Origin: Siphonodentalium dalli
Lineage: Eukaryota; Mollusca; Scaphopoda; Gadilida; Siphonodentaliidae
Direction of reading: 5' to 3'
NCBI GenBank assembly: GCA_032622095.1
Contig: CP136066.1
Span: forward strand, 175,831,164 to 175,895,163
Length of the DNA stretch: 64,000 nt
Every line of letters begins with the position of its first letter. Position 1 is the stretch's first letter. The position numbers and the translations under genes are program-made. Under the pieces are notes generated by a model. The model was not told the origin of the DNA, searched no databases, and saw only the letters and a list, made by a program, of their open reading frames with translations. Of the stretch, positions 1 to 64,000 are shown piece after piece.

Positions 1-342
1 GCATGAGCCTGATTGTGTTACAGAAGACAGCACAATGCAACTGGCTAATCACACACAAATGGCATAAACGCTCTTTATTAGTTCCATATAAGGAATTCAC
101 CAACAAAGAACGCTCTTTATGTTAGCCATCATAATATAAACAAACACCAGAAAAGTAACTTTTTATGCTTTTGTTTACATAACAATGGTCAAACATTTGA
201 CAATAACATACTGTTTATGCAATATTTCTTAGTTGTATACGGACAAAGTCTGTCTACATTTTGATGTTCTTTCTGTTTGTGGCGGTTTTTGACGGGTGAA
301 AATATTTTCACAGGATACCCACCGCCAAGGCCAACCGTACCT
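1..342 (-). mobile_element. TTAA-flanked MITE, truncated by the window edge
   Basis: This is the reverse complement of the elements at 22255-22747 and 59506-59999. Shared blocks include the CCACCGCCAAGGCC end, the stretch matching GTTTATGCAATATTTCTTAG, and the CTCTTTATTAGTTCCATAT block. It ends in CCGTACCT followed by TTAA (343-346), after which the 60-bp minisatellite starts at once. No coding capacity is seen. TTAA target duplications are known for the Kolobok and piggyBac superfamilies; the AGG-type terminus favours Kolobok, but this is inference. The other end lies outside the window. Confidence 0.75.
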
Positions 343-346
343 TTAA

Positions 347-1735
347 TAAGAGATAACTCATCACAATTATAATAATGAGAATCAATGAGACCCACACAAT
401 ACTTAATAAGAGATAACTCATCACAATTATAATAATGAGAATCAACGAGACATACACAATACTCAATAAGAGATAACTCATCACAATTATGATAATGGGT
501 ATCAACAAGACCTACACAATACTTAATAAGAGATAACTCATCACAATTATGATAATTAGAATCAATGATACCTACACGATACTTAATAAGAGATAACTCA
601 TCACAATTATGATAATGAGAATCAATGAGACCTACACAATACTTAATAAGAGATAACTCGTCACAATTATAATAATGGGAATCAACAAGACCTACACAAT
701 ACTTAATAAGAGATAACTCATCGCAATTATGATAATGAGAATCAATGAGACCTACATAATACTTAATAAGAGATAACTCGTCACAATTATGATAATGAGA
801 ATCAATGAGACCTACACAATACTTAATAAGAGATAACTCATCACAATTATGATAATGGGAATCAACCAGACCTACACAATACTTAATAGAGGTAACTCGT
901 CACAATTATGATAATGAGAATCAATGAGACCCACACAATACTTAATAAGAGATAACTCATCACAATTATAATAATGGGAATCAACAAGACCTACACAATA
1001 CTTAATAAGAGATATCTCGTCACAATTATGATAATGGGAATCAACCAGACCTACACAATACTTAATAAGAGATAACTCATCACAATTATAATAATGAGAA
1101 TCAATGAGACCCACACAATACTTAATAAGAGATAACTCATCACAATTATAATAATGAGAATCAACGAGACATACACAATACTCAATAAGAGATAACTCAT
1201 CACAATTATGATAATGGGTATCAACAAGACCTACACAATACTTAATAAGAGATAACTCATCACAATTATGATAATTAGAATCAATGATACCTACACGATA
1301 CTTAATAAGAGATAACTCATCACAATTATGATAATGAGAATCAATGAGACTTACACAGTACTAAATAACAGATAACTCATCACAATTATTATAATGAGAA
1401 TCATTGAGACATGCACAATACTTAATAAGAGATAACTCGTCACAATTATGATAATGAGAATCAATGAGTCATACACGATACTTAATAAGAGATAACTAAT
1501 CACACCTGTGATAATGAGAATCAATGAGACCCACAGAATACTTAATAAGAGATAACTCGTCACAATTATAATAATGAGAATCAATGAGACCTATACACAA
1601 TACTTAATAAGAGATAACTCATCACAATTATGATAATGAGAATCAATGAGATCCAAACGATACTCAATAAGAGATAACTCATCACAAGTATGATAATGAG
1701 AATCAATGAGACCTATACACAATACTTAATAAGAG
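347..1735. repeat. 60-bp minisatellite, array 1 (about 23 units)
   Basis: Head-to-tail 60-bp units share the core TTAATAAGAGATAACTCATC, then ACAATTATGATAATGAGAATC and AATGAGACCTACACAATAC. Units differ by scattered substitutions, and one near 880-900 is a base shorter. The same family forms arrays 2 and 3 upstream of the second Mab-21-like gene. A block of at least four unit variants (about 349-600) recurs at about 1067-1320, so the array has higher-order structure. Minus-strand ORFs in it encode a 20-residue repeat but are broken by stops and are not taken as genes. Confidence 0.95.
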
Positions 1736-2227
1736 AGAAGTAAGTAGTAGAACAAAATGGATAAATATGCTTTTCGAAACAACTACTGTCTGATGAAACC
1801 GAAGTAACTAAGGCCCGTTCCAAACGACGGATTTTTGTCGACTCGAATCTAATTGTATTAAATCCGTCGGTGATGCGTCTGCGGTCGATATTGTTACAGA
1901 CGGACGCATCTTTGTCGCGTCGAATCTAATACATCGGTCGATTTATTTAAAGGTGGATTCCCGGTTACCGTCAACAATTGGTCACGCGTAGATATAGAGG
2001 CCTATATATACCGGTATATGTTATACATATATATACTAAAATACAGTATAAATTATGTATATATATATGCGCGACTGCAGCGCGAATATATGTGCTCATG
2101 TATATGAGGATGTATATAGTACATACATATATATAATATACTATAATAGGCGCTACAAATAAATGTTATATCGTGCAACCAATTGCCATCTATATATGTG
2201 TATACCATGCATGTAAATACCGGTATA

Positions 2228-2886
2228 CAAGAATTATTATAAATCAGAGACTACCACCCCCTATCACTTATAATAAGGATTACCGGAATATATTAATTAT
2301 TATAAATGATAGGCTACCACCCTATATCCTTTATAATAAGGAATACCGGTATATATGAATTATTATAATTCATAGGCTACTATCCATATCCCTCATAATA
2401 AGTAATGCTGGTTTATATGAATTATTATAAATCTGAGGCTACCACTCTGCCCCTTATAATAAGGAATACCGGAATATATTAATTATTATAAATCATAGGC
2501 TACCACCCTATATTCTTTATAATAAGGAACACCGTTATCTATGAATATTATAAATCATAGGCTACTATCCCTACCCCTCATAATAAGTAATACCGGTATA
2601 TATAAAGTATTATAAATCATAGGCTACCACTCTGCCCCTTATAATAAGTAATACCGGAATATATGAAGTATTATAAATAAGAGGTTACCACCCATATACC
2701 CCTCATAACAAGTAATGCCGGTATATATGAATTATTATTAATCAGTGGTACCACCCCTACCCCTTATAATAAGTAATATCGGTATAATTATTATACACCA
2801 GGGACTACCACCCCTATCCCTTACAATAAGGAATATCTGTCTATATGAATTATTATAAATCAGTTGCTACAACCCATATCCCTTAT
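2228..2886. repeat. 62-bp minisatellite inside the Harbinger-like element
   Basis: About ten imperfect units of roughly 62 bp contain TTATAATAAGGAATACCGG, then TATATGAATTATTATAAATC and a GGCTACCACCC block. The array resumes for under one unit at 4937-4985, after the palindromic element, showing that the palindrome inserted into it. Each unit offers an ACCGG(T) site, the same hexamer that borders the palindrome. Confidence 0.85.
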
Positions 2887-2892
2887 ACCGGT

Positions 2893-4936
2893 GTAACACG
2901 ATATCTCCCCCCTGGGTATCTTCCCCCGCGGGGGAAGATACCCCGGGGTATCTTCCCCCCCCGCAGGGGAACATGCCCCGGGGTATCTTCCCCCCCATCC
3001 TGGGTATCTCCCCCCCCACTCGTACATTTTTTTTCCCTCACTTATTTTATATTATTATGGTAAGAAATGCCGAGAAAACTATTAATTTTTTTTTTTTTGT
3101 GGTTATTTTGAAGTTTAACTTAACCCAGTAATAGCATAAATATGTCAAAATATTACCTTATGATTCTATTGTTTAATTTGCTTTATATAGTCATGAAATG
3201 GCGAGAAATTAACTTTATATGAGCAAAATTTGATAAAGTAAGAATTTGGGGTGGGGGGGGGGGGGAAGATACCCAGGCCTGAGTATCTCCCCCCCCCCCA
3301 CCCAGCGCCTACATATGACAAAAATTAAACGTATGATTTTATTGCTTAATTTGCTTTATATAGTCATGAAATGGCGAGAAATTAACTTTATATGAGCAAA
3401 ATATGATAGAGTAACAATTTGGGGTGGGGGCGGGAAGATACCCAGGCCTGAGTATATTCCCCCCCCCCCCCCCCACCCCCACCCAGCGCCTACATATGAA
3501 AAAATTAAACGTATGATTTTATTGCTTAATTTGCTTTATATAGTCATGAATTGGCGAGAAATTAACTTTATATGAGCAAAATTTGATAGAGTAAGAATTT
3601 GGGGTGGGAAGATACCCAGGCCTGAGTATCTTCCCCCCCACCCAACACCTACATATGACAAAAATTAAACGTATGATTTTATTGCTTAATTTGCTTTATA
3701 TAGTCATGAAATGGCGAGAAAATAACTTTATATCAGCAAAATTTGATCGAGTAATAATTTGGGGTGGGGGGAGATACCCAAGCCTGAGTATCTCCCCCCC
3801 CCCCACACAGCGCCTACATATGACAAAAATTAAACGTATGATTTTATTGCTTAATTTGCTTTATATAGTCATGAAATGGCGAGAAAATAACTTTATATCA
3901 GCAAAATTTGATCGAGTAATAATTTGGGGTGGGGGGAGATACCCAGGCCTGAGTATCTTCCCCCCCACACAGCGCCTACATATGACAAAAATTAAACGTA
4001 TGATAAAATCATACGTTTAATTTTTGTCTTATGTAGGTGCTGGGTGGGTGGGGGGGGGGAGGGAAGATACTCAGGCCTGGGTATCTCCCCCCCCCCCACC
4101 CCAAATTCTTACTCTAATCAAATTTTGCTCATATAAAGTTAATTTCTCGCCATTTCATGACTATATAAAGCAAATTAAGCAATAAAATCATACGTTTAAT
4201 TTTTGTCATATGTAGGCGCTGGGTGGGGGGGGGGGAAGATACTCAGGCCTGGGTATCTCCCCCCACCCCAAATTCTTACTCTAATCAAATTTTGCTCATA
4301 TAAAGTTAATTTCTCGCCATTTCATGACTATATAAAGCAAATTAAGCAATAAAATCATACGTTTAATTTTGTCATATGTTGGCGCTGGGTGGGGGGGAAG
4401 ATACTCAGGCCTGGGTATCTCCCCCCACCCCATATTCTTACTCTATCAAATTTTGCTCATATAAAGTTAATTTCTCGCCATTTCATAACTATATAAAGCA
4501 AATTAAGCAATAAAATCATATGTTTAATTTTTGTCATATGTAGCCGCTGGGTGGGGGGGGGGAGGAGATACTCAGGCCTGGATATTTCCCCTCCCTCCCT
4601 CCCACCCCAAATTCTTACTCTATTAAATTGTTCTCATATAAAGTTAATTTCTCGCCATTTCATGACAATATAAAGCAAAATAAACGATAAAATCGTAAGG
4701 TAATATTTTGACATATTTATGCTATTGGGTTGTTAAGTTAACTTCAAAATAAAAAAAAATTTTAATTTTTTTTTTAATAGTTTTCTCGGCATTTCTTACC
4801 ATAATAATATATAATAAGTGAGGGAAAAAAAATATATGAGTGGGGGGGAAGATACCCAGGGCGGGGGGGAGATACCCCGGGGTATCTCCCCCCCCCGGGG
4901 GGGGGAAGATACCCAGGGGGGGAGATAAACTGTTAC
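2893..4936. mobile_element. 2-kb palindromic (fold-back) element with G/C-tract hairpins, flanked by ACCGGT
   Basis: Both ends read GTAACA...TATCTCCCC in inverted orientation and both are bordered by ACCGGT (2887-2892, 4937-4942). The arms are inverted copies that meet near 4010 at TATGATAAAATCATA. Each arm has four to five tandem units of about 170 bp: a G-tract, an AGATAC(C/T)CAGGCCTG(A/G)GTATCT palindrome, a C-tract, then AT-rich spacer containing ATGGCGAGAAATTAAC. A smaller relative lies at 17226-17541. No ORF resembles a transposase. Whether ACCGGT is a target duplication or part of the TIR cannot be decided here. Confidence 0.8.
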
Positions 4937-5453
4937 ACCGGTATATATGAATTATTATAAATCATTGATATTATATCCATTATAAGATGTGAGTCAGGGA
5001 CATGCCATGTTCGTTGAGAAATCCAACTGCCATAATAATTAAAATTTTCACAATGTTACCTAAGCAATTTTTATAGATATATCTTTCTTTACAACAAAGA
5101 GAGCGTGCGACAAATGACGTCATGTGGGTATTTCCGCAGATAAGGGGAACTCCCTCATTATTATACCATTATCATATCATTATCATAGCATTTGCATTCG
5201 TTATTCGGAAACTTTCGGCTCTTATCGTCACATGTATTACATTCGAGTCGACAAAAATCCGTCGTTTGAAACCAAGACGGATTTCAGACGCATCACCGAC
5301 GAAGATTCGTCTGAATTGGACGGAGATTCGTCTGTGGTGCGTCTGACACGGATCTAATTGTTTCAAACGTCGCATTTTAGACGCATTTAATACAATTGTG
5401 GGTCTGGTATTAGATTCGAGTCGACAAAAATCCGTCGTTTGGAACGGGCCTAA

Positions 5454-6080
5454 CCAGTACAGCTAGCCACGGGATTTTATAAAGTGTAATGTATATCCAA
5501 CCCCATAAATGTTGATACACAGTCTGCTCCATTCAAACAGGGGGGTAATCAACTGGAAATAGACCACAGTGTTTATATATAGTGATCAGCTGGGAATTGG
5601 ATACGGATACATGATCTTGAACTCATCTCAGCCCAATTTCCATTGATCAACATGCGTGGTATGGACATTCTCAGATATAACAAATATTTTTGGGTGGCTT
5701 AATAGTTTAATTTCTTGAATCAAGAACAAAATAAGTTTACATGGAAGTCCACTTTTGAAAAGATGTCTGTTTTACAGAATCTGATCTTATTGTGCATGAG
5801 AACAGTGAAGTTAACAATAATTTGAAAATGGGGTTATAATTTCCTTTAAATGGTTCTTCAATATCGTGTCACAGTAATCGACAGTACTAAATTAAAAAAA
5901 ACTAAATTAGAGACAGATATTATATATACTGATTATCCCATGCACCCCGAATTACAATAGGCCATCATTAACACCCCGTTAAGTAATCTCCGTTATATTC
6001 ACGAACGCTATATATTCTACCCGTCATATCAAAACCTGATAAAATCCAAATTACATTGTTATATTCATTTCTTATTTTCA
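5454..6080. other. Upstream flank of Mab-21-like gene 1, probable 5' intron
   Basis: Most of this stretch is alignable to 46320-46650 upstream of gene 2 (for example TGAAAATGGGGTTATAATTTCC at 5823 against 46488, and ATTATATATACTGATTATCCC in both). About 200 bp near 5500-5750 has no counterpart there. It ends in a pyrimidine-rich tract and CAG at 6079-6081, so at least its 3' part is likely intronic. No promoter element was identified. Confidence 0.5.
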
Positions 6081-6081
6081 G
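6068..6081 (+). promoter_or_regulatory. Probable 3' splice site upstream of Mab-21-like gene 1
   Basis: The pyrimidine-rich run TTTCTTATTTTCAG is followed by AAAGACGACATG. The same junction occurs upstream of gene 2 at 47446-47457 (ATTTTTGTTTCAG then AAAGACGACATG), and similarity is continuous from there to each start codon. This suggests a non-coding first exon further upstream spliced to a 5'-UTR-plus-CDS exon. No donor was located. Confidence 0.5.
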
Positions 6082-6090
6082 AAAGACGAC

Positions 6091-6147
6091 ATGTTATTTA
6101 TTTCCCACTCACGTGAACTGAACAAAGTCTTGGATGTCCAACATTGA
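6091..6147 (+). CDS. Conserved 18-codon upstream ORF of Mab-21-like gene 1
   Basis: ATG to TGA, encoding an 18-residue peptide MLFISHSRELNKVLDVQH, 68 bases before the main start codon. The paralogue has an ORF of identical length at 47467-47523 with five base differences, no frameshift and mostly mild residue changes. A G at -3 gives the ATG a usable initiation context. If the leader is transcribed it could restrain translation of the main ORF; this is inference, because recent duplication alone could also explain the conservation. Confidence 0.4.
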   Translation: MLFISHSRELNKVLDVQH

Positions 6148-6215
6148 CAAGTGGATTAATAATGGCACCATCTTCTTAAAATGGTTCGTCTGAGTAAGGT
6201 ATCTATTTATTAATT

Positions 6216-8168
6216 ATGGAGTCCTTGTCACGAAGTTATAACCGGATTCTGCTGCAAAGTCATGCCAGTAGAGAAACAACACGTCTGTCGACTGATCGTT
6301 ATCAAGTTACATTAGTAGGGAGCGCCGCGAGCGGAGTTTATATTACAGGAAGCGATCGAGATATTCTGATCGAACCTCGAAACATAATAATAGATGAATC
6401 CAGCTTGAGATACCGACATGACCTCCCATGTTATGTCCGGATATCTACTGAGGGGTTAGCTGGGCTCGTACCAAGCGTTCTCTTGGGTGACGGGGAATAC
6501 GTGCTGGCTGATCCCATCAGAGACATGCGTGAAGAGATCTTTGGAGGAACTATAGAGGCTGATGGATTATCAAAGGTTGGTATGATACTCGAAGGTGGAT
6601 CCATCACAACCGACGTTGTTCCACAACTAAGAATAAGTAGAATACCACAGACAGCACGCTTATTTTCCACACGTGACCGGTCATGGCCATCGGACCACAT
6701 TATATCGCTAATTAGCTCCGGGGAATTCCACCTTGCGGCACGACCTGCTCCATCAGACCCGGACAGTGGGCACGATTTCTGTCTGTCGTTCGCTAAGGCA
6801 GAAGTCGTGCTGTTGAGAACAATGTCAGTTAACCAGATACTCAGTATAAAGCTTTTGAAAGCAATCCGACACGACATTAATTTTGGCCGGGTAGTGTTGA
6901 CGTCCTACCATCTGAAAACGTCAGCTCTCTGGCATTTCGAGCAGACGGACGCTCGATTCTGGGAAAATGACGTATCAGTAGTGGATATATTAAAGAGACT
7001 TGATCAGTATTTAAAAGGAAGATTCCTACCTCATTATTTTGTTCCTGAAATGAACTTGTTGACTGGTGTCTCGGAATCTGATCTTATATATATCCGGATA
7101 CGTCTGTGGTCTCTTCTCGGGTTGTTTATCATCACTGATGATATCGCGGGAATGACACCACACACAAGGCTGAATCTCACATGTTTTATATTTGATAATT
7201 TAAGTAGACAACTCTCTGAAACAAAGCCTGCTATCACGCAGACGGTTCATATGTCTCATATCAGGAACACCATAGAAGCAGCAGAGGTCATGTATGGAAC
7301 CGGCATTCTATCCCATGACATGAAACAACGAGTATCCGCATCTTTATTGGTGAGGTTTTCAATCCATGCAGTCAGTAGCCAGCATATAGACGAAGTTAAA
7401 TCATGTCTGACGTCAGTTAATAAGACGGTTGATCTTTGGATGTATTCTAGACAACATGAATATAGTTCATATGCCGACTTTGTTGCATATATGTCTATAA
7501 TTGTGGATTCAAATAAGGACCCTTTAAAAGATTTCTTCGTGATAACATCGACAGGTAAAAATAAAGGAGGCCGTCGTGCCGCCAGAAGAGCATTACGAAA
7601 ATCAGAAAAAATAATGAATAAATGGTTGGCTTTTGTCGATGATGTCATTACCAAGTTACAATCATACGGGAACATTGTTGCTGATCAAGTGTCACGTGAT
7701 ATCTCACACAAGTCACGTTGTGACAGCCGCATGAGCGGCAATCGATGCGAGGAAAATGTCGACCAACTTTCCTATAAAATTACCAAAGAGTTGCTAACGT
7801 TTGCATTCGATCATATTGGAAAGTTCAGTTATCCTCTCGATAATGACACTTATTCCTTCAGGCCGGAGCCAGTCGGCGACTTCGGTGGAAACATTGTCAT
7901 ATTATATGATGTTATCGAGAGAATGTTCCTCAACGTTGAGTATGCTCTCGTTATGAGCGCTCGGGCCAAGACATCTCGCGGATCATGTGATCAGACGGGA
8001 AGAATAAAGCGAACGATGAATCCTGAGAGTCTAGAATATCGATGTTACTTGGCGTTGTTAGCTTTAATCAGGGTGCTGGGTGAATTCTACATGTTGTGTT
8101 CTGTGTCAAGTGAGCATCACGGATGGAATTACTGGCCGCCACATTCCGCCGAGAGAATTGTTAGGTAA
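6216..8168 (+). CDS. Mab-21 / cGAS-like nucleotidyltransferase, paralogue 1 (650 aa)
   Basis: Probable cytosolic nucleotidyltransferase of the Mab-21/cGAS-like receptor (cGLR) family. Known family members sense nucleic acid or other ligands and make a cyclic dinucleotide, while some Mab-21 proteins are catalytically silent. The NTase signature is visible: LVGSAASG with the Gly-Ser at residues 35-36, the metal-binding pair D47 and D49 in GSDRDI, and a third acidic residue D133 in TTDVVPQLRI. The C-terminal Mab-21 helical half spans about 225-290 with SYHLKTSALWHFE and LPHYFVPEMNLL. Residues 300-650 form a long tail of unknown function with a Lys/Arg-rich patch at 447-462. No cGAS-type zinc-thumb cluster is apparent. 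The start has A at -3 and G at +4. It is one coding exon, about 12 residues shorter near the N terminus than paralogue 2. Family assignment is firm; ligand and product are unknown. Confidence 0.9.
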   Translation: MESLSRSYNRILLQSHASRETTRLSTDRYQVTLVGSAASGVYITGSDRDILIEPRNIIIDESSLRYRHDLPCYVRISTEGLAGLVPSVLLGDGEYVLADPIRDMREEIFGGTIEADGLSKVGMILEGGSITTDVVPQLRISRIPQTARLFSTRDRSWPSDHIISLISSGEFHLAARPAPSDPDSGHDFCLSFAKAEVVLLRTMSVNQILSIKLLKAIRHDINFGRVVLTSYHLKTSALWHFEQTDARFWENDVSVVDILKRLDQYLKGRFLPHYFVPEMNLLTGVSESDLIYIRIRLWSLLGLFIITDDIAGMTPHTRLNLTCFIFDNLSRQLSETKPAITQTVHMSHIRNTIEAAEVMYGTGILSHDMKQRVSASLLVRFSIHAVSSQHIDEVKSCLTSVNKTVDLWMYSRQHEYSSYADFVAYMSIIVDSNKDPLKDFFVITSTGKNKGGRRAARRALRKSEKIMNKWLAFVDDVITKLQSYGNIVADQVSRDISHKSRCDSRMSGNRCEENVDQLSYKITKELLTFAFDHIGKFSYPLDNDTYSFRPEPVGDFGGNIVILYDVIERMFLNVEYALVMSARAKTSRGSCDQTGRIKRTMNPESLEYRCYLALLALIRVLGEFYMLCSVSSEHHGWNYWPPHSAERIVR

Positions 8169-8712
8169 ACTTCTACGCCATTGAAGCTGAATGCGAAACA
8201 TGATCACACATAAACTCGAGGAAGGAACTAACTGTTTTCCAAGGCGACAATGTTTATACCATGCATTTGTCGATGCTGTTTAGAACATACATCATTTTGT
8301 GCAAAAAAATCAAAACAGGCTGTATATAATACAAGTGGATATGCTTCGAGTCAGAACTGTATCTTGTCAAACTCAGTGATTTTGATACTGCCCTCAGATT
8401 TACACCAGATTTGACTACCAACATTCACAGGTACCATAAATGTATATACGATTCACAGACAACCTGAATCGACAGAATCATGATATAGATTACAGAAATC
8501 AATAGAATATAAAGAATATTTTATTTCACCAGAAATTTCTTACTCATAGTATCACCCAATCAACTGGCAGTGTTTTATGTTGGTTCGAGATACCCTGTAA
8601 ATTTAATAAGGGGCATATTTCACCTTATAGAGTAACCATAGTTACCACACACACGCACACGCACACCCACTGCATCGAGTTGGACAACTATATCCATCAA
8701 CAGGTATCAAAG
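8169..8712. other. 3' flank of gene 1, shared with gene 2
   Basis: Similarity to the gene 2 downstream flank (49593-50181) continues through CATTGAAGCTGAATG, CACATAAACTCG, TTGGTTCGA(G/T)ATACCCTG and AGTAACCATAGTTACCACAC. Gene 2's flank is longer through local tandem duplications. No clear AATAAA signal was identified close to the stop codon. A short CA-rich run is at 8647-8668. Confidence 0.6.
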
Positions 8713-9105
8713 ATGGATGGAACTCATGTTCTCACGTTTCATGGTCCGAGAGCAAAAAAATCCTTATCTCGCAATGTGCCTATACGTTTGGCACAACTAT
8801 TGAACAAAACATCATACGATAACCAAACAACGTGCTCCCACTGCCGCGAAACATTCTCCAATCTAGTGTTGCACATGTACAACGACTTTTCCATCTTCGC
8901 TCAGGAAAGACGCAACTCATTCTGGTACTTTGTTATTGCTTGTTATATAATTGATATGTTCAATATTTTGGAAAGATTGAGTGATGAAACGTTTCTTGCG
9001 TACTGTTTTGATGGATGCATAAGCACTGCGGTTAACTTAGTTTGCAACGAAGAACAACTCTTCAGATCCTGCATTCGATTTATCTTCGAATTATGGGCGA
9101 GTTGA
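8713..9105 (+). CDS. Small ORF (130 aa) of uncertain nature, possible LINE C-terminal relic
   Basis: Open from ATG at 8713 (MDGTHVLTFHG) to TGA. Residues about 42-60 carry a Cys-x2-Cys...His arrangement (CSHCRETFSNLVLHMYND), followed by QERRNSFWYF and a final LFRSCIRFIFELW. That order resembles the cysteine-rich end of non-LTR retrotransposon ORF2 proteins, but the match is from memory of the family and is weak. The leader and first codons (AAGATGGATGGAAC) recur twice downstream of gene 2 (ATGs at 50182 and 50342), where reading stops early or diverges, so this may instead be a gene start carried in the duplicated cassette. No recognised domain; function unknown. Confidence 0.35.
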   Translation: MDGTHVLTFHGPRAKKSLSRNVPIRLAQLLNKTSYDNQTTCSHCRETFSNLVLHMYNDFSIFAQERRNSFWYFVIACYIIDMFNILERLSDETFLAYCFDGCISTAVNLVCNEEQLFRSCIRFIFELWAS

Positions 9106-10361
9106 CTCAGTTGAGTATTCTTTCATCTCCCGTCGATACGGTCTGGAGTGAATAGTTAACCTCTACATACACATATTCCGGCTTTCCCCAAGTCACTAAA
9201 TTCCGTTTAATCATTTACGTGATTTCTCAGGAATATAATTATACAGCTTATTACTATGATATAATCTAGAGGGGGGGGGGGTCTGCAAAATAATCTTCCG
9301 TATATAGGGCCGGGGTGGGTGGGTGGTCCAGTGGCCGAAAAAATAGTGCTTGTAAATATTTTCCAAAATGGGTTTTTTTTCAAACAATTTACAAGTACTG
9401 ACCATGTAATGTTGTATATAGGCATGTTAGTACCATGCTTGTTGGTATATGGCTATATATGCAGCTAAACTGACTCTTTAGCCTCAGATTTAGCAACATT
9501 CTGGATTTTACAGGATCCCGGACCACTTCACAGTGGACCACCGTAATATCGTTCAGGAAACTTATGATCAATGGAAGAAATATTTAGTAACAAAATTAAT
9601 ATATTACCCAGTTGTATACCTGAATAAAAGTAATAAAACAAATAAACTGTATCACAAATTGGATACTACATGATGAATATTCAATGATGACTAGATATCA
9701 TTAACCTGATTGTTGCATAACATGCAATTGAAAAGGGTATCTCATAAATTTCTAATGTCTGAAATACTGTCTTGTTCTGGCATGTAATCAAATTAATTCC
9801 TTCTGGTTATTTCTCATATTGAATGATTGCAAGTAATGTTAATTTGCAACAATTATCCAAATAAAACTGAATTGGTTATGATGAATGACCGTTACTGTTT
9901 ACTGCTCAGACAATCCCAACTGAAGGTGACGCTATTCTCATTGAATTTCCGAACTTTATCTTGGAGCTTTACTGCTCAACAAGACTAAACTAAAATACTA
10001 ATTGTATACTGTTATCACTTACAAATAGATGAACTGAAATAATGTGATGCATTCAGATGCATTGAGAAATGACATTCAATTCTTCATTCTGGTCTATCAC
10101 CATTCCAAACCACATCAAAATTCGACAACCGACACTTTACTTATATTGCAAAAACGTTGTACGGACTAAATTTCATAAAGTCGAACAGGGCCCATAACTC
10201 TGGTAGGCATTGATGGTCACAACCCGTGATATTATGCATATTCGTTCCCCATTTCTGGCCCGTCACCATGCCATAGGGCATCAAAATATGACAACCGACT
10301 CTTGAGTTATAATGCAAAATGTTTGTACGGACGGACGGCTCGAAACGACAACTATATACCC
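9106..10361. other. Non-coding stretch with a G-rich tract
   Basis: No supportable gene. A G-run at 9270-9281 is followed by GGCCGGGGTGGGTGGGTGG (9308-9326), resembling the stretch at 23800-23910. At 10150-10340 a fragment with CCATAACTCTGGTAGGCAT and a CGGACGGACGG tail looks like a dispersed retro-repeat. The rest is plain AT-rich DNA. Confidence 0.5.
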
Positions 10362-10690
10362 GCACTGCCAAAAATAATTTCTTAATAAGATAAAATATCT
10401 TGAAACAAGAAAAACTATTTCCTGAAACAGGAAAATAAATCTTATTTTGGGAAATATTCCCCCCAAGTCTGCTACATCAAGAAAATTTAAGAAACTCCCA
10501 CCAGACAAGAGATAGTTTTCTCAAATAAGATAGATTTTAGTCTTGAAACAAGAAACAATTTCCTTACTAAGAAAATGACTTCAAAAATTAAATATATATT
10601 TCTTGTTTCAAGATTTTTTTTCTAAGTTAAGAAATACTTAAAGAAAATATTTCTAAACCAAGAATTAATTGTTATGTAGAAATTACTGCT
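10362..10690. repeat. AAGAAA-rich dispersed repeat, copy 1
   Basis: Begins CACTGCCAAAAATAATTTC and continues with many degenerate TTCTTGAAACAAGAAAA palindromes. The terminus matches, in reverse orientation, the end of the similar stretch 22870-23411 (ATATTTTTGGCAGGGCG). Probably ends of one transposon family; class not determined. Confidence 0.5.
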
Positions 10691-10729
10691 GTATTGGAAT
10701 AACTAAAAGTCCAACGAGAGCAAAATTGT

Positions 10730-11040
10730 GATCAAAATTTTATGGTAAACATTGAAAAAGGTCCAACCAGACCAACCTGTTGATTAAATATTCTGAAAAT
10801 TCATATTCATACTTAAATATTTGAACTACATGTAATACTACAGCTATAGGATTATATAATTGTTGACAAGTCACTCACTGTAACAGTTTTGTTTACATAA
10901 CATTGGAAAAGGTCAAACCTGTTGATTAAATATTCTGAAAATGTTATTCATAGTTAAATATTTGAACTAATAATACAGCTAGAATTATATGTTTGTTGAC
11001 AAATCACTGTAACAGTTTTGTTTACATAACAATAGTTTCA
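10730..11040. repeat. Two tandem copies of a ~155-bp repeat
   Basis: The blocks 10740-10911 and 10912-11035 share CTGTTGATTAAATATTCTGA, AATATTTGAACTA and GTAACAGTTTTGTTTACATA. A third diverged copy is at 19560-19715. Confidence 0.7.
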
Positions 11041-11299
11041 ACAGATGTAATTTTGTTGTTGGCAATCTGTCAGTAAGTGTTTTTATCTATTTCTCAATGC
11101 TCTTAGGGCATGCTGACCTTTATACAATTTTAATAAAATTTTGTTTGCACAATATAGTGGGTCGCCATTGAGGAGATCTAGAGCTCCCTTGAAATCTCCA
11201 AATGGCGGTTTGCCACACCATCCCGAACTAGACAAACCTCTCTGGTGGCCCCTTGCATTGAACCTATTAATTAAACCGGTATATACCCCTCTTATATAA

Positions 11300-13160
11300 G
11301 GATGGAAGATGCTACCAATTTCAAACCGATGGTATTTATTCAGAGTTGACTCTCTTGTATTATGAAAGCAAGCACAATGAGGCCATGCACCTATTGTATG
11401 TTTATAACACACAAAAGACTATATAATAGCAGAATGCTAATATCTCTGATGATACAAACAATAAAATATCCAATTTATCCATAGTTGAATTTCATTTGGC
11501 TATATAGGAAAGCATACAATGTGGCTTTTATGTAGTTTCCACAAAGTATTTTAAGTAAAATATCCATCAAGTGATGTATTCTGCCTTGTCCTATATATTA
11601 AAATGCATGCAATGGTCATGAGAAATGCTTAATTTGTGGTAGAGATGTCCATCTGATAAGAAATACTGACATTTTAGGTTTGATACACCATTTCAGCCGG
11701 CTTGGCATCTTTTAAATTTGAAACCTAAGGGAATTTATTCAGCTTTGACTCTCTAAATTATGGAAGAAAGCCCAAATGAAGCCACTATGTGCATGTTAAT
11801 AACATGTATAAGGCTATATATCTCAACAGAATACATGTCTCTGATAAAATGCACAATAAAATATCCATAGTTCAATTGCATTTGTCTATAGAGGGATGCA
11901 TACAATATTGCTTTTATGTAGTTTCCACAGACTATTTTAAGTAAAATATCCATCAAATGATGTTTTCTACATAGCCTTGTATATTAAAATGCATGTAATG
12001 ACCATGGGAAATGTTTAATTCATTAGTTGATATGTCCATCTGATAAGAAATACTGACATTTGAGGTTTAAAATACCATTTCATGGGATTATGGGATCATA
12101 AATATAAAACTAAGGGAATTTCTTCAGATTTTACTCTCTAAATAATGGAAGAAAGCCCAAATGAAGCCACAATTTGCATGTTAATCACATGTATAAGGCT
12201 ATATCTCAACAGAATACACGTCTCTGATAAAATACACAATAAAATACCCATAGTTTAATTTCATTTGGCTGTAGAGGGATGCATACAATATTGCTTTTAT
12301 GTAGTTTCCACAGACTATTTTAAGTAAAATATCCATCAAATGATGTTTTCTACCTTGGTCTATATATTATAATGCATGCAGTGACCATGAGAAATGTTTA
12401 ATTTATTGGTAGAGATGTCCATCTGATAAGAAATACTGTCATTTGAGGTTTGATACACCATTTCAGCTGGCTTGGCATCTTGTAAATTTGAAATAAGGGA
12501 ATCTCTTCTGGTTTGACTCTCTAAATTATGGAAGCAAGCCCAAATGAAGCCACTATTTGCATGTTTATAACATATATAAGGCAATATCTCAACAGAATAC
12601 ATGTCTCTGGTGAAATAAACAATAAAATATCCATAGTTTAATTTATTTTGGCTACACAGGGATGCATACAATATGGCTTTTAGGTTGTTTCCACAGACTA
12701 TTTTAAGTAAAATATCCATCAAATGATGTTTTCTACCTTGTCTTGTATATTATAATGCATGCAATGACTATGAGAAATGTTTAATTTATTGGTAGAGATG
12801 TCCATCTGATAAGAAGTACTAATATTTGATGTTTGTGACATCAACTCACAGGGCCAGGCATGCTACAACTTTCAAACTAAGAGAATTTCCTCACGTTTGA
12901 CTCACTAAATGATGGAAGTTAGCCCAACTGAAGCAACTATTTGCATGTTTATAATGTATAAGGCTATATCTTTGCAGAAGGCATGTCTCTGATAATAAAA
13001 ATAATAACATGTCTATAGTTCATAGTTCAGTTGGTTAGACAGGGTGCATAAAATATGGCTTTAAGTATAGTTTTCACAAACTAGAAATTCTAGAATATCT
13101 ATAAAATGATGTAACCTGCCTTGCTGTGTATTTAAAATTCATGCAATAGCCTGATAACTG
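11300..13160. repeat. ~384-bp tandem satellite, about 4.7 units
   Basis: The anchor GCATGCAATGACCATGAGAA and variants occur near 11605, 11991, 12373, 12757 and 13139, giving a period of 382-386 bp. Other recurring blocks are CATCTGATAAGAAATACTGA, GACTCTCTAAATTATGGAAG and CCACAGACTATTTTAAGTAA. Minus-strand ORFs (11753-11956, 12360-12722) are copies of one repeat-derived frame and are not supported as genes. Confidence 0.9.
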
Positions 13161-13179
13161 TTCAGTTCATTGGCAAGCC

Positions 13180-13310
13180 TTGTAAGCCAGTGCATTCTTT
13201 TATATATGATACGAGGCTTCATGTGGATGACTCACATATATAAGAGAATGCTCTAGCATATGGTCTGTTAAGACTTTAATGCTGCACCAGCGCAATTCCC
13301 GCCATGGTCA
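13180..13310. repeat. Fragment related to the piggyBac-like MITE at 19301-19539
   Basis: Shares CAGTGCATTCTTTTATATAT, GAGGCTTCATGTG, CACATATATAAGAGAATGC and TGCACCAGCGCAATTCCCGC(C)ATG with 19430-19535. The outer end with TTAA is not recognisable here. Confidence 0.6.
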
Positions 13311-13349
13311 TATATATATATGGGGGAGGCCCTTTTCACATTTATTATT

Positions 13350-13510
13350 TATTTACGCTTGAGCGAAAATATTTGCGCTTAAGCACACATATTTGCGCTC
13401 AAGCACACATATTGCGCTTAAGTTCAAATAACCTCTATCATTTGGGCTTAAGCGCAAATGTTTATGCCTAAGCGAAAATCATTTGCGCTTAAGCGCAAAT
13501 GAAAAATAAT
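13350..13510. repeat. Tandem palindromic GCGCTTAAGCGC repeats
   Basis: Seven or eight degenerate copies of the palindrome ATTTGCGCTTAAGCGCAAAT are spaced roughly every 18-22 bases. The perfect form is at 13482-13501. No gene is nearby. Confidence 0.8.
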
Positions 13511-14482
13511 ATGCATTGACCCCCCCCCCCCCGAATTAATTTTAAATGACACAGGCCAAAACACATCACTCAAGTCTATATAGGCCCACCATCTGAGTAA
13601 TCCCTAGATACCTTTTATGAACATGCAAATTATATAGGTCTGTGTGCAGAACATGTCCCTTTTATAAAATATACTAGATTTCTGGGATGGACGAAATTGA
13701 AAATCACAACTACACCTTTTACTGAACTCGGACTCGGACTACAACTTTTATTGTGTCCGCCATTCGGTCACGCCTGTCCTGTTCGTCAGCCATTTTGACA
13801 AAATACATTTTTCGAGATCGGAAATGAACAGATGAACTCCATTTGATCTGATTTTTCAGGTAAGTAAACTGTTGTAAAGTGTTTTCTCTTTACGAAAATG
13901 TTGTTACGAGTGATATACTTAATTGAACTACGATTACACGTGCGTGATTTATTCATATTTTACAAATGAAATGATGGTGAATTTTAATGTCGGTGAAATA
14001 TGTACGAGATTTTAGAATTCGCTCAATCTGCTTGTATTTGTTATGATTTCTCATGTTAAAATAGTAACATCTGATGGACTATGATTATATGGCATTGATC
14101 ATTCGTATATAAATGTACCCATCCACAATATTCGCAAAACTGGGAAACTTTGCAAAATCGGTTTTTATTAAATCATATTTTGTGCTTAATTTCTACGATA
14201 AATAAAAGTAAAGTATTCCGTAACCCGCGTGAGTGGCAAATTTTACTCTGCAAAAATCAAATTTTGGCATAAAGCTATGCATAATTGCTCTGAATTATCG
14301 GTCGAGATTAATATGACAATAGTTGGAAAACAGAAAGGTCACAATTATTGAAAATATAACTTAAAAGGCAATTGTATATAAAGGTACTTCTTCATAGAAT
14401 AATTTTTAACAAATGTGAACCTGATAATATTAAAAATAAAATGCCCATTCATTCTAGTTATTGTGTGGCCAATTCAACACTA
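13511..14482. other. Non-coding, nothing definite
   Basis: AT-rich DNA without a supportable ORF. The phrase ACACCTTTTACTGAACTCGG at 13713 recurs in variant form at 34651-34670, suggesting one old dispersed repeat. Confidence 0.4.
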
Positions 14483-15241
14483 CATGTAAGTGTACGTTCA
14501 GACGACCACGATTCATTTGTAAGTGGAGGAATCAGGCCCGACAAGATCGTGGATAGTTTGTTCACACAATTGCGATGCGGCATCGTACATGATTATACCG
14601 TAGGTTGAACATCCTGAAGCATGTGATTGACTACACCGGGCATTTTCAGCTACAATTTTTATGCACACACCACTGCGAATCTTTCGTCACAAGTGGAGGT
14701 ATAAACCAAGAATACGCCTCAATTTGGCATCTAAAAATAGTAAAATCAAACAGTGCTTGATATTATTTTTGACCTACGATTTCGATGTGAGCATGCGCAG
14801 TCCAATTATCAGTTATTTCCTACGACGGAAAAGTTTCCACAAGTTTACGATTGAATCGTGGTCATCTGAACGTTCACTAAGTGAATGTTCTGATGATCAC
14901 GATTCAATCGTAAGTGGACAGATTTTGTTGTGGGTAGTAACCGATACAGTGATAGTTGTACTGCGCATGGTTGCGCATTGTCGCGAGTGATAAAATGTAG
15001 TATCAAGCATTTTAGATGCGAAATTGTGGCGTATCCTTGGTTACCTCCACTTGTGACTGCATCAGAACTGTGTGTGTATTTAAAAATTGTACAAAGTAAA
15101 TAAAAAAACATAGGGTAGTTAATCACATGGTTAACCGCCGACAATATACTCATATGTGATGACATCGTAATCGTGTCAACAAACTATCCATGATTTTGTC
15201 AGGCCATGGTCATCTGAATTGCCGAGAACGCTTACATTGTT
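14483..15241. repeat. ~760-bp imperfect palindrome
   Basis: The arms meet near 14877 at GAACGTTCACTAAGTGAATGTTC-like sequence. Mirrored blocks include GGTATAAACCAAGAATACGCC (14698) against GGCGTATCCTTGGTTACCTCC (15028), and GATAGTTTGTTCACACAATT (14553) against the sequence just after 15165. The outer ends read ACATGTAAGTGTACGTTC and, inverted, ACAATGTAAGCGTTCTC. ORFs inside are by-products of the mirrored sequence. It fits a fold-back DNA element; a target duplication was not identified. Confidence 0.75.
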
Positions 15242-15755
15242 GGTTGAATGAACTTTACACTTTGTTTATAAATATGTTTGCAAATTATAAAAATACATGT
15301 ATCGATATCACATACATGTATATGCAGCATATTTTTCTTCTTATTACAGAAATGCCAGATTCATTAGCCACGGTCATTGTTATGGAACTACAGTACCGTG
15401 TAGTTATGATACACCAAAAGATATCACACCAAAAGTTGAAAATTAATACAACCACACGGATATCGTTAAATTAACTTATATATGCATGAATAGACGAATC
15501 ACTATCTTGTATTTCCATGCCTGTTGGTGTAATGCCAATCAATGCGGCCTGACAACAGGCGATGGGTGGAGTTTAAAAATTGACACCATAAACAATGTCG
15601 GCAACTTCAAAGTTCATGGTGTGCTACATTTAACCCCCTACTTGTATATACTATTTACAAATTTTCTATCAAGCATTCCCATTGCTTATAGAAAGTATAG
15701 TTGGAAAAATAGACGAAAATGGCCATATTATGATCAGGGGGTCAGAAAATATGTT
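15242..15755. other. Non-coding, nothing definite
   Basis: Short ORFs (15190-15474, 15486-15896) lack recognisable motifs and overlap repeats. A small microsatellite-like ACATGTAT cluster is near 15295-15320. Confidence 0.4.
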
Positions 15756-17085
15756 CCGGCATGTATGCTGATTTTTTTCGTTCGACCCTTGTTGGGACCC
15801 ACCCACCCCCGCGTCCAAACATCCACCCCCACCATTTTAGCAATAAAACAGATTTGCAGGGGGGGTGGGAGATTCACTGTAAACAGCTGTATATGAATTT
15901 CTGTGAATACTATTTGTCATGGATGTTAACATTGACATGTAAATAGGAACGACTCATTTTGGGGTCATTCAGCAAAAAACATAGCTGCCGGTCACCAGAC
16001 GGTGGCCATCTTGGAATTCAAAATTCAATCCATTAGCATGAGCTACAAGCAATACTGTTTGTCTGATCATCATGAAATTTGTCATTTCTGTTTTATAAAT
16101 ACCGGTATTTCTCTTATTGTAATGAGTTTTAAGCCAAACTCATTGCAAAAACAGTCAAACGACTTGCAGGAAAAAACATTTTAGTTGCGGAAAAAAATGT
16201 TTGTTGGTCCCATCAAGTTCAACCACCCATCCACCCCGGCATACGTGCCCGGAAATCCCCCCCTGATATGATGGCCAATATTTTTAAAGAAGTCACTCTG
16301 CAGTATAAGTGGTATATACTGGTATGTGTGATATTTGACATGCAGAAGTACTAGTTTGTGCTGCTATCTTCTAGTATACATAATTATGCTTGTATATTAT
16401 ACAGTATAATTTGTTCAATTCCCCAATGATTATGTATAATTGTGTTTACTAGTATATGCATGGAAATAGAGTATTTATGAACTCACCTATTCAAGTAAAG
16501 ATGATAAAATCAAATGTTGTATTGACATTTGGTGTGCCACATTGCCCCCCCCCCCCCCGTAAACAAATTTCAGGCATGTATGGCATTTTTTCCCTTTCGA
16601 TCATTTTTTGTACCCACCCACCCCCACCGCCAAATTTTTTTCCGTTTTCGGCAGTTTTTTCCGACCATTTTTTTTACACCCACCCCCCCTTTTAACACTA
16701 AAACAGAGATTTGCGGGGGGAAATTCACTGTAAACAGCTGTATATGAATTTCTGTGCATACTATTTATCATGGATGTTAACATGGACATGTAAATAGGAA
16801 TGAGTCATTTTGAGGTCATTCGGCCAAAAAAACATGGCTGCCAGTGGCCATCTTGGATTTCTAAATTTGCAACAAAATACAACACGATAACTGCTTGCAG
16901 TCAGTTTACCAGTTAGAATTACATTATTTCTCTCATTCAAAGTGGTTTTGAAGCCCAACTCATTGCCAAAACACTAAAAAAACAAGCAGGAAATTTTTGT
17001 TTTAGTTGCGGAAAAAATTCCTTGTTGGTGGCTTTGACCACCCACCCACCCCGGCATATGTGCCGGAAATATTTTTTTCACCCCC
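15756..17085. repeat. Direct repeat of ~450-bp modules, spaced about 830 bp
   Basis: Module 1 (about 15780-16262) and module 2 (about 16605-17080) share, in order, CCACCCACCCCC, GATTCACTGTAAACAGCTGT or its variant, GATGTTAACATGGACATGTA, CATCTTGGA, TTTTAGTTGCGGAAAAAA and CACCCCGGCATA(C/T)GTGCC. Similar C-rich/GATGGC pieces are dispersed elsewhere. The small ORFs here are low-complexity products of this repeat. Confidence 0.75.
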
Positions 17086-17225
17086 CCCTGCCCCCCCCCA
17101 AGCTGTTTAAATTGCCTTAAAATATTTACAAATATATGATATTTACAAGACCAATATGATATCATACCGGTACCTATATACATGTATCTGGAATGTTTTT
17201 GGGAGTATTTGGTGCAGGTACCGGT

Positions 17226-17541
17226 GTAACACGTCACCTCCTCCTGTCTGGATATCTTCCTCCATGGGGGAGTGTATTTGCGAATGTCCTCAGATATCTC
17301 ACTCGCACACCCTGGGCATTTTCCCCCCATGTATGACTAAAAGAAAATTCACTCATTTAATATCGTTTGACCCTGAAATGGCCAGAAAGAAATGTTTTAT
17401 GAGATTTAAGTTTGTTTTTTTATATTTAATTTTTGTTTGTTCAAGTAACATATATCAAATGAGTGAAATTTTAATTTAGTCATTCATGGGGGGGGGGGGT
17501 ATCCAGAGTGGGGGATATATCCAGGGGGAGATATATGTTAC
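17226..17541. mobile_element. 316-bp ACCGGT-flanked element, relative of the 2-kb palindrome
   Basis: The ends GTAACACGTCACCTCC and (inverted) GTAACATATATCTCCCC are bordered by ACCGGT on both sides (17220-17225, 17542-17547). The interior carries GGATATCTTCC/GGTATCC tracts and a G-run near 17489-17500, as in 2893-4936, but it is not palindromic. Two copies with the same borders define a family. Confidence 0.7.
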
Positions 17542-17547
17542 ACCGGT

Positions 17548-19296
17548 ATATGATACCGGTACATGTATTTGTAGCTGTTTCTGACCATCATGCAGCATTT
17601 GAATGGATATAATTTACTGTTATAACTCGGCCCCCGGGTGATCAATTTGGATGATGTATCTTAATAATATGTATATGATCAGTCATTCCTCTTTTCTGAT
17701 GTCATTACAAGCATTAAAATCTTTTTTTTTCAGACAGGAGGAGCTGCTTGACTGGATTGAGACATCAAAATTTCATTCAAGGCCTGATATGATTATCTGA
17801 TAACCAATCATAGAATCATGTTTCCTGTCAGAGTGCTTCTTGCAGACACTGCATGGTGACCCTTAATACCAATATTATTAATTCTGTCCAAGACTGGATG
17901 AGGAAGGATTTCAAATGTTATTCGGTGTACATGTACTGGATACATGTACTGTATACATGTACTGTAGATGTTATCGGTATTCGTCCATGCATGGCATGTG
18001 TGTTGTTGCTGTGTGACAGTGAGTCATGAGTCTCCTGGATATACACATGTACCATATGTATACCTACGGACGGTATGCACTGAATCCAGTACCATGCTTA
18101 CCTGGTAACTAGTGCACACTACAGCGAAGGGGAGGCTTTAATTTATAACCAAATGACGATCAATGTGTTCATCAAAGGCAAAAATGACACATATATGTAT
18201 GCATTCCTTCCTTGATGGAGACCGATCAGTGACCTCTACATTTTATCAGACTTATGTGGTGAAAATCTTGGCAAGTGAAGTTAGTGAATTCAATTCTACA
18301 ACAGACATGTACTTGTATGCTTCATCGAGTCTCAGAAAATGTGCACTATGGCATCCAGCGTATGCATAAACTTTTTTATATTTCATACTACATTGACCAG
18401 AATTTGGAGGTGTACCAGTTTCAAATCTCCACACAAAGCACAACAGTACCCATGGAACAGTCTCAAGCCTTGTTTCTGAGCTTATCTGAAGGATATGAAC
18501 TTTTAAGTGACATATTATTGCAGTATGTCAATATAATCAGATTCATGTACACATACAGGCCTTAAAATCCATAACAGAATCAAAATATTCTAATGTTCCT
18601 TTATCTTTGTCAACCTGCTGTATCACCAAGTAATCTGTACAAGGAGCTTAAAGTGGCTTATACATGTACCATACATGCACATTTAAAGATATAGAATCCG
18701 AGTTCAGGCTCCTCAATTACTATTTCTTTGGCTTCGGGGGTAAAAATAATTGATTCGAGTCGAGGAACACACCCTTTAAAGTTCTGAGTTACAAAATATA
18801 AATTTTTGAAATCTGTTATTTTTCACCGCCTTGAATATTTCCCGGCCTAGCAAATATTCAACGAGCCGACTGAGTCGACTGACCTAATCTTGATACCAAG
18901 TTGCGATGAACAAAATGTTGATATATAACATGTTTTGGAAAATGTTACACTAGAGTTGACAGTAGTTAGCATTATGTTTTGGTATTTAATCGATTAAGAA
19001 ATGTTGTTCTTGGAATCTGATGGTATGGAGACCATCAATTCAGATTGTTTACCTTTAATTGTCCATGTTGACTTTAAAGCATAACATATGTTATCTTTAT
19101 TTTTTGTATCCCTGCATAAAATGGGGTGATAAATTTATATTATACTCACATCTGGTCTTTCGATATTCTGTGAGTTAATTAATTTATATTAAAGAATGTC
19201 ATTGCATGCTAGCAATTCTGATAAACATCACTGTTACAGTGACATTACCATCCAATGTTGAATAAGTCCAATAAGATGCCAAAGTTTAATAAAAAC
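17548..19296. other. Non-coding stretch
   Basis: No supportable gene. Three tandem TACATGTACTG(T/G)A units are at 17930-17967. ORFs at 18163-18565 lack motifs and overlap on both strands. Nothing else stood out. Confidence 0.4.
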
Positions 19297-19300
19297 TTAA

Positions 19301-19539
19301 CCCTTCCATGACTGGAGATTCTTGAAATGTTGCTAAAACCCTGCGCCAATGCATTCTCTCCAAAATGAAGCCTCACATATATAAGAGAATACATGGCCAA
19401 ACATTATTTACCTTGACCTTGTAATCCAGTGCATTCTCTTATACATATGAGGCTTCCTATGTGAGACTTGCATATATACAAGAATTCACTGGTACATGAT
19501 CTTTAATGCTGTACCAGCGCAGCTCCCATCATGAAAGGG
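19301..19539. mobile_element. piggyBac-like MITE (239 bp)
   Basis: The termini CCCTTCCATGA and TCATGAAAGGG are inverted and lie directly inside TTAA on both sides (19297-19300, 19540-19543). TTAA followed by CCC is the piggyBac signature. The interior contains two inverted copies of a GCATTCTCTTATATAT-type module that is also present in the element at 32155-32617. Non-coding. Confidence 0.75.
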
Positions 19540-19553
19540 TTAAACATTGCATG

Positions 19554-19715
19554 GCCAAAGCATTGAAAAATATTCTGAAAATAATATTTTAATAGACTAA
19601 TATGTTTAACCTTCTACGCGATTACTAGTAGCAATGTTTGTTGACAAATCACTGTAACAGTTTTGTTTACATAGCAATGGTTCCAACAGGAGAAATTTCG
19701 TTATTGGAAAACTTT
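19554..19715. repeat. Third copy of the ~155-bp repeat of 10730-11040
   Basis: Shares AATATTCTGAAAATAATATT, TGTTTGTTGACAAATCACTG and TAACAGTTTTGTTTACATAG with the two tandem copies. More diverged at its start. Confidence 0.6.
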
Positions 19716-21061
19716 CAATAATTAATATAGGAATCAGGAATTCATGTTTTTCTGAGTGGTGATGTTTTTACGAACTGTTGTATGTTATATGTTTGGCATA
19801 TTTACTCACTATGAGTGCCTTGGGTCCCTTTAAAATGATTTGAAACACTCAATGAAATATCTGCACACCAGTAGATTATTTTGTAGGGATTTTAGTGTGA
19901 TGAGAGTCAGAATCATGATTCTTCGTTTGAGTCTGGTAAAAAGCAGCTGATTTGATGTAGAAATGCTATAGTTTGATTCTTGCAAAATTTTAAGGCCTGT
20001 ATACATTCGCTTTTATCCATCAAAGGTGCTCCAGACACTTCATACCGCTATAATCATAGTATGTACATGTACCTTGTTTTACAAACTTTTATGTTATTTT
20101 GCATGACCGCACTTCAAAGAACTCTAAAGCCGCTCATGCACTTAATGCATCAATTTAAAATTCTGCAACTTAATGCATCAATTTAGAATTCTGCACTTTT
20201 ATCCGCATTTTTATCACAAAAAGTCTGGAAATACTAGTGAGTACTAGTTCTATACTATTAAACATGTAGACTATATACTGTGAAAAGACTTGATAAAGTC
20301 TTAATAAATTTAACAGTTGTTTCCAGTAGAAGATAGACAAAAGCTCTTTAAGTTCCATATTTGCAGTGTTTTACACTGAGCATTAAGAGCATCTCCTTTT
20401 ATTCTCAGCAGAATATATGCAAACAACATGGTATAAATTATAATGAAAATGAATTTATGACTCCAGCCAATAATTCATTATCATTATAAATACCATGTTT
20501 GCATTGTTCATAGAGCACACAGGTGTTGCACTTATCCATGGGCCAAATTCATTCATTTGTTGCATATATTCTGTTGAGTATACAAGGAGATGGTCTCATA
20601 AATGGCCGGATTTAGTGTACCCTTTAATACTTGTAATACATGCATGTACTAGTACCTGTTTAGACCAAGTTTTCCCTGTCCACAACTTGTGGTATCGGTT
20701 GGGTTGATGCTGTTTTGGACCGAGTCCCATCCCGATACTCTTCTATAATGGACTTTACGCCCAGAATTGTGGGTTGAAGTTATCTTGATTGTAGCACTAC
20801 CAGTATTTCGTCAGATTAGGTCAAAGTGACGCTTTTTTATAAGAACATAGAGGGCAGCCTTTCCCAAGCGTGATGATTTCAAACCTGCATATACTTAAAG
20901 TAATTGACCATCTCTAACGTGGTGTTACCCAGGTAATGCTGTGGTATTACACTGCAGTAATTTCCAACACCATGGTAAGGTTGTCACTTGAACACAAAAC
21001 AGCACCACGATGGATGCGGTATGCAATTAAGATGCAGTGATTCTCCTTATATCTTTGGAAC
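19716..21061. other. Non-coding stretch
   Basis: No supportable gene. A 28-bp duplication (CTTAATGCATCAATTTA-AATTCTGCA) is at 20139-20195. ORFs at 19980-20707 show no motif. Confidence 0.4.
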
Positions 21062-21065
21062 TTAA

Positions 21066-21315
21066 AGGAATGGATGGCCTTCGTTATAGGTTATAATTTA
21101 TAAATAACATTTACAAAAAGTTTCCCAAGAATATACTAATAGTATAGGATAATGTTCATATGAATGCGTTATTATCCACAAAACACACTTTGTGTGAGTC
21201 AATCGTTTGTTTATATACAGCAGTAAATAGTGAGCGATAAGCAAAACACTCAACACCGTTGCGATTGTTTAATTGAGCGATTCATGGTGACCCATTCAAC
21301 ACTTCAAAATCTTGA
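21066..21315 (+). mobile_element. TTAA-starting dispersed element, copy A
   Basis: Starts after TTAA (21062-21065) with AGGAATGGATGGCCTTCGTTA. Matches 27469-27725 over some 250 bp through GTTATAATTTA(T/G)AAATAACA, CAAGAATATA, ATCCACAAAACAC and GAGCGATAAGCAA. The far end was not identified; a perfect palindrome follows shortly. Confidence 0.6.
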
Positions 21316-21365
21316 GAGGTTATAGAAGAGTAGCCGGACAGGACTCGATCCAAAACATTTTCAAC

Positions 21366-21582
21366 TGCAGTAATGCTCTAAGTAATCAACTCCTTAACCA
21401 CAGCAGAATTATGGGTAACTTTTCAGGATTTAGTCGGAAATATGGCTTGTTGCCATTCATCGGAAAGCTCTCAGAGAGCTTTCCGATGAATGGCAACAAG
21501 CCATATTTCCGACTAAATCCTGAAAAGTTACCCATAATTCTACTGTGTTTAAGGAGTCGATTATACTCGGAGCATTACTGTA
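21366..21582. repeat. Near-perfect 217-bp palindrome
   Basis: The inner arms 21406-21472 and 21474-21540 are exact reverse complements around A21473 (AAGCTCTC A GAGAGCTT). The outer 40 bp on each side match with a few differences. A transcript would form an almost perfect 100-bp hairpin. Surrounding DNA is an ordinary repeat, so a recent fold-back duplication is likely. Confidence 0.9.
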
Positions 21583-22250
21583 TTCGATATCTCAAGCTGT
21601 TGCATACCGAAAAGACTTGGGCTAGTACCTGAACAGTAAACCTGCAATCTGCATGATTCATGAAACAGCTATTGAAACCATGCTGTATATACACAGAATT
21701 ACACAATTTTGTTTATGGGTTTGTTGATATGACACGAGTGCTAGCGCACAATGACGGAATGAACAGCACACCCTAGAGTTCTATCTTTCCTCAATGGCAC
21801 AAGTGCCGTATCAACAAATCCATTAATACAAGTGTCTTTCTGTGTTTATTACACATCACCCGTCCTAGAATATGTGCATTTAAAAATACAGGGTTACGAT
21901 GTTTATTAAGGCACATACAGTGCTTGTTTTGTCATGTGTGATGATTTTTTTTGCCATCGTTTGAACTGGATACTCAAATAACAGAAATTGTTATATATTT
22001 TTTTTGCAACCGACAGATTTGAGGTAACTGTTTCTATAAATATATTGAAAATCATGTGTCGGGATGTAATTATTAGCAATCAATATATTTTTTGTTGCGT
22101 ATATAGGTTTATACAATTTTAAGAGGCAGAACAAGATACAGGTACTTTGTATAGTTTCATTTCGCGAATGTACACAGTATCTTGTTTGGCCACTTGAAAT
22201 TTTAGAAACCCATAGCTGTAACGAGAAATTGTTGCTTGTATATTTAAAGT
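21583..22250. other. Non-coding stretch
   Basis: No supportable gene. ORF 21991-22320 on the minus strand runs into the following MITE and is not coding. Confidence 0.4.
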
Positions 22251-22254
22251 TTAA

Positions 22255-22747
22255 AGGTACGGGAGGCCTTGGCGGTGGGTATGCTGTGAAAATATTTCCA
22301 CCGGTCATAAACCGCCACAAACAGAAAGAATATTAAAATGTAGACAGACTTTGTCCGTATACAAATAAGAAATATCGCATAAACAGTATGTTATTGTCAT
22401 ATGTTTGACCATTCTTATGTAAACAAAAGCATAAAAAGGTACTTTCCTGGTGTTTGTTTATATTATGATGGTAAACATAAAGAGCGTTCATTGTTGCTGA
22501 ATTTAGATATGGAACGAATAAAGAGCATTTATATCATTTGTGTGTGATTAGCCAGTAACACTGTGCTGCCTTCTGTAACACAATCAGGCTCCTGCTTAGG
22601 TAAAATATAGTAGGTCTTTATGATAGCATGCTGTTTACGCGATGGTCATGGTATATATGAACAAAACTGTATGCGTTTTAATGTTTTTCTGTTTACGGTG
22701 ATTGAAACAAATATGAATATTTTCGACAACTAAGGCCTCCCGTGCCT
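22255..22747 (+). mobile_element. TTAA-flanked MITE, complete (493 bp)
   Basis: TIRs AGGTACGGGAGGCCTT and its mirror AAGGCCTCCCGTGCCT differ at one of 16 positions and sit inside TTAA (22251-22254, 22748-22751). Nearly the same sequence occurs at 59506-59999 and, inverted and cut, at 1-342. Non-coding; Kolobok- or piggyBac-like by target site. Confidence 0.85.
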
Positions 22748-22869
22748 TTAAGCTCCCTTATTGTCTCTATTATACATTTAACAATGATATTTACAAAGAA
22801 GTTTTTATATTCAGAATAAATGTCAATTGTATATTTTAAAACACAATTGAAATTATATATTAATTTAAA

Positions 22870-23411
22870 ATTAAATGTTTTTCTTAATTAAGAATTGTTT
22901 TCTAATATATCTTTCCTAATTGGGGAAAATATTCCTAGTTAAGAAAACTTGTTTTCCTTACTTAGATTTATTTTCCTGCTTGAGAAAATCTCATTCTAGA
23001 AAAAATTGGCATCACTTAAGAAAAAATATCTTGACGATATTTCTAACCATAGAAAATATAATTTCTTGTTCTAGATTAATTGTATAGCTTTCTTAAATTT
23101 CTAGCTATTCTCCCAAGATAATCGCAGTATCTTAAACTTATCTTATTTCAAGAAAAATAAACTTATGTGAGAAAAACAATCTTTCCTACATTAAGAAAAA
23201 AAAATCTATACTAAGATTTTTTTACTAGGATTTTCTAACTAAGATTACTGTGTTTTCTTAAAGAAATTTTCTCAGACAAGAAATTTTCCCACCCTTTCAT
23301 TTCTTGACCTAGAAAATATGTTTTTCTTATTTTTCTAGCTATTCTCCCAAGATAATATCTCATTTCAAGATTTTTTTTTTCCTGAATTGAGAAAATATTT
23401 TTGGCAGGGCG
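22870..23411. repeat. AAGAAA-rich dispersed repeat, copy 2
   Basis: Dense degenerate TTTTCTT...AAGAAAA palindromes ending in ATATTTTTGGCAGGGCG, the mirror of the start of 10362-10690. No ORF of substance. Confidence 0.5.
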
Positions 23412-25340
23412 CCGACTAATATCGGGCAGTAAAATAACCATATATCTATGTGTATATCTAGCCAAAAACAATTCCCCTCCCCCACCCCGTTGGATAAGAC
23501 TAAAGAGTTCTTTGGCCATGCACAAATAATTGTGGAACCCCTGACCTGTTTACCACTATTTACACTGGCCAGTGTTCTCTGTCAGACACAACACACTCGA
23601 TATATTAAGGCTATAGTGGTCTAGGGTGATTTGTGACATATAGTGTACCTACACAATGCTTTACTATTGTTGTGGAAACACATGGAAATACAGTTTATTT
23701 TTCGTTTTTCTGATCTGTGTTTACCAATAAGTAAGGCAGTTAACACAGTTATTGAAGAACGGCTAAAAAAAACTCTGAAATTTTGATAAAAAAATTAGAA
23801 AGGGGGGTGGGTCCCCAAATATTTTTTGTGCACAAATGGGGTGGTGGGTCCCTCGGGGTCGGAAAAAACTTTTTGGGCCCTATATGTGCAATTTTTTTCC
23901 AGACCCACCCCCTGTATAACCCACATATATTATATGATGTCACATTTGAATATTTTGTAATCAATACTACATATCTTCTGTACCACCTATACCTACCATT
24001 GTACCTGTATATTGTTTGTATATACTTCATCTCCAATAATGGAGGAATAAAATCATATGTTTGTCTGTCTGACGGTAAAGTTAGAAGTTTTTAATCTAAA
24101 CCTCCATATTGAAGCTCGTGTGGAACACGATTTCTCACATACGAAGCACTAACTCTGTGCATTGTGTATCCAGATCTGTGTTGGGCTATCGCGCATGGCG
24201 ACATTGGGTTTTGGGCTGTGATGCCCCCCGCTCCCATAACTATATATGGTCAGAATTTTCAAGTTGAAAATAATAGGTTTTATTTATTTAACCAGCAGTT
24301 AGTGCGAACTTTGTTGTTTTGGACAAAATGTGGCATGTTTTCTTACTTTCGGTCAATATTTATACTGACAGGGCCGTCAATGAGGGTGTGTTTTGACGTT
24401 CTAAGTTGGACACCCCCAAACGGAAACCCTCTAGTCGCGTCCCAGCTTAGAAGATGAAATTGTAGTTACTCACAGATGGAACGAGTAACCCATATTACGG
24501 TATATATCAATATTTCAATTGGCGCCAAGTCGATGAAATTAATGGCAAACTTATCATATATTAAAGTTGCCCTGCCAATTTGACAGCATAAAAAGACAAT
24601 TTCTACTTCTTCAACATCAGATAAAAGGCCGCTTAACCACACGTCTCTCGAATACGGTGGCTTTATTTGTCCAGTGACTTTTTAGAAATGAAAAATTTGA
24701 TTCTGGGAAAAACCATTGAATCAAGCTTTGTTTCTAACTGTCTATGTTGATAACACGCATAGTTTTATTATATTAGACATCAGAATAATCAGTAAATTCT
24801 AAGTCGAGAAGGGCCACAACTCCGCTAATAATATCAAACTTGACCTTTATTGTCATGTGAGACATCCATATACCAAATTTGCAAACAATCAGATAACTAA
24901 AACTAATGTTATCATCCGGGAAATCATTCGGAAACCATATGGGGCGGATGTACACATGGACGGGCGGACACCGGTGATTTATATAGTCCCCCGAAAAAGT
25001 GACAAAATTATCGACTTTCAAATGAGAAACATTCGTTTTGAACTTTTGTCAGCCCAGCAAAAATTCCAACAATCGCCTCGTGTAAAAAACAACAATATTT
25101 CCTTCGTCCAAAAGAGGTAGGTAATAAAGAGCGTTTTGAATTATGATTTTGTTTATATTAAATATGTTCCAACGTTAAACTGACGGATGCTTTTGTAGAT
25201 TTTCGCGACGCTTGGGTCATACAAATGATGATGATTGCAAGTTGGTGTTTTCTACATTATAGCCTGGTGAGCAGAAAATAAACTCTGGAAAGTTTTACTA
25301 ATTTGGTACCAAATAGGACCGTAGATCTTTAAACTTTTCT
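23412..25340. other. Non-coding stretch with dispersed-repeat fragments
   Basis: 23800-23912 is a G/C-tract inverted pair (GGGGTGGGTCCCC ... GACCCACCCCC). 24080-24165 carries AATCTAAACCTCCATATTGAAG, also found at 27190, 50740 and 51058. 24800-25000 ends in GGACGGGCGGACACC and looks like a retro-repeat tail. No supportable gene. Confidence 0.5.
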
Positions 25341-25349
25341 TAACATATT

Positions 25350-25450
25350 TCTTAATATATAATGTAACATATTATCGTATGGGATGGTACGTATATCAAT
25401 ATATAATGTAACAGATTATCGTATGGGATGGCACGTATATCAATAATTGT
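25350..25450. repeat. Two tandem 51-bp units
   Basis: The unit ATATAATGTAACA(T/G)ATTATC followed by GTATGGGATGG(T/C)ACGTATAT occurs twice in a row. Confidence 0.8.
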
Positions 25451-25604
25451 GTTTGGCGATATTGTGAGCTGTATGTGACTATAAATAGATGCTGGCTGTA
25501 AAAGCCGTTGGCAACAGGCTATGCAGCGTTACACATTACTCGCTGTAATTACTCTGAAACATTACTCGCTGTGTAATGTCGCACAGCCTCTTGAGACCAA
25601 GGTG

Positions 25605-26215
25605 GTCCACTCGGCAGAGTGCTCAGTGCATTACGCCGTCATATATAGGCTGTCGAGTCGGTAGAGTACTCAGTGCTTACGCCGTCATATATAGGATGTC
25701 CAGTCGGTAGAGCGCTCAGTGCATTACGCCGTCATATACAGGCTGTCCAGTCGGTAGAGCGCTCAGTGCATTACGCCGTCATATATAGGATGTCCAGTCG
25801 GTAGAGCGATCAGTGCATTACGCCGTCATATATAGGCCGTCCAGTCGGTAGAGCGCTCAGTGCATTACGCCGTCATATATAGGCTGTCCAGTCGGTAGAG
25901 CGATCAGTGCATTACGCCGTCATATATAGGCCGTCCAGTCGGTAGAGCGCTCAGTGCATTACGCCGTCATATATAGGCTGTCCAGTCGGTAGAGCGCTCA
26001 AGCATTACGCCGTCATATATAGGCCGTCCAGTCGGTAGAGCGCTCAGTGCATTACGCCGTCATATATAGGCCGTCCAGTCGGTAGAGCGCTCAGTGCATT
26101 ACGCCGTGATATATAGGCCGTCCAGTCGGTAGAGCGCTCAGTGCATTACGCCGTCATATATAGGCTGTCCAGTCGGTAGAGCGCTCAGTGCATTACGCAG
26201 TCATATATATATAGG
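25605..26215. repeat. 47-bp minisatellite (about 13 units) with a tRNA A-box-like motif
   Basis: Units read GTCGGTAGAGCGCTCAGTGC, then ATTACGCCGTCATATATAGG and (C/A/G)TGTCCA. CAGTCGGTAGAGCGCTC strongly resembles the D-arm/A-box region of tRNAs and tRNA-derived SINE heads, preceded here by degenerate forms (CCACTCGGCAGAGTGCTC at 25617). No B-box (GGTTCRANTCC) or cloverleaf is seen in the units. Confidence 0.9.
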
Positions 26216-26882
26216 CCGTTCAGCGTTGACGAAGCTGGTACTAACCCCGACAAGCGCGGATTCCTGATCCACGCTAAGGGAGTGTAATCAGATTCCTGTA
26301 TCTGGGTAAGTTTGTCATTTGCTTTCCGAGAGTCAGTGGTTTCTACTCGCGGTGAATGACCATATTCGTGGTCTTTCCTGCACCCGTAAAACTGACTACG
26401 TCGTGATATGGCATACCGACTGTAACGACGATACCCCCCCCCCCGCAAACAACCAACCAATAAACATAGTGAGTTTGTTAGTCGTCAGTGATAAACGAAA
26501 CGTGTCATAATAAAGTCGGCATTAAATATTTACATACAAAGTGTGATTATCACCAAATACAGCATTATGATTGGTCGGCGCCCACGTGGCTAGTTCCAAT
26601 TATTTCTCGGTGAACGCGCAACAGCTCATAACTGCAGCCTCATAATTACATCGACGCGTCATAGGTTTTGGAAAGACGAACGCGTAATGTTTTGGGCGCA
26701 TTTGGACTCGCGCAGGAATGACTTAATAAATCATCGGGTTTCAATATAAAGAGAAATTGTTCCTGTTAACTTTTGCCAAGGGTGCTATGGGATATTTTGG
26801 GCTGGTTTTGTCACGATACACTTTTCGATTTAAATACATTTACAAAAGTGACTTTTTCGCTAAATGTTTATAAATATAAGGA
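26216..26882. other. Non-coding stretch
   Basis: No supportable gene. A C-run is at 26434-26445. ORFs on either strand near 26185-26510 overlap the array edge and lack motifs. Confidence 0.4.
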
Positions 26883-27031
26883 TTAACTGTCATGTGGACT
26901 GTTTTTATGGAGATGTAACCGTGAGATAAGTGGTCATAACTTGTATGTAAAAACCCTTCGGGTTTTACACAAGTTATGACCACCTACCTCACGGTTACAT
27001 CTCCATAAAACAGTCCACATGACAGTTTAAC
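26883..27031. repeat. 149-bp hairpin palindrome with a TTCG loop
   Basis: The arms TTAACTGTCATGTGGACTGT... and its mirror ...ACAGTCCACATGACAGTTTAA are almost exact. They close at AAAACCC-TTCG-GGTTTT (26950-26966). A TTAA-like end is present on the right. It fits a short fold-back MITE; as RNA it would form a long stem capped by a stable UUCG-type loop. Confidence 0.9.
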
Positions 27032-27260
27032 CTATATAAGGCTGTGTCTCGTGTGTACACTTCACACTCGGTGTTATGTGGAGTTTATCAACATACTCTT
27101 AATGTAGTTGTTCCACCATTGACGATCTCACACCAAACCGTGGATAAAAGTATCGGCTTATATTGCTGGACGGGCAGGCTTTTATATCTAAACCTCCCTA
27201 TTGATGCTGGGCGTGGGACACGGTTACTCACAAACGAATCATACGATAACGGTTTATGAA
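27032..27260 (+). repeat. Dispersed repeat copy (GGAGTTTATCA ... CTAAACCTCC)
   Basis: Shares GTGGAGTTTATCA, GACGATCTC, TGCTGGACGGG/TGCTTGACGGG and CTAAACCTCC(C/A)TATTGA with 50625-50760, and in part with 24060-24165 and 50985-51110. The 71-aa ORF on it is not conserved in the other copies. Confidence 0.6.
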
Positions 27261-27468
27261 GGTCATGTCGTCAGATTTCTTTTAAAATCGATTGTCGACA
27301 ATTTGGGAGATAAATATTACCTATATTTTATCAAGTTAATCGTTAATTATATCTAAATAAATCTCAAATAATGATAGCAGTAAATTTCCTTTTTGCACAG
27401 ATTTTATTTTACAAGCAGCGATAAATGTGGGAACTCTAAAACTAAGGTAAATGTTGGGGTAGGTTTAA

Positions 27469-28019
27469 AGGGACGGATGGCCCTCGTTACAGGTTATAAT
27501 TTAGAAATAACAGTTACCACATTATGAAAAATTCCCCAAGAATATAACAATAGTATTGTATAATGCTATAGTATGAATGCGATCATATCCACAAAACACT
27601 CCCTGTGTGAGCAGAGCGTTTGTTTATATACATCACGTAAATTATGAGCGATAAGCAACACACTCAACACCGTGGTAATTTTTAGGAGAGTGACTCAGCG
27701 TGACCAATTCAACACCGAAATTATGAGAGGCGGAGATTAGCGAGTGCTATACCGGTATGTTGTAAACAACTTGGTGGCATTTTAAAGTTCATTAGTAGGC
27801 CAGTGTTCTGCTTATCGAATACTCTTTACGCACTATTTGTTTACATAACATGGTGTTTGTTTACATAACATCGAGTACAAACATGACAATAACATGCAAT
27901 GTACGCGATACTTATGATTGGTATAAGAACCAATTTTTTTTATAATATAATATTTTTTGTGGCGGTTTTACAAATGTGACTTTTAACAGCAATACCCACA
28001 ACCAACACTTACCGTGTAT
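27469..28019. mobile_element. TTAA-flanked composite element
   Basis: TTAA lies at both ends (27465-27468, 28020-28023). The left half, AGGGACGGATGGCCCTCGTTA onward, matches 21066-21315. The right 65 bp, inverted, resemble the start of the 22255 MITE (GTGGGTATTGCTGTTAAAA against GTGGGTATGCTGTGAAAAT, then AACCGCCACAAA). It may be a chimera or an older member of one family. Confidence 0.55.
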
Positions 28020-29384
28020 TTAAAGAAACATCCACCGTGATAGTCGACAAAACGCTTGTAAACTGTTATTATTGGCTTGCAATGTTTTAGTTTTTTTTTA
28101 GTTTCTTTAAGAAATGGGAAAATCCATTTTTCAGCCTTTTCACAGATTTTCAGTCCAAAAGTTATAAGATATCTCATAGTATCTGTATTTTTAGAATCTT
28201 CTTTGTTTATTGTCGTTAATGGTATAACTACAGCAATATGGTGAATTTTACACGAAAAGACTCATCCGATCATCATAAAACTTCATACGGATGTTCGGGG
28301 TGACTTTTAGATGGCAGCTATAATTTTTCCCCCCGAAATTCGTTTAAAAACATGACCGCCAGCATCCATCTTTGATTTAAAATTTGAATCCTTCTACAAC
28401 AGTGAGCTGATCGATGCTCCTTCAATAAAGAAGAAGATTTAAAATTACGTGTGTGTAACTTATATTCTAAACCAGCGGATTTCATTCTTGATTTATGGCG
28501 AAAACCATCTATGAGCAGCAAAAATAAGCCCACACCTTCTCAGAGTCACAAAAACTTAGTTGAATAATTGAATGACTTCACTAAACCAGAAATCGAACAC
28601 AAACTACCAAGGGATTAAAAGAAAATTCTATAATGATGTGCATGTATATGTTGTAAAATCGCAATTGGAATCTGTCCCAATATATACATAAACTAGCATA
28701 TTTGTTCTGTCGATGGTGTCTTTTAAAAATACTAACTCAGAGAAAAGAGCAGTCATTTGAGAGTAGAACATATTTTAAATAAATATCTTCATTTAGTTCA
28801 TTCATTCTTTGATATTCACGATTAACGAGACGCGAATCAGCATTTTGCGGCTCCACTGTAAAATGTTTTAAATACCTTATAAAACAAAACAGATTTCAGT
28901 GTCATTCTATTAATCCTATAGCTTATACTCCTAAAAGAAAAGTTCGTTAATGGTTTGAAAAGACTTAATTTATGATAACACATATTGTAACTTGCATCCA
29001 TGAAAAGGGACCCAATCTTCAACCACCACAATTTATAATCTGTTTTGTTCTATGAGCTATCAATCGCAGGATATTATGCACAACAACTGGGTTGAAACTA
29101 CTGTACTTGACGACGGAGAGGAATAAATAAATCCGATACGTAGGAATAATGCACAATAGAGTAGAAGTGGAGTGTGCTCTCTAGTTAATCCACGATTAAC
29201 ACAAAAGTAAATTGAAATGTCATGATTCGGCATAAATGTAATTCGTTGGTGAAATAGCGACCATGAGGTAGTGATTGGTATTCACCGGACCATGCTTGTA
29301 AGACTGACCACACATTTAATTGGTAACAGAAACTCATCACTCACTGATTGTAAGTTTCTCGGGCTGATTGGGTGTCATAAATAT
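28020..29384. other. Non-coding stretch with one dispersed repeat
   Basis: 28330-28397 is the inverted counterpart of 58004-58065 (GGATTCAAATTTTAAATC, AAGATGG, CATGTTTTTAAA). Otherwise nothing supportable; the minus-strand ORFs show no motif. Confidence 0.45.
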
Positions 29385-29489
29385 GTTATAAGCACGGCGT
29401 CCGATTTATAAGTGAAATAAACTCCACGCGCGCCATCCGGGCGCTTGTGATCTTTATTTCATTTATAAATCGGACGCCATGCTTATAAC
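29385..29489. repeat. 105-bp palindrome
   Basis: The arms GTTATAAGCACGGCGTCCGA and TCGGACGCCATGCTTATAAC mirror each other and extend through ATTTATAA(G/A)TGAAATAAA to a GC-rich centre. A short fold-back element is likely. Confidence 0.85.
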
Positions 29490-30737
29490 GGATATATAGA
29501 AACTAGATATTAAAATAATGATTGGCGTCGATATGAAGCAAGTTCAATCAATAAACAGTTCAATGTCAAATAATATAGTTTCTTTCATCATCTTTGAAAT
29601 TCAGACTGTTTCGACAATAAAGAGTTGCCTGGGGAGACATACATTTGATTTGATGGCATTAATATTTTTTTTCTAACAAAATAATTTTGTTTTGCAAATT
29701 ACACAGGTACAAGCCTAACATAACGCGGGAGTTATCATTGACTTTAATTAATAAATTCGCCACTCAGTAATATCAGTATACATCGGAATGGTTTAATATT
29801 CGCTTTGATGGATGCTCGGGAAAGTGAAGCAGACAATAGACAGCATACACAATAATACAAGTACAGAAGGGTTCGTATTGATTGGCGAGATAACATGGTG
29901 AATAAGGAAACTACTTGTCAATGTGGTAAAGAAATTGTTAAAAAACTATATAAATACAGGCACGATATTTACAATTAGTCTGTGCAATTTAAGAAAGAAC
30001 ATTACATAGAACAATGGCCCAAGTTAGTTCAACATTTCATCAACCGAAAATCAAAACCTTATCAAAATTACACTGCATACCTATCCTTCATTTGTGTGGA
30101 AACAGTATTTTGAGGGCTTATATATAAGGAAACGCTCTATGGATATGCAACATTCTAATTGACTAAACTATCACACCACACTGTGTGACTTTATTGGACC
30201 ATAATGTCGGATGGGAAACCTTTCCATGTTTCGTGACTTCATACACCAATAGTATACACATCCAACTAACAAGAGCATTGGTTCCATTTATTTAATATGA
30301 CAAATACGCTGATGTGGTAGTCAATATTTAATGGTAGTATGGCACGTCTATAAAAATACACAAAACTAGTGTTTTCTGAAACAAAATACAAAAGAACAAT
30401 ATGTATCACAACTCATGGTTTCGCCAACTCACAAACTTAAAAGCGTTCCCGAAAATAGAGGATTCGAGTTTTTTAGTGAATCAATTACGTCATGGCGCAG
30501 TGCTGAACATATACTAACATCGGCAGTATAACAGGTTCACACTTCTAGAGTTGAATACCGATATGTACATCCATATGTCTGTTTGCGTTTTCATGTACGT
30601 TCGTGGCTAGCAATGCAGTCATTAAGTAATCTTCGGTATTGACATATACATTTATTTGATTTATACCTGCATACTTATTCAACACTTTATAAATCTAGAT
30701 ATATACATCGTTGGCGTGACCTTATTAATGTCAGTAT
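29490..30737. other. Non-coding stretch
   Basis: No ORF or repeat worth naming was seen. Confidence 0.4.
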
Positions 30738-31916
30738 CAGGGTTGGGGCGATTACATGCCAATGTAATCGATTACGATTGCAATTACTTTTGATTTACAT
30801 GATTACGATTACGATTACTGATTACATTTTTTCCAATGTAATCGATTACGATTACAATTACTTTAGTAAATGTAATCGATTACTTTTTGATTACATCTGA
30901 TTACAATTGTTAGTTTCCAACCATTTTGATCGCATAGGAATAAATAATGAAATAATTCAAATTAACATTACAAATTTGATTGAATAAAGACATCACTGCA
31001 TAACATGGAAACAAGAAACGACAGAAACTATCGAAAGATGAAAGCAATAAAATAAACATATCAACTTTTTTACATTTACATGTATTGGAAAGGTTTCATC
31101 ATGAAGTTATGCACCAATTTATAGGGAATACATTATGTTTTATGTGTATTTATTTATGGAAATATATTTTAATATATTTTAAATTTTCTAACATGTATTC
31201 AAACTAACGCATAATATTTATGAAAATATCACCAGAAACAATTATAAATTATTTGCATGTTCTGTTAGATTCAATACCCAACACAATGAAGATAACACTA
31301 AGATTTATTTGATGATCATCCATTGTTAATCCTGATGAGGATTAAATGAGGCTTAACTCCATGAGTGCAGTAAATGACAAAGCAGCTAATTAGGTCTACC
31401 GATGTACATCACACCTGCTTTGTTCAGTTAATTAGCCCTATTGTACCAATGTGACTCTACAGCCATTGTCTGCAGCAGTCCCAATTCAATATAATCATAA
31501 TTGAAGTTGGCTAGCCTATTTATTCATATTTGAACATTTCATTGTCTGTATCACAAGTTTATTGCCATTCATGTTGTATTCAACAATTGTGTGTTGTTAT
31601 CTGTTTCCACTGCCAGAATATACATACACACTGTACCACTAACATAACACATGACATAATTGTACTAACTTTCTAATATGTTGTTTGTATCTTTGCACAC
31701 TCCACAGTATGAGACTATGAGTATCCAATAGCCATCCATATGGATATTTTAGTAAAAGTAATAAAAAAGTAATCAAAATGTAATCATGATTACAGGTACA
31801 TTTGAAAGATTACTTGTAATCAAGAAATGTCACGATTACTGATTACAGACGATTACTCCAAATTTTGTAATCGATTACTTTGATTACGATTACAGATTAC
31901 GATTACCCCAACCCTG
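30738..31916. mobile_element. hAT-like non-autonomous element (1179 bp)
   Basis: The termini CAGGGTTGGGG and CCCCAACCCTG are inverted. They are flanked by an 8-bp duplication GTCAGTA(T/A) (30730-30737, 31917-31924; one mismatch). Both ends carry clustered subterminal repeats of TGTAATCGATTACGATTAC type. The interior lacks a transposase ORF. CAGGG ends with an 8-bp duplication are typical of hAT. Confidence 0.85.
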
Positions 31917-31924
31917 GTCAGTAA

Positions 31925-32154
31925 ATGTCCAATGTCACAAGATTGTTATGAGTAAAGCTACTACATGTACATGTATATAGAGATAACATGGGACGAATAT
32001 ATTTACGCTTGTTGACAATGTGATAAATCACTATCTGATATTGACACGGCCACCTGTTGTGTGTGTAAATACATTAAGTGATAGACGTTTGGAATATAGG
32101 ATGAAGTTATCTCCAGATTTCCTATTTAGATTACATCAGATCGTAAGTATTATA
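31925..32154. other. Non-coding spacer
   Basis: Nothing supportable between two MITEs; a TACATGTACATG run is near 31961-31975. Confidence 0.4.
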
Positions 32155-32617
32155 TATGTGACCCGCCATATCAAATCCAGTCGTAAGTCGGGATTTTTTT
32201 ACCCTGTTCCAATGCATTCTCTTATATATGCGAGTCGACCACAGGTCGCCTCGCATATATAAGAGAATGCATTGGCCTAACAATTTTTTACAATTTTAAT
32301 AATTTGTTCTTGTATTCTTTAACAATTTTATAATTTCACCCATACAGAGCCCCAGACAAACATGAGCAGACGACACTCTTCTATATGCTTCTATACATGT
32401 GTGGGGCTCCCTGCAGGGTAATGAATGTTTTTTATTTTATGTCCTAAAAATTGTAAGAAACATTTATTTAAAAAACATGATAAAAAATTGTTAGGCCAAT
32501 GCATTCTCTTATATATGCGAGGCGACCTATGGTCGACTCGCATATATGAGAGAATGCATTGGCACAGGGTAAAAAAAATCCCGATTTACGACTGGATTTG
32601 ATATGGCGGGTCACATA
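32155..32617. mobile_element. TA-flanked MITE with ~115-bp TIRs
   Basis: Ends TATGTGACCCGCCATATC and its mirror continue through CAAATCCAGTCGTAA, GGGATTTTTTT and CAATGCATTCTCTTATATAT. Within each TIR a second hairpin is formed by GCATTCTCTTATATATGCGA and its mirror TCGCATATATAAGAGAATGC. The flanks are TATA-rich, so the target duplication is probably TA (Tc1/mariner-like), though not provable here. Non-coding. Confidence 0.8.
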
Positions 32618-34161
32618 TAGTATATGGATAATTAGCTAATAATCAGCTTCCAGTTGGACTTTGATGTTTTCTGATTTTCTTATTTCTGGCAGGCCTCCAT
32701 GTCGGAAATCATCAAAGGCCAACTGTTAACAGAGAAATGAATTATATCGATAGTATTCAGTGTTACGTTTGCATTTCATCACCCCTGATCAAGTGGTCCT
32801 GCTAATTTGCTATGATGTTGGTATGGTAAAGTGGAGCTGTTCAGAAAAAGCACCGTTATTTTATATAAAGTTGTCATTATCGAGATGTTTGGCTGATCTG
32901 TATAAATTAGAGAAACAATTTAAAACATGCATCATGTGTATTGTGAAATATATTTAAATTTAAATGGTAGCTCGTTTTATACAGACACCAGCGCCACCAT
33001 TATTAGAATATTTAAAACTATACTATATCTTAAATGTTTCGCATAGACACTGGCTTTTGCTCAAATCGATCGGATAGCCAAGCACCGCAAAATGACTACT
33101 TGACCGAATATTTTATTTAACCAGCAGAAGGAAAGATCATAAAGTTGCTATGGATGCGAATCGAAGATGGTCTATTCGATTTTTGGCACAAAAGAGTAAC
33201 TTTGTCAGAAAAGGATTTCAAATTGGTTGACATTTGTTATTGATCTATCGATCTCACAACTAAATTAATCCGATGTTATTGGTTGAGCTAGCCTATGTGC
33301 CGATGATACATTTCTTATGGACACTAACTCTGATCTACACACATTAAAATCGTCGGTATTACGAATTGCTGAAAATCAGAGAATGGGTTGAAAAGTGGAT
33401 GGTCAAATTCAATAAAATCTAAAAGCCCCACATACATCTCCCCTGTTTCGGTAAAGTTCATTGGTGGTAAAATGAGATCCATGTGATATAGCTCAAGGTT
33501 GATAGAATTTATACTTTATCTCGTTGTCAAAACATACACATCATTCAAATCCGAACGTTGAGCAGTATGTTAACACCCATGTTGACAGCCCACTCAGCAG
33601 TAGCCACCCTGATATTGTGATGACACTACTCTCACGTGTGCAGTCTCAATAGGCGAATTAACCGATCCATTTGACTATTGTTTTAATCGCGGAACTCAAA
33701 TATTGCATGGCCGTTTAAAACTCAAACGCAGTAATCTTTATCGAGACCTTCATGGAAACAACTAACGCGATTCTGACAAATGATAATGCGGGAAAGTAGA
33801 AAGCGCAGGACACTTTCTAATATTCTTTCCAAGATATACTCAACTCAGATCTGACTCATTCTCAAATATTGACTCGACTTTCTTAAATACCAAGATCTTA
33901 CTTATAGGAAAGACGCAAAACGTTATCAAACAAAGCTGTCGTTTCAAACAATATACTAACAATCAACGGCATATCACCAATATCCCATGGAGTTCTTATC
34001 GTTCGTTTCAAAACAACCCGTTCCAGAATAGTTCGTTTCATGTATACTTTATTGAGAATTGAGGAGATAGATATTGTTTTAATTAAATAACCGAGACTCT
34101 TATAAAGACCTCAAACGCAACAAAGCTATTGTAATTAAAATATACATATACCCCTCCCAAT
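32618..34161. other. Non-coding stretch
   Basis: ORFs 32020-32262 and 32760-32957 carry no motif, and the first lies in the MITE. Nothing else was seen. Confidence 0.4.
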
Positions 34162-34341
34162 ATGAAGAAGGGCATTATCGTACCTGTATTCAAAGGTGAC
34201 ACAAGTCCAGCACACGCCCAGAATAGTATCCACACAAGCACGCTCATCCCAGTCCTTTACAAGCTATTTAAGATCGTTGTTCTCGAGAGACTCCGGGGTA
34301 GTCAGATATTCAAACATTTCCCGACCGCCATGCAAACTTGA
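34162..34341 (+). pseudogene. LINE reverse-transcriptase fragment
   Basis: The frame from ATG at 34162 reads MKKGIIVPVFKGD, then STLIPVLYKLFKIVVLERL, and stops at TGA 34339-34341. This matches the N-terminal reverse-transcriptase block of non-LTR retrotransposons, where a (K)KGIIxPVFKG strand precedes an ITLLSVLxKLFExxVLxRL helix. The Tyr-Arg-Gly-Ile step between them is degraded to SIHTST. Downstream another frame continues (TCRSSIIDTRKP near 34417-34452), consistent with a frameshifted relic. The catalytic YADD motif is not found. Clade not determined. Confidence 0.6.
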
Positions 34342-35675
34342 CTTCGTCACATTGAGCCTTAAAATGATGTACAGGGATGAGAGGAGACAAGGGGGTCGGA
34401 GCACAAGTTACTCCACTTGCAGAAGCTCTATAATTGATACAAGAAAACCAATGTCAGAAATGGTAACGCTCTCAAGATAATATATTATATACCCATAACT
34501 ATAGAATATAAAATATATTGGTTTCACGAATGACCAACTCATAATTCCGTTAAAACAACTAATCCTTTCAAAGTATTACAACTATTTACGACTTATCACT
34601 GAAAGTTCATGCATCTCACCAGAATTCATGCATCTCACCAGAATTCCATACACCTTTTACCGAACTCGGCCTCCTGGTCGCAGTTCGACTTTTAATCCGT
34701 CCCAAAAATGTCCATTTCTATAAATAAAATGCCCATGGCCCATGTATACAAAGAATCAGCGAAACATTATACAGGCGGAGCGCGAAATAACTAATTGATA
34801 TAACTAGAAACAAGAGCCATTACTCTATTAAGATATAGCGGCGATGTTCTTTGTGGTGCTGTCGCACATGTTATACAATCACATACCAAACAATTGTCAA
34901 AAGCCACTAATACACCGCTATGTTACCGACGATTAAGGCTGGACACCGGATGAAATATGTACGAAGAGCGACAAATATGAGCGCGAACTAATAATGATAA
35001 TAAATGTCCACATGTAAGTGTTTGCGCGACTGCTTGGTTCTCGTTCTATCAATGAGCACCGTCATTGTCACGTGATTATGTTTTCAGATGTTGCTGGAAT
35101 GAATCATTCATCAACGTGCATCGCTCCATTTAAATCACCAATTGGATTTCCCATTTGTTTGAATAAAAATGTCAGTATACGAAAATCTCCATGCATGTTC
35201 CATAAAGTATTTCAGCCAGTTTACAAGTGTTTAAAATACAAAATCGTGGATATAATTGAGACTATACTATTCTTCTTTCTCGCTAAAATCTATTGGCAAC
35301 GCAACTGAGTTCAACCAGAATTATTATATGTAGTTGTTTGAGTTGCACTGGCCTCATTCAGCCTACATGCAGTTGGTTGACTTGCTAAGATTTCAATTTA
35401 TTAATCTAGAAGTGAGAGTAGTATATTTTTCCACAATCAACTTCTACCAAACTATATTGGTTTAGAAACAAGATGAATATAATTTACATAGACATCAAAC
35501 ATAGGACATACATAATGCTATGAATATTCTATTTTAAAAGTGGACAACTTGGGTCAGAATTCGTTCTTGATTCCATGCATCCGCGGGTGAGGTTTCTATT
35601 CCTATATGTTAAAAAAAAAATTCCAAGAGTTTTTGTCAGGAAAACAAGACGCTGTGGCAAATGGGTAAAAGTAAT
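34342..35675. other. Non-coding stretch
   Basis: Begins in probable LINE remnant. A short duplication CATGCATCTCACCAGAATTC is at 34610-34645. Nothing else is supportable. Confidence 0.4.
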
Positions 35676-38393
35676 TCGATGAGAATCAATGAGACGTACA
35701 CAACACTTAATAAGAGATAACTCATCACAGTTATAATAACGAGAATCAATGAGACATACATAATACTTAATACGAGAAAAGTCGGCACAGCTATGATAAT
35801 GAGAATCAATGAGACCTACACAATACTTAATAAAAGATAACTCGTCACAATTATGATAATGAGAATCAATGAGATCTACACAATACTTAATCAAAGATAA
35901 CTCGTCACAATTATGATAATGAGAATCAATGAGACATACATAATACTTAATAAAAGATAACTCGTCACAATTATGATAATGAAAATCAATGAGACCTACA
36001 CAATATTTAATAAAAGATAACTCATCACAATTATGATAATGAGAATCAATGATACCTACACAATATTTAATAAGAGATAACTCATCACAGTTATGATAAT
36101 GAGAATCAATGAGACATACATAATACTTAATAAAAGATAACTCGTCACAATTATGATAATGAGAATCAATGAGACATAAACAATACTCAATAAAAGAAAA
36201 CTCGTCACAATTATAATAATGGGAATCAATGAGACCTACACAATACTTAATAAGAGATAACTCATCACAATTATGATAATGAGAATCAATGAGACCTACA
36301 CAATACTTAATAAGAGATAACTCATCACAATTATGATAATGATAATCAATGATACATACATAATAATTAATAAGAGATAACTCGTAACAATTATGATAAT
36401 GAGAATCAATGAGACCTACACAATACTTAATAAGAGATAACTCATCACAATTATAATAATGAGAATCAATGAGACCTACACAATACTTAATAAGAGATAA
36501 CTCATCACAATTATAATAATGAGAATCAATGAGACATACACAATACTTAATAAGAGATAACTCATCACAATTATGATAATGATAATCAATGAGACATACA
36601 TAATAATTAATAAGAGATAATTCGTAACAATTAGGATAATGAGAATCATTGAGACCTACACAATACTTAATAAGAGATAACTCATCACAATTATGATATG
36701 AGAATCAATGAGACCTACACAATAACTAATAAGAGATAACTAATCACAATTATAATGATAATAAATGAGACCCACACAATACTTAATAAGATAATAACTC
36801 GTCACAATTATGATAATGATAATTAATGAGACCTACACAATACTTAATAAGAGATAACTCATCACAATTATGATATGAGAATCAATGAGACCTACACAAT
36901 AACTAATAAGAGATAACTCATCACAATTATAATGATAATAAATGAGACCCACACAATACTTAATAAGAGAAAAGTCGTCACAATTATGATAATGATAATC
37001 AATGAGATCTACATAATACTTAATAAGAGATAACTCATCACAATTATAATAATGAGAATCAATGAGACCTACACAATACTTAATAAGAGATAACTCATCA
37101 CAATTATAATAATGAGAATCAATGAGACCTACACAATACTTAATAAGAGATAACTCGTCACAATTATGATAATGATAATCAATGAGACATACATAACAAT
37201 TAATAAGAGATAATTCGTAACAATTAGGATAATGAGAATCATTGAGACCTACACAATACTTAATAAGAGATAACTCATCACAATTATGATATGAGAATCA
37301 ATGAGACCTACACAATAACTAATAAGAGATAACTCATCACAATTATAATGATAATAAATGAGACCCACACAATACTTAATAAGATAATAACTCGTCACAA
37401 TTATGATAATGAGAATTAATGAGACCTACACAATACTTAATAAGAGATAACTCATCACAATTATGATATGAGAATCAATGAGACCTACACAATAACTAAT
37501 AAGAGATAACTCATCACAATTATAATGATAATAAATGAGACCCACACAATACTTAATAAGAGAAAAGTCGTCACAATTATGATAATGATAATCAATGAGA
37601 TCTACATAATACTTAATAAGAGATAACTCATCACAATTATAATAATGAGAATCAATGAGACCTACACAATACTTAATAAGAGATAACTCATCACAATTAT
37701 AATAATGAGAATCAATGAGACCTACACAATGCTATATAAGAGATAACTCATCACAGTTATACTAATGAGAATCAATGAGACCTACACAATACTTGGTAGA
37801 AGATAACTTATCACAATTATGATGATGAAAATCAATGAGACCTACTTAATATTTAATAAGAGATAACTCATCACACCCATGACAATGAAAATCAATGATA
37901 TATACACAATAATTAATAAGTGATAACTCATCACAATTATGACAATGAGAATCAATGAGTCCCACACAATAATTAATAAAAGATAACTCGTCACAATTAT
38001 GATAATGAGAATCAATGAGACCCACATAATACTTAATAAGAGATAACTCATCACAATTAGGATAATGAGAATCAATGAGACCTACACAGTGCTTAATAAA
38101 AGATAACTCGTCATAATTATGATAATGAGAATCAATGAGACATACACAATACTTAATAAGAGATAACTCGTCACAATTATGAAAATCAGAATCAATGAGA
38201 TCTACACAATAGTTAATAAAAGAAAACTCGTAACAATTATAATAATGGGAATCAATGAGACCAACACAATACTTATTAAGAGATAACTCGTCACAATTAT
38301 GATAATGTGAATCAATGGGATCCAATCAATACTTAATAAGAGATAACTCATCACATTTATGATAATGAGAATCAATGAGTCCTACACAATATA
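35676..38393. repeat. 60-bp minisatellite, array 2 (about 45 units)
   Basis: Same unit as array 1. Irregular units occur at 36690-37560 (59-bp and shorter variants such as GATATGAGAATC and AATGATAATAAATGAGACCC). A block of about 593 bp is directly repeated: the private variant AATTCGTAACAATTAGGATA is at 36618 and 37211, and GAAAAGTCGTCACAATTATG at about 36967 and 37561. It stops at the Helitron and resumes as array 3. Confidence 0.95.
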
Positions 38394-38420
38394 TATATAT
38401 CTATATATATAAAACCCGTC

Positions 38421-38461
<41 letters not shown>

Positions 38462-39715
38462 TGTGTGTATAACTCGGTCACGCTTTTGGCGCATTTATAA
38501 CTTTTCAACCATGCGTCCAATGTGGTCCAAATTTGTACCACGGCCTATAGTGTGTCATAAAAGGCCACTCGCCAAATTTCACGCCGATTGGTCAAAGCAA
38601 ACCTGAGATCTAACATGGTCCCCAATTGCAGTATTTGCACTCAAGTAGACACTATTTCTTATGACGTTTGTCGAAATGACGTCATTGACGTCGAACGCAA
38701 ACCAACACTTGCCTTGCTATTGTAGGCGAAACTTCCATGCGCTCTATCAAACACTGTGTAGGAACTGTTACATCGGAAATCGTTATATCGCCGGTAGTGT
38801 GAAGGTTCTTGTCTGATTTGTTACGGTTCCTGATGATTGAAAATAATCATTTTTGTGACAAAATCACGCATAATTATAGATATCTTGAATATATTAAACT
38901 TTCCTGAATGAACAGAGGCTGCAGAAGTGCCGTGTTATCGAAACCTGAACTCTAGACCACAATTAACTCGGTATTAGCGAGTTAACGCGTAAATATCAAC
39001 ATGTTACCACTGAAAATCAAGCCACGTGGACGCAATTTCTTTGTTTTTCGTGGCGTATAAAATATGAAACGCATTCTGAAGACAAACACTGACTATAAAG
39101 TGTACCCGTGTTATTATTTTGTAAAATAGCTCAGAAAGTATCCCGATAGGGGTTGATAATTGGGAGCTGTGACCTCGTAATCAACACGGGTGCGTGTTAC
39201 GGTTCTATTTCAAACCGATCGTGGCTGTGACGGTTCTGTCCATGATATTTATTCGAACGATTTATGCACTTGGGTCCGAAAATCGTCTTGTGTATCTGAT
39301 ATTTTAAACCAGATAATGACTGTAGCTTGTGTAATTTGCATAATAGAACAGGTATATTAAGAAATAGCACAATAAATACCTAATACGGGAGATTAAGTGA
39401 CATTAACAGGCAGAAATAAAATATTGAAAGTCCCGATGAGTATAGTATCACAATCATGCCCGCCTATATAAATGACCAATGGTAATATAAATATACCCTC
39501 AGGAGAATATGATATGTTATATTCATTTACTTAATCTGGGCATTATTGAAAGATCCAGGTGTGACAATATTCCAATGCCAGCACCATCATATTTCCTCCT
39601 CTGAAGTCCGCATGAGGGACATTTACACATGTTTGTCGCCCAGACAAGAATATAACTTATGAAATCACGTTCAACTGAATCACTGATATGTTATGACGTG
39701 ATTGTGGTGGTGGGG

Positions 39716-39900
39716 GGGGGGGGCTTGGGGAGGGGGTGCTTAATTGGTGTATATCCCCAACTTTGGTCAAAATGTTCAACTGTTACAAATTTCTTATCTT
39801 ACAATAGATTGGTTTGAAATTTAACACCAACAATATGTTGAAATTGTTCTCTTAATTTGATTTGACAACAATTTAATAGTGGGGATTTTGTCGTTCTTAG
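39716..39900. repeat. Dispersed repeat, paired with 54985-55135
   Basis: Shares ATCCCCAACTTTGGTCAA-like sequence, TTTCAACTGTT, CAATATGTTGAAATTGTTCTC, ATTTAATAGTGGGGATTTT with the 54985 copy. A G-run precedes it (39710-39723). Confidence 0.6.
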
Positions 39901-41144
39901 ACTAACATTTGCATACTTTCCAACACTTTAAACATGTAATCAACCATGTTTGACATATACAAATGGACACCTCTTCCGTTTAGAGTTGATCCAAAACTCA
40001 TGATGGGTGGACATGAAGTAGGGAGCAGGTGTGATCTAGTTTTCTATATCACATTTATGTTGTGGGGGTGTGGGCGCCAGGTTGGAAACTTCCAACACTT
40101 GGGAATCTTGAAGCCAGTCAATTTTCAGGTTCAGATATCCACATTTTATCACTGGGCCCATGTATCCTGAGTTTCTCCCCCAGTTTGCATGGTGGCCAAT
40201 CAAAGGCTACTGATCAATTCACTTCAGAATGGTATACACTCTAGAGCTTTTATGTGTCATGCAGTTGGGGAAAACTAAAGCCCAGGCCTTGTGCATGAGT
40301 TTGGTCTGTTTCAAGGGGATAGTGCGGTTGGAAATTCCAAGGTGGACGCCCCAACATTGGATACCCTCCAGCCCATGTCCCTGCTCACTTGACACGTTAG
40401 TAGCGAGGAATAATAATGTGCCTTGTAATAGCCAGGTTCAGACACCCATAACACTAATTTTTAATGATTCATTTGCATGAATGTTTAGCTAATAATTCAA
40501 ACAATATGTTACTGCATGTTGAATTTAATAGCTGAGCATTCCTACAAATGAATCAATAGGATTCAAGTCGCTGCTCTTTATAGCACATTTAGTCATCAAA
40601 GAATTAACATCCATATAATAATATTTGTAACTGCATGATTCTTTTCTCATTTTTTATATGTTACTGCTTGTTGAACTTAATAGCTAAGAATTCCTACAAA
40701 TTAATCAATAGGATTCAAGTCAATTCTCATTACAGCGCATTTAGTAACCAAAGGTTTAACATCCATATAATAATATTTGTAACTGTAGGATTCTTTGCTT
40801 TTTTATATCTTCTATTAAAAAATCAGAGATCCCTAGTCAATCTAAAATATGATTGAATGGAAGATTACCGTGCTTGTATATGCTTTAATAGCTGCATATT
40901 CTAGAATTCTAGAATTTAACCTAGATAATATAGCATCCAGCAAGCGGGTGCCCGACATAAACTTCATAAACTGCGTAATCAGAGCATTGTATGGGTGTCA
41001 ACTAACTTTTAACGTCTTATTTTTGGCCTTTTGTTGAGTAAAATACGTCTACGAAAATAGAGAACACTAGCCGATGTGCCCGGCCCTCTTCGTCCGGGCT
41101 ATGTAGGGATTTTTTTGTGATCGTCTCCGCCTGGGCAAACTATT

Positions 41145-41600
41145 GTTCGATCGGCCCGGAAACATGTCTATATGAGCGAATATGGTCAAGGTCAAGGACA
41201 TGGTCGCACGTGAAATTGGACCCACCCATATTGTTCCCGGGATCAAAGTAGGCCTACATTATACCAAATTTGAGTCGGATTGGTCGAGGTCCAGAAACAT
41301 GCCTATATGAGCGTATATGAGCGAGGTCAAGGCCAAGGACACGGTCGCAAGTGAAATTGGACCCGCCCATATTGTTCTCGTGATCAAAGTAGAACCAGCT
41401 ACCAAATTTGAGTGGGATCGGCTGAGGTCCAGAAACATGCCTATATGAGCGTATTTGAGCGAGGTCAAGGACACGGACGCACGTGAAATTGGACCCGCCC
41501 CGGATCAAAGTAGGCCTACACACCAAATTTGAGTCGGATCGGTCGAGCAGTTTTTCGAGTCTATAACACAGATACATACATACAGACAGAAGTTCCAAAA
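41145..41600. repeat. Tandem ~130-bp retro-repeat units with tail
   Basis: Three units contain ATGCCTATATGAGCGTAT, GAGGTCAAGGACACGG and GTGAAATTGGACCC(G/A)CCCATA. The last ends in AAATTTGAGTCGGATCGGTC and a CATACATACAGACAGA tail, which resembles a SINE/LINE 3' end. The minus-strand ORFs over it are repeat-derived. Confidence 0.65.
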
Positions 41601-43902
41601 TATATAATAGCTAAAATACACGACAGATAACTCTATATATCCCGTCTACGCTCACGCTTTACGAAGTCCAGCGCAATGAAATTTCACTATTGTTAACCGG
41701 CTGTTGTCTCATGGAAATGTCAGGCCTGTAAAACGAGCTGGCGACTTTCTGAATTTTTATAGGCGTAACACAGCCTATTGGATAAGCATAGAAAGGCAGT
41801 GTAATTCGTCGAAATTAATGACAAGTGGTGCAAATTTCAACTTAATGCATAGTTTGTTGTGTTTATCTTTGTATACTTTCACAAAATTGGCAGTTTGAAC
41901 CATGTACCATGGCAAATATTAGCAATAGTTTTACCCGTATAGAACGATTAATGAGGATAGAACCGACTCGATCAGGAGAGAACCCAAACAATAATCAAAA
42001 TTCGCGGTTCTTGTCGTTGTTATGACTCGCACAGTGAATTTTTCGTTATTAACACGCTCATTGGTGCCACAGATTGTTATGGGATCGAAAATAACTAATC
42101 GAATTATCACCTGGATGCCTCAAAATTGCGTTTTAACTGTCAAAAAGTCGTGAAAATGTATAATTTCGATCAGCAAGAACCGTCACAAATCAGGCAAGAA
42201 CCATCACAAACCGGCGATAGAACGATTTCCGATGTAACAGTTCCTACACAGTGCTATCAAAGTGGTGTTGGAAATAGGCGCTAAATTAATGTGTCAGTTC
42301 AGGTTCAGTGTGAATTTAGGTAACGAATGTTGATTTTATCGCGGAAGTGCATGTATAGTGGGGTGTAGAGTGAAGACTCGAACGTTCTACCGTCGTTGGG
42401 AATGGGTGGATGTAGCGGGGTGCAGAGTCAAGACTCAAACGTTCATCGTTGGGAATGGGTGCTAATATGGTATTTTAATTTGCCAGTTGGGTTTGAACAT
42501 AAACATGTGTATTGAGTGTGGAATCGAATGAGTACCGATATACACGGAAGATGGCGAATGGACACAGTCTGACCTCCCGCCAGTGGGTAGCGTGAACTCA
42601 GTAAATTCACCGGAACTCAGTTAGAAAAATCACATTCCCGGGACAGGCCTAATAATAGGGCACACACAGTGTAAACAATACTGCCAACACTAATTAATGC
42701 TCTGTTAATCTTTCGGTTGAGTGTAAATCTGATAAAAGAATAAATGTTTAAAAGATCAAAATGTGCGCGAAGCGCACGCAGTTTAAATCCATATATAATG
42801 TGCGCAAAGCTCACTGCAGACCCCCCCGCTATATAAAGGTTCCGAATTGAGCCTGTTTCAGTTAGAATAGATAAAGTAAAATATCTTGATTGTTGCGTTC
42901 CATATGTGCATGCATATACGTGGGTTGGGGAGATGATGGTGGGGGCAAAAATACAGATTTATTGAAATAAAATGTTCATAAAAATGGGCCGCGCAGTTCA
43001 GGGCGTGTGATCATTAGGCTGCATGCTGAATACAGGTTCCAAAGGGGTCCGTTTAAAATGTGATGCAAGCTCCCTATATCTGCGCGAAGCTCACGCAGTT
43101 TAAGATCATATAATGTGCGCGAAGCGCAGAAAGGGGCTGTAGGCCCCTCCCCCGCTAAATAAAGTCTCCCGAATTTAGCCTGTTTCAGTATAGATAAAGT
43201 AAACTATTTTGATTGTTGCCTTCCATATGTGCATGCATATACATGGGTTGGGGAGATGGGGGTGGGGGTAAAAATACAGTTTTATTGAAATAAAGTGTTC
43301 ATACAAAGGGGCCGCGCAGTGCAGGCGTGTGCTCATTAGGCGGCATGCTGAATACAGGTTCCAAGGGGGTCCGTTCAAAACGTGAAGCAAGCTCCCGAAT
43401 GAAGGTTCCTGAATTGAGTATGTTTCAGTTGGTGCATAGTAGCATTTAAATAATATACTGATTTTGTTTCGTTCAAAATGTGCATGCGCACATGTGGACT
43501 TGGTATGTAGAAATACAATTTTAGTGAAATAAAGTGTTCATACAAATGGGCCGCGCAGTGCATGCGTGTGCTCATTAGGCGGCATGCTGAATACAGGTTC
43601 CAAAGGGGATCCGTTCAAAACGTGAAGTAAGCTCCCGAATGAAGGTTCCTGAATTGAGTATGCTTCAGTTGGTGCATAGTAAATAATTTTAAATAATATA
43701 CTGATTTTGTTACGTTCAATATGTGCATGCGCATATGTGGACTGGGCATGTAGAATTACAGTTTAGTAAAATAAAGTGTTCCAACTCGCATCCAGTAACA
43801 AAAAAGAGAAGCATGACCATTCCATGTGTCCATGAACGCGAACACTAGAAAATAACAAAGAACATTTATATACCCGTCATTTTGTGACGGGCAACCCCCT
43901 AG

Positions 43903-45687
43903 TATATATATACAACCCGTCGTCTGTGTGTGTGTATGTGAGGGTGTATCTGTGTGTGTGTGTGTGTGTATAACTCGGTCACGCTTTTGGCGCGTTTATA
44001 ACTTTTTAACCATGCGTCCAATGTGGCCCAAATTTGTACCACGGCCTATAGTGTGTCATAAAATATATAGTGTGTCACCAAATTTCACGCCGATTGGTCC
44101 AAGCAAACCTGAGATCTAACATGGCCCCCAAATGCAGTATCTGCACTCAAGTAGACACTATTTCTTATGACGTTTGTCCAAATGACGTCATTGACGTCGA
44201 ACGCAGTACAACACTTGCTTTGCTATTGTAGGCGAAACTTCCATGCGCTCAACCAAAGCGTTGTTGGAAATAAGCGCTAAATTAATGTGTCAGTTCAAGT
44301 TCATTGTGAATTTAGATAACGAATGTTGATTTTGACGCGGAAGTACATGTATAGTGGGGTGTAGTCAAGACTCGAACGTTCTACCGCCGTTGGGAATGGG
44401 TGGATGTAGTGGGTGCAGAGTCAAGACTCGAACGTTCGTCGTTGGGCATGGGTTGGTATTTTAATTTGCCAGTTGGTTTTAAACAAAAGTAAATAATACT
44501 GTCTTTGATACGAAAGTTGTGCATTGAATGTAGTATCGAAGGAGTACCGGTATACACGGAAGATGGCGAATGGACAGTCTGGCCTCCCGCCAGTGGGTAC
44601 CGTGAACTCAGTAAATTCGCCAAACTGAGTTAGAAAAATCACATTCCCGGGACAGGCCTAATAATAGGGCATACAGTGTAAACAATACTGCGACGCTAAT
44701 TAATGTTCTTTTAATATTTCGGTTGAGCGCAAATCTGATAAAAGAATAAATGTTTAAAAGATCACAATGTGCGCGAAGCGCACGCAGTTTAAATTCATAT
44801 AATGTGCGCGAAGCTTACTAAGGAGCTGCAGACCCCTCCCCCGCTAAATAAAGGTTCCGAATAGAGCCTGTTTCAGTTAGTAGGCCCTATAGATAAAGTA
44901 AAATATCTTGATTGTTGCGTTCCATATGTGCATGCATATACGTGTGTTGGGGAGATGATGGTGGGGGCAAAAATACAGTTTTATTGAAATAAAGTGTTCA
45001 TACAAATGGCCCGCGCAGTGCAGGGCGTGTGATCATTAGGCTGCATGCTGAATACAGGTTCCAAAGGGGGTCCGTTTAAAATGTGCTGCAAGCTCCCTAT
45101 GTGTGCGCGAAGCTCACACCGTTTAAGGTCATATAATGTGCGCGATGCGCAGAAAGGGTTGTAGACCCCTCCCCGCTAAATAAAGTCTCCCGAATTGAGC
45201 CTGTTTCAGTAGGCCTATAGATAAAGTACAATATTTTGATTGTTGCGTTCCATATGTGCATGCATACACATGGGTTGGGGAGATGTGGGTGGGGGTAAAA
45301 AATACAATTTTATTGAAAAGTGTTCATACCAATGGATCGCACAGTGCAGGCGTATGATAATTAGGCGGCATGCGGAATACAGGTTCCAAAGTGGGTCCGT
45401 TCAAAATGTGCAACAAGCTCCCGAATAAAGGCTCCTGAATTGAGTATGTTTCAGTTGGTGCATTGTAGTATTTAAATAATATACCGATTTTGTTTCGTTC
45501 AATATGTGCATGCGCATATGTAGACTGGGTGTGTAGAAATACAGTTTTAGTGAAATAAAGTGTTCCAACGAGCATAAAGTAACAAACAAAGAGAAGCATG
45601 ACCATTCCATGTGTCCATGAAAGCGGACACTAGAAAATAACAAAGAACATTTATATACCCGTCATTTAGTGACGGGCAACACCCTAG
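43903..45687 (+). mobile_element. Helitron-like non-autonomous element B, tandem with A
   Basis: Starts directly after the CTAG of element A with TATATATACAACCCGTCG and ends CCCGTCA-TTTAG-TGACGGG, CAACACC, CTAG, T (45659-45688). It aligns with element A throughout (for example ATAACTCGGTCACGCTTTTG at 43972 and 38468) but lacks the hAT-like insertion. The expected 5' TC is not present at its start, as if copied through from A. Its interior tandem units match those of A. Confidence 0.8.
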
Positions 45688-46240
45688 TAAATAATAAAAG
45701 ACAACTCGTCACAATTATGATAATGAGAATTAATGAGACCAACACAATAATTAATAAATGATTACTCGTCACAATTATGATACTGGGAATCAATGAGACC
45801 TACACAATACTTAATAAGAGATAACTCATCACAATTATGATAATGAGAATCAATGAGACCTACACAGTACTTAATAAGAGATAACTCATCACAATTATGA
45901 TAGTGGGAATCAATGAGACCTACACAAATCTTACTGAGAGATTACTCGTCACAATTATAATAATGAGAATCAATGAGACCTACACAATACTTAATAAGAG
46001 ATAACTCAACACAATTATGATAATGAGAATCAATGAGACCTACACAATACTTAATAAGAGATAACTCAACAAAATTATGATAATGAGAATCAATGAGACC
46101 TACACAATAATTAATAAAAGATAACTCGTCACAATTATGATAATGAGAATTAATGAGACCTACACAATAATTAATAAAAGATATCTCGTCACAATTATGA
46201 TATTGAGAATCAATGAGACATACGCAACACTTAATACGAG
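45688..46240. repeat. 60-bp minisatellite, array 3 (about 9 units)
   Basis: Continues array 2 on the far side of the Helitrons. It ends in TTAATACGAGAGAAGTAGGAG, the same boundary as array 1 (TTAATAAGAGAGAAGTAAGTAG at 1726), after which unique flank of the duplicated cassette begins. Confidence 0.95.
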
Positions 46241-46689
46241 AGAAGTAGGAGAAGAACAAAATGGATACATATGCTTTTTGAAACAATTACTGTCTGATGA
46301 AACCAGAAGTATCTAACCAGTGCAGCTAGTCACGCGATGGTATACAGTCTAATATATCACACCCCATACATGTTAATATGCAGTATGCAGTTCACATTTG
46401 AAACCACGTCTGTTTTACAGCATCTGATCGTATTGGTGCCTGAGAACGGTGAAGTTAAAGATAATTTTCATGTTAACAAAGTTTAGAAAATGGGGTTATA
46501 ATTTCCAACAGGTCGATGGTTCTTCAATATATATTCACAGTAATCGATAGTACTAAATTAAAAAAATAAATTACAGACATATATTATATATACTGATTAT
46601 CCCACCCCGATTCATAAAAGACCATCGTTAACACCCTTAAGTAATCTGATGATATGAAATTAGAGATGAGTAGGAAACATATATACACT
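46241..46689. other. Upstream flank of Mab-21-like gene 2
   Basis: Alignable to 1736-1811 plus 5454-5995 (ATGGATA(A/C)ATATGCTTTT, GGGGTTATAATTTCC, TATACTGATTATCCCA). It holds the uninterrupted target of the Harbinger-like element at about 46315. No gene. Confidence 0.7.
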
Positions 46690-46714
46690 ATTTACAACAT
46701 AGTCATCTTCATCG

Positions 46715-46746
<32 letters not shown>

Positions 46747-47398
46747 GTCATCATCATCGTCATCATCATCATTGTCAACTTAATCAACACAATAATCGCC
46801 ATCTGTATCATGCTAATCGTCATCATTATCATCATCATCCATCATCATCATCCTCATCATCATAATCATAATCACCATAATCATAATCAACATCATCATC
46901 ATCATCAGCATCACCATCGTCGTCTACGTTGTCATCACCACCATCATCATCGGCAGAACCCGCCATCGGCATTATCGTCATTGTCATCGCCAATATCACC
47001 ACTATCCTGCAGTAGTCATCGTCATCACCATCATCATCGTCTTCGTCGTGGTCGCTGCCATCATCGTCCTCAACTATCTCCATCAGGACCATCGGCGTCA
47101 TCAACACACGTCGATCGATCATCGTCATCATCATCATCATCAGCAGCAGGAGCCGAAGCATCGTCATCATCATAATCATCACCATGCATCATCATCTTTA
47201 TCATCACCACTATCATTCAATCATCATCAATGTCAACGTACTTGCCATTTCATGCATCACCATCGTCCTCATCTTAATCATCGCCATCATCGTCATCGTC
47301 GTTATCATCATCTTTGTTATCATCATCGTTTTTGTCATCGTCATTATTATCGTCATCGAGGTCATAATCCTCGATATCATCACCGTCGTTATTAGTCG
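46690..47398. repeat. ATC/CAT-rich microsatellite region in the gene 2 leader
   Basis: About 700 bp of imperfect (ATC)n/(CAT)n, purest at 46706-46770, interrupted by CG-containing triplets. Cassette 1 has no equivalent between its matching flanks (about 5995 and 6050). ORFs in all + frames and one minus frame (His-, Ser-, Ile- or Asp-runs) are consequences of the triplet repeat. It probably lies in the intron upstream of the acceptor at 47457. Confidence 0.9.
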
Positions 47399-47445
47399 AT
47401 CCTTTGCAGTCCTATGTTAACATCCAAATATCATCGTTATATTCA

Positions 47446-47457
47446 TTTTTGTTTCAG
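47446..47457 (+). promoter_or_regulatory. Probable 3' splice site upstream of Mab-21-like gene 2
   Basis: TTTTTGTTTCAG then AAAGACGACATG, the same junction as at 6081 in cassette 1, with a polypyrimidine run in both. It is unaffected by the ATC expansion that lies just upstream. Confidence 0.5.
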
Positions 47458-47466
47458 AAAGACGAC

Positions 47467-47523
47467 ATGTTATTTATTTCCCACTCACGTGATCTGAAAA
47501 CAGTATTGGATGTCCGACATTGA
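47467..47523 (+). CDS. Conserved 18-codon upstream ORF of Mab-21-like gene 2
   Basis: Encodes MLFISHSRDLKTVLDVRH and stops at TGA, 80 bases before the main start. Length and frame equal those of the cassette 1 uORF; the replacements are Glu/Asp, Asn/Lys, Lys/Thr and Gln/Arg. Coding status is inferred only from this conservation. Confidence 0.4.
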   Translation: MLFISHSRDLKTVLDVRH

Positions 47524-47603
47524 CAGGTGTACTAATACTGACACCATCGTCTTAAAATTGACACACCAAGGGGTCGTCAGAGTAAAGTATCCATTTACCA
47601 ATT

Positions 47604-49592
47604 ATGGCGTCCTCGTCACGAAGTCTGTGCAGTGAGGACTCACATGAGCTATCTCTACGTTATAAACGGATTCTGCTGCAACATCATATCAGTAGACGTG
47701 CGGCACGTCGGTCGACTGATCGTTATAAAACGACATTAGTAGGGAGCGCCGCGAGCGGAATTGACACTACAAGAAGTGATGTAGATATTCTGTTCGAACC
47801 TCGAAACATAATAATAGATGAATCCAGTTTGAGATACCGACATGACCTCCCGTGTTATGTCCGGATATCTACTGAGGGATTAGCTGGTCTCGTACCAAAC
47901 GTCATCTTGGGTGACGGGAAATACGTGCTGGCTGATCCCATCAGAGACATGTGTGAAGAGATCTTTGGACAAACTAACGATGCTGATGGATTATCAAAGG
48001 TTGGTAAGGTATTCAATGTGCTACACATCACCAGCGACGCTGTTCCACAACTACGAATCAGTGGTATTCCACAGACAGCACGCTTATTTTCCACACGCGA
48101 CCGGTCATGGCCATCAGACGATATTATATCGATAATTAGTACCGGGGAATTCCACCTTGCGGCACGACCTGCTCCATCAGACCCGGACAGCGAGCACGAT
48201 TTCTGTCTGTCGTTCGCTAAGGCAGAAGTCGTGCTGTTGAGAACAATGTCAGTTAACCAGAAACTCAGTATAAAGCTTTTGAAGATAATCGGACGCGTCG
48301 TCGATTTTGGCCGGGGAGTGTTGACGTCCTACCATCTGAAGACGTCAGCTCTCTGGCATTTCGAGCAGACGGACGCTCCATTCTGGGAAAATGACATATC
48401 AGTAGTGGCTATATTAAAGAGACTTGATCAGTATTTAAAAGAAAGATTCCTGCCTCATTATTTTGTTCCTGAAATGAACTTGTTGACTGGTGTCTCGGAA
48501 TCTGATCTGATATACCTCCGCAGGCGTCTGTGGTCTCTTCTCGGGTTGTTTATCGTCACTGATGATATCGCGGGAATGACATCAGACACAAGGATGTGGC
48601 TCGCTTGTTTTGTCAGTAACTGTTGTCATCTCTTTGAAACCAACCAGAACAATACGCAGACGGGTCATATGTCTAATATCGGGAACATACTCGAGGCAGC
48701 AGAGGTCATGTATGGAATCGGGATTGTATCCCATAATTTCATGAAACATCGAATATCCGCATCTGTAGTGACGAGGATCCCAACCTGTGCAGTCAGACGC
48801 CACTATGTCGACGAAGTTAAATCATTGCTTCTGCCATTTAATAAGACGGTTGATCTTTGGATTCGTTCTAGACAATTTGACTATTTTGGATTTGACCAAT
48901 TTGTTGACGCTTTGTCTGACATCATGACTTCGACTGCGGAACCTTTAGAAGAGTTCTTCGTGATCAGATCGGCAGGTAAAAATAAAGGGGGCCGTCGTGC
49001 TGTACAAATATTGCGAAAACCAGAAATTATAATGAATAAATGGTTAGATTTCATCGATGATATCATTACCAAGTTTCAACGATACGGGAACATTGTTGCC
49101 GACCAAGTTTTACGTGGTATGTCACATAACTCACGTGGTGACAGCCGAGTAAGCAGCAATCTGTGCGAGGAAAACATCTACAAAGTTCTTAATAAAATTA
49201 CCAAAGAGTTGCTAACGTTTGCAGTCGGGCATATTGAAACTTTCAGCTATCCTCTCGATAATAATGACAACTATTCATTCAGGCCGGTGCTAGTCAGCGA
49301 CTGTCGGGCAAACAATTTCATAATACATGATGTTATCGATAGACTTTTCCTTAACGTCGAGTACGCTCTCGTTACGAGCGGTCGGATCAAGGCATCTGGT
49401 GGATCAGGTGATCAGAAGGGAAGAATAATGCGAACGATGAATCCTGAGAGTCCAGAATATCGATGTTACTCGGCGCTCATATGTTTGTGCAAGGTGATTA
49501 ATCAATTCGACGTGTTGTGTTCAGTGTCAGTTGAGCAACAAACTTGGATGGAATTCATTGCCGCCACATTCCGCCGAGAGCATTGTTCGTAA
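47604..49592 (+). CDS. Mab-21 / cGAS-like nucleotidyltransferase, paralogue 2 (662 aa)
   Basis: Paralogue of the protein at 6216-8168 with the same layout and predicted role (cGLR-type cytosolic nucleotidyltransferase). The NTase signature is LVGSAASG with Gly-Ser at 47-48, D59 and D61 in RSDVDILFE, and D145 in TSDAVPQLRI. The Mab-21 helical half is at about 237-302 with SYHLKTSALWHFE and LPHYFVPEMNLL. The C-terminal tail (about 315-662) includes a Lys/Arg-rich patch at 458-472. It has 12 extra residues near the N terminus compared with paralogue 1. The two proteins are close through the catalytic core but clearly diverged around 320-450. The start has A at -3 and G at +4. It is one uninterrupted coding exon with no sign of decay. 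Enzymatic activity and ligand are not shown by the sequence. Confidence 0.9.
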   Translation: MASSSRSLCSEDSHELSLRYKRILLQHHISRRAARRSTDRYKTTLVGSAASGIDTTRSDVDILFEPRNIIIDESSLRYRHDLPCYVRISTEGLAGLVPNVILGDGKYVLADPIRDMCEEIFGQTNDADGLSKVGKVFNVLHITSDAVPQLRISGIPQTARLFSTRDRSWPSDDIISIISTGEFHLAARPAPSDPDSEHDFCLSFAKAEVVLLRTMSVNQKLSIKLLKIIGRVVDFGRGVLTSYHLKTSALWHFEQTDAPFWENDISVVAILKRLDQYLKERFLPHYFVPEMNLLTGVSESDLIYLRRRLWSLLGLFIVTDDIAGMTSDTRMWLACFVSNCCHLFETNQNNTQTGHMSNIGNILEAAEVMYGIGIVSHNFMKHRISASVVTRIPTCAVRRHYVDEVKSLLLPFNKTVDLWIRSRQFDYFGFDQFVDALSDIMTSTAEPLEEFFVIRSAGKNKGGRRAVQILRKPEIIMNKWLDFIDDIITKFQRYGNIVADQVLRGMSHNSRGDSRVSSNLCEENIYKVLNKITKELLTFAVGHIETFSYPLDNNDNYSFRPVLVSDCRANNFIIHDVIDRLFLNVEYALVTSGRIKASGGSGDQKGRIMRTMNPESPEYRCYSALICLCKVINQFDVLCSVSVEQQTWMEFIAATFRREHCS

Positions 49593-50181
49593 AATGCTAC
49601 GTCATTGAAGCTGAATGGGAAGCATGATCACACATAAACTCGTGGAAGGTACCATGCATGTGTATACGATTCACACATAAACTCGAGGAAAGTACCATGC
49701 ATGTGTATACGATTCACACATAAACTCGATGAAGGTACCATGCATGTGTATACGATTCACAGACAACCTGAATGGACAGAATCGCGAACATCGTTAAAAT
49801 GAATTACTAGAATACAAATTGCTTACTCATATTATCATCCAATCACCTGACAGGGTTCTTTTATATGTTGGTTCGATATACCCTGTAAATATAAAAGGGG
49901 TATATTCCACCATATTTATATATATAGTTCAGTCTAACCTCCATCGAGTAACCATATAATTACTAGAATACAAAGCATATTTTATTTCACCACAAATGTC
50001 TTGCTCATAGTATCATCCAATCACCTGACAGTGTGTTTTTAATGTTGGTTCGATATACCCTGTAAATATAAAAGGGGCATATTCCGCCATAGTTAGTTGC
50101 TTTTAACCTCCAGCGAGTAACCATAGTTACCACACACACTGCATCGAGGTGGATAACAATATCCAGCAACATGCATCATAT
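49593..50181. repeat. 3' flank of gene 2 with local tandem duplications
   Basis: Three copies of a unit of about 45 bp (CACATAAACTCG then GTACCATGCATGTGTATACG) lie at 49631-49760. Then come two copies of a block of about 180 bp with CATCCAATCACCTGACAG, TTGGTTCGATATACCCTGTA and GAGTAACCATA at 49835-50120. Cassette 1 has single copies of each, so these expansions postdate the duplication or were lost there. Confidence 0.8.
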
Positions 50182-50476
50182 ATGGATGGAACATAATCTC
50201 CAACGCCCGCAAGCATAAAACCGTTCGTAAGGTTTACTTCTTAGAACATAGATATGAATCGCGATAACTAATAAACGAAGTGAGTAAACACAGACTCGAT
50301 GTGTCGAGGTGAATATCACTATTCAGCGACACATATCAAAGATGGATGGAACTCAGGGTTTCCAAGTTGCGACAACCGCGATCATAAACGCCGTTCGTGA
50401 ACGTTATACGTCAATAGGGAGGTTTAGATTGAAAAAAAAAATTCAAAATTCGCACGTAAGACATAACATACTATAA
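50182..50476 (+). pseudogene. Two degenerate copies of the MDGT-leader ORF start
   Basis: The leader and first codons that precede the ORF at 8713 recur at 50182 (ATGGATGGAACATAA, stopped after four codons) and 50342 (MDGTQGFQVATTAIINAVRE, ending after 44 codons at 50476). Only the leader and first codons are shared; downstream sequence differs. They look like broken or truncated duplicates; whether any copy is a gene is unknown. Confidence 0.35.
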
Positions 50477-51125
50477 TTCGAGAGAGCCCAGTCAGCTATA
50501 TATTATTTTTAAACGAACATAAAGCGGTTTCGTTCCCTATCAATGAGACACGCAACGTGTCGTACTATAGTCAGCAGTAAATAGGGCCGCTACTCGCGTC
50601 TATCAATTCACACTCGATCGGTGCTATGCGGAGTTTATCAGCAGACTATAGTTGGTCTATCACTGACCACGATCTCCCGCCGTGAGGAACAGTATAATCT
50701 GATATTGCTTGACGGGTAAAGTTTGAAGTTTTCAATCTAAACCTCCATATTGAAGCCTACCATTGACTAGGACCTGATAACCACACAATTACGTACAAAC
50801 TAATCACACCAAACATAATCATATCACCTTACTGCGAGTGGCAAAACTATTTTAAACCACACTATTTTCTAACAAACGGACTCGTAGTCTTCAATTCTGC
50901 GAAAAATGTTTTTGGACCGTACGAAAATGTACGACTTGTATAAGCCATTCTTAGTCTATCAGTGTTATTTTATTGTGAAATAATTCAAACTTCACACGTA
51001 CGACATAACAGACTATAATACCATGATGAATAGTATAATCTGATATTACTTGAAGTTTTCAATCTAAACCTCCATATTGAAGCTGGTGTGGGACCTGATC
51101 ACACACACACGAAGCAGTATGTCTA
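50405..51125. repeat. Cluster of dispersed-repeat copies, partly inverted
   Basis: GGAGGTTTAGATTGAAAAAA at 50417 is the mirror of TTTTCAATCTAAACCTCCAT at 50737 and 51056. GCACGTAAGACATAACATACTATAA at 50453 matches 50994. The family also includes 27032-27260 and 24080-24165. No gene. Confidence 0.65.
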
Positions 51126-51221
51126 TAGTATATACATTGTATATATATTTGATTAGATCATTGCTTGTCATGAATCTCTACTCTGATTACATCCGTATAT
51201 ATCATAATCCACCAGCTCAAA

Positions 51222-51362
51222 TCATAGGAACGTGTTCATGTTCTGACAGGGAAGTTTATAACATTAAATTATAGGAACGTGTTCATGTTCTGACAGGGAA
51301 GGTTATAACATTAAATTATAGGAACGTGTTCATGTTCTGACAGGGAAGGTTATAACATTGAC
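51222..51362. repeat. Three tandem 47-bp units
   Basis: ATAGGAACGTGTTCATGTTC, TGACAGGGAA(G)GTTATAACAT, TAAATT repeated three times with almost no change, so recently expanded. Confidence 0.9.
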
Positions 51363-52801
51363 TAAACATTTCAGCTATATTATATCTCCAAAAGTTGCAA
51401 AACATGCAATCTGGAGTTGGTACCATGGCCCCTTATTATGAAATAGATTATTAAGGAACATGTATACTGACAAATTAATATATTCCCTGTTTTGTGTGTT
51501 GAATGCTATAAATGTCCCCGTCAGGACGTCAACATGTTCCCATATTTTAAACGGATGGAAGATACCCTCTACGTGCGTAGCCAGAGCAGAAATTCACGAC
51601 ATGATCTAATACTTGTCGACCCATTCATATATTCTATAAGAGAGAGAAATATATTCAGCACATGCTTTGGAAACAGACAATCGTATATTTTACAACCATA
51701 TATAGGCTTGAAATACAAAGGCATCTCAACATAATTATTTTTTATTATATTATTATTATCATTTTTATGTTCCTGTCTAAAAAAAACCTGAACTATAAAT
51801 GCAATTGTAAAATAACCACCAAATTATTGTCAACATTTTGGGACCACTATTATCACAGGGACACATAAGATCCAACAGAAACGCCGTATCACGCATCGCA
51901 AAAGATAGCGACGTTGGAAAAGCTTGCGGGACAAATACGCCTTATCAAAATGGCGGCGCTTCCGGTCGAGATGGGCGATTCACTTATTGTATGGCTATCG
52001 CGGAAGGATGGAATCCATGGCTTCGGACATACCATCGTAGATACACGTGTGAGGTGAGTTGCATACACTCCCTTGTAGGTTGCAGCGTCCACTGTTCGGG
52101 AAGTTGTGGGTTCAAGGCCAAATTATAGTGATGAACGATACATCTCTTTTTGATAATACAAGACAACACCATTAGCATCTCAGTTGAAGCATGGAGTTAA
52201 TATGATAAACATGAAGTTTTGTGTCAGTTTTGACATGATGAGAATCCATAGCATCAGGGTCAAACTGTGGTGTCAAATTCTGAAGTGGTGTTGACAAATA
52301 TGATACACCTTAGATGCACATTTCAATGCACACGGATTGGTTCAAGTGATGTCACCTGATATATATATACGTATAAATTGTATTCGCGAGGCAAGGAAAA
52401 TACACGCATTCTGGTTGGATATCAGCGTCCATTTGAAATGGACAACGTTTTATATTTATTTTCAGTTGTGAGCCGAAAAACAAAATCCAACCCTATCTCA
52501 GTAAAATGTGTTTGCTTCTCGCAAGTGCATGTATAACAACTCAGAAATACCTCAATTGACATCAGAAGTGTATCTATGGGGGAGTATGTCCACCACCGCG
52601 ACATACACACCATTGGCATGTATTTGGCATCTGATGCACATCGTGCTGGTAAATGAATAACAAGCGACGATTGTCGCCCCCCTCAAAAACCGGTTTAATT
52701 GAAATTTAAAAAAAATATATATAATTTAACATTCTGTTTACCACGATGGCAGAGATATAAAACAATTTCCAATATGCGTTAGCAATACATTAGTCGATAG
52801 A
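51363..52801. other. Non-coding stretch
   Basis: ORFs here begin at non-ATG codons or overlap on both strands and show no motif. GTTGTGGGTTCAAGGCC at 52102-52118 is only loosely B-box-like with no tRNA body around it. Confidence 0.4.
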
Positions 52802-53200
52802 ATGTTAATACATTGGTCGATATACTGTTTTTCAATCCATTGGTCGATAGAATATTTTTCCAAGCAATTGCGTCACGAAAACAACCCACTTCTCGAATTG
52901 ATAAGAAATGTTGATATCTTTTCGATATTAAAGTTAACTTTATGTAAATGTGGTGCGCATTGGATGTCGACGTCTTTCTGGAGAAATAATTTGTTTGTCG
53001 GATTCCGTAAAAATTGGGAAAACATATCTTTTCGTCCCTTTACAGTCGAAAATATCGAAGTTGTCCAACAGTGTGTTATAATGTTATTCGGAAATGTATG
53101 CCCGTAGCTCTCAAATAACGATCTCACTCGCAATCTTCTGTTAGAGAATACATGTTTCAATTTTATAAATGTGTGGTCACAATAAAATCTTTGTTTTAAA
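52802..53200 (+). pseudogene. Possible LINE C-terminal relic, or an unknown ORF on the opposite strand
   Basis: The + frame from 52802 to 53107 contains LCKCGAHW, SFWRNNLFVGFRKNW and CVIMLFGN, an order like the Cys-rich end of LINE ORF2 proteins (Cys cluster, FW, then LFG). After the stop at 53107 the same frame continues with LLLENTCFNFINVW. On the minus strand an ATG ORF of 164 codons (53367-52873) overlaps the same DNA and has no recognised motif. I favour the + strand relic, weakly. Confidence 0.25.
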
Positions 53201-53367
53201 GATTTACAACTTTGTTTCCTTCCGCTCGATGTAGTTATCGAAAAATGCTTTAAATTATTGTGGTAGTTTATGAAGTCTTCTCCTATTAATTGATTATTAA
53301 AGTATATGTTGATTTTACTGGATATGTTGTTGTTGTGTCGGTTGTAATAGGTGTCGTTGGCGACCAT

Positions 53368-54984
53368 TTGATTTCTTGCTGTTAGGTCGCGTTCACAAGC
53401 TCGCACATTTGCCTGTCATTTTAGCAGGAATTTCGATACAGAAATCTGGAATGTGCCAGAAAACGAACGCAAACATGCTAAATGCATCGGTACCACGTGA
53501 TATCGATACCACGTGACAGTGTACCACATATAACTATGTGAGAAGTCAAAACGAACGCAAACATGCTTGTAAATGCATCGGTACCATAGCTAACTGTATC
53601 AGAAGTAAAAACTTTGTAATTCCACGATGCTACCGACATTTGCCTATAAATAGCATTATTTTTTTTCTTCACAAGAATAAACCATAAAGGTAGTTGCATC
53701 ATTACATGTGGAAGTACAGGAATTTTACTTATCTTTGCGTTAGCTTTGATAAGGTAGTTTTCTATGACGATATGCCTGAAAAAGATATCACACAAATGTG
53801 CCAGTGTGTGCACGCAGCCTTAGGAGCCTCTGTTCATCGGAGTCGAGATCTCTAGACGAACTTAAGACTTAGGACGTGTAATCGGCGTAACTGTTGTTAT
53901 ATTTACATTCAATAACGAATTCTACACATCTTAGTTTCAGTGTGCTGTTCAACAATAGACACCTTTCGCACAATGAACACGTGACTGATAACGATTACAG
54001 ATGGCTAATAATAGTAGTAAATTTGTTGGACGGTCAAATTATTTTCTCTCGCAGAATTGACTATATACTAGTCCGTTTGTGAGAAAATCGTTGCGTTCAA
54101 ATTTCTTGCCACGCACCGTAAGTTGATATGATAATGTTTGCCGTGATTATTTTGTACTTTATTATGTTGTTATCGGGTCATAGTCAGTGGTAAGATCGAT
54201 GTGTTATTAAAGCCAAATGGCGATTTGCGCTCCTAGGTGCACATGGTATTATTCACTTTTGAATTGTTCCCAGTATGGAAATAGGTCGATACATATCTGA
54301 ACTACTTTTCTTCGAGCATTCTGTAACCCAAAAAATACGCATTGCAGTTATGAAAAATACAACTATGAACACGGTGTTTGGGTCCCAAACAAAAAACAGC
54401 CAATTGCATGACATGGAACGGAACAGAGCGTTTTGTGTTAGTCTATTCCTGATATAGTAGAACTAAAGAGCGGTTGTCTGATTTCTGGATAAATTTTTAA
54501 AACAGCATTGAAAATGGTATGTGAGCATATGAAGCCGGTATATCAATATTTGGTGCATTTATCTACATCTTGTATCCGCCCCTTCAAATTACGTAGACAC
54601 GATTTGGCGGTTCGAATGAGCCATGTCCGTTTAATTAATATCATAGACATAAATAAACATACAACCAATTAACATAGTATACTGTTAAGAGATGCTGGTG
54701 CAGACGGGTTCCGAATTTACCGAACAAAGAAGAGGATTATGGTAATAGAGAGGTTTCGCAACTGACGGACGGATAGAATAACGGATGCGAATAGCTATTC
54801 GAATCCGTAAAATTCACGTGGAGCAAAAAAAAAAACGATTAAGATTATTGAACAGTTTGGATTTTATAAATAATAAATCGATCTAGATTACACGAAACGC
54901 CAAATGAGTTAGCACTAATATCGTTATGTATACAGCAGAAGGAGAACATGCAGTGACTCAGTGACTCAGTGAGGTGCAGTGACT
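53368..54984. other. Non-coding stretch
   Basis: The phrase GAACGCAAACATGCT(TGTA)AATGCATCGGTACCA occurs twice (53464 and 53554). ORFs at 53478-53813 and 53894-54457 have no motif. A CAGTGACTCAGTGACTCAGTG run is at 54954-54974. Confidence 0.4.
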
Positions 54985-55135
54985 CACACCCTCAACTTTG
55001 GTTAACATTTTCAACAGTTGGAAATTTCATACCTGACACAACATTAGCTGGAACATTCACACAGCAATACATTGAAATTGTTCTCGTAGTTTGATATTCA
55101 GACAGTTAATTAGTGGGGATTTTTTGACTAAATTT
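54985..55135. repeat. Dispersed repeat, paired with 39716-39900
   Basis: Shares CCTCAACTTTGGTTAACATT-like start, CAACAGTTGGAAATTTCATA, ACATTGAAATTGTTCTC and AATTAGTGGGGATTTTTT with the copy in the hAT-like element. Confidence 0.6.
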
Positions 55136-55556
55136 TTTTAATGATTGGTCTTTTGAAGAAACACTTCTCTTTAATAACGCTCTTTACAGAAATCTTTTAT
55201 TAATTTATGATTATCTCAGTTATATTTAGTCCATATAATCATCCCAAAAGGGAGTTTATTTAATATTGGCTTGTTGGCTCCGGTTATTCCCCCTCCGAAT
55301 AAATAATGATAAACATTTTAACCACGTGTTACTCAGATTGAATACTAATCGCACGTTTCGTGATTCATTTACGAGATCGCTGCCCAATATTGCACGGACT
55401 TCGTTTGGAAATAGAACATAGCTATCTGACCATGCACATGATTGTGTACTGGATAAGAAGTTCCCGCATCGGAAACAGAGATGTATAGTCTGTCACGTGA
55501 CGTTAGAAGTTGTTCGATCTTCACTTCCTTATATTGATCCCTGAAATCGGACCAGA

Positions 55557-56157
55557 GGCCTGTACTATAGATTTACAATTGCCGTGTTTGAACAGGTATA
55601 CAAAGTTATGGGAGGTACACAGGAGGCGTGAAGTGTAATTGACCACTGTATTGTAATAGAGTAGATTATACCCGTGTGCTCATTACCGATGGGTGATTGG
55701 GTTTGATCAGAATGGTATTCAATATATTACTCCAGCGATTTTGCATGACAACCCAACTAGAAATTGAAATACATCTTAAAACTTGAAAAGTTGGAACAGA
55801 CGATAACCATTGATGACATATAACACAATGCACGAACGGTTGCGGCGTACTCACTGAGCGATTATTTAAAGGATACCGATTAACACTAATACAATTGAAC
55901 ACGGATTACCCATGCACTAGCGATAACATATCAATGAGTGTCTCCGAGGAATATTTTTTTTCAATGGTCCATCAAGTCACATGTGGTAAACCTATTATTT
56001 TATGTGTCACCATGCATGTAAACGAGGCGTTGCAAGAAATCGCATTTTCACTGTAAGAATAAGAGTGGAGGTCTATGGTAATCGACACCGTCTGTATGCC
56101 CCACATAACCTTGTACACGTGTTCAAACACGGCAATTGTAAATCTATAGTACAGGCC
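55557..56157. repeat. Inverted repeat, ~60-bp arms, ~480-bp spacer
   Basis: GGCCTGTACTATAGATTTAC then AATTGCCGTGTTTGAACA at 55557-55595 is mirrored by TGTTCAAACACGGCAATTGT and AATCTATAGTACAGGCC at 56119-56157. The inner flanks remain loosely similar. Probably a fold-back or MITE pair; ORFs between (55666-55902, 55972-56274) are not supported. Confidence 0.75.
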
Positions 56158-57480
56158 CCTGGATGTAACACATTTATAGATACTCAATGTTGTATCCACA
56201 TTCTTGATCTTTGGAACCAGGACTGAGGTCATAGTATCTTGCTCACCATGGCGATAATGACCGTATGACATCACCTGTCCAGCAGTTTAGAAGTGACGAC
56301 TTTAACTTCTTCGACTTAGGAAACTGGTGAGCCCGTTATTATATAAATTAAAATATATGCCACAAAAAGAAAACAATACATACACAATCAGTGCTAGGTT
56401 CGTGTTACGATGCATGGATTATGGATATAAGACTGTCTGACACTTTATGTTAAAGTTACTCAATCCGATTCGATGGTCCCCATATCATCACATTCCAACA
56501 ACAACAACAACAACAACATTTTTTGAAATGCCGCTTCAGTTATCAGAATCTAAAAATTGCCCAAAAATAATGAAAAAGCTCAATCAACTGTAGTATAAAA
56601 TCGACGAAATTTTGCCGGTTTGTCAGATAGCTTACACAAAAAGCCACTTGGTTTTAGAGTGATCCATCTTTACCCTCAATTTGGTCAAAGAAATTCTTCT
56701 CGTTGACTGTCTATTGGGTCACTTAAAATTAAAATAATAGATTTTAAACATCGATATCTGATCACTCTGAGCTGTGATGGGTGGGTTCCTCGACTCGAAT
56801 CAAATATTTTTTACACCCGAAGCCAAGGAAATGGTAATTTGCGAGCGTTAATTCGGATTGAGTACCTTTAAACGCGACACAGTTACTAAAAATCTTGTAT
56901 AGTGTAGAATCCGGGATCCATGTTTGCGTGCACATATCATACACCCTGGATTTGGCTTTATACATTGATAGCAGAATGGTTTGTAATTGATTTTTATCTA
57001 GACTTCTATTATTTTGGAAAATTCACCGTGTTTTACTTAATCGGTCAAATGTGCCGTCACTATGGAGGCACTATCCGACAAAAATAATTTGATAATTGTT
57101 CACATATTTGCTCTTTATTCACATTGGGTAAATTCAATTTTTCTTTCTTTTCGTATTGCAGAAGATTCGACCGATCTATAATATATGAGTGTAATATTTG
57201 GTCAATCAAAACTGATCCTTATTATTGTAACAATTTTGGGCATTTGGATGATTGTTCCAAACTACATTGTTCATGTAGTAACACAAATCTGAATTACTAA
57301 TTTTATGATTTGAGAGAAAATATAAATGAGTGGGGATAATTCCATACATAGTCAATGGAGCGATAAGGACCGAGCAAAGGTTATGTTCAAATATAATACC
57401 AGAGGCCAAATCGAAGAGCCATATGGAGTTTGGGATCAATCAGATTTAAAATAATTATGTTGACTGCATAGGGCATGTGG
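56158..57480. other. Non-coding stretch
   Basis: A (CAA)n run of seven units is at 56499-56518. 56785-56830 (TGGGTTCCTCGACTCGAATC, then CGAAGCCAAGGAAATGG) mirrors 18717-18775 and is a dispersed fragment. No gene. Confidence 0.45.
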
Positions 57481-58210
57481 AACTATTTATTAGTGCAAAG
57501 TGTTAAATGGTAGATGGCTGCCAGCAGCCATGTTTTTATCAAACCCATTTAGAGATGATCATAAACATGCCTGTAAATATTCAAAACAGTTTCCGATAAA
57601 TGCGGGCTGCAGAGCTTTTTAACGAATTTCTCCCATCTAGAGGTCAACCAAAGATTCATATGAGGTTAAGTGACGATCAGATCAGGGGTGTAGCCTGTTT
57701 TGGTATGCTGAAGGATTTCGTCGTGCAAGGAATAAAGTCTAAGATGGCCGGTGGCGGCCATATTTTAAAACAAAAGTCATAAACAAAATTACACCTCCTC
57801 CCACCTCCCCAGTGGTCATCCAGAAGATCAATATAAGTTTGGTGACGTTCGGATGCGGGATATGGTCTGCATATATGGTACATGTATGCCAAAGCATTTA
57901 TTAATGCAAATAGTAAACTATTCTCTCATCTATGGGTAATTCTAAACTTGTCTGTGCATTTTCAAAATATTTCTCCGATAAATCCGGCTGCATTGTGTGC
58001 ACATGGATTCAAATTTTAAATCCAAGATGGCGGCATGTGGCTATGTTTTTAAAAGAATTTCGGAAAAAAATCTACCGCTCACATTTAGAGATCACCGGAA
58101 GATCCGTATGGAGTTTGGTGAATCGGATGAGAGGTGTGATATGCAGAGTGAGCTAAAGGAAATTGTTGATGGATGAATTACGAACGGACAGACGGACAGA
58201 CGAACCACGG
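57481..58210. repeat. Tandem ~250-bp AAGATGGC repeat, about three units
   Basis: Units begin near 57510, 57742 and 58023 with GATGGC(T/C/G)G...GGCCATG(T/A)TTTT. They continue with a CCAGAAGATC/CCGGAAGATC step and a TGGTGA(A/C)...CGGATG(C/A)G step. The cluster ends in ACGGACAGACGGACAGACG (58183-58201), a retro-repeat-type tail. Confidence 0.65.
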
Positions 58211-58235
58211 AATGTTGATCAGGACGGTGGTATTA

Positions 58236-58440
58236 TATGTATGTCATACATGGTACGTGTATTATATGTATTGTATACATGGTACGTGTATTATATGTAT
58301 GGCATACATGGTACGTGTAATATATGTATGGCATACATGGTACGTGTATTATATGTATGGCATACATGGTACGTGTATTATATGTACAGCATACATGGTA
58401 CGTGTATTATATGTACAGCATACATGGTACGTGTATAGTA
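58236..58440. repeat. 29-bp minisatellite, 7 units
   Basis: TACATGGTACGTGTATTATA followed by TGTATGGCA, repeated with few changes. Because 29 is not a multiple of three, its ORFs cycle through frames and are not genes. Confidence 0.95.
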
Positions 58441-58494
58441 CACATAAAACAAACATGCAAGCGTGTATACTTATCGTGGACAACCCCAACTCAG

Positions 58495-58665
58495 TTCATA
58501 TTAAAGTCGAGTCGCATCAATCGACCAGACCAGAGCAATACAGATTAAAGTCGAGTCGCATCAATCGACCAGATCAGAGCGGTTCAGATTAAAGATGAGT
58601 CGCATCAATCGACCAACTCAGATCGGTTCAGGTTCAAGTCGAATCCACAATCCGCCGAGGCGTCA
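58495..58665. repeat. ~47-bp tandem repeat, 3-4 units
   Basis: AAAGTCGAGTCGCATCAATC, GACCAGA(C/T)CAGAGC and (GG/AA)T(T/A)CAGATT recur. Confidence 0.85.
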
Positions 58666-59501
58666 CATCGATCACCGGACTGGTTCCGTGGACACATGGA
58701 GCGATTTGAACAGACCGGCGATCAAAGCTCGCCGATTTCGAAGGGGTCAACTGCTATATGAGCTTTAATGCGGGGCAGTGGGTTGCCCGAAGTGACCCAT
58801 GTTGCGTAGACTAATGTGCCGAAGTTACCGAGCGAGACGATGAGCTAAAATAAAAAGCGGTGCCCCTGGTGGTTTACTGAGGTTGCGCACAAAGTTTGCA
58901 GGGAAACTGATAAAATGTTCATTTTGTCAGAATATAAAACAGAGCTGATATTATTTTGGTTGTGGAGCGTTGCAAGTATTATTTTGTTTAATTACATGCT
59001 GATAGTATATGCCTTTAATGTTATCTTACGTTTCCAGACAAAAGTTAACGGGACGTTACTCTATACTCAAGTATGCCTGGCTGCTTCTATTTAGTATAGC
59101 TTTGTTAGCATTTTGAATACTGGTTAATGTTACAGCCAAAAAATTATTTTATTTGCCCAAGTATGACGAAGACGTGAAGTCATACCAGTGTAAACTGTCG
59201 CTAAATTGTCGCCTTGACTTTGTGAACCGAAAACACACACTGTAAAGTAAATGCGAGGGATCAAACTTAATATTAATTTCATATCAACAGGATGCACCAA
59301 ATATATACTGAGACATATATATATGCCCTAAGGTAAGTAAGGAATTCGGAATTTGTTATCATTTTATACAAAAATCCAGTTTTTGTATGTTAACGTTCGT
59401 TTTAAACACCGCGGTCTGGGTCAGGGGATGAAATGGATACTAAAATACGTCAAATAGCTACACTGATACAACTCTCTGATTGATGAAATGCTTTTATATA
59501 T
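58666..59501. other. Non-coding stretch
   Basis: Nothing supportable; locally higher GC at 58666-58880 without an ORF. Confidence 0.4.
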
Positions 59502-59505
59502 TTAA

Positions 59506-59999
59506 AGATACGATTGGCCTTGGCGGTGGGTATCCTGTGAAAATATCTCCACCCGTCAAAAACCGCCACAAACAGAAAGAACATCAAAATGTAGATATAC
59601 GTTGTCCGCATACAAATAAGAAATATCGCATAAACAGTATGTTATGGTCATATGTTTGACCATTGTTTTGTAAACAAAAGCGTAAAAAGTAACTTTTCTG
59701 GTGTGTGTTTATATTATGATGGTAAACATAATGAGCGTTCTTTGTTGGTGAATACCTGATATGGAACTAATAAAGAGCGTTTATGCCATTTGTGTGTTGT
59801 TAGCCAGTAGCATTGTGCTGTCTTCTGTAACACAATCTGGCTCTTGCTTAGGTAAAATATAGTAGGTCTTTATGATAACATGCTGTTTACGCGATGGTCA
59901 TGGTATATATGAACGGAACTGTATGCGTTTTACTGTTTTTCTGTTTACGGTGTTTGGAACAAATATGAATATTTTCGACAATTAAGACCTCACGTGCCT
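59506..59999 (+). mobile_element. TTAA-flanked MITE, complete (494 bp)
   Basis: Same family as 22255-22747, nearly collinear. TTAA is at 59502-59505 and 60000-60003. The left end AGATACGATTGGCCTTGG and the right end GACCTCACGTGCCT are more diverged from each other than in the 22255 copy. A 79-bp minisatellite begins just beyond it. Confidence 0.85.
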
Positions 60000-60009
60000 T
60001 TAAGGCATA

Positions 60010-61105
60010 TATATACCCTTCATGGCGCCCGACGCATGAATATTATATCTCCCTCACACTCCCTTCGCGTGTCTACATCTCTCACGATATCCATCCCTCC
60101 CCTTCGGCTACATGTATATATCTCTGTCGCGATCACACTCCCTTCGCGTGTCTATATCTCTCACGATATCCATCCCTCCCCTTCGGCTACATGTATATAT
60201 CTATGTCGCGATCACACTCCCTTCGCGTGTCTATATATATCTCTCACGATATCCATCCCTCCCCTTCGGCTACATGTATATATCTCTGTCGCGATCACAC
60301 TCCCTTCGCGTGTCTATATCTCTCACGATATCCATCCCTCCCCTTCGGCTACATGTATATAACTCTGTCGCGATCACACTCCCTTCGCGTGTCTATATAT
60401 CTCACGATATCCATCCCTCCCCTTCGGCTACATGTATATATCTCTGTCGCGATCACACTCCCTTCGCGTGTCTATATCTCTCACGATATCCATCCCTCCC
60501 CTCCGGCTACATGTATATATCTCTGTCGCGATCACACTCCCTTCGCGTGTCTATATCTCTCACGATATCCATCCCTCCCTTCGGCTACATGTATATATCT
60601 CTGTCGCGATCACACTCCCTTCGCGTGTCTATATCTCTCACGATATCCATCCCTCCTTCGGCTACATGTATATATCTCTGTCGCGATCACACTCCCTTCG
60701 CGTGTCTATATCTCTCTCACGATATCCATCCCTCCCCTTCGGCTACATGTATATATCTCTGTCGCGATCACACTCCCTTCGCGTGTCTATATCTCTCACG
60801 ATATCCATCCCTCCCCTTCGGCTACATGTATATATCTCTGTCGCGATCACACTCCCTTCGCGTGTCTATATCTCTCACGATATCCATCCCTCCCCTTCGG
60901 CTACATGTATATATCTCTGTCGCGATCACACTCCCTTCGCGTGTCTATATCTCTCACGATATCCACCCCTCCCCTTCGGCTACATACATGTATATATCTC
61001 CGTCGCGATCACACTCCCTTCGCGTGTCTATATCTCTCACGATATCCATCCCTCCCCTTCGGCTACATGTATATATCTCTGTCGCGATCACACTCCCTTC
61101 CCATT
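60010..61105. repeat. ~79-bp minisatellite, about 14 units
   Basis: Units read CTCTGTCGCGATCACACTCC, CTTCGCGTGTCTATATCTCT, CACGATATCCATCCCTCCCC, TTCGGCTACATGTATATAT. Small indels (ATAT, TCTC, CC) distinguish units. Since 79 leaves remainder one on division by three, and the unit lacks stops in the sense frames, long overlapping ORFs of up to 339 codons arise in all three + frames; none is a gene. Confidence 0.95.
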
Positions 61106-61173
61106 CGGCTATCTATATCGTTTGGTTTTAATGATATTGTATGTGGTACAATTAAGTAGAGATTACCTATGAG

Positions 61174-61270
61174 TTTTGGTTTAATATCCGGAATATCTCA
61201 TGAGTGGCTACAAAGAAATTATGTATTTCCATGTAGCCACGAATGAGATAATCCGGGTATTCAACCAAAG
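61174..61270. repeat. 97-bp palindrome
   Basis: TTTTGGTTTAATATCCGGAA then TATCTCATGAGTGGCTACA is mirrored by TGTAGCCACGAATGAGATAA and TCCGGGTATTCAACCAAAG around an AT-rich loop. A small fold-back element is likely. Confidence 0.85.
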
Positions 61271-62494
61271 GCCGTATAGACAGTCACACTGTGGAACAGC
61301 AGAGACCGGAACAAATCCGTCCAACCATGTCGGAGAGTAACAAACTGAAACACATATCAAAATGTTCGTCTCGATTGAGCGGATAGCATGCCGATGTTGC
61401 CTTTTTGTGAGATGTTGCGTAATTCAACGGTTTGTGGTTTATTTTGGGGTAAAACTCACTTTTTTGGGTGAAAATGAGAGAATTTTGGAATCTATCACAA
61501 GTTATATATTTATAATTAATGCATATTTTTATCGAGTTATAAATTAAGTTTTTGAGGTAATTAATAGATGTATGACTGGAATAGAGGCCTTTGTGTCAGT
61601 TTTGTTCTACGTTTGTATTGGTTAAATGGGGGATGTCTTGGACATAAATTGAATGTCGAAATGCACTTGAGTAAATAAATGGTTGTTCCAAGCAGGATCC
61701 ATGCATGGACAGGGTGTATTTTTTAAGTATCTCAAAAGTCACGGTTGTAATGTAACATGTTTTCAAGAGATGTTAGGTTAAACCAGCCGAATTAAAGATC
61801 TGTTTGGTCAGGAAGATGCACACTATACGTGTAAATAGGAAATTCTCTGCATATGCATCTGTCGAGAAATCATAAGGTATCACTACTCTATCGAGTCGCC
61901 ACAGGGGGGGGGGGGGGGTCAGTACGAAACATTTATATACACTATTTGTTTATACATAAATGAGTTTATTTTTATGCCAGGTTATGTATGTATAGGCTTA
62001 TTTGCTTGGTTCTTGGATTGTCTACATTGTTTCAGACTGATTTTTCATTTCTTGATGACTTCACCAATATTTTACAATTGAGGGTGAAATAATTTAGGCA
62101 AGAATTAACTTAAGTAAGGGTGGAAACAGGCTTTTGTGTTCTTTAGATCGTGGTAATATGAAATTTTTTCAGGTTGCAGCCAGTTGCTGTTTCTGTAAAA
62201 CAGGCCAAAACTTATTTTTATGAAATAAATAATTCAATGTCAAAACATAAGCATTAAGTGAAGTTTTGCTATATATTAGGCCAACAACCTGCATGCCGAA
62301 ACTCAAATACATGAACACATCTAGTTGTAGGTTATGTAACCTTGATACTTGTGTAACTTAAAATATTCTTTGCCAAATCATGCAAACGACACACACCTCT
62401 TCCACTAACCTCATAACAATGAAAATCGGGCTCGCAAATTACGTTTACGTTTGCTCATATATTACAGCTATAATTTAAGTGTTCTGTGTAATAA
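61271..62494. other. Non-coding stretch
   Basis: A G-run is at 61905-61918. Otherwise AT-rich DNA with no supportable ORF. Confidence 0.4.
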
Positions 62495-62698
62495 ATGTCG
62501 CAGATAGTGTACTGCGATTTGGTCGTGAATGGAATTAAGATGGAAAGCAATATTTTGATTGAAGGTCGCACAATTGTTGCATGTAAATCAGTGACAACAG
62601 GAATTGGAATTCAAGAAGAGCTGCGTGCAGAGTTGTGGTCATCCGTGAACTCTGTCAACCATTATCGAAACATGAGATACACTAAAATAAAGCAATAA
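62495..62698 (+). CDS. Small ORF (67 aa), doubtful
   Basis: ATG to TAA, beginning MSQIVYCDLVVNGIKMESNI. The composition is not low-complexity and it does not overlap an obvious repeat, but no domain, paralogue or splice context supports it. Could be a chance ORF or a single exon. Confidence 0.15.
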   Translation: MSQIVYCDLVVNGIKMESNILIEGRTIVACKSVTTGIGIQEELRAELWSSVNSVNHYRNMRYTKIKQ

Positions 62699-62759
62699 TG
62701 GAACTGAGATAACCAGACCATAATCTGTGCGAGCCCAGATTTTTGGGGAAATAACTTTT

Positions 62760-63300
62760 TAGCTCAACTGAGATGAAATCTCCGGTGGAGCTATTGTCAT
62801 CACTCTGCGTCCGTCGTCCGTCCATTCGTCCATCCGTCCGTGTGGATATTCCCTCGGTGTCTCACATTCAAATTTGTTCAATTGAGGTCACTATGTCATA
62901 TAGTTGTGAAGCCAGGACCATAGTAATTCTTAAAACGACTTCTCCTCAATAACTATCAGAGCTATTTATCTTATATATGGTATGGATGGTCCGTGTGTGA
63001 CTGGGTCAAATATGGTCGGAGCCAAGGACATAACTCTAAAAAAATTGTTTTAGGATTGAACAACTTGCTCAATTTAACCAAAAAGAAAACAATGAAATTC
63101 TTTCTTTTTTTCTTCTGTTTTTTAAATAGTAAAAAAAAACCAATATTTTAAATATGATATTTTTTTCATTTTTGTTTTCAAATTAAATTTTCAAAAACTA
63201 TCGCTCTTATAACATCCACTGGGGTACCCAGAATCACATCAAATTTCATTGAAATCAGTCCGGGCGTCTGGGAGAAAAATTAGGAAGAGACAGATTAGCC
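62760..63300. repeat. Dispersed repeat with GTCCGTCC-rich head
   Basis: Opens AGCTCAACTGAGATGAAATC and a (CGTC)-rich run, CGTCCGTCGTCCGTCCATTC, at 62809-62842. It ends near CATCAAATTTCATTGAAATCAGTCCGGG (63238-63265), phrasing typical of old retro-repeats in molluscs. Class is inference. Confidence 0.5.
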
Positions 63301-64000
63301 TTGCCATTTGAAGGGTTAAACACCCCTATTACCTTGTTATTTCACATTCCCAATGAAACTTAATATCTTTGACAAATCATGGGACACCGTCACAGGTTCA
63401 TATGATGTGTACCGATCCCCCTTGGGCATCCACATTCCTGACTGTCAACCTAAACTATAATTTCAGATTATATGCGCGAGCGTATCATCGTAACTCTAAA
63501 GTCATTATTGGTGAACAATGTGTAATGATAGAAGACGCCAAGACAACAATAGATGGAATACTGGCGTTAGTTTATTTGTGATATCGTGTTTATGTAAGGG
63601 ATTTCGTTTCAAATAATGATCAAAGTGAGGGTATCAGATTGGTCTCGGTTCAATTGATTGTGTCACCCTTTCTACGTATATGGGTGTATAATTATGGTGT
63701 CAGGTACATTTGACCTAGCTGTATGCAACACCATGCATACAGACAAAACACGTATGCGCAGGTCGCTAAGAAGGAACATTGCATGGAGCCGGTTCGTTCT
63801 GTAGTACATTTGTACAACAGCCTCGTGCGCTCTTCTGGTGTACATCGAAATGTTTTAGCTGGCATTCGGTGACTGGCTTCAATGTCATATACATGGGCAC
63901 TTAAATGCCAAAATTAAGTTAAATTCTGACCTTCATATATTTTGGGACATTCCTCCGATCAGAATATTAATATGGCGAAAACTACTTCAGATATACTAAT
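63301..64000. other. Non-coding window end
   Basis: The ORF at 63369-63581 starts at a non-ATG codon and shows no motif. Nothing else was seen. Confidence 0.4.

What the first reader, a model, noticed from the sequence alone, without database searches (positions are those of the whole stretch)
6216..49592. Pair of intact Mab-21/cGAS-like nucleotidyltransferase genes 41 kb apart in repeat-choked DNA
Both ORFs keep the Gly-Ser loop, three acidic catalytic positions and the Mab-21 motif LPHYFVPEMNLL, with no stops, although everything around them is decaying repeats. That implies selection on both. They also carry a tail of about 350 residues beyond the recognised core, with a basic patch, which may bind ligand or a partner. 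Family-level role is established knowledge; a specific immune role here is inference.
Basis: partly seen in the sequence, partly recalled or inferred. Interest (0 to 1): 0.75.

Follow-up and report, generated by a model that had tools for sequence, protein, structure and literature searches.

The report
Duplicated cGAS-like enzyme genes, fast-changing tails
Two neighbouring copies of an animal gene related to the immune sensor cGAS are both still readable; part of the enzyme is held nearly constant while an unfamiliar tail of about 340 amino acids changes quickly, as one might expect of immune sensors, though no immune role is shown here.

Summary
The two genes are real: 6216-8168 (650 aa) and 47604-49592 (662 aa), 71% identical. 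Both pass Pfam's cut-offs for both Mab-21 domains; the best solved relative is a cGAS-like receptor (8gjy, E=5e-15). They were copied as one DNA block (leader, coding exon, flanks). Yet simulated neutral change almost always breaks the frames (0 of 2000 stay open; 6 and 4 of 2000 at half load), and the average hides two regimes with a step at residue 314 (0 of 1000 permutations). Residues 150-312 change less than flanking DNA; residues 313-450 change more. Positive selection is suggested, not shown: within the tail pN does not differ from pS. The published strict cGLR motif fails in both copies, and copy 1 has DRD where copy 2 has DVD. The tail has no Pfam or PDB relative and structure prediction failed. 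I file them as new members of the expanded animal Mab-21/cGLR family; an immune role is plausible, not shown.

The parts
6216..8168 (+). Copy 1: Mab-21/cGAS-like nucleotidyltransferase ORF, 650 aa plus stop
   Evidence: in-frame TAA at 6195 upstream, A at -3 and G at +4 of the ATG
47604..49592 (+). Copy 2: Mab-21/cGAS-like nucleotidyltransferase ORF, 662 aa plus stop
   Evidence: in-frame TAA at 47583 upstream
6318..6362 (+). Copy 1 GS loop (G35 S36) and D47-R48-D49
   Evidence: weak general NTase matches over residues 22-56
47742..47786 (+). Copy 2 GS loop (G47 S48) and D59-V60-D61
   Evidence: weak general NTase matches over residues 22-68
6612..6614 (+). Copy 1 third catalytic Asp (D133)
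   Evidence: aligned to Asp of 8gjy, 7lt1, 8gjw
48036..48038 (+). Copy 2 third catalytic Asp (D145)
   Evidence: aligned through the profile of both copies to Asp of 8gjy, 7lt1, 8gjw
7026..7061 (+). Copy 1 LPHYFVPEMNLL within the Mab-21 C-terminal domain
48450..48485 (+). Copy 2 LPHYFVPEMNLL within the Mab-21 C-terminal domain
7152..8165 (+). Copy 1 tail, residues 313-650, no Pfam or PDB match, fast-changing; basic GKNKGGRRA at 7554-7580
   Evidence: weak PADLOC PDC-M10B row at residues 319-406, E=0.007
48576..49589 (+). Copy 2 tail, residues 325-662, no PDB match and no Pfam match better than E=0.1; basic GKNKGGRRA at 48975-49001
6037..6215 (+). Copy 1 upstream stretch shared with copy 2 (47415-47603), with a splice-acceptor-like TTTCAG ending at 6081 (copy 2: 47457)
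   Evidence: the splice site itself is inference from sequence
1732..1811 (+). Copy 1 leader fragment next to the 60-bp array, matching 46238-46316 beside copy 2
1812..5450 (.). 3639-bp DNA-transposon-like insert in copy 1's leader: 42-bp perfect terminal inverted repeats, TAA target duplication; copy 2 has the empty site
8497..8723 (+). Copy 1 3' flank shared with copy 2 (49958-50192, 73.8%), reliable only to about 8619

Best explanation
They are two paralogous animal cGAS-like (Mab-21) nucleotidyltransferases made by segmental DNA duplication. Shown: the family by sequence, open frames, a shared duplicated block, and two evolutionary regimes with a step at residue 314. Inferred: the core is a ligand-switched nucleotidyltransferase, probably making a (cyclic) nucleotide messenger, and the 338-residue tail, probably mostly helical, is the diversifying sensor or partner-binding module that decides what switches it on. 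Nucleic-acid sensing through the core is less likely because the core is acidic.
For: Mab-21 and Mab-21_C above cut-off; 8gjy, 7lt1 (MB21D2), 8gjw, 7lt2 and MAB21L1 as relatives; three acidic positions kept in both. Open frames against simulation. Residues 150-312: pN 0.055 against 0.133 in flanks, p=2.3e-5. Residues 313-450: pN 0.264, p=5.9e-7 with the cleaned flank set, p=0.00025 with the wider one. Step at residue 314, 0 of 1000 permutations, while neutral sites show none (776 of 1000). Cyclase activity, ligand sensing and >200 genes in some bivalves are established for the family (PMC9980059, passages); cGAS and OAS1 evolve fast in primates (PMC4420275, abstract).
Against: Strict cGLR motif not met in either copy; copy 1 also fails the loose motif. 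Whole-gene likelihood omega is 0.98 and tail omega 1.05, neither different from one. Within the tail pN does not differ from pS (p=0.57; p=0.33 for 313-450) or from four-fold sites (p=0.38), and the excess over flanks shrinks to p=0.018 for the whole tail when all aligned flank is used. pS is also higher in tail than core (p=0.018), so local recombination with another relative could contribute. No usable structure.
Confidence: 0.45

Rival explanations
1. Catalytically silent Mab-21 scaffolds: the domain and tail act by protein binding, as reported for shrimp Mab21 proteins that bind IKK-epsilon and do not make messenger molecules.
For: Altered motif, DRD in copy 1; no NTase-specific match for the N-terminal part in PDB; shrimp precedent (PMC12928593, passages); MAB21L1 crystallised in an inactive form without seen NTase activity (PMC4897736, passages).
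Against: All three acidic positions and GS are kept in both copies although pN around them is 0.19 in residues 1-62 and 113-149; the shrimp proteins are said to lack essential NTase residues.
Confidence: 0.25
2. Relaxed or dying duplicates: both drift near neutrality and are open only because the loss of function is recent, with most constraint acting earlier.
For: Overall omega 0.98; changes spread 126/98/117 over codon positions; frame shift of the last 14 or so codons.
Against: 0 of 2000 neutral simulations with all differences on one copy stayed open; 6 and 4 of 2000 with half the load on each; core 150-312 well below flank rate.
Confidence: 0.12
3. The tail's high divergence comes from recombination or gene conversion with a third, more distant paralogue rather than from selection.
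For: pS is higher in tail than core (p=0.018); 51 multi-change codons among 319 in the tail against 21 of 312 in the core; a 68-base identical run in the coding alignment is rarer than chance (2 of 5000 permutations), as conversion of the core would give, though constraint would too.
Against: No change point at neutral sites (776 of 1000 permutations reach it); 3' and 5' flank differ equally (26/190 and 74/562). That rests on leaving out 8620-8723 as misaligned; with it the 3' flank is 70/311.
Confidence: 0.3

Closest known systems
cGAS-like receptors (cGLRs) of animals, e.g. the PDB chains 8gjy and 8gjw
   Same: Mab-21 NTase and C-terminal helical domain, third Asp, PHYF-type motif
   Different: Motif reads VGS, and DRD in copy 1; acidic core (pI 5.9 and 6.6); 338-residue tail without a Pfam match. 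In PMC9980059 87% of cGLRs carry no appended signalling domain (passage)
MB21D2 (7lt1)
   Same: Second-best PDB match, E=3.6e-8, third Asp aligned; an orphan with no known ligand (passage)
   Different: The match covers residues 122-292 only; no similarity seen in the tail
MAB21L1/2 (5eog)
   Same: Same domain, E=0.00069; no zinc thumb in either (passage; no generic zinc pattern in either core)
   Different: MAB21L1 is a conserved single-domain developmental protein; these genes are duplicated and change fast
CgcGAS of the Pacific oyster
   Same: Mab-21 protein of similar length (590 aa), in a mollusc (PMC8218723, passages)
   Different: It is reported with three zinc-finger domains; none found here by Pfam

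Membership tests
Mab-21 domain / cGLR superfamily (by clade and PF03281) | Match to Pfam Mab-21 (PF03281) above its curated cut-off | tested here: met
   27.0 and 24.6 bits against 24.1; narrow for copy 2
Mab-21 domain / cGLR superfamily (by clade and PF03281) | C-terminal helix bundle (PF20266) | tested here: met
   51.5 and 50.2 bits against 24.1
Mab-21 domain / cGLR superfamily (by clade and PF03281) | Position in a family tree | not tested
   No animal sequences beyond PDB chains could be fetched; 3 viral and 1 prokaryote scan gave no relative
Catalytically complete cGLR (PMC9980059) | Strict motif h[QT]GS X8-20 [DE]h[DE]h X50-90 h[DE]h | tested here: not met
   V instead of Q/T before GS in both copies
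Catalytically complete cGLR (PMC9980059) | Looser methods criterion: G[S/G] loop and [E/D]h[E/D] X50-90 [E/D] | tested here: inconclusive
   Copy 2 meets it, copy 1 does not (DRD); the loose motif also turns up in 649-925 of 5000 shuffled cores
Catalytically complete cGLR (PMC9980059) | Predicted structural homology to cGAS / CD-NTases | tested here: inconclusive
   Model unusable, mean pLDDT 34.4 from a two-row alignment
[quoted passage not shown]
   Needs a biochemical assay
Nucleic-acid-sensing cGLR | High isoelectric point (>8.5) with a long basic surface (as I read a cut passage of PMC9980059) | tested here: not met
   Core pI 5.86 and 6.56, whole protein 7.33 and 7.02; only copy 1's tail reaches 8.84. 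The basic surface itself was not testable without a model
cGAS proper | Zinc thumb in the core | tested here: not met
   No generic C/H zinc pattern in either core; the one pattern found is in copy 2's tail at residue 377

The most novel reading that the evidence does not exclude
A modular receptor family in which a constant Mab-21 nucleotidyltransferase core is kept while the C-terminal domain, of a fold not yet described, diversifies between tandem paralogues under positive selection, so that each copy senses a different ligand and feeds one messenger pathway.
Probability: 0.2. Interest if true: 0.7.

Novelty: new member of a known kind. Interest (0 to 1): 0.36.

Why it matters
Most expanded animal cGLRs have no known ligand; the published screen names this as its main limit (PMC9980059, passage). 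If the tail is the variable recognition module, it tells experimenters where in the protein to look for ligand specificity. If not, the pair is one more ordinary case of duplication in a family with more than 200 members in some bivalves.

Tried and rejected
Whole genome of the window: none held, so species, orthologues and copy number are unknown; I call it an animal only because Mab-21 proteins are almost entirely metazoan (PMC10732462, passages). Relatives were sought in viral contigs three times (no pattern match; 76 and 86 pattern matches, none a relative) and in prokaryote genomes once (30 pattern matches, none a relative). NCBIfam gave no useful match (none for copy 1, MntA antitoxin E=0.16 for copy 2). 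PADLOC gave PDC-S09 on the NTase motif of copy 2 (E=0.003) and PDC-M10B on copy 1's tail, residues 319-406 (E=0.007, not seen in copy 2), which I treat as weak.

Structure: full-length model pLDDT 34.4; tail model pLDDT 48.1, pTM 0.49, 22 of 351 residues at 70 or more. Foldseek with the tail model gave 0 matches at E<=0.001, best 0.22. I draw nothing from these beyond 'probably helical'.

An apparent step in neutral divergence between left and right halves (96/811 against 97/497, p=0.00021) was rejected after I left out two stretches: the flank 8620-8723, which looked misaligned, and codons from 8119 on, which are in different frames in the two copies. Then no step remained. The 3' flank window 8169-8260 was also cut to 8236 there.

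Codon-likelihood tests: of 11 segments only residues 378-437 (omega 3.04, p=0.02, uncorrected, chosen after seeing the sliding windows) fell below 0.05; I do not count it as positive selection.

Other genes: I scanned 10 of 187 kept stop-to-stop frames of 60 aa or more with Pfam; none matched better than E=0.05. Rfam and ARAGORN found nothing. Papers: passages only of PMC9980059, PMC10732462, PMC12928593, PMC9334734, PMC8218723, PMC1784063 and PMC4897736; abstract and section list of PMC4420275; the rest as listings.
Full report
OBSERVATION. The window holds two long single-exon ORFs on the + strand, 6216-8168 and 47604-49592. They are 71% identical over 636 columns and are the only Mab-21 sequence in the window at E<0.1 by tblastn. 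Each passes Pfam's cut-offs for the Mab-21 nucleotidyltransferase domain and the Mab-21 C-terminal domain. Against solved structures copy 1 finds cGAS-like receptors 8gjy (E=5.4e-15) and 8gjw, MB21D2, another Mab-21 protein (7lt2) and MAB21L1; a profile of both copies finds the same five. So the family call is right.

ACTIVE SITE. GS, two acidic residues as DxD, and a third Asp are present in both. The third Asp is aligned with Asp in the three PDB hits that cover it. The first two rest on weak but co-located matches: NTP_transf_2 for copy 1 (E=0.005), MTPAP-like palm for both (0.0055 and 0.00065), DUF4269 for copy 2 (0.037), MntA for copy 2 (0.16) and PDC-S09 for copy 2 (0.003). Copy 1 has Arg between the two Asps, copy 2 Val. 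The strict motif used to define complete cGLRs (PMC9980059, passages) fails in both because V precedes GS; the looser form is met by copy 2 only, and shuffled cores match that form often. That some active nucleotidyltransferases have a polar residue between the Asps is recalled, not tested.

HOW THE PAIR AROSE. The copies share more than the coding exon. A leader of about 80 bp at the end of a 60-bp tandem array (1732-1811 against 46238-46316, 90%), an upstream stretch with a splice-acceptor-like TTTCAG (ending at 6081 and 47457), and 3' flank to at least about 8619 are homologous. This is a DNA block duplication, not a retrocopy. In copy 1 the leader is split by a 3639-bp insert (1812-5450) with 42-bp perfect terminal inverted repeats and a TAA duplication; copy 2 has the undivided site, so the insertion came after the duplication.

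SELECTION. Differences at aligned coding bases number 341 (148 transitions, 193 transversions). Dropped at random on either copy they leave a stop-free frame in 0 of 2000 runs; with half of them, in 6 and 4 of 2000. So both frames have been kept by selection for at least much of their history. The mean rate nevertheless looks neutral: omega 0.98 by likelihood (p=0.90 against 1), with changes spread 126/98/117 over codon positions. All-site divergence steps from 101/942 to 208/954 at residue 314 (0 of 1000 permutations), while neutral sites (flanks and degenerate third positions) show no step (776 of 1000). Against flank divergence of 100/752, residues 150-312 have pN 0.055 (p=2.3e-5) and residues 63-112 0.053 (p=0.013): constraint. 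Residues 313-450 have 0.264 (p=5.9e-7): faster than flank. Residues 451-550, which include part of the basic patch region's helix, have 0.147, not different from flank, with pS 0.310. With the larger, less clean flank set (144/873) the same contrasts give p=1.5e-8 for 150-312 and 0.00025 for 313-450, and 0.018 for the whole tail.

LIMITS OF THAT. Within the tail pN does not differ from pS (p=0.57), nor from four-fold sites (13/79, p=0.38); it exceeds same-residue degenerate sites (26/185) at p=0.03. pS itself is higher in tail than core (p=0.018). So the tail is certainly not strongly constrained, and positive selection or recombination with another relative are both open. The comparison has two sequences only. 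The flank set was trimmed after a first pass gave a different picture, as told under tried and rejected.

TAIL. 338 residues in each copy. Pfam gives no row for copy 1's tail and only a 10-residue Xin repeat at E=0.12 for copy 2's; PDB gives none for copy 2's tail at E<=10. A weak PADLOC row (PDC-M10B, E=0.007) touches copy 1's tail at 319-406 and not copy 2's. The predicted model is poor (mean pLDDT 48.1) but mostly helical, with the better-scored part in its second half, and it matches no solved fold. GKNKGGRRA is identical in both tails.

MECHANISM. Most likely, in my judgement: a Mab-21 nucleotidyltransferase whose activity is gated by ligand or partner, with the tail as the variable part. 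The acidic cores (pI 5.9 and 6.6) speak against long-nucleic-acid sensing by the core. Family precedent covers both messenger synthesis (PMC9980059) and messenger-free signalling (shrimp Mab21, PMC12928593), so a scaffold role is a serious rival. Faster change in immune nucleotidyltransferases has a known parallel in primate cGAS and OAS1 (PMC4420275, abstract).

NOVELTY. Animal cGLRs are known to have expanded to more than 200 in some bivalves, and 13% carry extra domains by the 87% figure of PMC9980059. I could not compare with animal protein databases, so I cannot say this tail is new. The pair is filed as new members of a known kind.

Noticed in passing
window 1812-5450: 3639-bp transposon-like insert with 42-bp perfect terminal inverted repeats and TAA target duplication, with the empty site preserved beside copy 2. 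PIF/Harbinger-like by its TAA duplication, from recall.
   Followed up: partly
window 2941-3847 and 4003-4919: Large inverted repeat (87.5% over 942 columns) made of about 165-bp tandem units with G-rich and C-rich runs, nested in that insert.
   Followed up: no
window 343-1736, 35679-38391, 45692-46241: The same 60-bp tandem repeat in three arrays (23, 45 and 9 copies); two of them stand upstream of the two genes.
   Followed up: partly
window 1-346, 22251-22595, 59502-59847: Dispersed repeat, 91-92% identical over 346 bp to the copy at 1-346; the latter two extend to about 500 bp at 90%.
   Followed up: no
window 60054-61100: 79-bp tandem array, 13 copies at 96%, open in several frames (339, 322 and 246 aa ORFs) but purely repetitive.
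   Followed up: no
window 46703-47358: CAT/ATC microsatellite of about 650 bp just upstream of copy 2, giving a spurious 173-aa ORF.
   Followed up: no
window 52873-53367 (-): 164-aa ORF without a significant Pfam match (best E=0.055).
   Followed up: partly
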